Origin: Ditylenchus dipsaci
Lineage: Eukaryota > Nematoda > Chromadorea > Rhabditida > Anguinidae
Direction: 5' to 3'
DNA length: 64,000 nt
Assembly: GCA_004194705.1 (NCBI GenBank)
Contig: SADC01001036.1
Location: 186,001-250,000, forward strand
The translations under genes and the position numbers were made by a program. This document shows positions 1 to 64,000 of this stretch, in pieces (the first letter of the stretch is position 1; every line of letters starts with the position of its first letter). A model generated the notes under the pieces. The model had not been told where the DNA came from. It made no database searches and was given only the letters and a program-made list of their open reading frames with translations.

Positions 1-106
1 TGGGACTGAAAATGACAAGCTCTTTGTGTGTGTTACTATATATGAATGCTGTGGTAAATGCAGAGTGAAATTCATTTATGATTCCTTACTTGCAGTTTAA
101 AGACCA

Positions 107-800
107 GTGATGGGTCCGCCCCGGCCAAGGGCGCACCAGGCCACCCTACCCGCACCGTGCCGCCCGGTGGCCTAATTTTACGTTGGGGTGTGGGGCGGTG
201 TCGGGGCATGAATAAAAATACCGTATATCTTGTAATAACTAAATCCACCACCCACCAACACCCCCCCCCCCCCCCGAAGTTATTGGAAGACGTCCCGAAA
301 ATCAGAATTCGATGAATTCAATCTCGAGATTTTCGGGTGCTCAACGAAGTTTTAAAAAATGGATACCGGTAGAGCTAATGATAGTTTAGAAAATGCAAAA
401 AAAAAGATTTGAAAAATATTTACGAGATATAGGCCCTCAAAGTTAGACCCAGGAGTTATTAGAGACCCGGGAGTTATTAGAGACCCGGAGTTATTAGAAG
501 AAATACCAGAGGCGGGGTGAAAGCAAAGTGCGGTGCGAGTGTGGGTTATGGGACGCCCTCTTAAATTGTCCCAAAACTTTTTAAGGCTTCAAATTATTTA
601 AGAATTAAGAGTCGCGTCGAAGCATAATGACAGCTTTAAAAACCTTTGGCGTTGCCCCATGACCTGGTGCGCACCGACTTGGGGCATGGGGTGTTGCCGG
701 AGCAATAATGTGTTAGACTCGATGAATGGGGCTGTGTTGGAGCGCTAATCTGGCTAGCTCTGGGGCTGTATTGGGGAATATCCTACTTACCCATCACTGT
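107..800. repeat. Foldback element with inner MITE-like repeat
   Basis: The left end reads CAGTGATGGGT and the right end ACCCATCACTG, an inverted pair. GC-rich arms (about 115-200 and 655-790, GGTGCGCACC-like blocks) surround an inner part that begins with ATACCGTAT and contains repeats of GAGTTATTAGAGACCCGG. The inner part resembles the ACCGTAT MITE family seen at 3689, 12526 and 13562. Confidence 0.5.
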
Positions 801-1104
801 TGAATACCCAGGCATGACAGTTTCACATTATTGACCACCGTTTCCTGTTTTTGGGCAGACATGACTGTAATTTGATTCCACTCGGTCCATTAGACACATT
901 TTTACTTAGCTTTTGGAGCTTCTAATCAAAGATCTGCAGAGAAAATTTTCTAGCATATTTTTTAGAACTAAAATGTCTTTTTGATTTCCTTCTATTGAGA
1001 TCAGGTCAGAACAATTTCGGAGAGTTTAGATGTGGCTGTTTTGGATGGACCCCATGAAATTTGCAGTACTTACTTAATTTTAAAAAGGCTGTTACTAAAA
1101 ACAC

Positions 1105-1461
1105 GCACCAAAATATTGATTTCCCGCAGTAAATACATAAATAAGAGTATTTCTCAGTGTTTTCCAAATTGTAAAATTCATTTTTTCAGATCGACATGTA
1201 GCCCTAAATCTCTAGTTTTTAATGAGCTATCAACTGGCTCAATGTGATGTGTGAAACCAATGGTTTTGAAAAACGCAAAATATTTTTGTAAAAAAGATTT
1301 TCCACAATTTTTTTTTCTTAACACATTGAGCCAGTTGATAGCTCATTAGAAACTAGAGATTCAGGGCTACATGTTGATCTAAAAAAATAAATTTTACAAT
1401 TGAAAAAACACCGAGAATCACTCTTGTTTATGTATTTACTGCGGTAAATCAGTATTTTGGT
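1105..1461. repeat. Inverted repeat (hairpin), arms about 135 bp
   Basis: Positions about 1105-1240 are repeated in reverse complement at about 1317-1461, including TGAGCCAGTTGATAGCTCAT in the right arm. The arm contains the motif GTAGCCCTGAATCTC/CTAGTTTCTAATGAG that recurs in other hairpins of this window (13150, 29770, 37990, 42200). Confidence 0.75.
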
Positions 1462-2377
1462 GAGTGAAATCAATTTCAGCTATTTTAAAAATATCTCAAC
1501 TCATTGTTATTTTTTTGCCCTGATCTCAAAACATTTTTGTATTTGAAAAGTAATTTCGTAAAAAATTCTATTAAAGGGAGGAATTTTGCCGATTGTATTA
1601 GTAAAAAATAGAAATTTTTATCTGCAGCGTTTGATATTGAGAGCATATGTTTTGAACGCCAGAACAAGCTGGTCCAACTGAACCATTACCACAAAAAAAA
1701 TTATGACGTCTTTCAACGCCTGGTTTCAAGCTGTGGCCTCCACAAAAGAGCATGTTCCAGCGACCATGGTGAGCATGGCAAATGTGCTAGCGAACAAACT
1801 AGCATTTTCTTTGAAATTCACGCTTCAAAACTCAGTAAAGAAGAATCAGTGAGGTGACACAAAAGACAAAAGAACATGCATTTTTGATGAGATATACAGC
1901 CAAACAACTTTTTTTGTGTTTGTGAACAAATTTGGGCAAAACAAAACACATTGAACACAAATCTTTAGAAAACAATTAAATTGGCAGACGTCTTCAGAAA
2001 CAAATTAACACTTGCCTGCTAAGCAACACTAGCATTCTTTTTCCAGAAATAGAACAAGAAAAGGGGTGATTCAGGCTGTAAGTCAGCCAAACAATCAATG
2101 CTGCTGGTTAATTGAGCAAAACAATCGGTCTATTCAGCTTGCAAAAGTGCATTGAAAACGAGAATATTTGTTGGATAACAATTTGGAAGGAGCACAGTAA
2201 TAAATGAGCTTATGGCACACTAGGGATCCACGACTCATTCGCACTCTTTTTCGGCAGAAATAGGCAGGAAAATTTTTTTGGCATAAATAATGCCATTATG
2301 GCCTGTAGTTAAACTCCAACAGTGACTCATATAAACTCATATATTTTCTGACTTGGCAAAAAGCAGATTTTGCACCG

Positions 2378-2490
2378 TTATGGCCTGTTCACATACTGAG
2401 AGTGAGAGTGGGAGTGAGAGTAAGGGGTGTTCACAATGACAACTTACTCTCACTCCCACTCTCACTCTCAGTATGTGAATAGGCCATTAA
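2378..2490. repeat. Short perfect hairpin of GAGTGAGAGT repeats
   Basis: Left arm GAGAGTGAGAGTGGGAGTGA and its reverse complement are separated by about 20 bases. The arms are themselves short tandem repeats, a pattern shared with the large foldbacks of this window. Confidence 0.8.
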
Positions 2491-2773
2491 TAACTGTGGT
2501 ATACGAGAAATTTCACAGTTAAACATGGGCCAGACTTACGACCAATGGCGGTTTTTGCTGAGCCAGAAAAAAACCATGGGACATAAAATACGAACAAATT
2601 TTATTTTGGCCGAAAGTTAAAAAAAAGTTTTTTTGAGGCACTTATATATCGATATCGACAGCTCAAAAAAATTTGTTCGTGTATAAGATCCGACACTTTT
2701 TCGGTGGAGTTAACTAATTCCGCTTAACAGTATGATTTTAAAACTAGCAAAGATCCCGATTTTGAATGCCGCT

Positions 2774-2900
2774 TGAGAAAAAAGACAACAAATTTCACAT
2801 TTGAAGAGTAAAAAATTAGTATAGTGACACCATTTTTGAGAAAAGAGTGTCATTTCAACTTTTTTTACTTTTTAAATGTGAAATTTGTTGTCTTTTTTCA
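2774..2900. repeat. Inverted repeat (hairpin)
   Basis: The word ACAACAAATTTCACATTT near 2785 returns as AAATGTGAAATTTGTTGT near 2875, with a symmetric AT-rich interior. Confidence 0.7.
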
Positions 2901-3688
2901 ACAATCGGCGAATTTGAATCAATGAAAGTTTGCGGACCAGACTGTCCAAACAAGATAATTGCACAGATTCGGAAACCACACTCAAAAAGCTATAAATAAA
3001 ATCAACAATATGCCTTATTTATACGATTTTTATACTTTTTATACCATATATTTATACCATTTTGTAAAAAGAAATGCTAAATAATGCAAAAAAAAATCGA
3101 AATTTGTTTTCTTTACTTTAAAAATTTGCTAAATATAAAAAATTTAAGGATTTCAGCCAAGTTTATTGCTTTTGCGACCTTATTGCCCAATTCAGTAATA
3201 GCGGCAGAAGGAGGAGTGTGGAATACTTGAACACAAGGAAGAAGAGCAGCTCAAAATTGAATCATAGTTTTGTTTATTATTATGCTTTTTTCGAGAGTTT
3301 TTAGGCCAGAAGACGGAAAAATTTGCGGCTATTCAATGCGAGAGTGGACAAGAACAGATTTGGAAAAAGTTGGAATTAAAGGCAATACTTCCTCAAAATA
3401 TGTCATGTCGAAACTAGGTATTAAGACAAATATACATGAATCATACGAGAAGGATTTTGTATCCATAACACATGTGTGTATCTTCGTATGTTAGACATTG
3501 ACATTTAGGGTATTTTAACAAAAATATGCTATTTTATCCAGTGCTTATTGCTCTTTTTATGCTAAAAAAATTTTAAAAAATAATAAGATTTGGAGACCCA
3601 AAATAAGTACAAAACTTATAAATAAGTACGTTTGAGAGCCCTGTATATAATGGCCATAAAAGTCGCGGAGCCAGGCCATTTTCTCTAA

Positions 3689-3847
3689 TACCGTATAACC
3701 TCTATTAATCCCCCACCCTCTAATAATCCCCGCCCCTCATTTTTTGACTAGGATTTCAGAGTTAAGGCCATTTTCGATTTATAATTTCGAAATTTTTCAA
3801 GGGTTGAATTTTAATCCCCCATGGGGTATTAAAAGAGATTATACGGT
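3689..3847. repeat. MITE, ACCGTAT...TCTAATAA family
   Basis: The left end reads ATACCGTATAACCTCTATTA and the right end TAAAAGAGATTATACGGTA, an imperfect terminal inverted repeat. It is related to the elements at 12526-12779 and 13562-13825, which carry CTCTAATAA just inside the end. Confidence 0.6.
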
Positions 3848-4819
3848 AACTCCCCCGTAGAGTTGTTTTTCATCCCCCTGAAAATCGATCTCGAGATTTT
3901 CGGGTGGTCATCAAAGATTTAAAAACTGGAATCATCAGAGCTAGTGGGAGTTAAGAAAACGCAATAAACAGTTTTGCCAAATATTACCTGTGCCTTGAGA
4001 TGCAAACCATCAAAGTTGATGGGAGTCATTAGAGAAAATGCGGTAGTGTGTTAAAGGTAGGTAGATTTCGTGGGAGTGAAAAATGCCAAAAGAATAAATT
4101 TGCAAAATATTTTTCTCTGCCCCAGATACAGAACCTCAAAGTCGAGGGGAGGGGCTCTTTTAGACACAAAAAAATATTTTTTTAACACACGTCAAACACA
4201 TTACTACTTTTGTGACCGACCACACTGCCAGTCAACACAAAACATGAAAGGACATCTCCAAAATCAAAAGGCAACGAAAGTTTCAGGCGAAGCTCATCGA
4301 GGATTACCCAAATGAAGAATCTTTTCGCCACCGATTAAACATTGCAGTCGGTTTCTTTGAACCAAACCGCTTGAACCACTGGACACAAACAGGTGGGTGT
4401 TGGCCACCCAAGGCTATATAAGTCAGCAACTTCATTTATTTGAAGTGATTGTCTTATCATTTTAATAGTTTAGTTTGGAATCGTTTTTTACTAATTAATC
4501 TAGTATTCACTCACAGGAAATGTGATTTCAATCAATTGATTAATTTTTTTATATTTTTTGAATTTTGAAACTGTTTTGAACAATTTTGAATCTGTTGTTT
4601 TTTAAGACATCCTTCTTTTTCATGTTTGATTACCTTCTTTCTATTCATTTAAATTAATTGAAGTCGGCGTGGTGACATGTGGGCCTTAAAATTTAAGGAC
4701 GCGTCAGCCGAGGGATTTATTTTTGAAGATGGAAGATTTGAGAGCCGACATAAATGAACGGGAATTCAATAAAAAACAAAAAACAATGTACTTTAGACTT
4801 CCGATATTTAGAAGTCGAA

Positions 4820-5292
4820 ACTTAAAGGAGGGGTAAAAGCTGTTAAGGAGATAGTCTCGACACAAAAGGATTATTCCAAGTTTTGTGTTTTTTAAATATG
4901 GTTTTGGAGCCATATTTTGTCGACAATCCGGTGTTGTGGTTTCAGACAATCTTGTGCATAATTAAAAGTTGGCTTAGCATCATCAATATCAGAATTCAAA
5001 AATTCCTTCAAAAAATGCCCGAAGAATCGAAATTTAACAATAGACTGATTAACCTTTTCTCTATGGTCTTTCTCCTTTACCTTTTCCGTTTTTAGGGCAT
5101 TTTTTGAAATAATTCCAAAATTCTGATATTGATGATGCTAATACAACTTTTGATTCTGCACAAGTTTGTCAGACATCGTATCGCCAAGTTGTCGACAAAA
5201 TATGGCTCTAAAACCACATTTAAACAACACACAACTTGATGGATCCTTTCGTGTCGAGACTATCTCCTTAACAGCTTTCATCCCTCCTTTAA
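4820..5292. repeat. Foldback, arms about 200 bp
   Basis: The left arm (about 4820-5019) reads AGGAGATAGTCTCGACAC and the right arm (about 5093-5292) its inverse GTGTCGAGACTATCTCCTTA. The centre near 5055 has TCATCAATATCAGAATT against AATTCTGATATTGATGATG. The right arm abuts the next foldback at 5293. Confidence 0.75.
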
Positions 5293-6100
5293 GTGGGGCA
5301 AAACTTTTTTTTGTCACAGATTCACTTTTTTTGTACCAGATTCACTTTTTTCTGTCACAAATTTGATTTGTCACAGATTCACTTTTTTTTGTACCAGATT
5401 CACTTTTTTTTGTACCAAATTCACTTTTTTTCTGTCACAGATTTCCTCATTTCTGTCACAGATTCAGTTCTCGACACGAAATCAACAATTTTTAAAATTT
5501 TTTGTGTGAAATTCAGGGATGAGCAAAGACCAGGTGGCTGGAGACCCACTCCGGAATGGCCAAAAGGCCAAAATTTTTGGTTTTTTGTGGGTTTACTAAA
5601 GGGGAGTAAACTTTTTGAGAAAAATCGATTGAGCGGATCAGATTTCGGGTCCGATCGGCTTAATCACTCAGAATTCCAGGTTTATGCTGGTTTCGAGTGG
5701 TTCAGGGTGGAGTTGTGGGCGATTAAGCCGATCGGACCCGAAATCTGATCCGTTCAATCGGTTTTTCTCATAAAGTTTACTCCCTCTTTAGTAAACCACA
5801 AAAAACCAATAATTTTGGCCTTTTGGCCATTCCGGAGTGGGTCTCCAGCCACCTGGTCTTTGCTCACCCCTGAATTTCACACAAAAAATTTTAAAAATTG
5901 TTGATTTCGTGTCGAGAACTGAATCTGTGACAGAAATGAGGAAATCTGTGACAGAAAAAAGTGAATTTGGTACAAAAAAAAGTGAATCTGGTACAAAAAA
6001 AAGTGAATCTGTGACAAATCAAATCTGTGACAGAAAAAGTGAATCTGGTACAAAAAAAAGTGAATCTGTGACAAAAAAAGTATTGCCCCTTAAGTGCCGA
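5293..6100. repeat. Foldback with GGAGTAAACTTTTTG core and TCTGTGACA/TCTGGTACA tandem arms
   Basis: The two arms mirror each other around 5700. The outer 170 bp of each arm are about 20-bp tandem repeats of the type GAATCTGTGACAAAAAAAGT. The inner part carries TCCGGAATGGCCA, the word GGGGAGTAAACTTTTTGAG and ATTTCGGGTCCGATCGGCT. This inner core recurs at 17936-18265, 30237-31000 and 61935-62640, where the outer tandem repeats differ. Confidence 0.85.
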
Positions 6101-6675
6101 CATTAGAATGTCGTTATACGGGGATAAATATTTAGACATTGACATTTGCGGATGCAACATGTGAAGCCCGAAATTTTCAGACAGAAGACTGTTGACCCGA
6201 TATTGTGGCGCGATATTTCAAGTCCGATAAATATGGACGAAGTATTCACTTACTCAATAAAATTCTTTAAATAAGATGTTTTGGGACTTGAATAGTCTAG
6301 TCACATCAAGCAAAAAACGTCAAAATTGGAGTAAACCAGATAAAAAAGGTGTCGGGCCTTAGGTGGAAACGAACTTTAGAGGGTCTACTGTATTGAGACT
6401 CAACTGTGTTTTTTAATGAAAAGTTAACTGTTGCCAGCTTACTAATGAAGACTAAAAAATTTAAATTTCCCGCTTTGCATATGTTTCTAATTAGCTTATC
6501 TTATCTGCTACTCTCGAATGCCAAAGCTTAGGCCAATAATTGAAGTTTAAATTTTTTTGATTTTTATTGTCTAATCTCTATTTCTTTTTAATCCTCCTAT
6601 TATTGCGAAACAAAAGTTGAATTAATTGTAAATCAAACTTTTTTCCAACTAATTTTCTTAATTTTCAAGTCATAT

Positions 6676-6942
6676 TTACTTTAATAAAACTTTTTTGGCG
6701 TAAATACACTGGGTGTTCGGAAAGTTCTTATTTATTTTTCTCATCTCATTCCTGGCGCCTGCTGATAAGATATCTTTTTGTTGGTCATGTCTTTGATTGC
6801 CACTTGCTGGCAATGTAAACTTTGTTTGATCGGACACAGGTGCCCAATCCTTGCGGTCAATCACTCTATTGGGTTTATTTGCCAAAGTTGGGCTCTTTTT
6901 TGTTTGTATCGCTGACTCACTCACTTGTTCTTGTAATACCAT
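6676..6942 (-). CDS. Unrecognised ORF, possible exon
   Basis: An 88-codon open frame with fairly even amino-acid use and many charged residues; no family recognised. It starts at an ATG and ends at a stop, with no poly(A) signal or splice partner that I can support. It lies between hairpins, so it could be a chance frame. Confidence 0.2.
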   Translation of the reverse strand: MVLQEQVSESAIQTKKSPTLANKPNRVIDRKDWAPVSDQTKFTLPASGNQRHDQQKDILSAGARNEMRKINKNFPNTQCIYAKKVLLK

Positions 6943-7611
6943 ATTTATTTTATTTGAATTTTTTCAAACATTAAAAATCAGAAAATTTTATGTCGATTTT
7001 GAAATTTGCGGGTGTGAACTGGAATTCAAAAATAATAAGAATCGGTAGTACCGTGGTACAGTCGAAACTCGCCTCAAGTTTATTCGCGCCTGGGTCTGAC
7101 AACTTTTTCGCCTCTTTTTTTTTTCAAGTTTTTTCAAGTCTGATTCCGAAAATGGCAATGATTCCACTTTGGTTAGGTGTCGTTATATTGAGGTTTTGTT
7201 TTTTTGAATAGGAAAACAATTCATTTTGCAAAAAGCGATTGGCAAAATTGGAATACTTGCAATAATTGCGACCAGACAGTCAAAAAAGAACTGGCAAAAG
7301 CTTTTGAAAATAGAGGTGAAAAAAACCTTCGGAGCCTAAGAAGAAATGAACTTTTTGAGTGAGGGGGTCCTATATTTAAGTTCGACTTTAACCACTTTTT
7401 GTGAAAAAAGTGACAAATATTAAATTTAACGTAAAATTGGGCTTAATTGTTTTGCAAATGACAATTTCGCCAATGAGATCATTTCACTGGCTACAAACGA
7501 GTGGTAATTTTCATGACAAAAGAATTAAAGTACTTGAGAAAAGAAGCTATTGGCGAAAACATACCATTGTGTATAGAAGGTTGTTTTAGGCGGGATGTTA
7601 CAGATTATGTG

Positions 7612-8650
7612 TTGGAAAAAGTCCAACTTTCACGAATCACTGCACGCTGGTAAGGACAGACTGGCAAAATTCAGTCTCTTTACATTTTTGTCTATTTCTT
7701 AGCAATTATTACGGATATATGTTCAACGTGATGTGTCATTTGACGCCGGAAGACACGCTCTTTCACCTTGCATAAAAAAAATCTAAGAGAATAGCAAACA
7801 GGCCAAAACGAAAGCAAGTTTCAAATCCGCTCAGGACAACAAACATCTTATTTTAAAAAAATATGGAAAAATTATTCATTTAAATGCATACTTGTCTTGA
7901 GCGGATTTGAAATTTTACAAGCATTTTTTAACTTCAAGAGCAGTTTCACATGCAAGTTGACCATACTGAACAAGAATTCCGCGTCAGAATTTCAGGTTCG
8001 ATTAGAAAAAAATTTTACATCAAATTGTCCATTGTAGAGTTGATGAAGAGTCATCTTTTTTGGCAGTAACTTTCTGTTGTATATTCGTTTTTCGGGTCAT
8101 TAATTTGAATTCGACGTGAAAATGGGAGGATTTTCTGATGCAATATTTCAAATTTTTGGGAAGGGCGAGCGAATGGTAAAACATTGACGAAATATGTCAA
8201 ATAAACCTCTTAAAATCCTTTTTTACAAAAAAAAAATATTTTTCAATTTTTTGCAGGATTCGTAATGAAAAATTTCGAAAAAAAAAATTGGGTAAAAAAG
8301 GCCATTTTGACCATTTTTGAAGAAAAAGGGTCATTTTATCTAGTGCTTGTTGCTATTTTGAAGCGAAAAATTTTTTTTTGACCCTAAACTTCAAAAATAA
8401 AAAATATTTTGGGTCCTGAAAAAAGGACAAATCTTTTTTAAAAGTTTTTACTATTGTCTTGGAATTTTTTTTCTGCAAGGTGTAAGAGCGTCTCTTCCGG
8501 CGTCAAATGACATATCACGTTGAACATATATCCGTAATAATTGCTGTGAAAGAGACAAAAATGTGAAGAGACTGAATTTTGCCAGTCCATCCATACCAGC
8601 GAGCAGTGATCCCTGAAAGTTTGACTTTTTTCGACAAATAATCCGTAAAA
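7612..8650. repeat. Foldback about 1 kb, arms about 170 bp, with an inner hairpin
   Basis: The left arm (7612-7790) contains TTATTACGGATATATGTTCA and CGGAAGACACGCTC; the right arm (8468-8635) contains their inverses GAACATATATCCGTAATAA and GAGCGTCTCTTCCG. A second hairpin lies inside: TTTCAAATCCGCTCA near 7820 against TGAGCGGATTTGAAA near 7900. Confidence 0.75.
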
Positions 8651-8838
8651 ACTCCGCCAAAAAAATTCTTCTACGCGGTAGGCATAAAGAATAGGGATCA
8701 GAAACTTTTTCTTAGTACGAAATACTATAAAAAATATCTAAAAACAACAATTTGGGTCTATTTTTTTACTCGCGAAAAAAATGTAGGCCGATTTGTATTA
8801 ACTCTTACCCATTTGCAGTTATTTGCTACTACTGCTCA

Positions 8839-10939
8839 ATGTCTTCTGACTATTCCACTGCAGCTTCTGCATCTTCGTCGTCGTCTTCTGTGGATGTGGT
8901 CACCACTTCGAACTTATCCAATGCCGTCGTCTACACTAACAATAACAACAGCGATGGCTATCACAACGTCTCCCAGGTAAAATTTCGAATACTGAGTCTT
9001 TATGGTTGGATTGGTTTTTGTGTGAGGAGAAAATGATGGATGGTTGAGGCAGAAGATTATTAATGTCTGATTGTGTCGACGTCAAATTGATTTGATTTGA
9101 CTTATTTTAGACAACTGGCTCATGCGCCTGTTTTGATTGCCAATTGCGAGGAGGTGCACAACCTGCGACCAGCAGCAACCAGACCAACACTGTGGATGTC
9201 TCTAATGCGGTGCAAAGCTTCCCCTACTATCCGTATGACTATCAGAACCAATACTACCCATTCTATCCAGATATGAGCAATACGCCATTTGTACCGGACG
9301 AAGTGGTTGGTTTTTGGTTTCGATAAAAAAAAATTAAAATCAGGGCCTGAAGTGCTGTTGTACTACGTATTTTTGGGCTAAAGTGCACAATCCCCCCTGG
9401 ACCAAAAATGGCCAAAATAATGTCCTAAGGGCATCTTAGCTACTTTAAACGTCGAGAAGCAACAAAAAATAATTGAAAAGACACTTTTTAGCACTTTTTG
9501 AAAAAAAAATTGAATTTTTGCTTTGGGGGACCAGGTAACTTACCTAAAAGAGTACGTGGATATCTCTGAAAGATCAAAAAAGATAGGGTTTGAACCTATT
9601 TATGCTTGCTTAAAACGTTAACCCGACTTTAAATAAAATAAAAAAAAAAAGATTTTAGGATGCCAAATTTTCGGGACCGAAGCCTGAGCCGCGCGGCAGT
9701 GTTTCCTCGTCACCGGAAATAAGCACTCCAGTTAGTTTTTGTCTTCATTGCCTTTTTCGGTTTCGCCTAATAAGTCTAATCCTACTCTGAATTTTAAGAC
9801 AACTGATCCCAACTGTAAATGTCCACAGTGCAACCTGCATGATCCTGCTCCAACGGCTGCTTCTGTTACTGCTGATTGCTCCTCTCACTACCACTTCGCA
9901 CAACATACCTTCGCACCTGCCTTATATGCTGCTCAGAGAGCGAATGTGTCCTATATCTATGATCAGGCGGTCAGTTGTCATTATTTTTATACGCTTGTCG
10001 AGAAACTTATAAATTCCTCAATTTTATTTACGAGTCAAATAACAAGCCTTTAAACAGACTTTATTTTTAGTTCTGACTTTTGGGGGATAAGCCAGTCAAA
10101 AAATCGACAGTTTTTGACCCCGTTTTTTGGGGTCAAAAACAAACATAAGAATTTAGAATTTAAAAACAAATAACTGTATAATTTATGATAAATTCCACAG
10201 TTAACGACGAATCTCATCATTAATCAGGATTAAAGGTGGCCATCCTGAGTCATTCTGAGTTATATTTTCAATATGGGACAAAAACAGGCCTTATCCCACA
10301 GAAGTCAGCAATGAAAAAATTGCTTGGAAGTAGAGAATTCCTAAAAAGTTCTTTTTTTGTTTAAAATGTTGCCGAAAATTCATTCCTGAAGGAACTCTAG
10401 TACTGTTCAGGGTGCAAAATACGAAGTGAAGAAGTGGGAGCCTTCAGGCGAGCATTCCAGCTCCACTTCGCCAGACGCCAGCAATGTGCTCAGCAACAAC
10501 AGTTTTTATGTAAATAATCCCTTGTTGGTGCCACATCCTGGTTTCGAGATGGGCAGTGGGTATAGGGATTATCCCATGCCTCGTCCTCGAGCTGTGTCTC
10601 ATGCCCAGAGGATGGCCAGAACTGTAAGATTATTGTTTCTCAGTCTATATTTAGTGTTTGATTGACCGATTTACAGAATATTTCCTGCCATGCCAACTCC
10701 AAATGTGTCAACTGTGGGACGACGGAGACGACCTTGTGGCGCAGAAGTGCAACTGGAGAGGTGGAGTGCAAGTGAGTGAATTTGACCTTAATTTTTCGAT
10801 TTTTCATTATATTACTATTTTTTATTGAAGTGCTTGCAACCTGTACTTTCGAAAAAACAACCGAGCCCGACCCCCTGCTCTGCAGCGCAAAGGCATCATG
10901 AAGAGAAAGCGCACACAACGAGTGTACCAACAAGAGTGA
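8839..10939 (+). CDS. GATA-type zinc-finger transcription factor
   Basis: Sequence-specific DNA-binding protein of the nematode ELT/END type, expected in the nucleus. Exons fit in phase: 8839-8976, 9111-9305, 9659-9730, 9775-9969, 10411-10623, 10677-10771, 10831-10939 (about 338 residues). Residues 281-305 form one C-X2-C-X17-C-X2-C finger, CVNCGTTETTLWRR then ECNACNLYFRKN, followed by a basic tail (RARPPALQRKGIMKRKR). An intron splits the codon before the second CxxC. The N-terminus is Ser, Asn and Tyr rich, as in activation regions. The start is the first Met after a possible acceptor at 8818 (TTTGCAG), so a 5' exon or a trans-splice site is possible. The donor of exon 2 (9302 or 9305) and the 44-nt intron 9731-9774 are the least certain joins. 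No frame break is seen. A poly(A) signal AATAAA lies at 11033. Confidence 0.9.
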
Positions 10940-11279
10940 ATGTTGGGCTCTTAATTATATGTCTCATCTCTCATTTTAATCAGAATCTCTACCGTTTTTT
11001 GTGTTTATTCAATTATTTTATTCTCACTGTAAAATAAATGATGAGCTCAAACTTGTGATGAATGAAATAGACAAGAGTAATACATGATGTTAATTGATAA
11101 AAATCAGTAAAATGAGATAAAAGAAAAACCATCGTAAATGAACATAAACTTAGGATCGTTAAAAAAACGATATTTCTAAAAGGGCATACGTTAGGCTTTT
11201 CTGAGATTTACTTCACTCATTTTTAGGTCTTATCGTAATCTAACAGATTAATTATCTATAGCTGGCACGGGCGAGATCT

Positions 11280-12030
11280 ACGGATAAACATTTGCGGATA
11301 CCATTTTGCGGAATGATTTTTACGGATACAACTTCTGCGGACCTAATTTGCGGCACGAATTTCGCGCAACGACATTCGCAGACCGACATTTGCAGAGTGA
11401 CTTAAGCAGAGGGATATTAGCGGAATCACTTTTGCGCCGCAACATTTGCGGATGCGACATTTGCGGAAATAACATTTCCGGAACTACGTTAGCGGCAGGA
11501 CATTTGCGGAACGAAATTTGCGGTGCGACATTTGCGGAAACGACATTTACGGAAATAAATTTTGCGGAACGACATTTGCGGAATCACATAAAAACCGTAT
11601 ACTCTATAGAAAGTCTTCAAAAAATACCATTTTAGCAGTGCTTTTCAAGTATAACAACGAAAGACAATAAATTTATTCAGTAAACAATAAGTAAGTCGAT
11701 AATAATTTGGGTCTTATGTCGTTTCCGCAAATGTCCTTCCGCAAATGTAGCTCTGCAAAAGTTATTTCCGTGAATGTCGTTTCCGCGAATGTCCTGCCGC
11801 AAATGTCGGTCTGTAAATATCCTTCCTCTAACGTCGCTCCTCTTATGTCGTTCTACATAAGTCGTTCTGCAAATGTCCTGCCGCTAATGACGGTCTGCAA
11901 TAGTCGTATCCGCTAACGTTATGTCCGCAAATTCCCTTCTGCAAATGTGCATACGCAAATTTAGGTCCGCAAAAGTCTTTATGCAAATGTTACGTCCGCA
12001 AATGACCTGCCGCAAATGTTTATCCGCAGA
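11280..12030. repeat. Foldback with degenerate TTTGCGGA tandem arms
   Basis: The left arm (about 11280-11590) repeats GACATTTGCGGA-type units on the + strand; the right arm (about 11720-12025) repeats the inverse TCCGCAAATGTC. About 130 bp separates them. Units are roughly 10-20 bp and drift in sequence. The open frames 11306-11635 and 11707-12166 follow from these units. Confidence 0.85.
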
Positions 12031-12525
12031 TCTCGCCATGTCCTATAGCTGTCTGCTACCAACCATGAATCAATGGACCAAGTTCAGCTTTGAGTTTGCG
12101 GTCCATCTCGTTCTATACGTACTTTTCATCCAAAACGATCCTTTTCGTTTCGGTGATCGGATGTAGAATTTGCAAGATCTTCTTAGAAAAGCATAACTCT
12201 CGCTAGGCAGCCTCTTGAAGTAAACGTGCCCCGACAGTAATGTTACAACGGCCTAGCCATACTGTCTGGGGGGTGGAGCACGAAGGCACATGGAGAGTCG
12301 CATTTCGACAACATACAGCCCGACAAAATCAACAGTTAATATATATTCAAAAAAAATTGACGTGACGTTACACTAGTTCATGAACTTGTCCACCTGCATG
12401 AAGTCGCATTGCTATACATGTAAAAAATTAAAATTTACCTTGCTAGCTAACCTAAAATCACAAACATAAATTCCTTTCAGTGAAGTCAGCAACATCTACC
12501 TGAAAAAAGCCGTAAAAAGTGTGTT

Positions 12526-12779
12526 CCGTATTTCCTCTAATAAGCGCCCCCGCTCTAATAAGCGCACCCGCCCCTCGACATTGAGGGTCTGGATCTCAGT
12601 GTAGAAGCAATATTTTGCCTAGCTGTTTGATACGTTTTCTTAACTCCCACGAGCTCTACCGATTCCACTTTTAAGATTTTTGTAGAGCACCCGAAAATCT
12701 CGAAATCGAATTCCAAATTTTCCGATTTTTGGGGGTTTGAAAAATAAACGCCCCGGGGCGTTTATTAGAGGAAATACGG
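12526..12779. repeat. MITE, CCGTATTTCCTCTAATAA family
   Basis: The left end CCGTATTTCCTCTAATAAGC mirrors the right end TTTATTAGAGGAAATACGG. The interior carries CACCCGAAAATCTCGAAATC, also found in the copy at 13562. Non-autonomous: no coding sequence. Confidence 0.85.
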
Positions 12780-13561
12780 TATATTGGCTAAAAACCAATG
12801 AAAACCCCAACCTTTTACCCATAGCCCTAAAAAAAGACAGACTTAAAGTAAAGGCATCTGGCAACTGTTAAAATCTATAATTGCGGCAGAAAAGATTAAA
12901 TTTGCGGCAGAAAAGATTTAATTTGCGGCAGAAAAAAGTACATTTGCGGCAAAAAAAAGTATTGCCCGTATTGAACGGCATAGGGCGTTTCCGCTATGTG
13001 CCCTTCCGTGTAACCATAATAATATGACAGGGTATATGCAGAACTGGGCGGGTAATTTTCAAGTCTAGTACCAAAATACTTCACTCTAGTACCGCAATTT
13101 AACATGCATAGAAAAACTTTATGTAAAGTTAGAGATTTTTCCTTGACACATGAACGTGTAGCCCTGAATCTCAGCTTTCTAATTAGACCTCACTTTTCTG
13201 AAAAGATTTCAAAGATTTGAAGATTTCGGGCTTTGTATGAAGTAACTTTTTCGACCAAGTTCCTCTATTCAGACCCTAGATATCCAACTTTTTTGAATCT
13301 TTTTACTGAAGAAAGATATTTTGTTAAATAGCTGAGATTCAGGCTACACGATAGTTAAAAAACTTTTAAAAAAGTGTACCCACAAAGTGAGGAGAAAAAT
13401 TAAAAAAATGAAAATTGTGGTACTAGAAAAAAATATTTTGGTACTAGAAAAAAGTATCACCCGAACTGGAAACATTTTACAAAAAATGGGCGCTTTATCC
13501 AAAAACTTGGCACTTTTTTCACAAAGACTGTGCGAAACGACTTTGTGGCAAAAGCACGTTT

Positions 13562-13825
13562 ACCGTATTTGCTCTAATAATCGGCCACTCTCTATTAAAC
13601 GGCCACTCTCTAATAAACGGCCACCCCAGAGACCTATATCTCAGTCCAGAGTCAATATTTTTCAAATCTGTTTTATGCATTTTCTTAGTTACCATGAGCC
13701 CTCCTGGTTCCACTTTTCAGATTGTGGTTGAGCACCCAAAAATCTCAAAATCGAAATTTTTTTTTTCGATTTTTTATGGGTTGAAAAATAAACGGCCATG
13801 GCCGATTATTACAGCAAATACGGTA
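13562..13825. repeat. MITE, second copy of the CCGTATTT family
   Basis: Left end ACCGTATTTGCTCTAATAAT, right end ATTATTACAGCAAATACGGT. It shares interior words with the copy at 12526 (gagcaCCCRAAAATCTC). It sits 65 bp upstream of the kinase start, so it may contribute to that gene's 5' region. Confidence 0.85.
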
Positions 13826-13889
13826 TTTTTTTATTAAGAAAACTCCAGTCGACAAAACGTTCGAGTAGCTCTCTCTGCGCACTTCAGCG

Positions 13890-15528
13890 ATGGGCGATAA
13901 AACAGATGATGGTTCTGATAGGTTGCCTCAAACTGATGAGAACGTTTCAAATCGGCACAATAGTTATAAGGTGTCTACTTCAAAAAAGTTAAGGAATCAT
14001 GCCTGTGTTATCGTCTAATTTAGGTAATCGAATTGCTGGGAAAAGGAGGGTTCGGAGCCGTCTTTAAAGTTCAAAAAAATTACGAATGGAAAGCTTCTAG
14101 CGATGAAGTGTGAAGTTCTAAACAACAAAAAAATGGAGGTACCCATTTTCGGTCTTTTTGATCACTTGATGATCTTATTCAGGTTCTTATGATGGACTGC
14201 AAAGTATTAAAGGGAACTGCTTCAATTAAATCACCACACTTCTGCCAGGTAAGTTGTTTTGCTTGTAAGTCAACACCACCCTATTATAATTATTGCAGGT
14301 GCTTGATCGTGGAATTATCGATGGACGATTTAATTACTTAATCATGACAATGGTGTGACCAGTCAAATAAAAATCTAGAATTTTTCTTCTATCTTGCCAT
14401 GTTTAGGTTGGCCGTAATTTATGGGATCTAAGAATGGAACGGGGTATTTTTCCTGTTTTGTTGGTTTCCGTTTTTATTTTTTTTATGATATGCGATTTTC
14501 TCTAAGTACTTCGCTTAAATGTGCAGAACAATGTCTGATGGCGATCGAAGATCTTCACACTGTCGGCTTTCTGCATCGTGACATCAAACCAGGTAATTTC
14601 TGCATGGGCAAGGCTGAGGCAAAGGTAGCATACATGTGATTATGTTTTTCGTGAGATTTTCAAATGTTTAGGATAGCCATACCGTTTACTTGCTTGACTT
14701 TGGTCTGTGTCGAAAATTTGTTGGGTAACTTTTCGTCAGATGACTCTTAATTTGATCAAAATTTCACTATTTTGGGCCAGAGAAAGATCAAGATCTCCGT
14801 CGGCCTCGAGACACGGTTATTTAATTGTTGTTCAAGTAAATAATGGGATTTAATTTCGGGCCTATCCAGGCACCTTTTCGAGGGACTACTAGATATGCTG
14901 CTATTGCTACTCTGTATCAGAAGGAACAGTCTAGAAAGGATGACCTTGAGGCCTGGATGTACATGATTGTGGAATGGACTGCTGGCTCACTGCCTTGGAA
15001 ACACCTCACGGCATGTTTATTGCTTATTTGTTTGTTTGCATTAAACGCTTAGGATGTTCAGGGAAAAGACAAAGCGGACGTTTTAGCTTGGAAAGAAGTG
15101 ATTCGGGATGAAGAAGGTCTGATTTGCCTGTCCACCTGTATAGTCTGACGTTTATTTTCTAGATGCTCTTCATGACTTTCTCGCAATGTGCCCTCAGCGC
15201 CAATTCTCTAGGTATTTTTTTAGGCATGCATTTTCCTGTGTAAATCCTGCTTTTTCCAGGGTCCTCAAATATCTGTACAGCTTGACCTACATAAGTATTC
15301 CTGACTACATGTTCGTTCATTCTTGTCTGGCAAACGCTGCGAAGGTTTCTTTTCTTTCTCGGCTATGGATTTTTCAGACGACTGTTACAGACAATGAAAG
15401 TTGATGCGAATCAGCCGTTGGATTGGGATCTGAGTACACCCTACCATGGTCCTACCCTCAAAGATCGTGAAGAACGCATCAAAGTGGGCAAAGCAGTGAA
15501 GACAGACAGGACCAAAGAAGCACGCTAA
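13890..15528 (+). CDS. CK1-superfamily (TTBK-like) protein kinase
   Basis: Serine/threonine kinase of the casein-kinase-1/tau-tubulin-kinase branch that is greatly expanded in nematodes. Exons: 13890-13970, 14024-14138, 14183-14248, 14299-14352, 14407-14459, 14507-14624, 14672-14724, 14781-14835, 14870-15010, 15053-15116, 15163-15211, 15260-15310, 15378-15528 (about 349 residues). Visible motifs: glycine loop GKGGFG (33-38), AMK with Lys55, HRDIKPGN (146-153), DFG (171-173), FRGTTRYAA. All catalytic residues are present. Exon 2 carries one extra A in the run 14073-14079: with six As the frame runs on from VFKV into [11 protein letters not shown]. Intron 15011-15052 fits only with a GC donor (ACG|GCATGT). 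The eighth donor could instead be at 14826. AATAAA lies at 15565. The perfect conservation apart from one homopolymer argues against a pseudogene. Confidence 0.88.
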
Positions 15529-15779
15529 GTATAAATTTTATCTGCATTGTTTATATTATTATGTAATAAATCTGTGTGGTTGTGAACAAACGGTTGATCG
15601 GCGCTAGTGACTGGCCCCTTCGCCTAGAAAGCACCCGCTTGTCCAAAAAAAATTAAATGGCATTTAAAGTGTAGGAAAAGAGATTTGCGAAAGCAAATCT
15701 CCGTAGCGTCGGTCTGTCGTGGAACTAGTTGCCGGCGTGGCGTAGGAAGAAGCAAATTGTGTCTGAAATCATAAAGTTA

Positions 15780-16020
15780 TTTTGACCCTAGTAGCGAATA
15801 CCCCCCCCCCCCCCCCCAACGATTTTCACTTTTCTTACTTTAGTAAAAAGTACCCAAATTTATGTCCCAATGTGCGCAAACTCTTCATTAGTCACAACTT
15901 CTGTACGCTGGCCTACCCCCCAAGCCTAAGGGCTAAGCCTAAACTTGTTGTTTGCAAGGGTAGTTACAGCAATTTTTAAAGGTCGGATGCTTCGGGGGGT
16001 TATTCGCTACTAGCGCCGTT
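15780..16020. repeat. Hairpin with TAGTAGCGAATA ends and poly-C
   Basis: CTAGTAGCGAATACCCCCC at 15789 mirrors GGGGGGTTATTCGCTACTAG at 15994. The interior is AT-rich with no coding signal. Confidence 0.6.
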
Positions 16021-16141
16021 ATTTTAAACACGATTAGTATCGCACCAAGGAATGTTGACCCGTGGGCGCATATACCATTATCCTTTTTACAAGCTGTATC
16101 TAGTGTTGTGATATTCGTACGAAGATTGAAAAGTCCGAATA

Positions 16142-16312
16142 CAGTCAACTGCCGATTTAGTGTACACCCGATTTAGTGTACACCTCGGTCTAGTGTACAC
16201 CTGGATTAAATCATTTTGGCCGGCTGTTAATTAAAATGACTAGAATGAACACTCGATTTAGTGTACACCTGGAGCCGGTCCCCAGGGTGTACACTAAATC
16301 GGGAGTTGACTG
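16142..16312. mobile_element. Tc1/mariner-type MITE, CAGTCAACTSCCGATTTAG family
   Basis: Starts CAGTCAACTGCCGATTTAGT and ends CTAAATCGGGAGTTGACTG, flanked on both sides by TA. Several direct copies of GATTTAGTGTACACC lie just inside the left end. Two more copies, also TA-flanked, are at 39373-39557 and 49991-50177. TA target duplication and CAGTC ends are typical of the IS630/Tc1/mariner (pogo) superfamily. It has no transposase of its own. Confidence 0.88.
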
Positions 16313-16627
16313 TATTCGCGCGAATATTCGGAATGTTCACGAATATTGAAATTTTCAGAGAGTAGCGTTTTACGACAAAAAATTCCATAAAATTTAATTA
16401 AATGTTTTTACAGCAATATTATCGACAAAATCGGCCTTTATTTGACCGAAACACTCACTAAAACAAGCAGGGGACAACAAATCTAATATAGCAAGATATA
16501 GCGACAGTTGACTGTATAGCGGTAGTAAAAAGGTGTCGGAACCTCGGTTAGAACAAAATTTTTGCACCGAGACTATATCGAGAGTAGACTGTACAGCAAG
16601 AGAGCACTACATCGAGAGTTTGCTGTA

Positions 16628-16779
16628 CAGTCAAACCTCGATAATCCGCCACCCCATGGACCGATCGAGGGTGGCGGTTTAGCGGGGGTAAAAATTGTTA
16701 AGTTTATCTGACGGCCAACTAAATCGGGCTTATCGAGGGTGGCGGTTTAGCGGGGTGGCGGATTATCGAGGTTTGACTG
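16628..16779. mobile_element. Tc1/mariner-type MITE, CAGTCAAACCTCGATAATCC family
   Basis: Left end CAGTCAAACCTCGATAATCC, right end GGATTATCGAGGTTTGACTG (as GATTATCGAGGTTTGACTG), flanked by TA. The GC-rich word GGTGGCGGTTTAGCGGGG occurs twice inside. Confidence 0.85.
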
Positions 16780-17269
16780 TATAGCTAAAAATTGCAATGA
16801 AATATGACAGACGCACTGTGGCGAGAGCGCACTATAGCGGAGAAATAGTTGCTTTATGTTTAAATTATGCCAACCGATTCACCGAACAAGTCGCACTGTA
16901 CCGAGGATCGCACTATAGCAAGAGCGCACTACATCAAGAGTTGACTACAACTAAACTTTGTTTTTGTGCCTTTTTTAGTTTATATGCAGTATTCAGACTG
17001 AAAAGTTTTCAGTGAAAACATGTTTTCTAGACAAAAATTTTTTTTTTAAATAAAAGTTTTGGTCAAAACATCAATTTTGGACGAAAAATTTTACCAAAAT
17101 CACAAAAGTTTTTCACGGAATCTTCGCGTTTTTATAAGAGCGCGAAGGTATTTATCTTCGCGCGAATATTCAGACTTCACAACTCTAGCTGTGCCTAAGG
17201 GACAGCTTACCACCCTAGGGTCGGTCTCTTGGGGTGGTGTTATATCCAGGCTCGACTGTAGAATCTTAT

Positions 17270-17470
17270 GGGATGCCCCCAATGCATCCGTGTCCGCGTC
17301 CGTGACACGGGCCGTATTTTCGTGCACAATGAGCCGTATCCGTGTCCGTAAAACGGGCCGTAAACTCGGGCGGTGAAACGGTCCGTGTATTTCCACACAA
17401 TGGGCCGTGTCCGTGTCACGGACCGTGATACGGCCCGTTAAATTTTTGGGTCGATTTTTTAAGTTAGCAG
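17270..17470. repeat. GC-rich degenerate tandem repeat of GTCCGTG/ACGGGCC
   Basis: Units like CCGTGTCCGTG and ACGGGCCGT repeat over about 200 bp and form local palindromes (for example CGTGTCACGGACCGTGATACG). The base composition stands out from the AT-rich surroundings. The 183-codon minus-strand frame 17100-17651 is a by-product. Confidence 0.65.
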
Positions 17471-17935
17471 GTAAATTTATTTTTTCGAGTGCCAATTTAA
17501 ATTTAATCGCACGCCCAAATTTATGAGAAGCATTCTTGTAACAAAACATCGGAAAAAATATTGTGAAAACACAGAATTCAAGGCCGATAATTTTTCGACA
17601 CGGACCATGTTTTTCATACGGTCCGTATCGAATAAGGATTTTTGCACACAATTTGATTTTGAAAATTGAAAAAAAGCAACGAAAAACATAGTGATCACAA
17701 CCAGTGTTTGGACTTCGTACTTGGCTCGTACTTGATACTTTGTATTTTTCGTCCTAGAAATTCTTCTTTTTTCTCAAAAGTTTTAAACTAGATGCCTTCA
17801 GAACAACCACAGCTACATTTTTACAAAAAAATTTACCTGTGTCGAGATTACAAATAGTTATATATTGATATTTCAAGTGCAAGTACGAGGTCAGATACGA
17901 GCACTCGTACCTGAGCTCGTACTAATAAACCTAGA

Positions 17936-18265
17936 ATTCTGAGCGATTAAGCCAATCGGACCCGAAATCTGATACACTCAATCGGTTTTTCTTCAAAAGT
18001 TTACTCCCCCTTTAGTATACCCCAAAAAACCAATTATTTTGGCCTTTTGGCCATTCCGGAGTGGGTCCTGGGCCATCTGGTCTTTGCCCACCTCTGAATT
18101 TCACACAAAAAAATTTAAAAATTGTAGATTTCGTGTCGAGAAACAAAACTGGGACATAAATGAGGAAATCTGAGACAAAAAAAGTGAGTCTGGGACAAAT
18201 CAAATCTGGGACAGAAAAAAGTGAATCTGGGTCAAAATAAAGTAAATCTGGGACAAAAAAGTTTT
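17936..18265. repeat. Single arm of the GGAGTAAACTTTTTG foldback family
   Basis: Contains the family core (CCGATTGGCTTAATCGCTC inverse, AAAGTTTACTCCCCCTTTAG, TGGCCATTCCGGAGTGGGTC) followed by about 20-bp tandem units of AATCTGGGACAAAAAAAGT. It matches the right arm of 5293-6100 but the left arm is absent, so this is a half element. Confidence 0.8.
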
Positions 18266-18434
18266 CCCCATTTAAATGATTCAGAATTCAATTATTTCTG
18301 TAATATACGAAGCTGAAAAAACTGATTGTGTCACCCGCATTATTGTCATTCTTGTGAATTTGAATTTTTTATTTATTATATTCATCCACACAGGCTGCGA
18401 ACTATAGTCCTGACCAGTCTTGAGCACGCCTGGA

Positions 18435-18970
18435 TTTTATCAACCGCCACATCAACCATCCACCGGTTGATTGGGTGCAGGATCATAATACCCAAGACAA
18501 AATACCCAAAGACAAAATACCCAAGGACAAAATACCCAATGGTCAAAATACCCAATATACATATTGTGCAGATAATGTTCACTAAACGCTATTATCATAA
18601 TGTTATTATCATAATATGCACCATCTGCTATTATCATATTAATAGGACGTCAAAAGCCCACTAAAAGACCACTCTTGGGTATTTTAGGTATTTGGGTATT
18701 TTGTCTTTGGGTATTTTGACCATTGGGTATTTTGTATTTTGGGTATTTTGTCCTTGGGTATTTTGTAATTGGGTATTTTGTCTTTGGGTATTTTGATCCT
18801 GCACCGTTGATTGATTTTCGGTTGATCAACCGGTTGATCAGGATTTTTGCTTATCAACCGTCACATCCACCATCAACCGGTTGATTCATTTCCGGTTGAT
18901 CAACCGGTTGAGAAAGGTGATCAACCGTGGCCCACCGGCGAATAAACCGGTTGATAACGCCGGTTGATTG
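18435..18970. repeat. Nested foldback: CAACCGGTTGATC arms around AATACCCAAAGAC arms
   Basis: The outer arm at 18438-18480 (CCACCGGTTGATTGGGTGCAGG) mirrors 18800-18960 (CAACCGGTTGATCA repeats). The inner left arm (18481-18560) repeats ACAAAATACCCAAGG and the inner right arm (18675-18800) the inverse TTGGGTATTTTGTC. One palindrome therefore sits exactly in the middle of another. Confidence 0.8.
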
Positions 18971-19099
18971 GCCAAGACCGGTCCTGACTTAATAGATTGA
19001 AGATTACAACCTATTTTAAAAAACTTTGTCTATTGCACAACGATCTCTTCTGGCACTCTCACTTTCTTCTGGCATACCTAGTCAACATTTTTATTCAAA

Positions 19100-19375
19100 T
19101 TTTACAGTCTGAACCAACCGAACCAAGTGGTCATCCACTTTGAGCAAAAAATCTTTTACGTTTTTTCACGTTCCAAAACCTATTTTCTGGACTAATTCGG
19201 ACATGCTGAAAATGGTTTGATAATGGTAAAATGCCGTTTTGAACGGTATTTTTTTAGTTTTGATAAAATCGAGTTTTGGTAAAATCAATCTTCAGCATGC
19301 CTGAATTAGTCCAGAAAGTGGGTTTTTGAACCCGAAAAAGTAAAAAATTGCTCCAAGTGCACGACACTTGGTTCG
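19100..19375. repeat. Palindromic repeat, ACCAAGTGGTCGTCCACTTGG family
   Basis: A hairpin whose arms contain CCAAGTGGTCATCCACTT, TTCTGGACTAATTCGG and the word CATGCTGAAAATGGTTTGAT. Further copies at 48345-48700, 48820-49135 and 51590-51960 share these words. Confidence 0.8.
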
Positions 19376-19499
19376 GTTAGTGCAGAATGGAAAATTTAAA
19401 TCCCAGCAAAATTGTTCAAAATTCGCGAATTTAAAAAGTGTGCACCAATTCGTGTGTGGACTAACATGGTATGGATTTATTTGGTGTGAATCAATTCGC

Positions 19500-20290
19500 T
19501 TAACGCCCGCAAATGGATATCCACCTCGACCTGGGGTACCTTCCTCTGCTTTGAAGGGTGAGGTAGGTGAAATCGGGATTTTGGTCTTATCAAATTTAAT
19601 TCAACACACGATTTTACATTTGATGGTTTTGTTGTTGTTTTGTTGTTGCATGGTTTGTTTTGGATTCTTTTTTTTTTTAAATTTCAGGTCATCCAGGTGG
19701 GTATCACCTGACCAGGTGCTAACCACCCCAGGTTTTGAGATGAAGTAGGTAAAAACGAAATTTTAGCTTCGTCAAACTTGATTCCCACAGAATTTCATTT
19801 ATCATAGGGTTTTCAAATTTAAAAAAATTTAACTTTACAGGCCATCCATGTGGATGTCCACCTGGCCAGTTGGTGCATATCCATCTTCTAGGTGCATATC
19901 CAATTGACCCAATAACACCAACCTCAAATTTTTAGGTTGAGTTGGGTAACATCACACTTTTAGTTCTAAGAAACCAGAGTCCCCGTACGTTTTTCACTTG
20001 AAAGAACAGTTTGCTTTTTGTTTTTAACAACTTTTATTTTAAAAGCTATCCGGGTGGATATTAACCTGCCCGATGGTACCTTACCCAGATTTTAGGGTTT
20101 GAGCTGGTAAAATCGTAATTTATGTCCTATCGAACCGAATTCTCGGCGCGATTTTAAGTAAAAAAGCGGTTTTAATTGGAATTCGTTATTTTAAATTTCC
20201 GCCTAAAATTATCTAATTCGGGTTTAGGGGTTCGGTAGTTAAAATGGCAATTTCGACCTTATTAAACCCGTCCTCACTGCTGCAGTCGTT
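19500..20290. repeat. Degenerate tandem repeat, unit about 150-200 bp
   Basis: About four or five diverged direct copies: each has a GTGGATATCCACCTG-like word, then CTTACCCAGGTTTTGAG-like, then AGGTAAAATCG, then TTCTTATCAAACTTGATTCC and CACACGATTTTA-like. The pattern suggests an old satellite. No coding potential that I trust, although 19368-19748 is open. Confidence 0.55.
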
Positions 20291-20324
20291 ACTGTCACTC
20301 ATGATTCGGATAGATATCAAAGTA

Positions 20325-21385
20325 CAGGGTGTCCCAAATATTTTGAACTTTTCTTTGGCCATAACTTTTTCTCTAGTGCGATTTTTGAAATTCTGTAGAC
20401 ACAGATCGATTCAGAATTTCGACGCTACTTGCATATACCCCCCCCCCCCAAATCAATTTTTTTTAAAAGTGTTTTAAAACACCATATATCGAATCAAAAT
20501 CGCCTCAGAAGTTCAAAAAAGACATTATTTTTAAGTTCTGGTCAATAAAAAATTGAGTTTTGGGCACTTTTGAATTTCGACTTTTTACCTGTTTTATCAT
20601 GTTTTGGTCACTGGAGCTGGGCAAAAATAGTCTCTAAATGCATTTTTGTCCAAGAGTCTTGCTCGGAATTATGTCTAAGGTAAGTGAGTGTGCGCATCTC
20701 TAACCTACCAAGCCCCCTGCGCCCCCTTCGGGGCTTGGTTGCTTGGGGTTGAGATGCGCACACCCACATACCTTAGACGCAAATCACTCGAAAGTGACTC
20801 TGGATGCATAAAAATGTATGCATACCAGAGTTTATTTATGCGGTAGGCCCCAGTAAACAAAACTATGTTCAACATCGTCCTTTTCGTTTAAAATTGGCCC
20901 TTTTTAGTCTATTTCCACCCTAATACAGCCTTAAATCCCTTCGAAAACGGTCAAAATGGGTACTTTTTGGTGGTCCAGACACTCGATTTTTTATTGACCA
21001 GAACTCAAAAATAATGTCTTTTTTGAACTCCTGAGGCGATTTCGAGTCGAAATATGGTGTTTTAAAACACTTTTAAAAAAAGTTGATTTGGGGGGGGATA
21101 TATGCAAGTAGCGCCAGAATTTCATAAGAATTTTTTTGGTATATAACTTGAAAACACGATTTTTGCTTGGTCCCCCTTGCGGTTTGGGTCCTTGTCTCTG
21201 GGTTGCATCTGGATCGGTAAGGCCCAAACTACAGGGGGGACCAAGCAAAAATCATGTTTTCAAGTTATATACCAAAGCAATTCTTATGAAATTCTGAATC
21301 GATCTGCGTTTACAGAATTTCAAAAATCGCACTAGAGAAAAAGTTATGACCAAAAGAAAAGTTCCAAAATATTTGGGACACCCTG
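20325..21385. mobile_element. TA-flanked element with CAGGGTGTCCCAAA ends and a shared hairpin core
   Basis: The first 80 bp (CAGGGTGTCCCAAATATTTT...) mirror the last 80 bp (...ATATTTGGGACACCCTG), and TA flanks both sides. Inside sits a GC-rich hairpin (about 20670-20870) with GTCTAAGGTAAGTG against CATACCTTAGAC and a GGGGGCTTGG-type stem. That inner core recurs at 47150-47345 inside quite different arms. No transposase frame seen. Confidence 0.82.
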
Positions 21386-24300
21386 TAATTATAAATAAGA
21401 TACGGTAACAAAAGTAACGAAAAAACAATTATAAAGTATAAATTATAAAGTATAGCTGTAAAAGGTTAATTAGAGACAGCAACATGGCATAATCAGTTCT
21501 TCCAAGAACAGTTTTTTTCAGAACAATTTCAGCCAATAACAATTTGTTTCAAAACAATTCGTGCCAAGACAAGTTTTTGTCTATTTGAATTTTCGCCAGA
21601 ATGAGTTTTTGCCAGAATCTCTTTTTGCCAGAATAATTTGTGCCAGAATGAAGGTGTGCCCTAAAATCACAGTTTCTGCCTTTTCGAATGTCGTTTTGTG
21701 ATCGTTTTGTAGACCAATTTTTCCTCTGCAAAACAGTAAGAAATTGATTTCGGAAAGGCCATGAACTGTGATTTTAAAAGCGTTTTAAAAAAGTGTTGTG
21801 AAACCTAACAATAAATCGACGGCCCGAAACAGCACTACCTCTGACAACCCTAGTGTCAAGCCTATTTCCATGTTTGCTACTAAATTTGGTATACAATCAC
21901 AAGTTTATGATTTCGCTAGGAGGGTGTCACCATTTTATAAATCCTCGTTGCACAAGTCACTTTTTCTCATTAGATAGAGTCAAAAAAATTTTATTGGCAT
22001 ACAAAAAATTTCCATCATCCCGGCTTTTATAGTAATCCTGATTTTTTTGTTAAATAAACCTCATTCCTGTTTACATTCGTCTTCTGCTACATGTTTTGAG
22101 TAAATATTTCTGCTTTTTTGTTATTCCATATGTCTTCTTCTCTCACTTATCAAAACAACCACATAAACATAAACAAATCGATCCGTTTCTCTAGCGTTCA
22201 CTTGCAAGTTCAATTAAGTAGTAATAGTATTGCTAGAAATGTGTTTATTCATCTCCCTTCACTAGTAGCATAAAATAGAGTGAACGCAAAAAATCTTGCA
22301 CTTCCACTCGATGCATACCTCCCGCCAAAACTAGGGCACAATTGTCTGAATGTACTCACACAATCCTCTCTCCAATCTCAATATACACTCGCCAAGCTCC
22401 TAACAAATGCCCTCTTCTCCGAACCCGAAGACAGCTAGAGAGGCAGTGGTATATTCGGTGCTTGGCCGCACCATCCCTTGCCTCTGTGTCTCTGCCCCTT
22501 CCCATGTATTGATTGAGCAGATGCGTACATATAATGTGCGTGCGTGCTTCCTTCTTTTGGTGGAATGTCTGTTTCTAATGAGAATTGTTGAGAGCAATGT
22601 CTGTGTGTGTCTCATTGATTGCTGGCAAGCCTTAGTTCTCTACTTCTGTACACTTCTCTCCTGGTATAGGAGACAGTGTAGGCAGAGCCCAATGGTGCTA
22701 CTGCTGCTGCTGTAGAAAGACACTTTTATTCTGCTGGTTGCCCTACGCCTGCTCATTTTGCAGTACTATTCACATATATGTGTGCAACTTACTTGCCATG
22801 TAATTTTGTACATTTTTTCGGTATTTTAGTGATGTTTCAACGGGGAGTTATTGTACCCTTCATTCCCTCACTCTGAATCCCGAAGTTTTTGGACATGGGC
22901 GGTTATGAGATAATATCGATTCTAGTCGCTTGCTGGTGTTTAAATACATTTTTTCTTAATAAGGTTCTCCCTTGTACAAATTGCTTAAAACATGAACACA
23001 ACTTTTTGATTTTCAAGCCAAACATTTTAGCATATAGTAGAACTGCGATGTAAGGTCAGCCCCCCATACAATTTGGCTGGCTAGCAGAGAAATTAGACAA
23101 AATTTACCCTCAGTACAAGTCCAGCCCCGCTATAATGCCACTTTGAAGAAATCTTACGCGATAAAATAACCCCGGTGTAAGGTTATTCACTTTTTTCGTT
23201 AAAATTTTCCAATACCCCCCAATTGTTCACAAAATGAATTTCCGGCACTACTCGGTTTTACCACGCCCAACCAAAACAGCTATGCAGTTTTATTTCCTCT
23301 CGCATTTTTGCTCTATTTTTTCCTAATTTCAAAAATTACAGCTGCTTTTAAAGGGGCATGAATGTGCGTTTTGAAAAGTTAACTCACGGGGATACCCATT
23401 TAATGGACTACCTCTTGGTCTATGGCAGACACTTGAAGTTTTAAAGTTCGGGATGCAGTCGGATTGCTATGTTACAATACTTTTTTTTCATAAAACGCTG
23501 ACTTATGGGTTCTATCGACCATCTCGAATCTATAGATTTCACCGTCATCTTTGTAATAAATTTAAATTTCAGCCCTTTTTCTTGTTTTTTTGTGAGTCCA
23601 CGTCTGGTATATACCACTAGCCAATTATATTAAAGTATCTTTTAGTGAGCTTTTGGTTGATGAGGTTCGAGTCTATTACCTCATAGATTATATTGCCATT
23701 TCTGTGCTTTTCCTTGGGCTTTTAGGGCTTAGTGGGAGCGGATATTGACGTTTCACGGTGCCTACAAATTGGGGTGATGAAAGTAGTAGTAGTATTGTTG
23801 CTTTAATCCCCATATCCAAGTGATCCATTTTAAAACTCTCCCTTTAGTGAGTGGAAGAGGAATTTACTGGAAGACTTCCAGTAAAGGTGTTTTTGCTATG
23901 TTCTGTAATCCAAGGTACTTTAAGACTTGATACTATTGCCAAAATACACCTGTATTATATCAAGGTATTCAGCACAGTTTTAGCACCAATTATTTTTTTT
24001 CGCCATTGCTTGCTTTTTTGTTGTGTCTTTTTTATTTGAAATATAATTCTGGTTCGCTTGGTTCTTTTTGTGCCATTTTGCTTGAATTGGCGCATTTTGA
24101 ATTTTATTTATTTTTTTGACTTTTTCGGTTCCTGTTATTAATTTTTTTTTCAAAACTAGACAAAGCCTTAGGCAAAATGTGTGTCCCGAACTGGGAAAAA
24201 ATATTAAAGAGTGAAAAAGGCGCGAATTTAAAAAAAGCGCGAAAAAAGTCGCACAAAAAACCAAACATTTACCCACTAAAAATTGTAGCAGTTTAAATAC

Positions 24301-24913
24301 TTAAATCACATGCAGAAAGACGGCCCCAACAGGGATCTGAGCCAGCATTTTTGTGGCTATTTCTTACCAGAAACGTATCTAGAACTTAATTTCACGGGGG
24401 AGGGGTGTTGTTGCTAAAAAATGAATATGCTTTGGTTTTCTCTTATGCGACTTTTAGGAAAAAGAGTTGCGGGAAAAGGCTTTAGCCCCGTTATCATCCT
24501 GGATATTCTTGTGTAACTAAAGTGAACAAAGATGGTTATACACTTTCCAAAAGCCAATTCGATCTTCAGCTGGAAAGCTGGACTGATTTCGAAAATCTCA
24601 GCTAATTTTTTTTATATTTTAATTACTTTTTTTGCTGCTAACTTTAGTAACATAGAAACAAGGCGTTAAAATTTTAGAAAAAACAGCCCAAACTTTTGAA
24701 CATAATATGAAAATAAAATCGATTTTTTTGTAGAATCGGCTATGCGATGATGAACAATTTTTGCTCTCCCACCCCCACTTTGGTGATTGCCTCATTGGCT
24801 TTGTATTGTTGGTTAGGTGTTTGGTTGGTAACATTCCCCACTAAAACAACCATGCTGAAAAGGAAATGCTTAAAATGATGTACAACGTGCACCATCAATA
24901 AGCTAGCTATATA

Positions 24914-25170
24914 CAGGGTGTCCCAAAAAAATAAAGCATTTTTGAAATTTTTTATTAAGGACTTCCGGGGACCGGTGAAATCACAAAAATTGTTTTTTAA
25001 GGTTTCAGCAAACAATTTTGTAAGTTATAAAAAAAAATATTTAATTAACACAAAAAATATATAGATCCGGCCATTTATGAATAAAATATTGGTTTAAATT
25101 CAAAAGGAAATGTAAAAGTCGAGAAATCAAATAAAATTAAAAAAATGCCTTAGTTTTTTGGGACACCCTG
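24914..25170. mobile_element. MITE with CAGGGTGTCCCAAAAAA ends
   Basis: Left end CAGGGTGTCCCAAAAAAATA, right end TTTTTTGGGACACCCTG, flanked by TA. Length 257 bp, no coding sequence. Same end motif as 20325-21385 but a different interior. Confidence 0.9.
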
Positions 25171-25467
25171 TAGGTGGAGGCTCAAATAGCACGTTGTTGA
25201 CTTGTGTAACATTAAATAGGCATTATAATATTTTTGCTGTGACCAATTTTTAAAATTATATATTTTTTGTTTAAAGTTCTTTCCGAGACGTATCCGATTT
25301 GAACTGTTTCATTCAAAACAGTTTTTTTTAATCGATTTTAAAAGTCTCAAAGTGGTATGCTGATGATGGTTTTAAAGGACGGATATCAGGTTGGATTTGA
25401 ATTGACCTGGTGCGCGCTTTTCGAAATACTCCCATCGGGTGCGGGAATACGTTAATTTTAAGTAATT

Positions 25468-26388
25468 CCGGGTGTCCCAAAAATACCCGACGTATTTTTA
25501 AACGGCTTTTTCAAGATGATTCTTGCATCCAAAAATTATTTCAATGATATCATTTTGTAGCTCTTTCCTTCATATTTTGAATGGTATATTGGGTTGGTCA
25601 AAAATTATCCGGGATATTTTATTAAGACTTATATTTTATCAATGTTACAATCATATCTATTCTCTTTTCATACCATTTTTTAGCTCTGCATCTCCTCTTT
25701 CAAATGGCATATTAATCTTAGCTTGATTATTTTGGATAAGTCGCCATTTGGCTCCAACACTTGTCAGGTCATTTGAGAAATTGACCAGCGTTTTCATCAC
25801 TTTAACTGGTCAAAATTTTAATTCTGGATTTTACGATCTAGCAACATCTTACAATTAAGTTGTAACGCAGCTCAAGAGCTACAAAACCCATATTACAGAA
25901 TGATTTTTGAAGATCTAAGTGTTTAGATATGGCTTTTTGGAAAAAATAGATTTTCTGAAAAAATGGCCAAAATCCAAGTTATTCCAATTTTTTCAGATTT
26001 CTTGCATTTTTTCAGAAAGTCTATTTTTTCCAAAAAGCCATATATCAACACTTAGATTTCCAAAAATTATTCTGTAAAGTGGATTTTGTAGCTCTTGAGC
26101 TGCGCTTTTTGTTTCTCTTGTTGGCTCTTGTTTTGCTGTAGCCTTGAATTTCCAATTAAAATTTTGATCAGTTGAAGTGATAAAAAATGCCTATCAACAT
26201 CCTGAAATGACCTCACATGTGTTTGTAGTCAAATAATGGCTTTTCTAAAATATTCTAATGAAACTTTATATACCATTCAAAAGAGGAAGGAAAGAGCTAC
26301 AAAATTATATCAATGAAATAATTTTTGGATGCAAGAATCATCTTAAAAAGTCGTTTAAAAATCCGTTGGGTATTTTTGGGACACCCGG
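25468..26388. mobile_element. Foldback with CCGGGTGTCCCAAAAATACCC ends
   Basis: Left end CCGGGTGTCCCAAAAATACC, right end GGTATTTTTGGGACACCCGG, with arms of at least 300 bp that mirror each other around 25980 (CAAAAAGCCATAT words). The ends match the GGGTGTCCCA family; the right side is followed by TA. Confidence 0.8.
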
Positions 26389-26645
26389 TATATTGCATGG
26401 ATTATGGCCAATTAGCCACCCACTTTTTGATGATTTTAAATAAAATTGCCTATTAATTTGTAGATTTTTTTCGATGTTATGACCTTGTTTCAAATCAGAT
26501 TTGTCTGAAATTAATTCTTGTATATAATCATCTATTTTAAGAGAGCTTTGATTGAGCGCAATTATATTGGCTCGCCTAGGCCGCTCTACTCCATTACAAT
26601 CATCATCAGTAGTTATTGGATTTGTGGGTAGCCATCACCCTAAAG

Positions 26646-26787
26646 CTTATCCCCCTGCCTCCCTCTCCAACGATCTCAGCCTTTGCAACTGTTGCAAGAG
26701 AATAGCAGAAGAATTGATTGCGCTCTAATCACTGCTGCTACCAACAAACCATCCGGGTTCTCCACCTCTAACTCTTATCAGGCCAAT
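26646..26787 (+). CDS. Possible 5' exon of the Argonaute gene
   Basis: An open stretch ending in a good donor (GCCAAT|GTAGGTG at 26787) and rich in Gln, Ser, Asn and Thr (SGFSTSNSYQAN), the composition expected at an Argonaute N-terminus. It ends in phase 0, which fits the first confident Argonaute exon at 31438. The upstream boundary is not fixed and no start codon was found. The join would span 4.6 kb of repeats. This is inference only. Confidence 0.25.
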
Positions 26788-28139
26788 GTAGGTGTTTTTT
26801 CATATATAAAGTTTGTAATAAAAAATCAGCAAAATTTTTATTAGTAATAAGTAATTGCTGAAACAATTGAAAAATTGGTCGGCACCTAAGTGGGGTCAAA
26901 CCTATGCGATAGTCCCTTTACAGTTAAGTCTAGATTTGAGATATATTGAAACTCTCAATATAACACCCCCTCAAGTTCGTCCCCACCTAGATCCGACATT
27001 TTTTTTATCTCAACTTTGAAAACTATTGGACAAAGCTTTTTTTTGCTACCAAAAAGACTTTTTTCTGCTGCGAATATTGCTGCTGCAAAAAGACTTTTTT
27101 TGCTGCAAAAAATATTTTTTAAAAGTCTTTTTGCAACAAAAATATTTGCAGCAGGAAAAAGTCTTATTGGTAGCAGAAAAAAGCTTTGGCCAAAACTATT
27201 TCAGAATTTAATTAGTCGGACTAATGAAAAAATCGTAATGATTCGGATTTTGCCGGTCGTTTTGTGAGTGGTAAAAGTTTTATCGTAAAGAACTGCACCT
27301 TCTTTAAAAAAAGGGAGTCGAGTTCTCGAGACTCGCGGGGTTCTCTTGCCATTCACAAAAGCAACCGGCTAAATCGGAACCCTATGATTTTTCTGAGTGC
27401 ACTGACGAATCAGACCCGGCAAAAGGTTTTAAAAATTGAGGTAAAAAAGTGACGGACCCTAGGAGGGGACAAACTTGTGGGGATGGTCGTATATCGAGAC
27501 TCTATTGTACCAGGATTACGAGTTTCCTGAAATTCGCATGCGGTTTATTTGACGTGTAATTTTTACTCATAAGCCATATTTATTTTTCAAGAAAAACTCC
27601 AATAAACAAGAAAACTTTGTTTAATTTCAGCACAAAAACACTAATCCTTGGCATTTTGTTTGCCACACTTTTTTTGCACTAGGACACGTGATTTCAAAAT
27701 GCGTTTGCGCCAAAAAGGCAAAATTTATCTGCCTAATTGATGCCTATAGATTTGGACTACAAACAGATGCTGAAAATAGAAATTAGGCATTAATACTCCA
27801 TTATTTTTGCAGATCTGTTTTATTTGAGCCAAGTAATAGTACTCAACAAGGAAGTGTGTGTGTTCCTTTATCTACCTGAGCTGCTTCCAGGTCTTTCAAC
27901 CTCGCTTAACTCCTCCACTTCCAAGGCGCTTTCATCATTGACAGGAACACTTCTTGTTCTTGACCCTCAATAAGAACACATTGCTGTGTTTGTCGCCATC
28001 TGTGATCCAATTTCCCTACCATCAAATCTGACTCTCTTTAGTAGGTTACCGTATAAACTCTTTTAATTTATTTTACCCCGCAAAATTGGCCACATTTCTT
28101 GACGAATATTAGTTACCAACCTTTTTGACCTCTTTTTGA

Positions 28140-28760
28140 ATTTTTTTAAAGGAAGGGTGCATGTTGCGTGGGATTTTTGAACACTGTTTTTTGTTTTCTT
28201 AGCTGCATCTTTTATTGATAATGGCTCATCTGTTAATACATCCATTGGCCAACTTTTCACGCAGAATCAGAAAATGTTATCAGAATCAAAATATCTTTCG
28301 AAAAATCTTACGAAAAACATAAAAATTGACCAGATAATTCATGCCGTATTTCCCTCACGTACCTCTTTAAGGTCCTTGTGATATGGCTTCTCGTTTTGGT
28401 TTACTTTCTAGTTGTTAAGCAACATACCACGCAGAATGTAACTTATTTTTTTGCTACCGTCTCAGCGGTAAGTTGCCCACCCGCTGTCCAGCAAAGCGGC
28501 GAAAACCCCAATGACAAGAACACGATTTCGAATAGGAAAAGTATGTGAGGGAAATACGGCATAAATGGTTTGGTCAACTTTTATGTTTTTTATGAAATTT
28601 TTCGCAAGATAGTTTGATCCTAATAACATTTTCGGATTCTGCGTAAAAAGTCGACCAAGGATGTATTAACATATGAGCCATTATGAGTAACAGATGCGGT
28701 TAAGAAAACAAAACAACAACAGTCAAAAATCCCACGCAACGTGCACCCTCCCTTTAAAGG
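28140..28760. repeat. Foldback with inner CCGTATTTCCCTCA MITE-like centre
   Basis: The left arm (28150-28340) has AAAGGAAGGGTGCATGTTGC and the right arm (28565-28755) GCAACGTGCACCCTCCCTTT. Between them ATGCCGTATTTCCCTCACGT (28341) mirrors GTGAGGGAAATACGGCAT (28545), an end that resembles the CCGTATTTC MITE family. Confidence 0.75.
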
Positions 28761-29069
28761 GGTATGCCAGCGCGTTACACTACAATTAAGGCGGGAACCA
28801 GCGATTTATTCTTCTTCTTTTGGCTATTTTCTATCGACCTTTCCTAACGCGCATAAAAATAGCTTCCAACGTTTTTTAAAATGGTCGTGTGTTCGATTAC
28901 CACTAAAGCCGGGGAGCTTTTCTAAAGCCCCTTTTTTAAATCGTGACGAGTAGTTTTGTATTGTAAATCTCAGCTAAATTTTGATTGGTCACTTTCAACA
29001 TCTTGCTGTAAAGAAAATTTTGAAAAAAATAAAATGCCACGAATATTTTTATGAACAGGGGTGGTAGTA

Positions 29070-31235
29070 ACAATCAAAAAATCCGCGGATATTTATCCGC
29101 GGATACGGATAAATATCTGCGGATAAAATCCGTAGTAACAATCAAATATCCGCGGATAAAATCCGTGGATTTATCCGTATCTGCGGATGAATATCCGCGG
29201 ATATTTATCCACGGATAAAATCCGTAGTAACAATAAAATATCCACGGATATTTATCCGTATCCGCGGATATTATCCTCAGCCTGGTCGGGGGCAGGATAA
29301 ATCCGCGGATAAAAATATTTTTTATGCATTTTAAAATCGATTACTATCCAAAAACACTTGAATACGTTTGAATAGGTGTACTATACTACTAAAAAAAAGT
29401 TTTGTTTAAAAAGCAGTCTCTTAGTCGTACTTTTGCTGCATGAAATTTCTTTTTCAAAAATTTTTAAAAATAATTTTTTTATCGTTTTAGCACAGAGAAA
29501 ACGCTTAGCAATCATTAAAACAGTATTCCGAAATTAAATCTGAATCAGACAGTTATACTCTGGATTTTACATAAAACTTTGAAAAAGAACTTCTGCGATT
29601 TCTAAGTGTACAATTTTTTTTTGAGAAAAGTACTTTTTCCATCCCTGTGTTAAGGCGCGTCTCCAATGAGTGCAATGTAGAGTGCGATGTAAATTGCGAA
29701 AAATGGCTGTAGATTTTTTAATCGGCCGAACTTTTTTTTTCTGTTGTTACCATTTTGTAGCTGAGATGCAGGGCTACGCAATAAAAAAAATTTCAGCCAC
29801 ATATCGCTGAATTTTTTTTTGATAAAAATGCATTTATTTGCACTCTACATCGCACTCATTTAGTGAGAGTGCAAAAAACGCCTTTTTATCAAGACTTTTT
29901 CAGCGATATGTGGCTGGAAAAAATTTTTTTTGTAGCCCTGAATCTCAGCTACAAAATGGTACCAACAGAAAAGAAAGTTCGGTCAATAAAAAAATCTACA
30001 GCCGTTCCCGACTAAACAAATCGAAAAAAATCGCTCACTCATTGGGGACTTAGCTTTAGACTTATTGTAGAAATTATTAAATTTTTTGACAGATTTAAGA
30101 GAATACTTGTGCAAAATTATTCAAAAACATGGTGCGAAAAAGATTTATGCAATATTTTTCGACTGATTTTGTGAAATAACTCGTAAATAAATATGAATCA
30201 ATCATTTTCCTGCTTTAAGGGGAACATTAAAAATAGGGACGGTACTTTTTTCTGCCCCCAAATTACTTTTTTCTGCCCCCAAATTTTCAAAAAATGCCCC
30301 CAAATTTTTCTCTCTCATCGTTTTTAGTCATAATTTCGCGGGAATTTAAATTTTTCAGTCAAAAAGTAACTTGGATTGGTCAGAATCCCGCTCCGGAATG
30401 GCCAGAAGCCCCTGAAAATTGGTTTTTTGGGGGTTTGCTAAAGGGGGAGTAAACTTTTTGCGAAAATTCGATTGGGCGAATCAGATTTCGGGTCCGATCG
30501 GCTGAATCGCTCAGAATTTCACCCTGAACCATTCTCAACCATCTTAAAACGCCCTAAACCATCCCAAACTGCTCCAGACCAGTATCTAACTACCCTAAAT
30601 CAGTGCTTAGGGCGGTTTAAGATAGTTGAGAATGGTTCAGGGTGAAATTCTGAGCGATTCAGCCGATCGGACCCGAAATCTGATTCGCCCAATCGAATTT
30701 TCGCAAAAAGTTTACTCCCCCTTTAGTAAACCCCAAAAAACCAATTTGCAGGGGCTTCTGGCCATTCCGGAGCGGGATTCTGACCAATCCAAGTTACTTT
30801 TTGACTGAAAAATTTAAATTCCCGCGAAATTTTGACTAAAAACGATGAGAGAGAAAAATTTGGGGGGCATTTTTTGAAAATTTGGGGGCAGAAAAAAGTA
30901 ATTTGGGGGCAGAAAAAAGTAATTTGGGGGTAGAAAAAAGTAATTTGGGGGCAGAAAGAAGTAATTTGGGGGCAGCAAAAAGTACCGTCCTTAAAAAATA
31001 GTAGTTGGGTTTTTTTACGTTTAGTGGAAATAACCATGCTCATATTTATTCGCAGATTTTATCCACGGATAAATCCGTGGATATATCCGCGGATTTATCC
31101 TTAGCTGCGGATAAATCCGCGGATTTTATCCGTATCCGTGGATATTTCTATCCGTGATTGTTACTACGGGTTTTTATCCGCGGATATTTCTATCCACGGA
31201 TTTTATCCGTATCCGCGGATTTTATCCGTTGATCG
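29070..31235. repeat. Nested foldback: TATCCGCGGATA arms enclosing two others
   Basis: The outer arms (29070-29310 and 31050-31235) are tandem copies of ATCCGCGGATAAATATCC. Inside are a hairpin at 29650-30015 (TGCAATGTAGAGTGCGATGT against CACTCTACATCGCACTCA, and GTAGCCCTGAATCTCAGCTA) and, beside it, the foldback 30237-31000. Confidence 0.8.
30237..31000. repeat. Foldback with GGAGTAAACTTTTTG core and TTTGGGGGCAGAAAAAAGTAA arms
   Basis: Core words shared with 5293-6100: CTCCGGAATGGCCAGAAG, GGGGGAGTAAACTTTTTGCG, CAGATTTCGGGTCCGATCGG. The outer tandem units here are TTTGGGGGCAGAAAAAAGTA, unlike those of the other copies. Confidence 0.88.
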
Positions 31236-31437
31236 TTACTACCACCTCAGATTTCGAAACTCATATGCTTGCCGTGAAGAAATTTTAAATAAGAAAACAA
31301 CTTTCTATTTTCAGTTCTTCCTCATACTACTGCCGTTTATTCTTTGTTGCTCTTCCGGTGGATCGTTGCTTGAGTTCTGTTGTTGATATATATACCAACA
31401 GCAGCTCATTGCAACGAAAAACCTTTGATCAAGACAG

Positions 31438-34400
31438 CCAGTCACAATTGACAATCCAGCCTCTCAACAAGGCGGTGCTGCGCCAGCGCCATCTCAGCAA
31501 CAAACTAATCCTCAGGTAACCACAGCTTCTCAGCAACAACAGCAACAAATGGCCGCTCTTGACCAACAGGCTGTTATTAATATACTTGGTGGGTAATTAT
31601 GATTGAAAACCTAAAATTTGGGCCTAAGCCGGTTTTATGATCTATATGAAATATGCAACCAATTATTTCTATTTTGTAGAAGCTCTGACGGTTCAAGAAG
31701 GCAGTGGGATGCCCTCCTTCGTGCCCCAACTAGGTGGTCTACTTGGTCCTCCTCAACTGGGTCCTGGATCTCAGTACCCTCTAGGGCCAGGAGGAATGCC
31801 AATGAGCAGTGGTCAATCACCTTTTCTCAACCTCCTCTCCAGGTATTGATTTTTTGGCGTGGCAAAAATTACGCGCGTAAAAACTTCAATTTTCGACGTT
31901 TCTGTTAGGTTAAAACCAAATTTGACAACAGATTTGTGTTCAGCGTGATCGATTTGCTGTTTAAAATTGAAACTCATGGTGAAATTTAAAATATTAAATT
32001 TTTTCAAATGTTGTTGTCTTGAAAGGAAATTTGAATTTAGACAGTGATTTGATTTTGGAAAAGGTTAATATGTAAATCGACCATGCTAAAGATGGTTCCG
32101 GTTCCAGAATTAGGTTTTTGCCTAGTAGGGACATTAAAATTGAAAATTCCACGGAACTTTTTTTATTATCTCAACAACTAAGTAATCTAAACACCTTTTT
32201 TGCAGTACCAAGATAGCAGCTACTTCATGTCTCAGATGATGCAGTCAACTGCATCCCAATCTAATCCTCTCCAGATGCCTATGATGGGCCAGATGGGCAT
32301 GGGAGGCGGTAGGAGTGGTAGTGGAGGAGGAAATGGCTCATCCAGTATGTATGCTGGCTCTGACCGATCTGGTAGGTGGTTTTTTGCTAATACAACTTCT
32401 GCAGCACATAGTTTTTTTCAAGTTGGAGCGCCCACTTCAGCCAGTGCTGTCGATCCATCTGCCGGAAGTAGTGGAATGCCGTCCTCAATGACCTCAAGCA
32501 CACAACTGCCTCCAGGTGCCCCACCAGGCGCTATTATGCCTGCCAATATGCCTGGTCCACCTGCTTTGCCCCAATTCCAGTGTCCCAAACGCCCAAATCA
32601 TGGTATCGAGGGTAGAGCTATTGTGCTGCGAGCCAACCACTTCAAAGTGACCATCCCTGGCGGCACTATTCACTACTACAACATTGATATTCAACCCGAC
32701 AAATGTCCTAGAAAAGTCAATAGGTAGGCATTTAAAATGAGTTTTTCTCAAAGATAACTTTTGTGGTTCAGAGAGATAGTCAACACCATGGTAGAGTCGT
32801 TTGGCAAGATATTTAGCAACTGCCGCCCTGTTTATGATGGCAAAAAGAGTATGTATACCAGGGATGGACTGCCCATAGGAAGAGAGCGTGTGGAGGTCGA
32901 AGTGGTCATGCCTGGAGATTCTTCGATGGATCGCAAATTCAAAGTGGCCATCAAACTGGTCAATATGGTGAGTGCAGCTGGATTTAGAAATGACGAAGAG
33001 GTTAAACGAAACCAAAAACAAACTTATATTTCACTAAATATCTGAGAACTATAGGTACTTTGCGGGCTACATTTTTGGAGTCCAGAACTTTAGGGTTGAA
33101 AGCTTTGAAGGTTGCTGAAATTGAAAGTTTGGGGATCTGTTTAAATACAATTATCTTTTCGTTTTACTTATTCAGGAGTGTTTTAGAGGAAGGCCCCTTA
33201 ATTATAAAGGAACGTCTCCTAATTTTAGATTCTTGATATTATTAGCTTTCCAACGAAGGATCAACAAATTCATACCGTACTTATACTTTTGAGAGAAAAA
33301 CCAAAACCACTAAAAAGCCAAAAACGTTCTAGAACAGAACGATGATTGACAAATAACAATTTTTTTGTAATTAACAATGTTTTTGTTGCAGGTATCTCTC
33401 TCCAAGCTAGAAGATGCAATGCTTGGAAGAGTGAGTTTTCCTCAGATTTGTGTCATGACTCATGAGTAAAGACCAAAAAACTATATTTTTTCTTCAGATT
33501 CGCCCAGTTCCCTCTGAATCAGTGCAGGCTATGGATGTTATTCTTCGTCACTTACCGTTAGTTTCGCAAATAAACTTTCTAAAATTCATCTTTGACGATG
33601 TTTTTAATCATTTCTTCTTGTAGAGCATGCGTTATACTCCAGTTGGTCGCTCATTCTTCTCGTCTCCAACTGCAGCTTTGGGAACCCATCATGCAGGGTA
33701 ATGCAACCACTTTATGATCTATCATGTAATTTATAATTTGTTACTTTTCAGCCCTGCTCCTGGAGCTTATCATGCTGCTGACAGCAAATTAGGTGGAGGT
33801 CGCGAGGTTTGGTTCGGCTTTCATCAAAGCGTCCGTCCAAGTCAGTGGAAAATGATGTTGAACATCGATGTCTCTGCCACTGCTTTCTACCGCAAAATGC
33901 CTGTGATTGATTTCATAGCAGAGGTGCTAGAATTGCCCGTCCAAGGTAGCTATTGAATAGTACTTATCCATCAAGAAGACTAATATAAACTTGTTTTAGC
34001 ACTCAGTGACCGCAGAACCCTGACTGATGCCCAGAGAGTCAAATTCACCAAGGAGATTCGAGGCCTAAAAATGTAAGATAGTTGACTCTTTCAATTGAAG
34101 TAATCTGGTTGATTTTTAGTGAAATCACTCACTGTGGAGCTATGCGACGTAAATATCGCGTGTGCAATGTTACTCGTCGTCCTGCACAAACTCAAACGTG
34201 AGTTTTCGACATTTTTTAATTAATTTTAAGACGTTGGATGTCATGGAAGGGGGTTCATTCAATGAGTTTGTAAATTTATCCCTCAAGGACCCAGCCTTAG
34301 GAGCCCGGTTACATAGGGTCCATTCCTTACTTACCGCGTGTATTTGACCGATCTTCAGGGTTTGTGTCTATAGAGTTGACTGTACTACTCTCTATGACCA

Positions 34401-37400
34401 TGCTTCACATTAAATAAATTGTCTCTATGAGCTCACTGGATCAAAAACTCCGCTGTATCGAAATATTTCAGTTTCCCATTGCAGTTGGAAAGTGGGCAGA
34501 CAATTGAGTGTACTGTGGCCAAATACTTCTTCGATAAGTACCGCATCCAGCTTAAATATCCCCACTTGCCATGTCTTCAAGTGGGACAAGAGCAAAAACA
34601 CACGTTAGCTATTTCATGTTTTTGAATTTATAAAACCTAAAATTTCTAATTATTATAGATATTTGCCACCCGAGGTTTGTGAAATAGTGTCTGGACAGCG
34701 GTGCATCAAGAAGCTTACCGATACTCAAACTTCTACTATGATTAAGGTATGGTTTGCCATTCCTATCAAAAGTATTCGACAAAATCTGTCTCCAATGTTT
34801 CAGGCCACTGCTCGTTCAGCTCCAGAGCGTGAAAAGGAGATCTCAGCACTAGTGCGAAGAGCCGAATTCACCAATGGTTGGTTTGTTAAACGTTGGATTC
34901 TGTAAAATTATCACTATTTTTTTATATTTTAGATCCATTTGCTCACGAGTTCGGCATCTCCATCACACCAACCATGACTGAAGTTAAAGGGCGAGTACTC
35001 AGTGCTCCCAAACTGCAGTATGGTGGTCGAACCAAGGCAACGGCTATGCCAAACCAAGGTAACTCTTAACAGTCAATTATTTTAAGCGTTTTCACATCAG
35101 TTTTATTGGTATTCAGGTGTGTGGGACATGCGTGGAAAACAATTCCATACCGGAATTGAGGTGAAGATTTGGGCCATCGCTTGCTTCGCACAACAGCAAC
35201 ATGTCAAGGAGAATGACTTGAGGTAAATTACTTTTGTCAGCATCCAAAATTATTGCAGTCAAATTTTGCCGTTTTCAGAAACTTCACTACTCAACTTCAA
35301 CGAATCTCTTCAGATGCGGGCATGCCAATTCTCGGTCAGCCATGCTTCTGCAAATATGCTGTTGGGGTGGACCAAGTTGAGCCAATGTTCAAGTATTTGA
35401 AGCAGAATTTCCAAGGCTTACAGTTGTGTGTGTGGTGCTACCCGGCAAAACTCCAGTCTATGGTTGGTTACTGTTCTGATATGAAGCATTATTTATGCCG
35501 ACTCCCTGAATTTCAGCGGAAGTTAAGCGTGTAGGAGATACCGTCCTGGAATCGCCACTCAATGTGTTCAAGCCAAGAATGTGATCAAAACGACGCCACA
35601 GACCCTGTCCAACCTGTGTTTAAAGATGAACGTTAAACTGGGTGGTGTCAATTCTATTCTACTTCCAACTGTGCGTCCTCGCATATTCAATGAGCCAGTT
35701 ATCTTCCTGGGCGCTGATATTACTCACCCACCGGCTGGCGATTCTAGAAAACCTTCAATTGCTGCTGTGGTGGGAAGTATGGACGCTCACCCTAGCAGAT
35801 ATGCTGCTACCGTCAGAGTCCAGCAACACAGACATGTAAGCATTTTGGTGCTGTAGTTGGTATTCCGTGGCTAAAGCACCAAACTCATAACTTTGAAAAA
35901 ACAGAAAAAAATTTCCATGGGTCTTCACCCTTCATCCTTACTGTAAAGAGAGCAGATATACATAAGCCCCTAAGAAAAGAAGGAAGAGGTGGGGGCGTAG
36001 TGTAATGGTAGCACATCAGCCCGGCAAACTGAAAGCTGCAGGTTTGATTCCTGCCACCACCATTTATCGTCTTCCTTCCTAAACTTTTCTTTACTGACGT
36101 TGCTGTCGGTAATGGTTTCTTAATTTAAAAAAAAGAGGTAAATTTTATGTAAAATTGAGGTCCTCTGCGATGAGTTCATTTCGATTTCCTGTTCATACAT
36201 ATTTTTTTAACCTAGTTTCCTTTCGGCTTTATACTTTAGATTTTTTTCTGACCCCTAATCAGAATGGTCATACAGTCGAACCTCTATATAACATAATTCA
36301 AGGGACCGCCAAAAACCTTATGTTATATAGAGGTTATGTTATATATAAAGTAGCCATCACGAAAATGAAATCAACCATCGAAAACAATAGATTCAAAAGA
36401 AAATGGTAATTTTTGATTCCTCCGTAAACAAATTTCTTATATAGACTGAATAAATCTGATTTTTAGAGAAATTAACTGATTTTTTTGAGAAATTTAATAG
36501 ATTTATGTTATATAGAAGGGCGTTTATTCGGCTAGAGCCAGAAAAAAATTTATGTTATAGGGAGTTTTATTTTATATAGAGGTAAAAGTTATGTTATATA
36601 GAGGTTCACTTTGGCTTTTTTTCAATCATACCAATCAAACTGATATCTGAGTTATGCTATATAGAGTTTTATGTTATATAGAGTATGTTATAGAGAGGTT
36701 CGACTGTAACATTTTCATCCGCAAAAAAGTTATTAAAATATGGTGTCATGGTGTAGCTAAGATTCAAAGCTACCAAATGAGCTATTGATTTAGTAGACAT
36801 TGTTCTAAAAAGTTATATAAAATAAAATGAATCTTCACCCAGACCTGTACTAGGAATCTCATAGAATTAAAGAACCATTTAATTTTATATAACTTTTCAA
36901 AAAAAGCTCTACTTAATCGATAGCTTATTTGGTATGCCTAAATATTAGCTACACCATGACATCACCTTTTAATGATTTTTCGCGGATGAAAAATTTATGG
37001 TTATTCACGAGTGAAGGGTGAGAAAAAAAAACTGTAAGCCATGTGGCCAAGGGTATTTCCAGGATGTCTCCTCTGCTTATATTTCAGATAGATGTTTATA
37101 TTCTTTGTGAAATCTTGTCCTTGTTTTCTATAACAGCCTTTTGCAGGAAATTATCAGTGATCTGACCTACATGGTGCGTGAGCTATTAATCCAATTCTAC
37201 CGCAACACTAGGTTCAAGCCCACCCGAATTGTGATCTATCGTGATGGAGTGAGCGAAGGACAATTCTTGAATGTAAGTATTGATTTCTTATTTATTCCCA
37301 AGAAATATATTCCCATTTTATTAGGTTTGCAAAGCGAACTGCGATCCATGCGTGAGGCTTGCATGATGCTCGAAAAAGGCTACCAACCTGGCATCACCTT

Positions 37401-39760
37401 CATAGCTGTCCAAAAGCGTCATCACACTCGTCTGTTTGCTGTGGACAAGAAAGATCAGGTTGGCAAGGCCTACAACATACCTCCTGGCACCACTGTGGAT
37501 GTGGGTATCACACACCCCACTGAATTCGACTTCTACTTGTGCTCCCATGCTGGTATTCAGGCATGTTTTATTGAAGGACTTGAATGATAAATTATTAAAA
37601 ATATTTGATTTTCAGGGAACCTCACGACCCTCCCACTACCACATCCTCTGGGATGACAACAACTTGAGTGCCGATGAATTGCAACAGTTGACTTATCAAA
37701 TGTGCCATACGTTAGTTTTTCTTTTGATTAGAATCTATAATCTCACCATAGAGAGAGGCGCTGGGGAAATTTTTTGAGATAAGAGGCGCCAGCGCCAGGA
37801 GTCGCTCGACCCCGGCGCTGGGTCCTTTTCTCAAAAGAAGTCGGCGCCGGCGCTGGAACAACACTGGTGGTAACTTTCTGTTGTAGCCAAAAATCTATTT
37901 TTTGTCGCCGAAAAACTCTTTTCTATCGCCGATAATTTTTAAAACTTATTTTTAAATTTTCTTAACTTTTTTTACATTTTTCTTAAAGTTTTAACACTAT
38001 CAGGTAGCTCTGCGATTCTAGTTTCTAACGAGGTATCAGTTGTTGCATCATCTTTGCAAAATGTGCCACAAAAAAGTAAAAGTACGAACCAAATTATTTT
38101 TCTGACTTGCTCCCTGCTTTTAATTTTTTTTGTTGCACATTTTGCACCGATGATGCAACAACTGATACCTCGTTAAAAACTAGAATCGCAGGGCTACATG
38201 ATGGTGTTAAAACTTCAAGAAAAATGTGAACAAAAAGTTTATAAAATTAGATTTAAAAATTTCGGCGACAGAAAAGAGTTTTTCGGCGACAGAAAAGATT
38301 TTTTCGGCGACAATAAAAAGTTTTGTCCATTTAAAATTGGGTCGAAAACCCGATGCCATAAACACTTGTTTTGAATTTAAGGGGGAGGGTCTTATGAGAA
38401 GAAATACGGTGTGCGCTTTATTTCTGATCCTATATACCAAAAAGTCGATGGGAAAGCGAGTGTTGACTATGGACTGTTGTTTTAACTTTTTTGATCAAAA
38501 CCTAAAAAATATGTTTCAGATATGTTCGGTGCACTCGGTCAGTGTCCATCCCAGCGCCAGCCTACTATGCCCATTTGGTAGCTTTCCGAGCTCGGTACCA
38601 TCTTGTGGACCGAGAGCATGACAGGTAAGTCACATTCAACCTCCAAAATCAACACAGTCAAACCTCGATAGAATGAACCTTCGATATAACGAGCTTTTTT
38701 CAAAATTGTACCCTTGGCATAACGAAAACTTTTGTCTGACGAACTTTTTCTAAAAATGTTACAAAAGCCCCATTCATACTCCCGCGTGACACGGAACAAT
38801 TTTTCAAACACGTTTTGTCTGTTTATCGGCTCCCAGCCATTATTTTTCACTACTTTTAATAGATCTACAAGGGAACAGACCATGCTCTACAATATAGGGA
38901 TAACAGATTGGCCATGATCAGTATCGAAAACGGTTTTTAGGCTGCCCCGGAGGTCAATGTCCCGTGGGACAAATCCCTATATTTGTACCGCGGGACATTG
39001 ACCTGCGGGACAGCCTAAAAACCGTTTTCGATACTGGCCATGGCAAATCTGTTATCCCTATATTGTAGAGCATGGTCTGTTCCCTTATGGATCTATTAAA
39101 AGTAGTGAAAAATAATGGCTGGGAGCCGATATACAGACAAAAACATGTTTGAAAAATTGTTCCGTGTCCCGTGTCCCGCGGAGTATGAATGGGGCTAAAG
39201 AAAAGTGTTGACATAACGAAACTTTCTAAAGAAAAGGTATAAGAGGGCGACAATGAGAAAAAATAGGGCAATGACAATAGAAAGACATTTTTTCACTAGC
39301 ACTATTAGGCGAATGTAGTGAAACCTCGATGTAACCAACCCTTTATGTAGTTTTGGTTAAAATACCTCGATACAGTCAACTCTCGATTTAGTGTACACCG
39401 GATTTATTGTACACCTCGGTTTAGTGTACACCTGGATTAATTCATTTTGGCCGGCGGTTAATTATAATGACTAGAATGAACCCTCGATTTAGTGTACACT
39501 CGATTTAGTGTACACCTGGAGCCGGTCCCAGGGTGTACACTAAATCGGAGTTGACTGTATAACCAACCCTCGACACAGCGTACATTATTCCTGTCTCCCA
39601 AGGGGAACGTTATATATCAATTCGACTGTATTCAATCCACTCATTTTGCAGTGGTGAAGGCAGTCAGCCGTCAGGGACCAGCGAAGACACCACCCTCAGC
39701 AATATGGCCAGAGCAGTGCAAGTGCATCCAGATGCCAACAGTGTTATGTACTTCGCCTAG
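31438..39760 (+). CDS. Argonaute protein, ALG-1/ALG-2 (AGO) type
   Basis: Core of the miRNA silencing complex; cytoplasmic. Exons: 31438-31588, 31680-31842, 32206-32371, 32423-32723, 32772-32967, 33392-33430, 33498-33556, 33626-33697, 33752-33945, 34000-34072, 34120-34197, 34472-34603, 34659-34746, 34804-34876, 34933-35058, 35117-35222, 35279-35462, 35517-35835, 37147-37272, 37325-37560, 37616-37710, 38520-38624, 39652-39760, about 1064 residues. Order: Gln/Gly/Met-rich N-terminus (1-210), N domain from [11 protein letters not shown] (about 420-560), MID, PIWI. The slicer tetrad is visible: [27 protein letters not shown] and AYYAH. The C-terminus ends MYFA. Four single-base deletions break the frame: T run 31822-31825, TG run 35424-35436, GG 35548, TTT 37326-37328; filling them makes the whole divisible by three. 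Intron 37561-37615 has a GC donor. The start codon is not identified; the first in-frame Met is at 31550. Confidence 0.93.
35991..36062 (+). tRNA. tRNA-like sequence (anticodon GGC, Ala-like), possibly a pseudo-tRNA
   Basis: In an Argonaute intron. A D arm GTGTAATGGTAGCAC and a perfect T arm GCAGGTTTGATTCCTGC are clear, with an anticodon arm TCAGCCCGGCAAACTGA whose 7-base loop would place GGC at 34-36. Position 33 is C rather than U, and the acceptor stem pairs only 5 of 7 (GGGGGCG with CACCACC), or 6 of 7 if it starts three bases earlier. A decayed tRNA or a SINE head is as likely as a working gene. Confidence 0.45.
36273..36706. mobile_element. Tc1/mariner-type MITE, CAGTCGAACCTCTATATAAC
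   Basis: Left end CAGTCGAACCTCTATATAAC, right end ATAGAGAGGTTCGACTG, flanked by TA. Many copies of TTATGTTATATAGAGG lie inside near both ends. It sits in the 1.3-kb Argonaute intron. No coding sequence. Confidence 0.88.
36720..37015. repeat. Hairpin in Argonaute intron
   Basis: CATGGTGTAGCTAAGATTC (36750) mirrors TAGCTACACCATGACATC (36945). Contains the AGCTA...GATTCA motif seen in other hairpins of the window. Confidence 0.7.
37880..38330. repeat. Foldback in Argonaute intron, TCGGCGACAGAAAAGA arms
   Basis: Arms of TTTTCGGCGACAGAAAAGA units (right, 38258-38320) mirror TCTTTTCTATCGCCGA (left, 37910). The core holds TAGTTTCTAACGAGGTATCA against TGATACCTCGTTAAAAACTA. The same core with other arms is at 42060-42520. 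Confidence 0.82.
38762..39200. repeat. Near-perfect hairpin with about 210-bp arms, in Argonaute intron
   Basis: CCCCATTCATACTCCCGCG (38768) mirrors CGCGGAGTATGAATGGGGC (39177); ACCATGCTCTACAATATAGG mirrors CCTATATTGTAGAGCATGGT. The loop is only about 15-30 bases. It lies within a CAGTCAAACCTCGAT element that starts at 38655. Confidence 0.85.
39373..39557. mobile_element. Tc1/mariner-type MITE, second CAGTCAACTCTCGATTTAG copy
   Basis: Ends CAGTCAACTCTCGATTTAGT and CTAAATCGGAGTTGACTG with TA on both sides; interior matches 16142-16312 closely (ATTTTGGCCGGCGGTTAATT). It lies in the last Argonaute intron. Confidence 0.9.
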
Positions 39761-40705
39761 TGACCACTTCAAACAGAGCTTTCAACAAGATCATTGCCTT
39801 TATCTACTACAACAGCCAAGCGACAACTATTTCTTTATCTTCTATTGAGTAATAAATGGTTAAAATTTTCATTTGTTATAATTATGAATTTTCAGTTCTA
39901 ATACTTTTTCTTCTTCTTAAAGGGCCTGACCTCTTCCTACTCGGTGGTCCCCGCCAATTCAAAAATTTTCCCTCGATCATTGGACTTCTGTACGGATTTT
40001 TCCGCCACGTTTCTAACAAAACTAGGCCTGAAATCAAATTTTAGGCTTAGTTTTGTTAGAACCTAGCGGAAAAATCCGTACAGAAGTCCAATGATCAAGG
40101 GAAATTTTTGAATTGGCGGGGACCACCGAGTAGGAAGAGGTCAGGCCCTTAAAATCTGCCATTTCGACTGTTTTTGGTGCACCCAGCGTCTATGTAATTT
40201 TCAACATATTCAGCCGAAAAAAAGCCTTGAAAAAGTTGCAAAAAAATTCAAAATATTGGTTTAGCAGAAAAATATAAGAAATTTTCGAAAAAAAATATTT
40301 TTTTCGAATAATTTTTTAAACCAATATTTTTCAAATATTTCTTTTCAAAGCAAATAATGTTTTTAATTGGTATAAAATTCGCGAAAATCACACAGACGCA
40401 TGCTATGCCCATCTATTTTCTCAACTTTTGTGAGGTGTCTATTGGGCGAGAGTGATAATAAGGCAAATTTTCCTCTTTTACTAAAATAATCTTCATCAAT
40501 ATTATATTGCCAATCCAGCAGTTTTTCCTCTACTATCCTTACAACTTAAGGTTGTTATATGTGCTCTGTTATTTTCTGTTGTGCGCGCTAATTGCCTCTA
40601 TATTTTGCCAATGTTTTCACATCTCTCTTTTTAGTGGTATCGAGTCAATTTGAAAAAATTACAAACACGTACAATTAGGCTCGCATCACTTTGAGCAGGA
40701 AAAAG
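39761..40705. other. Spacer after Argonaute
   Basis: Contains the Argonaute poly(A) signal AATAAA at 39851, a perfect hairpin (39917-40155), an AT-rich hairpin near 40240-40350, and then the 5' leader of the small membrane protein, with a possible trans-splice acceptor CTCTTTTTAG ending at 40634. Confidence 0.6.
39917..40155. repeat. Hairpin, CCCCGCCAATTCAAAAA / GTACGGATTTTTC core
   Basis: AAGGGCCTGACCTCTTCC mirrors GGAAGAGGTCAGGCCCTT at the ends; CTGTACGGATTTTTCCGC and GCGGAAAAATCCGTACAG in the middle. The inner part recurs at 44440-44605 inside a different element, and a piece of it (GTACGGATTTTTCGCCACGT) at 53063. Confidence 0.88.
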
Positions 40706-40846
40706 ATGTCTGACAAAAACAGGCAAAAGCAATCCATGGGACCAAACTTATTGGTCAAATTGCTGTTGGCCTTGATAATGGTTGGACTTTTTGCTCTTGC
40801 TTTGGGTGTAGCTTTTGCCTATTTTCGCACCAAAACTCTTTCTTAA
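40706..40846 (+). CDS. 46-residue single-pass membrane microprotein, unrecognised
   Basis: ATG at 40706 follows an in-frame stop and a purine-rich AAAAAG context. The protein has a short basic N-terminus (MSDKNRQKQ), one hydrophobic segment at about residues 14-38 (LLVKLLLALIMVGLFALALG), and a basic tail (FRTKTLS). A canonical donor GTAAGT lies 14 nt after the stop at 40861, and the acceptor TTTTTTCGCAG ends at 40913, so the 3' UTR appears spliced. A candidate trans-splice acceptor lies at 40634 and AATAAA at 41168. I cannot assign it. A mitochondrial inner-membrane subunit or a small membrane regulator are both possible. Too short for most gene finders. Confidence 0.6.
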   Translation: MSDKNRQKQSMGPNLLVKLLLALIMVGLFALALGVAFAYFRTKTLS

Positions 40847-40913
40847 TATAAGCGAAATGAGTAAGTGAAAATAAAAAGTTTAAATTTCATGGTAAAACTT
40901 TATTTTTTCGCAG

Positions 40914-42713
40914 TTTCGAAAAATTGTTTCAAAATTTACTATGAACATGCCACTTGAATTCACAAAAATGTCAAACCTCCAAAAATATTATTTCAAGCAC
41001 TAACACGCGTGATTTCTCGGTTTAGGGGCGATTTGCAATTTTCGCGACTTTTTTTAAATTCGCGCCCGTTTGACGTTCTGTTTTTTCGGCAAGTTTTCTA
41101 TTTTTTAACTTAAGCGAAGCCTTAGACGCATGATAGGCTAGTTTAAATCGAAAAGAAACACAAATTCAATAAAGACGCAAATTCAAAAAAAAGTCCCAAA
41201 ATCGCCAAATGCATACGTGTCTCTTTTTTTCTACAGAAATTTTGTTTTTTTTACGGACACTCTAGATTGTCATATCCTGCATATGTTAGTGTTAGGGTGC
41301 CAGGAACAAGCTTCTTATTTCCTCTCAACAATTATTACTTTGCTCCTCTTACTTGTCGTTAATTGATCACCGCCACACACAAGTTTAGTGCTTTTTTGGC
41401 TCGCTCCTCTCTTTCACACCCATAGATATTGCTGCTGCTGTTGTTTTTGATGCTATTGGTTATTAAAATTACTAATAATACTGCTATTGTTGTTTGTGAG
41501 CATAGTGTGTGTGTCTCCTCCAATACAACAACCCTTGCATTAGCTACTACTACTCCACCTTTCACACCATAAAACCATATTCTTTGTTCTTTAACTGATC
41601 GACAATAAAGTTAGCATTTTGTTGGGTCATATAGTTTGTTTTCAAACACTACAAATTCAATTCACACATACAGTCGAACTTCTTAAACATACTATCTGAG
41701 CCTGATGTGTTTGATTTTGACTAAATTTACACCAAACGACACGCTTTTCAGGCCCACAGCTCAATGAGTGTAGATTTTTCCATGTCTCCTCACCCAAAAT
41801 GGTATAACTTTTTTCCTACACAGTCAAGCCTGCATTTGACGATACCCCAAAAGTTCGTTCAGGCTTAGGATCCAAAAATTTTCACCTCGATTTTTGATGG
41901 TTTTTTGTCAGTTTTGTTTTAACAGTCTGGTACCGAATATTGCAAGGTTCACATTCCTCTGATCACTTTTAAAAAAATTCAGATTTTCTCTTCGGAAAAA
42001 AACTACTTTGATTTAGTAAGTTTTTTCAATACCCTATTTTAGTAAAATGGGCATCGTTAAATTGAGGATTTGCTTTTTTCGAAGAAAAAAATCTTGGTCG
42101 AAACTGAAAATCCCGTCTTTTGACTGAAAAGTGCCGTCTTTTTTCTTTTAGTCAAAGAATAAATATCTAAATAATTTTATCAAAGTAATATCACTAACAG
42201 ATAGCCCTTCAGCTCTTTTTTCTAACGACGTATCATTTGTTGAAACATGTTTGCTAAATGTAGGACGAAAAGGTAAAAGTATGAATCAAATTATTTTTCC
42301 GACTTGTTTCACATGGTGACGTTTTTGTGCTAAATTTTGCAAAGCTGTTGCAGCAAATGATATGACATTGGAAACTAGAGTCACAGTGCTATCTTATAAT
42401 GTTATCACTTTGAAAAAATTGTTTAGTTAGCTGGTAATTTTCAACTTTTCTTTCGAAAAATAAAAAAAGACGGCCCTTTTTAGCTAAAAGAGGGCAATTT
42501 TCAGCTAAAAGAGAGCAATCTTCAGTTTCGACCAAAAATAAAAAAAACCTGTGGCCATTCCTGAGTGAGGAGACATAAAAAAATCCGAACTAATTATGGT
42601 CAGGAAGCGATTTTAATGAACTTTTCGTATTCAACAAGCACGGCTTTTTACACTTATTTATTTTCTAAAAATTTGACTACAATTTCACAATGAGGTATAA
42701 TTGCAAATGCATT
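40914..42713. other. Spacer between microprotein and collagen
   Basis: Holds the presumed 3' UTR of the microprotein (to about 41190), a stretch with GCTGCTGCTGTTG-type trinucleotides (41430), CAGTCAAGCCTGC and CAGTCGAACTTC half-MITE starts (41822, 41671), and the foldback at 42060-42520. The collagen poly(A) signal (AATAAA on the minus strand) is at 42657-42662. Confidence 0.55.
42060..42520. repeat. Foldback with TTTCTAACGACGTATCATTTG core and CCGTCTTTTTT arms
   Basis: The core (TTTTTTCTAACGACGTATCA ... AAATGATATGACATTGGAAA) matches that of 37880-38330, including TAAAAGTATGAATCAAATTATTTTTCCGACTTG-like words, but the arms are ACTGAAAAGTGCCGTCTTTT and AAAGACGGCCCTTTTTAGC. Confidence 0.75.
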
Positions 42714-45500
42714 TTAATAGCCAGGGCGGAACGTGGGGTGGGCAGTGGTCACAAGCGCCTTCATCCCCTTTGACACCAGCAGGTCCTTGGTCTCCATTTT
42801 CTCCTGCCTTTCCAGGCTTGCCCGGCTGGCCATCATCTCCAGCTGGACCTGGTGCTCCATCGCTACCTGGTTTACCTGATTGCCCAGGAGTGCCGGGGGT
42901 TCCGTCTGGACCAGGTTGACCAGGAGGGCCAGGGGGTCCTGCGGGAACGTCTACTTCCTTGACTTGTCCAGCTGCACCTGGCTGTCCATTAGAACCTGGA
43001 GCTCCTGCTTGCCCTGGGGGTCCAGGAGGGCCTGGCTCTCCTGGTCCACTGCTTTTACCGGGAGCGCCAGGTTGGCCGTTTGGACCAGGAGATCCGGGCG
43101 AGCCTTTAACTCCAGCTTCTCCAGCAGGCCCAGGAGCTGATGGTTCGCACTCGAAGCAGAATTCTTTTGGTTTGGGGTGTTCGTTGGGGGCTACATCTGC
43201 GCCATTGTCTCCAGCTGGGCCTGCTTGGCCATCCTTACCTGGTTCTCCGTCTGGACCTGGCTCTCCTGCAAGAGGTGCTATTGAAACTGTTTATCTTATT
43301 TTCGACTCAACGGTGGTAGTTTTAGGTTTTCGGTAAAAAATCCACCGAATCGCTTGAAATGTCTGGACTTTTTTTGATATATCGGCTTTTTTTACCTTAG
43401 TGCTCATCCACAGAGACGTATTGTCAAAAGAATTATAAACTCATTTTGTAGCTCATCTCATTGGCTACAATTTGAGTGGTAATTTTTTTGTAAATGTTCT
43501 GCAAAAATGGGATAAAACGCAAAGCCAAGAACATTATTTTGAATTTTTAATAAATGAAGGATTTAATAAATAAAATGACTAACCAGGAGGTCCAGCCATG
43601 CCGATTCCACAGGAACACCCGCAAGTTGGTTGGGTTGTTGGCTTGTCGGCAACATGTAGTGGTGCTGAACTGACCATGCCACTGGAGTTGCTGGGTGAAG
43701 AAGCGCTAGGGGCTGCTCCTGACGCAGCTGCATCGCCTCCATAGCCAGTCTGACGTTTGCCCCTCTTTGTAGCCTCCTCTAATGAGGCAGAGGAAGCCAG
43801 AGAAGGTTGAGATGGAGCAACTCCTTTGATAATTTGAGTCCTCGCAAACTGTTGCCAGAGGGTACCTGTCGCTGATTTGCAGTAGTCTGCTTCTACCTGA
43901 AATAGACGATGTAGTTACTTAAAGGGGCATGGTCCCCTGGGCACCCAGACATTGGCCATTTAAAAAGAAAATGTCGCACGACAAAATCTTTTTTAAAAAG
44001 AAAATGTCGCGCGACATTTTCTTTTATTTCGTCTTTTGTCGCGCGACATTGTCCCTTTTTTGTGGAATTTGTCGCGCGACGATTTCCATTAAAAAAAATT
44101 TTGTCGCGCAAAATTGGCCATTTTTTTGGAATTTTTTATTCGAAATCATCACTTTTTTAGGAATTTGTCGTGCCACATTAAAAATTTTTTGAATTTCGGC
44201 ATAGAAAATCTACAAATTCGAAAAAAGTCAATCTCGCGCAAAAAAATTCGAAAAAATGGCCAATGTCGCGCGACAAATTCTTTTTTAAATGGAAATCGTC
44301 GCGCGATAAAATTTAAAAAAATGGACAATGTCGCGCGACATATTCCATGCGACATTGGCCATTATTTGGAACGATGTCACGCGACAAATTCTTTTAAAAT
44401 GGCCAATGTATGGGTGCCGGTCACCTGTTACAAATTTTATCCCCGCCAATTCAAATTTTTTCCGAATCATTAAACTTGTGTACGGATTTTTCAACTTGGT
44501 TCCTAACATAACCATACCTAAAACTAAATTCTAGGCTTTGTTTTGTTAGAAACCAAGCTGAAAAATACGTACAGAAGTTCAATTATTCGGAAATTTTTTG
44601 AATTGGCGGGGACAAATTCAAAAAACAGGTGATTATGCCCTTAAACTTAAGTTTATGCGGTTTATTTGTAAAGTCACCAGACCAGCTGTTGCAATAAAAA
44701 TTACCAAAAAAGGAATACGAACAAGTTTCTAGCAAAGATGGTGTCAAATTGATTCATTGAACATAAACGCTTTCAAAATTTAAGGGTTTTCCTATTTTAG
44801 AGAAGCGTCTTTTTTTCGAAAAGTTTGCCTCAATGAACAAACCCATCTCAAAAACAGAAAAACTCCTTGTTTCCAAAAAATTAGGAGATTTCATAAATTT
44901 GGGAAACGACTATCTGCCTGATAATCGCCATAGGGCAAGTTTGGACCTGTGCCTCAGCGCTCATTTGAACCTGAATCACATCGGTGATTTCGCCTTGGGG
45001 CCGAATTTCAGGGTGTAACAATATTTTGTGTTACTTTAAAACATGCATACTTTTATTTTCGCATAAGTTTTTGTTCTGACGGAAATTTGAAAATTTTTTG
45101 CCAGTTTTTTCTCGGTAAAAAATTTTAAAATTATAATTTTTGGTCCGTGTTTTGTGGGTCCTGGTCTGTAGATGTCCCTGAATGAGCAAGGCGCAAAACC
45201 GCAGTGTGACTGAGAACAAATCGTGTTTAAAATATTAAACACAAACGAAATGCAATCGACCACTAATTTTTTTTGCACCGTACCAACAAACACTTCACGT
45301 AAATCTTACCTCTAACACACTCTGCACTCTCTGCAAATAACCATAAAGCATTGGAACCGCCACTATGCCCACCAAACAAGCAATGGCTGCCACAAAAATA
45401 CTAAAAATGCTATTAAACGCATGGTTTCTGCCTCTTTGTGCAATTGCTGCTCTTCGTTGAAAGTCATATTCTTCTTGTTTGAGTCAGTAGCAGTGGCCAT
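42714..45500 (-). CDS. Cuticle collagen, membrane-anchored precursor
   Basis: Structural protein of the nematode cuticle, secreted by the epidermis. Exons (minus strand): 45500-45310, 43896-43584, 43265-42714, about 352 residues. The N-terminal part has YDFQRRA, then one membrane segment (about 31-51, [17 protein letters not shown]), PMLYGYLQ, a furin-like site KRGKRQ (108-113), a first Cys cluster CGCSCG, and Gly-X-Y blocks with a Cys cluster CFEC between. The predicted end is CDHCPPPRSAPGY, the usual end of this family. As sequenced, three single-base losses break it: A in the run near 45475, and G (C on the coding strand) at 42735-42738 and 42724-42726. The frame as given runs on to a TGA at 42685-42687. 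The poly(A) signal sits 52 nt beyond the repaired stop. Plus-strand open frames here are its antisense. Confidence 0.92.
43925..44640. repeat. Foldback in collagen intron, TGTCGCGCGACA arms
   Basis: Both flanks repeat TGTCGCGCGACA-like words every 40 bp or so (43970-44130 and 44260-44400), ending in AAAGGGGCATG and GCCCTTAAA. The middle (44440-44605) is the CCCCGCCAATTC / GTACGGATTTTTC core also found at 39917-40155. TGTCGCGCGACA is itself a perfect palindrome. Confidence 0.85.
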
Positions 45501-46659
45501 TGTGAAGTCTCAACAAAATCTTAGGCCAAACCTAAACTTAGAAGACTGACCAAGGAAAGCAAATGCACTATAATTTTTCGGAGAAGTGTTCTTAAACGGA
45601 AAAATATATTATTTTTATGGGAGGGGGTTCTTATTTTGGAGCAGAGAAAATGAAAACGGAAAAAGGTTTTGAACTACAAATGACAATAGAGGGGAGATGA
45701 ACGAGTCTGGTCCTCTACCCAAAACAAGTTTGTTGCCTATGGCCTGGACGTAAAAAAGTTTGGAGAATGATAATAATAAACTCTTGTTTCTCTTGTACCA
45801 AAAAACTGGGCAGTGTTGATAAAAGGAAAATAAGTGTGCAATAGGCTCTTTTATTAAACATCAATAATATAAGGCAGCAGTGAAAAAACTTTAGTGTAAA
45901 ATACCTAAATATGGATAAGAAAGTGAAACAATTACAACAAAAGAGTCCAGTAAAGTGTGTCTTTTTGTTTGCAGCTCATAAAACGGTAATAGCCTATTGG
46001 TTCCTACTAATTTAGGGAATTCGCATGTAGGCTGCTTTATTTATGCACACTCATTTGGGGATCCCTCATTTGAGTAATTGATTATGAACTCCTAACAATA
46101 AAAAAATTTAAATCGAATGCAGTCTTTTGCAATTAGTACATCTTTTTACTCTTGTTTGATAATTATTTCCCAAAAAGGTAGCTCAGAATCTCAGCTTTCC
46201 ATTGACACCAAATAAATAATTTCACAAAAAATACATTCATAACTGGGGAGCAGAAGATTGGTGCGATTCAAATCGTTAAAAACAACTGAATTATTCACCT
46301 TATTCTTCACCAATTTGAATTGCATCAATCTTCTCCTCCCTCATAACTTTACCGACAAAATTTGATTCGAATTTACACATACTTTCCCCAAAGAACGTTT
46401 CACTGTGCCGAAAAACAACGAAAAATCGAATTTTCGTTTATGAATTTTTAATTTCAAAAGGATTTTCGCTGGAGTTTCATAGTTGAAATGTGTGCTGGAA
46501 AAGACAGATACGTTCAGCTGCCTAGCCCCCATTCGAATTCTACAATCAGTTTAACTAGGTAACCACAAAATCTGATAAACATTTAAAAAAAATTCTTATA
46601 GCGGATCGAGATAATATACAACTTTTGATATGCAACTATCCACATTTCCAAAAATCGGG
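45501..46659. promoter_or_regulatory. Collagen 5' flank
   Basis: Likely promoter side of the collagen gene (minus strand), not resolved further. I see no certain TATA box. An imperfect hairpin lies at about 46233-46350 (CAGAAGATTGGTGCGATTC against AATTGCATCAATCTTCTCC). No gene. Confidence 0.3.
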
Positions 46660-46777
46660 ACACGGACAAATCATCCACAGGACAATTCATCCCCAGGGAC
46701 AATTCATCCCCCGGGAGGATTTATCCCTCGGGACAATTCATCCCCCGGGACAATTCATCCCCAGAACAATGATATAA

Positions 46778-47640
46778 AGTTTTTCGGTTGCAGTTTCGAA
46801 TCCCCCCCCACGGGGACTGATCAGATCGAGGAGATAACATCATATTCGTGTTTCTCGACCCCGATTTCATGAGAAAGCCGGCTGTTTTTTTGGTTCTGAG
46901 AAAAAAATTTTTTTTCGATCCACAGGGGGGTATCATGGTTTTTTAGTCAAAATTTGAAAATTTTGAATTGGCGCCTTTTGAATTTTGAAGGGATTGAGGG
47001 CTGTATTGGGAGGGGAAGGGAATAATAAGGGCCACTTTTATGGCAGAACACTATAAATTGAAATATCTGTATTCTTCGACTGCCTCACCATGTTTTTCAA
47101 CTGGGCCGTGGCAAAAAGATACTCTATATGCATTTTATGATCAAGTGTACTTCTCGGAATCATGTCTAAGGTAAGTGCGTGCGCGCATCTCTAACTCTCA
47201 AGCCCCCTGCGCCCCGAAGGGGGCGCAGGGGGCTTGGAGTTGAGATGCGCACACCCACATACCTTAGACACAAATCACTCGAAAGTGACTCTGGATACAT
47301 GAAAAAGCATGCATACCAGAGTTTATTTATGCGGTAGGCCCCAGTATTCAAAACTATGTTCAACATCTTCTTGTTAGTGGGCCCTTAGTCATTAGTGGCC
47401 CCTTTTATTCCCTTCCCCTCCCTATACAGCCCTTAATCCCTCTAAAATTCAAAAGGCGCCAATTCAAATTTTTCAAATTTTGACTAAAAAACCATGATAC
47501 CCCCCCTGTGGATCGAAAAAAATTTTTTTCTCAGAACCAAAAAAACAGCCGGCTTTCTCATGAAATCGGGGTCGAGAAACACGAATATGATGTTATCTCT
47601 TCGATCTGATCAGTCCCCGTGGGGGGGGGGGGATTCTGAA
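46778..47640. repeat. Foldback with the CTAAGGTAAGTG hairpin core
   Basis: Outer arms: CCCCACGGGGACTGATCAGA against TCTGATCAGTCCCCGTGGGG. The centre (47150-47345) is nearly the same as in 20325-21385: ATGTCTAAGGTAAGTGCGTG, a GCCCCCTGCGCC stem, CATACCTTAGAC, then CAAATCACTCGAAAGTGACT and GCGGTAGGCCCCAGTA. The surrounding arms differ between the two. Confidence 0.85.
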
Positions 47641-49990
47641 CTCAAGCCAGTTTTTCTGTATTTTATTTGTCCCGAACGGAATATTTTCAAGCAAAAACTT
47701 TTTCTCCCGTTTTCATTCAACCCCAGTTCTAAAGTACTTTCGCACTCCATGGGGGATGCAAATAGTGGCTCTAGGTGAATTGAACCTCTACAAATTGAAC
47801 CCCGGTAAATTGACCCTCCGGTAAATTGAACCTCCGGTAAATTGAACCTCGGTAAATTGAACCTCAAAATTTGTCTTGAGAGGATTTTTTATTCAAAAGA
47901 TATTTAACGCTTGTGTCATATGCATCCCTACCACCAGCCTTGAGCATGGGCTGTATAATAAAGGGAAAGGAATATTGAAAGGCCACTTGATCCATCTTAT
48001 TCAACCTTAATGGTCCAGATCCACTCTCAGTTATTCAGATCAACTCTCAATGATCCAGAACCACCCTCAGTGGTTCAAGTCCACCTCAAATGGTCCAGAT
48101 TGACCCTAATGGGTCCTTATACACTTTCACCAGTCCAGATCCACTACAGATAGTTTAGATCCATCCTCAGTGGTCTTGATTTAACCGGGACGTGAAAAAT
48201 CTTTTGGGTGTCCTCTTGGTCCATTTGGGTGCCGAGTAAACAAAAATGCAGTCAACCCTCTCAGTTATAAAATTTTTAAATTATTCATTTTTTGTCATGT
48301 GAAGAGCTCTTATAATTTAAATTGTCTTTCTATAATCCAACCTCAGTTCTACTGGATGATCCATGCACCAACTAAACCAAGTGGTCGTCCACTTGGACCA
48401 AAATCTTTTAAAATTTTTCGGGTTCCAAAACCTGTTTTCTGGACTAATTCGGGCATGCTGAAGATGGTTTGATAATAATAAAACTAGGTTTCGTATGGTA
48501 TTTTTTAAGCTTTGGTAAAATCGAGTTTTGGTGAAACTAATTATTGCCCAAAACTCAAAAAATAACCCGACAAAACTGCATTTTACTACTATCAAACCAT
48601 CTTAAGCATGCCGGAATTAGTCCAGAAAATAGGTTTTGGAACGTGAAAAACGAAAATTTTTTTGATCCAAGTGGACGACCACTTGGTTTTGCAGCACCCA
48701 GGTAGTCGTACCCAGATTGGGGAACTCAGGTAGTGTAGTGGTACCCGGGTAGTAATATTAGTAATAAAGTGCTTTTATATGATCCAACCTCAGTTCTACT
48801 GGATAATCCATGCACTAACTAAACCAAGTGGTCGTCCACTTGAATCAAAATTTTTTTTGTTTTTCGTGTTCTAAAACCTATTTTCTGGACTATTTCGAGC
48901 ATGCTAAACATGGTTTCATAGTAGCAAAATGCAGTTTTGTCGGGTATTTTTTGATTTTTGGGAAATAATTGGTTTTACCAAAACTCGATTGTAGCAAAAC
49001 TCAAAAATACCCGAGAAAACGGCATTTTACCACTATCAGACCATCTTCAGCATGCCCGAATCAGTCCAGCAAACAGGTTTTGGATTCCGAAAAAGTTAAA
49101 AAAAATTTTGATCAAGTGAACGACCACTTGGTTTGGTCGGTTCAGACTAAAAAATTTAAATTCCTGCAAATTTTTTACTGAAAGTGAGAGTCAAAAAAGT
49201 CAATGGGTACACTGAGAGTGCGAGTGCCAGCTGCATATTACCGCGTGGATACCCTAAGGGATAGGAAACTACTCCAGAACTGGGGTTACTGCAAGCCAAA
49301 TCGCTGTTTTAGAATGATCAAACCGTGCTCAGGACACGATTCTGGATAGGGTACAATGATCTTTAGCTACTTTCGGCTAAATCCAAAATTTCGGATACTG
49401 GAGGTGGATACCCATTTAGGGAATGTGGTACCAGTGTGATTACATTACTCGCCGTGAGAATAGGTGATCTTTTAAATAACAGTTTATGGCTCTTACTCAA
49501 AAAAAGTAATGTCTGCTACCACCGGGATTTGAACCTGTAACCTCAAAAATTTGGAGGTGGAATTCACCAGGGGAGAGTTCACCGGACGGAGGATTTACCG
49601 CAGTGGAATATACGGACTCCCTTGAAACACGGTGACCTGGCAACGAGAATGGAAAAAAAATATCTCTTGAATAAAAAAAAATCCTCTCAAGACAAATTTT
49701 GAGGTTCAATTTACCGGAGGTTCAATTTACCGGAGGGTCAATTTACCGGGGTTCAATTTGTAGAGGTTCAATTTACCGCCGCCCGCAAATAGTAGTATAG
49801 ACCATACTTGGACACGCAAAAAAAAGAGCGGCGGCGGCGAGCGGCGGGCTGCCAGAAGAACAGCGGCGGAAAAAGCGGCGGCGGCGGAAGCGCCAAAAAG
49901 CAGCGGCGGGGAAAAAATACCAGCGGCAGCGGCAGCAGCGGGTCAAAAAATGAGCGGCGGCGGCAGCGGCGTGTAAAAAAATCTCATTTA

Positions 49991-50177
49991 CAGTCAACTC
50001 CCGATTTAGTGTACACCGGATTTATTGTACACCTCGGTTTAGTGTAGACCAGGATTAAATAATTTTGGCCGGCGGTTAATTAAAATGACTAGAATGAACC
50101 CTCGATTTAGTGTACATTCAATTTAGTGTGCACCTGGAGCCGGTCCGCAGGGTGTACACTAAATCGGGAGTTGACTG
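49991..50177. mobile_element. Tc1/mariner-type MITE, third CAGTCAACTCCCGATTTAG copy
   Basis: Ends CAGTCAACTCCCGATTTAGT and CTAAATCGGGAGTTGACTG, TA on both sides. It sits between the GCGGCGG arm and the small ORF inside the nested palindrome. Confidence 0.9.
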
Positions 50178-50271
50178 TATTGAATTTTTGTAACTTTAAG
50201 TCATCGACAATTTTTATGACAATACACTTGAAAACTTAATCAACTGTTTATCTACTGTGATAGTGTGAGTA

Positions 50272-50498
50272 ATGCATAAAGAAGAACGGTGGATATCTAC
50301 ATTCGTGAACCGGTTCCCAAGGCTTTGGGCTCAACGTTAAGTGCAAACGCGAAAAATGCTGCTTCTGAATTCATTCAGGAAGTAACCTCCACACGCTCAC
50401 TACGCTTCACTAGTGCCGAAATCAGCGGGATTGCAGAAGAAGTCGTGGACATGTACCTACAAGAAACGCGCAAAGATTTGCGTGAAAGAAATCAATAA
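50272..50498 (+). CDS. Small unrecognised ORF inside nested palindrome
   Basis: From codon 7 on, the frame to the TAA at 50496 looks coding: no low complexity, balanced charge, amphipathic-helix-like end (EISGIAEEVVDMYLQETRK). ATG 50272 is in another frame; one extra G at 50288-50289 would join it in frame (MHKEER then VDIYIREPVPK), giving about 75 residues. This is the same kind of homopolymer loss as in the collagen and Argonaute genes. AATAAA overlaps the stop (50494). I recognise no family. It could be a 3' exon, a captured fragment or a small gene. Confidence 0.4.
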
Positions 50499-50555
50499 AA
50501 AGACAATTTAAGCCTCCTCTTCTGCAATCTAAGTGTTTTGTTATTTTGTAACGCA

Positions 50556-51234
50556 GAAAAAATGGGCAGGAGTAAGATGCGGCAAATCATATTGCGACAA
50601 ATCAAATTGCGGCAAAATCAGATTGCGGCAAATCAGATTGCGACAATTCAAATTGCGGCAAAATGAAATTGCGGCAAAATCAAATTGCGGCAATTCAAAT
50701 TGCGGCAAAATCAAATTGCGGCATAAGTGGGAGGGTCACATTGGGCTGCTATTTGGGTTGATCGTTATTTTATACGTTAGGTATTTTCGTTCACTTTGTG
50801 AGTAAATATTTGTATATCATTTTTTGTTGAATTTAGTAGATTTAGTAGAGCAATTATAGTGCTGGTCAAGATTCGACACTTTTGCTGTCAAACAACACAT
50901 TATGCTGTTTGATTGTTTGCTGATTTTTGTACAGCTAGTCAATTTTTGGGTTCTAGCAAAATCTCATCTCACAAACAAGCCTGTTTAGACGGCAGCTTAT
51001 TGAGACCACATAGTGGTGGCAGATTAAGCATTACTTGAAAGTTTCAAATTTGATTACCGCAATTTAAATTGTCGCAATATGATTTGCCGCAATTTGATTT
51101 TGCCGCAATTTGAATTGTCGGAATTTCATTTTGCCGCAATTTGAATTGTCGCAATCTGATTTGCCGCAATCTGATTTTGCCGCAATTTGATTTGTCGCAA
51201 TGTGATTTGCCGCATCTTACTCCTGCCCGAAAAA
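50556..51234. repeat. Foldback with AAATTGCGGCAAAATC tandem arms
   Basis: Left end GGGCAGGAGTAAGATGCGGC, right end GCCGCATCTTACTCCTGCCC. The left arm is about twelve units like AAATTGCGGCAAAATC, the right arm its inverse. The 300-bp centre is unique AT-rich DNA with no ORF I trust. Confidence 0.85.
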
Positions 51235-52269
51235 ATAAATAAAAACGAATTTCGAAGGTTCAAACAAGCGGCGGAGGCAGCGGCAGCTAAAAAATGCAGC
51301 GGTGAACGGCGTGGCAAGCGGCGCCGCTCGTCCAAGTATGGTATAGACTTGTTAGCACCAATAAAGTGGTACTCAGGTGGTAGTACCAGGGCATTGACCA
51401 GCTATAGGTATTCAAGCCCCTTATCCAATTAGCAAATTTTCCTTTCACTCTAACTTGCGCTCTCACTCTCAGTGTGTACCCAATGGAAAATAAATCGCTT
51501 CTCAGTCTTACTTTCACTCTCACTTTCAGTGTACCCAATGAATCTTTTTCACTCTCACTTCAAGTGAAAATTTCATGGGGATTTAAATTTTTCAGTCTGA
51601 ACCAACCAAACCTAGTGGTCGTCCTCTGGGAAAAAATTGAATCTTTTACTTTTGCAAATTCCAGAATCTGTTTTCTTAACTAATTCAGGCATGCAGAAGA
51701 TGGTTTGATAGTGGTAATGGCGTTAAATGCCGTTTTTAGGGTATTTCTTGAGTTTTGGTAAAATTAAGTTTTGGCGAAATCAATTATCGTACATTACTAA
51801 AAAAATACCATACGAAACCTAGTTTTATTATTATCAAACCATCTTCAGCATGCCCGAATTAGTCCAGAAAAGAAGCAGTGGAACATGAAAAACGTGAAAA
51901 AAAATTTGATCCAAGTGGACGACCACTTGGTTTAGTTGGTGCATGGATTATCCAGTGAAATCGAAGTTGGATCCCAGAACAACATTTAAAATTTTAAAAG
52001 TTCATTACGAGACCAAAATATTACTACTTGGGTACCACTACACTACCTCAGTTCTCCAACCTATGTACAACAAATCAACTGTGGCCGAGAAGATTGTGGC
52101 CTCGGGAATATTGCGGCGCGGGGATATTGTGTCCGTATCTGTTCTGGGGATGAATTCTCCCAGGGGATGAATTGTCCCGGGGATGAATTGTCCTGGGGAT
52201 GAATTGTCGCGCACCCCAAAAAATAATACGAAAAATTGGAAAACTTAAAAGGAATACACCTCAAACTAT

Positions 52270-52275
52270 TTTATT
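52270..52275 (-). terminator. Poly(A) signal for serpin exon 11b
   Basis: AATAAA on the minus strand, about 70 nt beyond the stop of the distal alternative last exon. Confidence 0.5.
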
Positions 52276-52345
52276 TAAAGTCAAGGCAATATTTTGTGCA
52301 TTATAATTATTCAAATAAGCTGAGCATGACACTTCTTGATATTCT

Positions 52346-52513
52346 TTAGTGATTTTCTTGCACAACCCCATTAAACAGCACTTCTCCAGCATCAGTAACA
52401 AGGAAATAGGCAAATGGATGATCGGCAGTAAAGTAAACATAATCAGGTCGAGCAGACATGGCCCGAATCATCACAGCAGTAGCAGCAGCGGCTTCAGTTC
52501 CCTCCTCGTTAGT
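52346..52513 (-). CDS. Serpin exon 11b: reactive loop with predicted P1 Met
   Basis: Phase-0 exon after TTTTCAG, 55 residues. The hinge [11 protein letters not shown] is the textbook inhibitory form. Counting Gly325 as P15 puts Met339 at P1 and Ser340 at P1', the same pair as in alpha-1-antitrypsin, which suggests an elastase or chymotrypsin-like target. It continues [11 protein letters not shown] and ends [11 protein letters not shown]. It has its own poly(A) signal. Confidence 0.88.
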   Translation of the reverse strand, partial: TNEEGTEAAAATAVMIRAMSARPDYVYFTADHPFAYFLVTDAGEVLFNGVVQENH

Positions 52514-55500
52514 CTGAAAATAGTAAGATTATCGCCACCCGAAAAAAGAAAAAACTAAAGACAGACTGCGACCCACAAAATGAAGTTAATGCAGGGATGA
52601 TATCTCAAAATTTTGAAAAAAAGTACATTTTCCAAAAAAAAAAGATTTTGGGGTCAAAAAAAAGTACAATTCCCGAAACTCAATAAAAGCGCCTTCAAAC
52701 TTTTTATTTCTACACCAATAAAACCCATAACACTTTTCAAACAAATAAAACAATTCAATCATATTTCTGTTACTATAGACATATGAAATATAAATTAACT
52801 CATACAAAATTTTTGTATGACTTTTGGTATTTTGTATCTTTTCCGCACCATAAGGTCGTGTCAAAAGTTCGGGCCGTTTTTTTCACAAGCGATGTTTGTG
52901 GTATTGTGTTATTACCTTAGACTTTCATACATTTTTTTAATGTTTACCACTCATTTTGTAGCCAAGATTTTGAGCTGCAAAATGAGTGGTAAACTTTTGA
53001 TAAATTGATGAAAATCCAAAAAAAAAACGTAGTGCCACAAATATTGCTTGTAATTAAATCAGTACGGATTTTTCGCCACGTCCCAATATTAGGTTGTTCG
53101 GAAAGTTCGCGGAATTTTGTAATGATCCCTATTGTGTTTTTAGCGTTTTGGTTTTCGAGTTTTCTTGCAATTCTGTTGCATTTAAACCGCTTCTTTTTGT
53201 TGTTTTTTTATGTCGAATGAGATTTTCATCCATATGAAATCGATCAAATCAGAACGGTTTTAAAGCAACAACGTTGCAAAAAAAATCGAAAACCAAAACA
53301 CTAAAAACACTAAGGGGGACCGTTACGAAACTCCGCGAACTTTCCGAACAACCTAATATTTAGATTTGCAGCTTTTTCTATTTAGAAATTTAGTTGATCA
53401 CACTTTTCGAACTATTGATATCAAAGTAGAAACTCATAAGGCAGCTGAAGACAGCAATACGCAGAATTCAGCTCGCAGTTTTCAAAGAAATATCTCGCCG
53501 ACTCAGAAAAGTGGGAAAAGAATCAGGCAGGACCTAAAAGCTTTTTAGGCTCAGCAAAATTCGAATTAAAAACTGTGCAGCAGGCGAAATTTTTTAAAAA
53601 TTCGAATGTTTTCTTACATTTTCGGGGCCTATTCGAAAAAAAAAGTACAAAAAAGTACATTTCTCTAAAAAAAGTACAAATCTTTTTAAAAAGTACATTG
53701 AAAAAAGAAAAGATTTGGAGTCCCAAAAAAAGTACAAATCTTTTTAAAAAGTACATATATCATCCCTGAGTTAATGCCATTTTATTAAATAATGATATTC
53801 CCACAACTTAGTCATTCAGAATAGAATTGACTACGAAAACACAAATTCATTGATAGTAAGCACCCGAGAACAAAATATTTGAGTTTTCCTTGGTCGATTC
53901 ATTATTTGACCCACCATCAACATTCACTACAAATAAAAGAAATGGATGGTCAGCGTTAAAATGTGCTGGCTGCCTTGCTTTCTTAAAAGTTATGTGAGCT
54001 GATGTGGCTCCCGCAGCTTCAGTACCTTTTTCATTAACCTAGGATATTCTCTGTATTTTCAAAATAGTGCATGGCATTTTTCAGTACAAATTTTGCAAAA
54101 AGTGACTTCGAAATAACTACAAAATTTACCTCAATGAACGCCTTCTGCAGAATTTCACTTATTTGGAGACCACCAGAGCCAGAAACCCCATTGAAATTGG
54201 CAGATGAGCTAACTGAACGCTGAAGCCCGAGATTTTTGAGAATAGGTGCCAACGTGTGAGTGCTTTCCAACTTGAACTTTGGCAAGATCACCTAAAACGA
54301 CCATTAAATTAAATAATAATGTGAGTTGGATCAAAGTCACTCACCCTGACTTCCCTCTTTTGTCGTTGCTGAACTAGACCTAGCAAGCTCTGGCCGGTGA
54401 GATTCTTCAACACATTTTCAAGTCCGTATCGCTCCTTAGGCAGGACCACAAACATGAACACCTCATTATTTTTGTAGGGAAGACCAAGCAATTGCATCTC
54501 ACCGTTGTCGGAGTACACGAAGCTGGAGGTCTTTTGCATCATATCCACCTAAGTAACTCAGGTATTATGCATCGTTGAACATTTATTAATGATAGATCTA
54601 ACCTGTTTCTCGGTTCCCTCAGAAACATAGAAAGCCTTCTTAGTGGTAAGCTTTGGATCAAATTGCACAGCCCATGTTCCTTTGAAATAGATGGCATTGA
54701 TTAGCACCATCCTGAAAACAGTATTCAAAAAGTTTATTGAAAAATAAATTGCGACTACCTAGTCATGCCACTGAGGCTGCCAGCTTCGATTAGATCGTGG
54801 ATCTTCCTGCAAAAATTATTTTAGCAAAACAAAAATGTTCTTACAGGACAGCAAAAAATTCAATAATTAAACCAAGACTGCGTCCAGAATGTTTCCCTGT
54901 GTCTTACGAAAAAAAACTGACCCGTGAGTCGCATTCACCACAAATTCGTTGATTTTCTAAAATTTTCTTTGATAAAAATGACCTTAGCAAACAGTGGGCT
55001 ATAGCCATAGCTATCTCTGAAACATTTTTAAACTCCACAATACAGAAAGTAGGCAGAAATATCAAAGGATAAGCCAAGCCACACTCTTACATAAACAAAC
55101 TCTCACGTTTGCAGCTGCTTGGCTCTGCGAGAAATCCACTGATTCGAATTGTCCTTGGTAGTGATTATTGAGCAGTTTCTGGGAAGAAGAATACTTAGAG
55201 CAAAATTTCAGTGAACAAATGTTTTCACCTTGTACTCCTCCAGTATGGGATAGTCCTCTTTCACCTTAAAATTCACTTATATCAGTCAAACGTTAAAACG
55301 TTCAAAACGTTCCACAATTTACTCACATAGATACGGTTGGCAGCCTCCAAAGTGTAGTTCTTCTCTGACTTAGCAATCTTCTGAAGCATCATTCCAAAAA
55401 ATTTGTGCACCTCCTCTTTGGGCTGTCCATTGGCCAGTAGTTTGTTGAGTTCAGCCTCGGTTTCATCACGCGCTCCAGCATAGGCCATGGAGAGAGCAAT

Positions 55501-55729
55501 CGCCACAGACAATGGCGAGAGAACGACTGAGGCCTGAAAACGAAATAAAAATTAGCCATCTCAAATTTGAACGCTAAAATTCCAAACACTCGCCTTAGAG
55601 TTTGTCGTCGATTGGCGCAGCAGATTCCTGGAACAAATAATTCCTTTTCAGATGCAGACATAACTTGAAAACATACAGTCCAAAGTCAGTTTGGGCCTCC
55701 AAAATCAAGGCATTGGAATTAGAAGTCAT
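52346..55729 (-). CDS. Intracellular-type serpin with alternative last exons
   Basis: Serine or cysteine protease inhibitor with no signal peptide ([18 protein letters not shown]), like nematode SRP proteins, so probably intracellular. Exons (minus): 55729-55677, 55627-55594, 55533-55327, 55264-55229, 55178-55107, 54956-54922, 54806-54759, 54711-54603, 54548-54345, 54291-54130, then either 54038-53847 (11a, 383 residues in all) or 52513-52346 (11b, 375 residues). Serpin marks: [43 protein letters not shown], hinge GTEAA..T, and ADHPF. All joins keep frame; no indel seen. Intron 2 (55593-55534) has a GC donor (AAG|GCGAGT). Confidence 0.93.
52586..53765. repeat. Foldback between the two serpin loop exons, AAAAAGTACA arms
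   Basis: Left arm 52600-52690 (AAAAAGTACATTTTCC, AAGATTTTGGGGTC) and right arm 53640-53765 (TTTTTAAAAAGTACA, AAGATTTGGAGTCC): the same words in direct rather than mirror order. Treat the symmetry as uncertain. It encloses the mariner-like MITE below and sits between exons 11a and 11b. Confidence 0.5.
53091..53354. mobile_element. Mariner-like MITE, TTAGGTTGTTCGGAAAGTT ends
   Basis: TTAGGTTGTTCGGAAAGTTC at the left mirrors GAACTTTCCGAACAACCTAA at the right, with TA at the edges. Ends of this form (TTAGGTTG...) are typical of mariner elements. The 265-bp interior is AT-rich and has no transposase. The related word GTGTTCGGAAAGTTC is at 6713. Confidence 0.85.
53781..53786 (-). terminator. Poly(A) signal for serpin exon 11a
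   Basis: AATAAA on the minus strand, 61 nt beyond the exon 11a stop, so the proximal loop exon can end a transcript by itself. Confidence 0.55.
53847..54038 (-). CDS. Serpin exon 11a: reactive loop with predicted P1 Lys
   Basis: Phase-0 exon of 63 residues. Hinge [11 protein letters not shown] is inhibitory in form. With Gly325 as P15, Lys339 is P1 and Lys340 P1' (ITFKKARQP), which suggests a trypsin-like target. It continues [13 protein letters not shown], and has an insert ([13 protein letters not shown]) and a shortened end ILFSGAYYQ. Confidence 0.88.
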   Translation of the reverse strand, partial: VNEKGTEAAGATSAHITFKKARQPAHFNADHPFLLFVVNVDGGSNNESTKENSNILFSGAYYQ

Positions 55730-57061
55730 CTTATTTATTTTTCCCTTTCGGTATCTGAAAAATCTTAACTTGACATACAATCTACTCTCGATGAAGGTAA
55801 CCTTCTGCACATTATTTTTAGGAAAAATGAATCAGTAGGACAAAAAAAATCTCTCGGGATAAAATTTTTAATGAACATATCATTTCAGGATAGGAATTAT
55901 TGTGGCTAGAAATATATGTTGGAAGTCTTGTTTTACCTTAAACTATTTTATCAATAAATGATTACTTACCGAGCTTTTATTTACCTGATGCCAGTCCCAT
56001 TGCATAAAATTATCAAAATTTTAAGATCGAAGTTTTAGCTTTGACTTTTTAAATGATGGTTTTAGAAAAGACCTTTTGGACCCTTCGTCAGACCTTTTGT
56101 CCATAGTGACCGCGCTTTTTGGAATTTGGACGGCGTCCCGTCCCCGTCCTAGACGTTTTTGACCGGCCGTCCAACCGGCCGTCCGAAATTTTTTTCTTAC
56201 GGCCGGCCGTCCATTATTTCGCCGTCTTGCTGAAAATTTCGCCGGCCGTCTGCCGGCCGTCCGACTGAGATTTTCTAACGCCGGCCGTCCGCCGGCCTAA
56301 ATAGTGAAAAAAGTTTTGTGACAAATTTGTTACTTAAAAATTTGATCTTTAAGCTAGGAACCCAATGAGGGGTGAGGGTGCAGATCTGAGGGTGCAGAGC
56401 TCATTGGGTATGCACTGGATCCGCACCTCCGCACTCCCGCACTAAGAGCGGCACCACGGCAGTGCGGCACTTGACTGTACCCAATGAAAATTTGCCTCCT
56501 CGCTGCGGGAGTGAGAAAGTGAGGAGTTCGAGTGCGGGTGCAAATCCGCACTGCCGCACTCAATTTTTTAATGCCTTTTTTTTCAGAATTAAGTCGGATA
56601 TTTTTTTCCGCTTGAAATATGCCAAAAATGTATTTCTTTTTCTAAGTCGATTGAAGTTTATCGGATCTCGGAATTTATCCTAGAATAAAACATATGGCCC
56701 TTCAAAATGTATAAATTTCTTCAAACACCCTGTACTAAAGCTGACGATTGTGCTTCAAGCCGCTTTGAGGTGAGGGTTTTTGGCTGAAAAAATTTTGGGT
56801 CGGGGTCTTCCACGTAGCTCGGAGCGATTTTCGGATCGGGGTTTTGGTCCGAGATTAGCTCGGACCCCAGAAAATCTTGATTTTCATAATTCTACCATGT
56901 ACCATATTTTCTATGCCATGTACCATGTTTTAAATTGTCAATCCTAACACAATCAAACAATATGTCCCCTGAACTCGACACTAATCTACTCTACCGCCGA
57001 TACTTTATTCATAACAGCACGAGATGAAAGTCTACGATGAACATAACTACAGGTACACCAA
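55730..57061. other. Spacer with GC-rich palindrome arms
   Basis: After the serpin start (55729), AT-rich sequence to about 56090. Then the left outer arm (GGCCGTCC repeats, 56090-56310) and the left inner arm (CCGCACTCCCGCACT-like, 56354-56600) of the nested palindrome, and AT-rich sequence to 57061. No gene seen. Confidence 0.5.
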
Positions 57062-58236
57062 CTAGATTAAACCAATCATATGATCTTGAAAATCGACCCT
57101 TCCTGCATTGCTGATGAAAAAGTCCATGAGCAGCCGGCAAACTTCTCTTCCATCTTCGGTGACGACAGGCCGTGCTCCAGCAGGCAAAATGATTGATTCC
57201 ATTGGCTCGACGTTTCTTCTCCGTGCACCATTGTCCTCATCTCCAACACCAGCGAGATCTAAAAAAACAAAGCGTTAGATTTAAAGTTTAAGGCGTACTA
57301 TTACCTCCTGGCCTGCTTGTCGTAGAGTGCCTTATAAGGAAGTTGTGAAGAACAAGAATCGCCTTGACCATCAGATCCGAATTAGTCAACTCCTGCTCCA
57401 TTGGCTTGAAAAGTGTTCTCCACTAGGCTTCCAGAATACCAGAGAAGTTTTTAATCATATGTCTAGCGCGAGAGAGCCTGCAAACAAATGATAAATAGCA
57501 AAGATCTGCGGTTTACAAGTCATCCCAACCGGTAATTCAAGATCATTTGCTCTTATGACAGATCATTGCCAGAAAATGGCTTCATCATTCGCCGCGATAG
57601 TGGGAAGGCACTATCTCCGATGAAAAAAGGCACTTGTGTCTCTGCAATTCACAGGAATCTTGAAGTCGCCCGCTCGCAGCCTCCTCCTGAAATCGCTCTT
57701 GTCATAGATACCTAGATACTAGACAGATTATACATGACACAAATAAGACGTTATAAACACGTTACCCCCATCGCTCATGTGTCCACAGTGCCCGAAGGTA
57801 GCGTAGATGCAATTGAAGTCCGCGTCGCAGATTGCCATTAAGACCGTTGTTGCTTCTTTTTCTTGTGATGAGCGAAGATTCTTCCATACCGACATTGTGT
57901 CCCTTCCATCTGAAAAAAATTTTGCTAAACAATATAGCTTCTCAATTAGGAGTGTAAACCTTTGAAGCCACATTTCGTCGCGATACCTCCCCAGACGAGC
58001 ACCTTGCGTGAGTTGTTCTTATAGTCGGCACTGGACATGTCGTAGAGAAAAAGCTCATCTCGCACCAGAGCAATAAGCTGACTAGCACGCTCTTCTTCTT
58101 CTTCTTGCTTCCTGGTTCTCTACAAAAATAAGCACTAATAAAAACACACAGCAACAATCAATGTCACCTTTGAAATCGTCCCGCCAGTAGCAAATACCAT
58201 CGTGGCCACAGGTTCCATTGTAGTAACAGGTTCCAT
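57062..58236 (-). pseudogene. PIF/Harbinger transposase remnant with MADF domain
   Basis: Minus-strand exons: 58236-58168, 58119-57960, 57909-57766, then from 57711, with later pieces to a TAG at 57062. The first part is a MADF (Myb/SANT-like) DNA-binding domain: LIALVRDELFLYD...YKNNS, WGGIATKCGF, WKNL. The same frame then runs into the second half of a DDE_4 nuclease: AICDADFNCIY, GHMSDGG, then FFIGDSAFPL, RLSRARHMI, LVLHNFLIRHS and a C-terminal exon ending DHMIGLI. It is dead: stops in GNDLS*EQ and LEA*WRTL, a frame jump before FFIGDSAF, no recognisable first catalytic Asp region, and Lys where the catalytic Glu normally sits (MIKNF). In active relatives the MADF protein and the nuclease are separate genes, so the fusion may be a deletion product. 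Confidence 0.85.
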
Positions 58237-58627
58237 TGCAGCAGCTTGGTAAATCGACACTTCTGAAGGCAGCCTGAAAATATCAAGGTGAAATAAAGCA
58301 TAAAACCACACTCTCCGCAATACATAGCATAACACATTCTGAGTAAAGATTCTTGCATGAAACAGGTGCAATAAAAAGTTTCAATTAGGATCCAAAACTG
58401 TACTCAAAAATAAATTAAGCACCGAATAAAGCAAAATAAAATTAAACAACTATGATGCGCCGCACTCCAGATGAAAAATCGCCTCACTCAGAATGAAAGA
58501 GCGCGGGAGTGCGGCTCCAAAAAAGTGTCGCCTGATTGTGTACACGCTGGCGCCGCACCACGGGAGTGAAGATTTGCGCGGAAGCGCGGAGTGCGGAGGT
58601 GCGGCTCCCATTGGGTTCCTAGCTTTA

Positions 58628-59040
58628 CTGTAAAAATTTAGAAAACTAAAAAATATATCTCGAGTATATGTCAGAATTATTCGAGCCTTTATCAGTTCTT
58701 CATTAATACCCACTCTTCTTCCTTCCACACGCATTGTCATTATGGAAAATATTCTTTCAGCAGCACCAGACGAAGCCGGAATTATCAAAATATCGATCGC
58801 TAACTTTTTTATCGGTCCATTTCGCTGAATTTTCTGTTGTTTTAGAGAAAGTCAGTGTCTTGAACTCGTTTGTTTGAAACGGGGTTTTCTGTAACCAGCC
58901 TCTCGAACGCAGCGATGCAATACATCTTCTACGAGGTCATTGGTAGATTCTGATCTTAAAGGGACATTAACTGTCCCTAAGCCGAATGGTGGTGTGATTT
59001 CTGTTAGGACAAGCGTATCACTAAATTGTGATTCTCTGAG
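58628..59040 (-). pseudogene. hAT transposase C-terminal remnant
   Basis: Minus-strand frame with one internal stop (TGA 58854-58852). The end carries the hAT dimerisation motif: IIPASSGAAERIFS, then RRVGINEELIKARIIL. Upstream, 62 codons (ITPPFGLGTVNVP, LVEDVLHRCVREAG) are open but not recognised as hAT, and may be another gene's fragment. The frame runs into the palindrome arm near 58625 without a stop. Confidence 0.75.
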
Positions 59041-59779
59041 CTGAAATTTGGTGAAATGTTATTTTTCAAGACTTTTGTTAAAATAAAGATTACGAGTCCA
59101 AAATTCGCTCGGTATAGTGAAGGACGGTGTCAGACGGACCGGCCGTCGGCCGTCCCGTTCGAGTTTATCGTTGCCGGCCGTCTGCCGTCTTGGACGTTTT
59201 GAGCCGGCCGTCGACCGGCCGGCCGCTCGGACGGCCGACCAAGCCGGCCGTCCGACCGTCCGGTTTTTCGACGCCGTCCGGACGGGGACGGGGACGGGAC
59301 GGGCCCGGCCGGACGGGCGGTCACTATGCTTTTGTCCTAATGATGGAGATTCCTAAAAATTATGTGCAAAAAGTAGGTGAGGCCGATATAAGGCCACCCC
59401 AAAAATTTCGCTCCCGCCTAAGGTCAGACACCTTTTTAGCTTGATTCTTGAGGTTCAAAATTAAGCGGGAAATCAGCTTTTCGGTGTGAACGCAAATAAA
59501 TGAAAACAAAGCATAGAAAATTATAAACCAGCCGTCTTGTAATCAAAAGAGAAGCGAAACTGTATATATGAATAATAGAAAGGTATGAATAAAATTATGT
59601 ACAAGAAATCAAAGGAAAAGACTTCATAGACCAAACAAGAGGGTGTAAATAAAGTACTCAAACACTCATCAAAGCTTGCAAAAGTTAGGTCATAAATGGT
59701 CACAAATCGATATTTTACTGTAAACGAGCAATTAATAATTGCACATAATGGAAGGGTAAATAAAATTAAAAAACAAATA

Positions 59780-60197
59780 CAGTCAAAACTCTATATAACG
59801 TATAATGGCACCTCTATACAACAATACCTCTATGTAACGGCACTCTGAAAGTTACACTTCATACAAACCGCACCTCTATATAACGGCATGCATTCACAAT
59901 TGGATGGGTCTGATGCAAAAAATGATTGTTTTGCTAGATTTAAGACATTTTGAGACAAATTCGTTCAGATAATTGCTTATCGCACCCTACAAACTGCAAA
60001 GTTCTTCCATCCAAATAACGACATTGTTTGCAGTTGGCCATCGAAAGTATATTTATTTTAGTTACAGTTATTACAGTCCACAGTAACTTCAAAAAATATC
60101 TATACAACGGCACCTACAAGCTATTAAGTATGATAGCCTCTGTATAACGGCACCTTAGGTGGTTTCCAGGGGGTGCCGTGACATAAAGTTTTGACTG
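59780..60197. mobile_element. Tc1/mariner-type MITE with TATAACGGCACC repeats
   Basis: Left end CAGTCAAAACTCTATATAAC, right end CATAAAGTTTTGACTG. Several copies of CCTCTATATAACGGCA lie near the left end and CTCTGTATAACGGCACC near the right. TA precedes the left end; the right flank is TT. Confidence 0.82.
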
Positions 60198-61499
60198 TTG
60201 ACTCAGAAACTCATTTTTTGAGTTATGATTTTTTGAAGTTTATGGTCAGGCACTCGAAAATCTTCGATTAAAAATGAAAATAACCCCAATTCCCAAATTT
60301 CTCTCCAGGTCTTTTTCCGCTGAGCATAAAAATATGTTATTGTTTACTTCTTAACAGACAAAGAATTGTTGACTTGGAGACAGCCTCCTCTTTCCCCCTC
60401 CTCCTCTCAGTAACAAATAGTTGTTTTCAGTTCAAAAAATTAAAACCCACAACAAAATAGAATTGAAAAATATCCGCAACAGGCGATGTTTTGCACAATC
60501 TATTTGTAGTATTGCTTCTATTGCCTGGTGTGCAATCCAGAAAAAATGACTGTTCTAATTTGTTTATGTGAAGAAATCTGAGACACACATAGCAAAAAAT
60601 GCTGCTTGGTAAACATGAATCAGTGTTCGTTGTGTTTATGTGCCTTTTTGGGGGGAAATTAGCACTGTCTGCAATAATGGGAAGAGCAATAAATTAAAAA
60701 TAAATATTTATATCAAAAAATAAATTCAGCTTATGAAATCGCCGAAAATTGGTTAAAAGAGGCGGTGATCATTTTGTTTGTATTTGAATGATAATGGGTC
60801 ATTATTTTTGTGTGCAGAACACATCTAAAAGTCCGTAGGTTTTAAACCGGTGACTGGTAAATAGTTTAAAAAATGTAAAATTTAGTTACAACGATATCTA
60901 CTACCAGGGTTGTGGAATTGGTTCATCGATATCTTGTAGCATGAATTCAGCTCAATCACTGAAAAACTACGGTTTACATTCAGAGAGATTCGAACCAGCA
61001 ACCTCCGAAAGTGGTTTTATTTGAATTCAAACTTTTTTGATGTGGGACCACATACGGACAAGAGATACACTCCCCCTTTCAAATAAAGATTTGTTTCCAA
61101 TTAGAATTCATTTGTATTTACCATGATTTTTCTTGTTAGTTTATGGCCCGTTCACGTACTTGGAATTCGGATCTTCGTAACAATTTTTTTCTTTTAGTCA
61201 AAGAGGCATATATTTTTCTAAAGTTATAAATCGATTAGGTGACCTTGCAATTTAGCTTCTGTTGAGGTACCATTTGTCAAAGGCGCAGTCACAATGAAGA
61301 GAGAGGCTGTTTGCGGATGCTAAAACAGAATACTCACTAAGAATCACGGAAATAGAATACTCGCTTCTTTACCTTTGCGCCCAAAATTATTCAGTTGCTA
61401 CACTTTTTTAGTTTCCAGTTGCTTATGTAGTATCATGTATCTCAGGTCTAGGGTAGACTTGTGTTTGTGAGTTACAAAAAAATTAATTTGAAAATTTTT

Positions 61500-61700
61500 G
61501 CGGGGAAATATGGTTGTGAAAATGCTCGAGCAGATTGATTTAGAGCATATGCTCGAGCATTTGCGTTTTTTTCGAGCATTTTCGAGCATATGCTCGACAT
61601 ATTTGAGCCGTTATCTGTGGCCGTACAATTTAGTTAACTGTACAGTTTAACTGAATTCTCTTTCGAGGGTTGACTGTAAGCCAAGCATGCTCGAAATTCA
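61500..61700. repeat. Cluster of ATGCTCGAGCAT palindromes
   Basis: Words AGCATATGCTCGAGCAT and TTCGAGCATATGCTCG recur; ATGCTCGAGCAGATTG (61522) mirrors CAATCTGCTCGAG (61700). Confidence 0.65.
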
Positions 61701-61839
61701 CCAATCTGCTCGAGAATATAGGGTCATTACTGTGATCATGGTGGTTAAGGTGATCATGTCAACCATAATCACATTAACCACCACGATCGTCTTAATCGTC
61801 ATGATCACATTAAAAACCAACATTAAAAACCAACTTGCA

Positions 61840-62995
61840 TTTACCCGGTATTTACCCGAAAGGCGGGTAAAATCTTTTTATTTCCATAACCAACTTTTAT
61901 TCGAGATATCATAACAAATCAATCAAATTAAGGCTCAAATTGAAAACACCCGTCAAAATATGTAAATCTCCCGTCAAATTTATTTTTTATCCCGTCAAAT
62001 TCAAATTTCAAACAAATTATGTGAATCTCCCGTCAAAATATGTAAATCTCCCGTCAAATTTAAATTTTTAGTAAAATACTGCATTAAATTTCGTGGGAAT
62101 TCAAATTTTCTAGTCAGAAAATGGATTGCTCAGAATCCCACCCCGGAATGGCCAGAAGCCCCTGAAAGTTGGTTTTTTGGGGTTTGCTAAAGGGGGAGTA
62201 AACTTTTTGCGAAAATTCGATTGAGCGGATCAGATTTCCAGTCAGATGCGCTAAATCGCTCAGAATTTCACCCTGAACCACTCAAAACCACCAAGAACCT
62301 GGAATTCTTAACGCTTTAGCGCATCTGACTGGAAATCTGATCCGCTCAATCGAATTTTCGCAAAAAGTTTACTCCCCCTTTAGTAAACCCCCAAAAAACT
62401 AACTTTCAGGGCTTCTGGCCATTCCGGGGTGGATTCTGAGCAATCCAAGTTATTTTCTGACTAGAAAATTTGAATTCCCACGAAATTTAATGCAGTATTT
62501 TACTAAAAATTTAAATTTGACGGGAGATTTACATATTTTGACGGGAGATTCACATAATTTGTTTGAAATTTGAATTTGACGGGGTAAAAAATAAATTTGA
62601 CGGGAGATTTACATATTTTGACGGGTGTTTTCACTTATAGCCATCAAATTAATGCATAAACAAAATCATCGTTAACAGTGTTAATTTCCTCGATTTCTTC
62701 AATTTCGCTAATTGCTAATCCCTAATTTCGAAATTTCGAAAGAAACGCTGAAAACTAAAAAGTGCAGTGAAATGCATAAAAATTGTTATGCTAAGACTAA
62801 AACACTTTCTGGCTTCTGAATTCGCTTTGAGACAAATCAAATTAAAACAAAAATTTTGTAAAAATATAGTAATTTCGCAAAATCCTTAGTAAAGATTTTA
62901 CCCGATTTCTATACTACGGGTAAAATCTCTGGGTATTTACCGGTAAATACGGGTATTTACCCGGTAAATACCTGGGTATTTACCCATTGTCCAAC
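61840..62995. repeat. Nested foldback: ATTTACCCGG arms around GGAGTAAACTTTTTG element
   Basis: Outer arms: TATTTACCCG repeats at 61845-61870 and 62895-62990. Inner element 61935-62640: arms of TTGACGGGAGATTTACATAT units and the family core (CCGGAATGGCCAGAAGCC, GGGGGAGTAAACTTTTTGCG). Here the usual CGGGTCCGATCGGCT is replaced by CAGTCAGATGCGCTAAA. Confidence 0.85.
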
Positions 62996-63237
62996 CCTAG
63001 TATAAATTAAAATCTGACGGCCCAAACCAACAATAAGAATTTTATTAATAAATTAAGTTTTATTACTTCAAGCAAATAAATTAAAGAGAGACACATGTCC
63101 ACGCCATAATTTAATTCAAAGCGAAGGAAATATGCTGCTGCCTCTTTTAGATGATGGTGGTCTTGCTATTCAATAATACAGTTAGATGGTAATGGTTCTA
63201 TGGTTGTTTAAAACTTGCTATCCTGTACCACGGCTAA

Positions 63238-63413
63238 TCAAAACCCAAAAGAATTGCCTTCCAATGCATCCAGGGCTCGTTTGACAGAGCGTTGTTGGCT
63301 GACAGATCTCTGGAATTGTTCGTTTAGGGCCCGGGCTCTGGTTCTGTTGAGGTTCTCGATAGCTCTTCTCAGGCGTGTCTCCATAGCCTTACTTTTTGGT
63401 GTCTCCAGAAGAG
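63238..63413 (-). CDS. Last exon of an unidentified gene, coiled-coil-like
   Basis: After the acceptor TTTTTTCAG the exon starts in phase (two bases complete a codon) and runs 58 codons to TGA at 63240-63238. The peptide is charged and helix-prone (METRLRRAIENLNRTRARAL, then NEQFQRSVSQQRSVKRALDA) and ends EGNSFGF. The rest of the gene lies upstream on the minus strand, beyond 63413; I found no further exon before the window ends. AATAAA on the minus strand is at 63041-63046. Confidence 0.6.
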
Positions 63414-64000
63414 CTGAAAAAATTCATTTGTCAGTATTATTATATCTCCTGTTCTCCACTTTGGTCGTTAGTCCATCAAGCACAAAATTTAGTTACTCTA
63501 AGTTTTCCATTGAAGTTTCATTGTTGAATAAATATATACATCATCGGCAATTGGGGTCGGCTCGAGCCTGAATTTTAGAATCGGGCCGCGCCAAAACAAA
63601 AAATCCGGACCATGCACGTGGTCAAGGCTTCATGGTGCTTTATTTTCAACATCCAAGAATTTTTCTAGCTGCGTGTTAAAAATGCAATGAAACACGGAAA
63701 AACTTTTTTAACACGCGAAGTGCCGAGCGTAGCCAAGGTGGCGTTTTGTTCAAAATTCCATGCAGATTAGGAATCTTCAAAAAATCAAAAAAAGTTTCCC
63801 TTTGACGGAACACTTCCCTCTTGAAAATTGGCCCCTCTTTCAGAGCTACTATTTGCCTTCATTGCAACGATTAATTTTAATTTTTTCGACCACACTATGT
63901 CACTATGGCTTAAAAGAAAGAAGAGAAAACAGTCTTTTTATTGACATATTACTTAGGGGGCCTCCCGTGATAAAATGCTAGATTTTCGGCTAACAGAAAC
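63414..64000. other. Window edge, presumed intron
   Basis: AT-rich sequence with no feature I can support. It would be intron or an upstream exon region of the minus-strand gene ending at 63238. Confidence 0.35.

What the first reader, a model, noticed from the sequence alone, without database searches (positions are those of the whole stretch)
5293..62640. Modular foldback elements: same core, interchangeable tandem-repeat arms
Four elements (5293-6100, 17936-18265, 30237-31000, 61935-62640) share a core with CCGGAATGGCCA, GGAGTAAACTTTTTG and a CCGATCGGCT block, yet their outer arms are unrelated tandem units (GAATCTGTGACA, AATCTGGGACA, TTTGGGGGCAGAAAAAAGTA, TTGACGGGAGATTTACAT). In one copy the inner CCGATCGGCT block is also replaced. 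The parts seem to evolve or exchange as modules, while each element keeps its two arms matched, which implies a process that copies one arm onto the other.
Basis: partly seen in the sequence, partly recalled or inferred. Interest (0 to 1): 0.85.

Follow-up and report, generated by a model that had tools for sequence, protein, structure and literature searches.

The report
Foldback transposons with interchangeable recognition words
These are small hairpin-like jumping genes, relatives of the known Mutator/Foldback transposons of plant-parasitic nematodes, that share one core and one repeat skeleton but carry different short sequence words, the same word in both arms, so they let one watch how a transposon family changes what is probably its recognition signal.

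Summary
E2 is half an element, so it has no matched arms.

In the relatives read, the arms are not unrelated modules. Most share a skeleton (words at 21, 21, 16 bp; pyrimidine-ACTTTTTT spacers) in which a 7-10 bp word differs between families. Both arms carry the same word family (48 of 48 elements readable in both arms; 45 of 45 junction pairs among listed sites).

Arm copying shows at the founding of families. In four families left and right consensus differ at 0 of 187-189 sites, while families differ at 7-53. After amplification the arms mutate mostly independently: 130 of 139 private substitutions are one-sided. Tips of families A and F stay asymmetric. In some copies the interior is inverted relative to the tips, which points to arm-arm recombination.

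Target duplications (9 bp, exact in 20 of 30) and GG tips suggest non-autonomous Mutator elements of Tm1/Phantom type. The same genome (very probably Ditylenchus dipsaci) holds FLYWCH-MULE transposons whose ends are inverted arrays of lineage-specific words. Words as transposase sites is inferred. No transposase-bearing partner with 21-bp arms was found.

The parts
5296..6088 (.). E1: complete palindromic element, word family A (GTCACAGATT / GTACCAGATT), tips GGGCAAAAC and GGGCAATAC, flanking duplication CTTTAAGTG / CTTAAGTG (one base lost, so not an exact 9-bp duplication)
5305..5467 (+). E1 left arm: 8 words at steps of 20-22 bp with one 16-bp step after the third
5468..5918 (.). E1 flank and core (TTCTCGACACG ... 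CGTGTCGAGAA) with CCGGAATGGCCA and CCGATCGGCT in both halves, GGAGTAAACTTTTTG exact in the left half, and an asymmetric loop
5919..6079 (-). E1 right arm, same words in inverse orientation
17936..18265 (-). E2: half-element (one core half and one arm), words GTCCCAGATT and one-base variants; second half absent
30237..30990 (.). E3: complete palindromic element, word family E (GCCCCCAAAT), tips GGACGGTAC at both ends, unequal numbers of words in the two arms; no exact 9-bp duplication (3 mismatches)
61932..62642 (.). E4: complete palindromic element, word family F (CCCGTCAAA), inner block replaced in both halves, asymmetric tips GGCTCAAAT / GGCTATAAG; a 10-bp duplication ATCAAATTAA read directly from the sequence (not a 9-bp one)
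37872..38322 (.). Further palindrome in the window whose 21-bp unit (AACTCTTTTCTGTCGCCGAAA on one strand) looks like the same skeleton with the word GTCGCCG; it has none of the three E1-E4 core motifs
   Evidence: unit compared by eye

Best explanation
The elements are non-autonomous foldback transposons of the Mutator superfamily (Tm1/Phantom type) in a tylenchid nematode genome. Each arm is a helically spaced series of short words, most likely binding sites for a transposase (inferred), separated by AT-rich spacers that are similar in most families. Families differ in the word, which is the same at nearly all sites of both arms. A new family starts from one master copy whose two arms have been made identical by recombination or gene conversion between the inverted arms, or by re-forming the palindrome from one half. 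That master is then copied whole, and the arms of the daughter copies drift mostly independently. Shown in the sample: shared core and skeleton, matched words, symmetric founders in four families, mainly one-sided decay, mosaics and half-recombinants, interior flips relative to the tips, 9-bp target duplications. Inferred: that the words are transposase sites, that a word change switches or follows a transposase, and that conversion rather than re-forming the palindrome is the copying step.
For: Target duplications of 9 bp: exact in 20 and within one mismatch in 23 of 30 elements with both tips found, out of 46 examined. Word steps: 509 of 510 fall in 19-23, 14-17 or 35-43 bp in seven word families. 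Spacer consensus is C/T-ACTTTTTT-C/T-T in families A-E (D from one half-element) and close to it in G. Same word family in both arms: 48 of 48 elements readable in both arms, of 54. Exact inner junctions (all 40 A sites, 100 listed of 129 B sites) give 15 A/A, 30 B/B and 0 A/B pairs; a one-base subfamily marker agrees in 28 of 30. Consensus left against right: 0 of 187, 188, 189 and 187 in A, B, F and E; between these families 7-53 substitutions. Private substitutions: one-sided 35, 29, 36, 30; two-sided 1, 2, 0, 6 (A, B, F, E). Tips asymmetric in A (7 of 7) and F (8 of 8) where both were found; interior orientation against tips 7:1 in A and 4:3 in F. Recombinants: L010 arm with words C-B-C; L020 and L025 with an E/F-type core segment in one half only. 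The same genome gives 115 MULE-domain matches. Of the 20 best MULE loci, 18 have inverted word arrays on both sides of the transposase domain; two loci tested have a FLYWCH domain; of 17 examined, 6 have an exact 9-bp duplication next to GG tips and 6 more one with one mismatch.
Against: No transposase-bearing element with the 21-bp arms was found: the arrays that flank the MULE genes read have 14-17 bp words. The one long A-arm element that could be partly read carries a hAT-like gene, taken as nested. In the G family (3 elements) left and right consensus differ at 28 of 173 sites and 24 private substitutions are two-sided against 19 one-sided. Shared variants are one-sided 91 times but two-sided 21 times in A, B, F and E. 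F lacks the 16-bp step (it has 38), and F and H have other spacers. E2's word is not supported as a family. A small within-element excess of similarity in A, B and E could mean some copying after insertion. None of E1, E3 and E4 has an exact 9-bp duplication. All elements were drawn as best matches to the query cores, not at random.
Confidence: 0.68

Rival explanations
1. Plain descent: word families are old separate lineages copied whole from master palindromes, and similar skeletons reflect functional constraint. Cores look shared only because they are conserved; no exchange or copying is needed beyond the first palindrome.
For: Copies within a family decay mostly independently. Each flank/core type goes with its own set of words in the sample.
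Against: The 7 A-B and 17-18 E-F consensus substitutions are present in both halves while left = right within each family; independent substitution in two arms is not expected to do that. Recombinant halves L020, L025 and mosaic L010 exist. The A word is found on an E2-type core.
Confidence: 0.15
2. Whole-arm exchange: old arm types with their own words were recombined onto a younger shared core at the arm/flank junction, then symmetrised. There was no stepwise word replacement.
For: A and B differ at 7 of 188 flank and core sites but at most word positions; the last word ends within a few bases of the same flank start in A, B and C. Galileo has copies with both TIRs of one subfamily and the interior of another (PMC3573991, passages read).
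Against: Spacers and step order are shared between most word families; close word pairs (CCGACTA/CCGCCTA, GCCCCCA/GCCCCCT, and among MULE elements GACAAAACACCGCC/GACATTTCACCGCC) look stepwise; no left-right hybrid was seen.
Confidence: 0.4
3. The elements are moved by a hAT or Rehavkus-type transposase rather than a MULE.
For: A hAT-like gene lies between two A-type junctions at C1286. Rehavkus is listed with 9-bp duplications and TIRs of 26-400 bp (PMC6446971, passages read).
Against: hAT duplications are 8 bp (recalled), here 9. Four of the five other 97-99% copies of that hAT gene lie on contigs fully covered by the list of exact A signatures and none is near one; the fifth was not covered. 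Rehavkus transposase was not searched for.
Confidence: 0.15
4. Assembly artefact: collapsed or duplicated haplotypes create matched arms and repeats.
For: Three duplicate insertions were found and dropped (L008, L015, L079).
Against: Elements lie on many contigs with different flanks and own target duplications; left and right arms differ by private substitutions.
Confidence: 0.02

Closest known systems
Tm1 Mutator/Foldback family of root-knot nematodes (PMC3169594; parts 1-2 of 8 and passages read)
   Same: Composite inverted repeats made of tandem short units, asymmetric outer motifs, GG start (motif GGA), 9-bp target duplications, many MITE-like copies, FLYWCH-MULE transposase in the autonomous copy; nematode hosts of the plant-parasitic kind.
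   Different: One unit of 13-15 bp in Tm1; here seven word families with matched arms, mostly on a 21/16-bp skeleton, sharing a palindromic core, with word change between families. The transposase partner of the 21-bp arms is unknown.
Galileo of Drosophila (PMC3573991, PMC3688188; passages read)
   Same: Long repetitive inverted repeats, chimeric copies, sequence exchange between subfamilies, transposase sites shown within TIR tandem repeats.
   Different: P superfamily with 7-bp duplications and long units; here 9-bp duplications and short helically spaced words.
VANDAL/VANC system of Arabidopsis (PMC5735166 and PMC6446971; passages read)
   Same: Mutator-type elements with family-specific short words in tandem, recognised by a fast-evolving element-encoded protein (shown there).
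   Different: VANDALs lack TIRs or have short degenerate ones, and the words recruit an anti-silencing protein; here the binder is unknown and the word sits in palindromic non-autonomous elements.
Drosophila Foldback-type element Tetris (PMC4079207, listing and start of abstract only)
   Same: Foldback anatomy with tandem repeats in the arms.
   Different: No membership test made; different host.

Membership tests
Mutator superfamily (MULE), non-autonomous | Target site duplication of 8-11 bp | tested here: met
   9 bp exact in 20 of 30, at most one mismatch in 23 of 30, of 46 examined
Mutator superfamily (MULE), non-autonomous | Ends shared with, or mobilised by, a MULE-transposase element | tested here: inconclusive
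   MULE elements of the same genome share GG tips, word-array arms and 9-bp duplications but have 14-17 bp words; no MULE gene within 21-bp arms was found in the loci read, and mobilisation cannot be tested
Tm1 Mutator/Foldback | Composite TIR of short tandem units with asymmetric tips | tested here: inconclusive
   Arrays at 21/16-bp steps; asymmetric tips in A and F. B and E were searched with one tip form only; 12 of 16 and 3 of 7 have it at both ends
Tm1 Mutator/Foldback | Unit of 13-15 bp related to CGATTCAGTATCCGC and motif D | tested here: not met
   Units are about 21 bp with other words
hAT, non-autonomous | 8-bp target duplication (recalled) | tested here: not met
   Nine-base duplications exact in 20 of 30
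Rehavkus | Rehavkus transposase (PHD finger) within the same ends | not tested
   No search made; a 9-bp duplication alone does not separate it from MULEs (PMC6446971)
Galileo / P superfamily | 7-8 bp duplication | tested here: not met
   9-bp duplications
Galileo / P superfamily | THAP-domain transposase | not tested
   No search made

The most novel reading that the evidence does not exclude
Find-and-replace of a recognition word: on a retained core, spacer sequence and 21-21-16 register, a 7-10 bp word is exchanged at about 12-16 sites in both arms in few steps, tracking the changed DNA specificity of a transposase, so that non-autonomous palindromes can switch transposase. Each switch is fixed by equalising the two arms through inter-arm recombination that spares the tips.
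Probability: 0.3. Interest if true: 0.78.

Novelty: new variant of a known kind. Interest (0 to 1): 0.55.

Why it matters
How a multi-site recognition signal can change at all sites at once is an open problem for transposons, satellites and regulatory arrays. Here many copies in one genome (289 exact sites of one arm signature alone) show which step is symmetric (the founding of a family) and which mostly is not (decay), and give mosaics and recombinants caught between states. It may also account for part of the repeat fraction reported for this nematode group (D. dipsaci 55.7% repeats, 10.3% in DNA elements: PMC11118728, passages read).

Tried and rejected
The C1286 gene as autonomous partner of the A arms: it is hAT-like by eye (frame read; no Pfam match above cut-off). 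Its 97-98% copies on C20, C136, C256 and C297 have no exact A-arm signature near them in the list, which covers contigs up to C367; the copy on C1295 is not covered. I take it as a nested insertion. C182:53233-56307, two A signatures 3.05 kb apart, shows no MULE or FLYWCH match among the 150 candidates scored in each search and was not read. L039/L051: an E4-type palindrome beside a MULE is a separate element. Six further one-sided MULE flanks of 781 bp: L093 and L097 have 14-16 bp word arrays, L095 the edge of a 17-bp one, L092 and L094 no clear array, and L096 a 21-bp array that by its orientation belongs to a neighbouring element. E2's word as a concerted family: not supported. Searches put two G-word elements (L060, L090) among E and F; redid the comparison with families assigned by word and three duplicate insertions dropped, and the left-right figures come. 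A grouping of 21-bp arrays by shared 8-mers collapsed nearly everything through the AT-rich spacers and was dropped; a second grouping by GC-rich 7-mers (369 arrays, 66 clusters) is too rough to count families. I did not run a phylogenetic tree test of core against arm; the module table and consensus counts stand in for it.
Full report
1. What is in the window. E1 (5296-6088), E3 (30237-30990) and E4 (61932-62642) are full palindromes; E2 (17936-18265) is one half only. The window lies in a genome of 226,978,389 bases in 1359 contigs. One MULE reading frame of the genome matches Ditylenchus dipsaci entries best, at 55-64%, and another locus matches one of these entries at 100% over 98 residues; the published D. 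dipsaci size is 227.2 Mb (PMC11118728, passages). I take the genome to be D. dipsaci or a very close relative; this is an inference.

2. Sample. Four searches with the cores of E1, E3, E4 and E2 each scored 40 of 1809-2924 first-look candidates. Thirty, 20 and 20 loci were read from the first three (some are the two halves of one element) and none from the fourth. In the held sequence 123 half-elements were found, forming 54 elements and 15 unpaired halves; three duplicate insertions were later dropped. The sample is biased to close relatives of the query cores.

3. Anatomy. Arms are series of words. Steps between words are 19-23 bp (413), 14-17 bp (71), 35-43 bp (25, one word missing) and other (1), of 510. 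The three outermost steps are long-long-short in 13 of 18 A arms, 28 of 32 B arms, 1 of 4 C arms, 4 of 14 E arms and 6 of 6 G arms; in H not in this form, and in F the short step is replaced by a gap of about 38 bp. Word families: A GTCACAGATT with GTACCAGATT in a fixed order, B CCGACTAA, C CCGCCTAA, D GTCCCAGATT (E2 only), E GCCCCCAAAT, F CCCGTCAAA, G ACCGCAA, H GCCCCCTAAT. Spacers are nearly the same in A-E and G and different in F and H. The steps are close to whole and half turns of the helix, which suggests phased protein binding (inference). In A the order a-b-a, short step, a-b-b-a-a is the same in both arms where both are complete (L001, L007, L026, allowing one-base variants).

4. Matched arms. 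Of 54 elements, 48 have at least two recognisable words in each arm, and all 48 have the same main word family in both (one of them, L010, has a mixed arm); six have one arm with fewer than two words. Exact inner junctions of A (all 40 sites) and B (100 listed of 129) give 45 inverted pairs: 15 A/A, 30 B/B, no A/B. The one-base marker that splits B into two subfamilies agrees between the arms in 28 of 30 pairs. The A short-step signature has 289 exact sites, 100 of them listed; 36 plus-strand entries pair inward with a minus-strand one within 4 kb and none outward; one array-rich locus, C195, supplies six of the 36.

5. When are arms copied? In families A (9 elements), B (16), F (12) and E (7) the consensus of left and right halves (flank plus core) differs at 0 of 187, 188, 189 and 187 sites, while families differ by 7 (A-B), 17-18 (E-F) and 45-53 (A or B against E or F). 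Substitutions that define families are therefore in both halves. Within these families 130 of 139 private substitutions are in one half only, shared variants are one-sided 91 times and two-sided 21 times, and a half's nearest relative is its own partner in 11 of 88 cases (6 ties). Against this: the mean left-right distance within an element is slightly smaller than under random pairing in A, B and E (P 0.047, <0.0002, 0.004), not in F (0.22), which may be subfamily structure or some later copying; and G (3 elements) is not symmetric (28 of 173; private substitutions 19 one-sided, 24 two-sided). So equalisation belongs mainly to the founding of families, not to each copy.

6. How are they copied? 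In A and F the outermost 8-9 bp are not equalised: A has GGGCAAAAC at one end and GGGCAATAC at the other in 7 of 7 elements with both tips found, F has GGCTCAAAT and a GGCTATAAG-type tip in 8 of 8. With a looser tip pattern one A element of nine (L005) had equal tips. B and E were searched with a single tip form, which 12 of 16 and 3 of 7 carry at both ends, so their symmetry was not tested as strictly. The asymmetric loop lies in one orientation relative to the tips in seven A elements and the other in one; in F the split is 4:3 (five further F elements lacked a readable tip). Inversion of the interior is what crossing over between inverted arms yields, so arm-arm recombination is the likeliest copying step; re-forming a palindrome from one half is not excluded but would be expected to equalise the tips too.

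7. Exchange. L020 and L025 carry, in one half only, the core segment typical of E/F elements on a B-type flank. L010 has words C-B-C within one arm and L013 one C among B words. Of three E2-search hits read, C1161 has an E2-type core (10 differences to E2, 18-20 to the A and B consensus) but the A word at its inner site, C349 has the A word on a core slightly nearer to B (9) than to A (12), and C1265 has the B word on a B core (4). These show recombination between families and partial independence of word and core. Whether whole arms were exchanged or words were replaced stepwise on a resident skeleton is not settled.

8. Which transposon is it? Nine-base target duplications and GG tips fit Mutator elements; 8-bp hAT duplications (recalled) do not fit. 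The genome gives 115 MULE-domain and 144 FLYWCH matches, 150 candidates scored in each search. Of the 20 best MULE loci, 18 have inverted arrays of 14-17 bp words on both sides, one word per lineage. MULE domains that are 96% identical (L047, L049) carry words differing by three bases, GACAAAACACCGCC and GACATTTCACCGCC; nine same-word pairs are at least 89% identical. Two loci tested encode a FLYWCH domain upstream of the MULE domain. This is the anatomy of Tm1 (PMC3169594). In Galileo the tandem repeats of long TIRs contain transposase sites (PMC3688188, passages), and in VANDAL elements short tandem words are bound by a co-evolving protein (PMC5735166, passages). By analogy the words here are binding sites; this was not tested.

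9. Novelty. The kind is known: Mutator/Foldback elements with tandem-unit arms. Searches for prior descriptions (listings and starts of abstracts, with passages of six papers) showed me no account of word families sharing one core and skeleton, or of founder-level symmetrisation with spared tips; these searches cover only the held open library. I file it as a new variant of a known kind.

Noticed in passing
window 46664-52208: Inverted arrays of GGACAATTCATCCCC words 5.5 kb apart enclose further inverted arrays (47774 and 49701, GGTAAATTGAACCTCC) and a palindrome with TGCGGCAAATCAAAT words: nested word-array elements with 15-17 bp steps; 32 MULE proteins gave no match in the window.
   Followed up: partly
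window 16152-16206, 39385-39515, 50003-50056: Dispersed short arrays of a 16-17 bp unit GATTTAGTGTACACC recur in the window.
   Followed up: no
window 32191-32724 and 37111-37584, + strand: Argonaute gene pieces: an N-terminal domain match just under its cut-off and a PIWI domain match.
   Followed up: partly
window 52349-55551, - strand: Serpin exons, with a second C-terminal serpin exon at 52349-52528 suggesting a tandem gene.
   Followed up: partly
window 42688-43290, - strand: Collagen gene (Pfam collagen repeats); a cuticle collagen by look (recalled).
   Followed up: no
window 58453-58851, - strand: Remnant of a hAT transposase C-terminal dimerisation region.
   Followed up: no
L101 (C1286:368480-368980): A hAT-like gene with 97-99% identical copies elsewhere sits between two A-type junctions 2.57 kb apart, apparently a nested insertion.
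   Followed up: partly
G000 C195:98731-99622 and C283:72075-72486: Runs of the A short-step signature at 37/58-bp and 77-79-bp intervals: arms that seem to have expanded into satellite-like arrays.
   Followed up: no
L027:1906-3181: Family C arm expanded to about 66 copies of the 21-bp unit.
   Followed up: no
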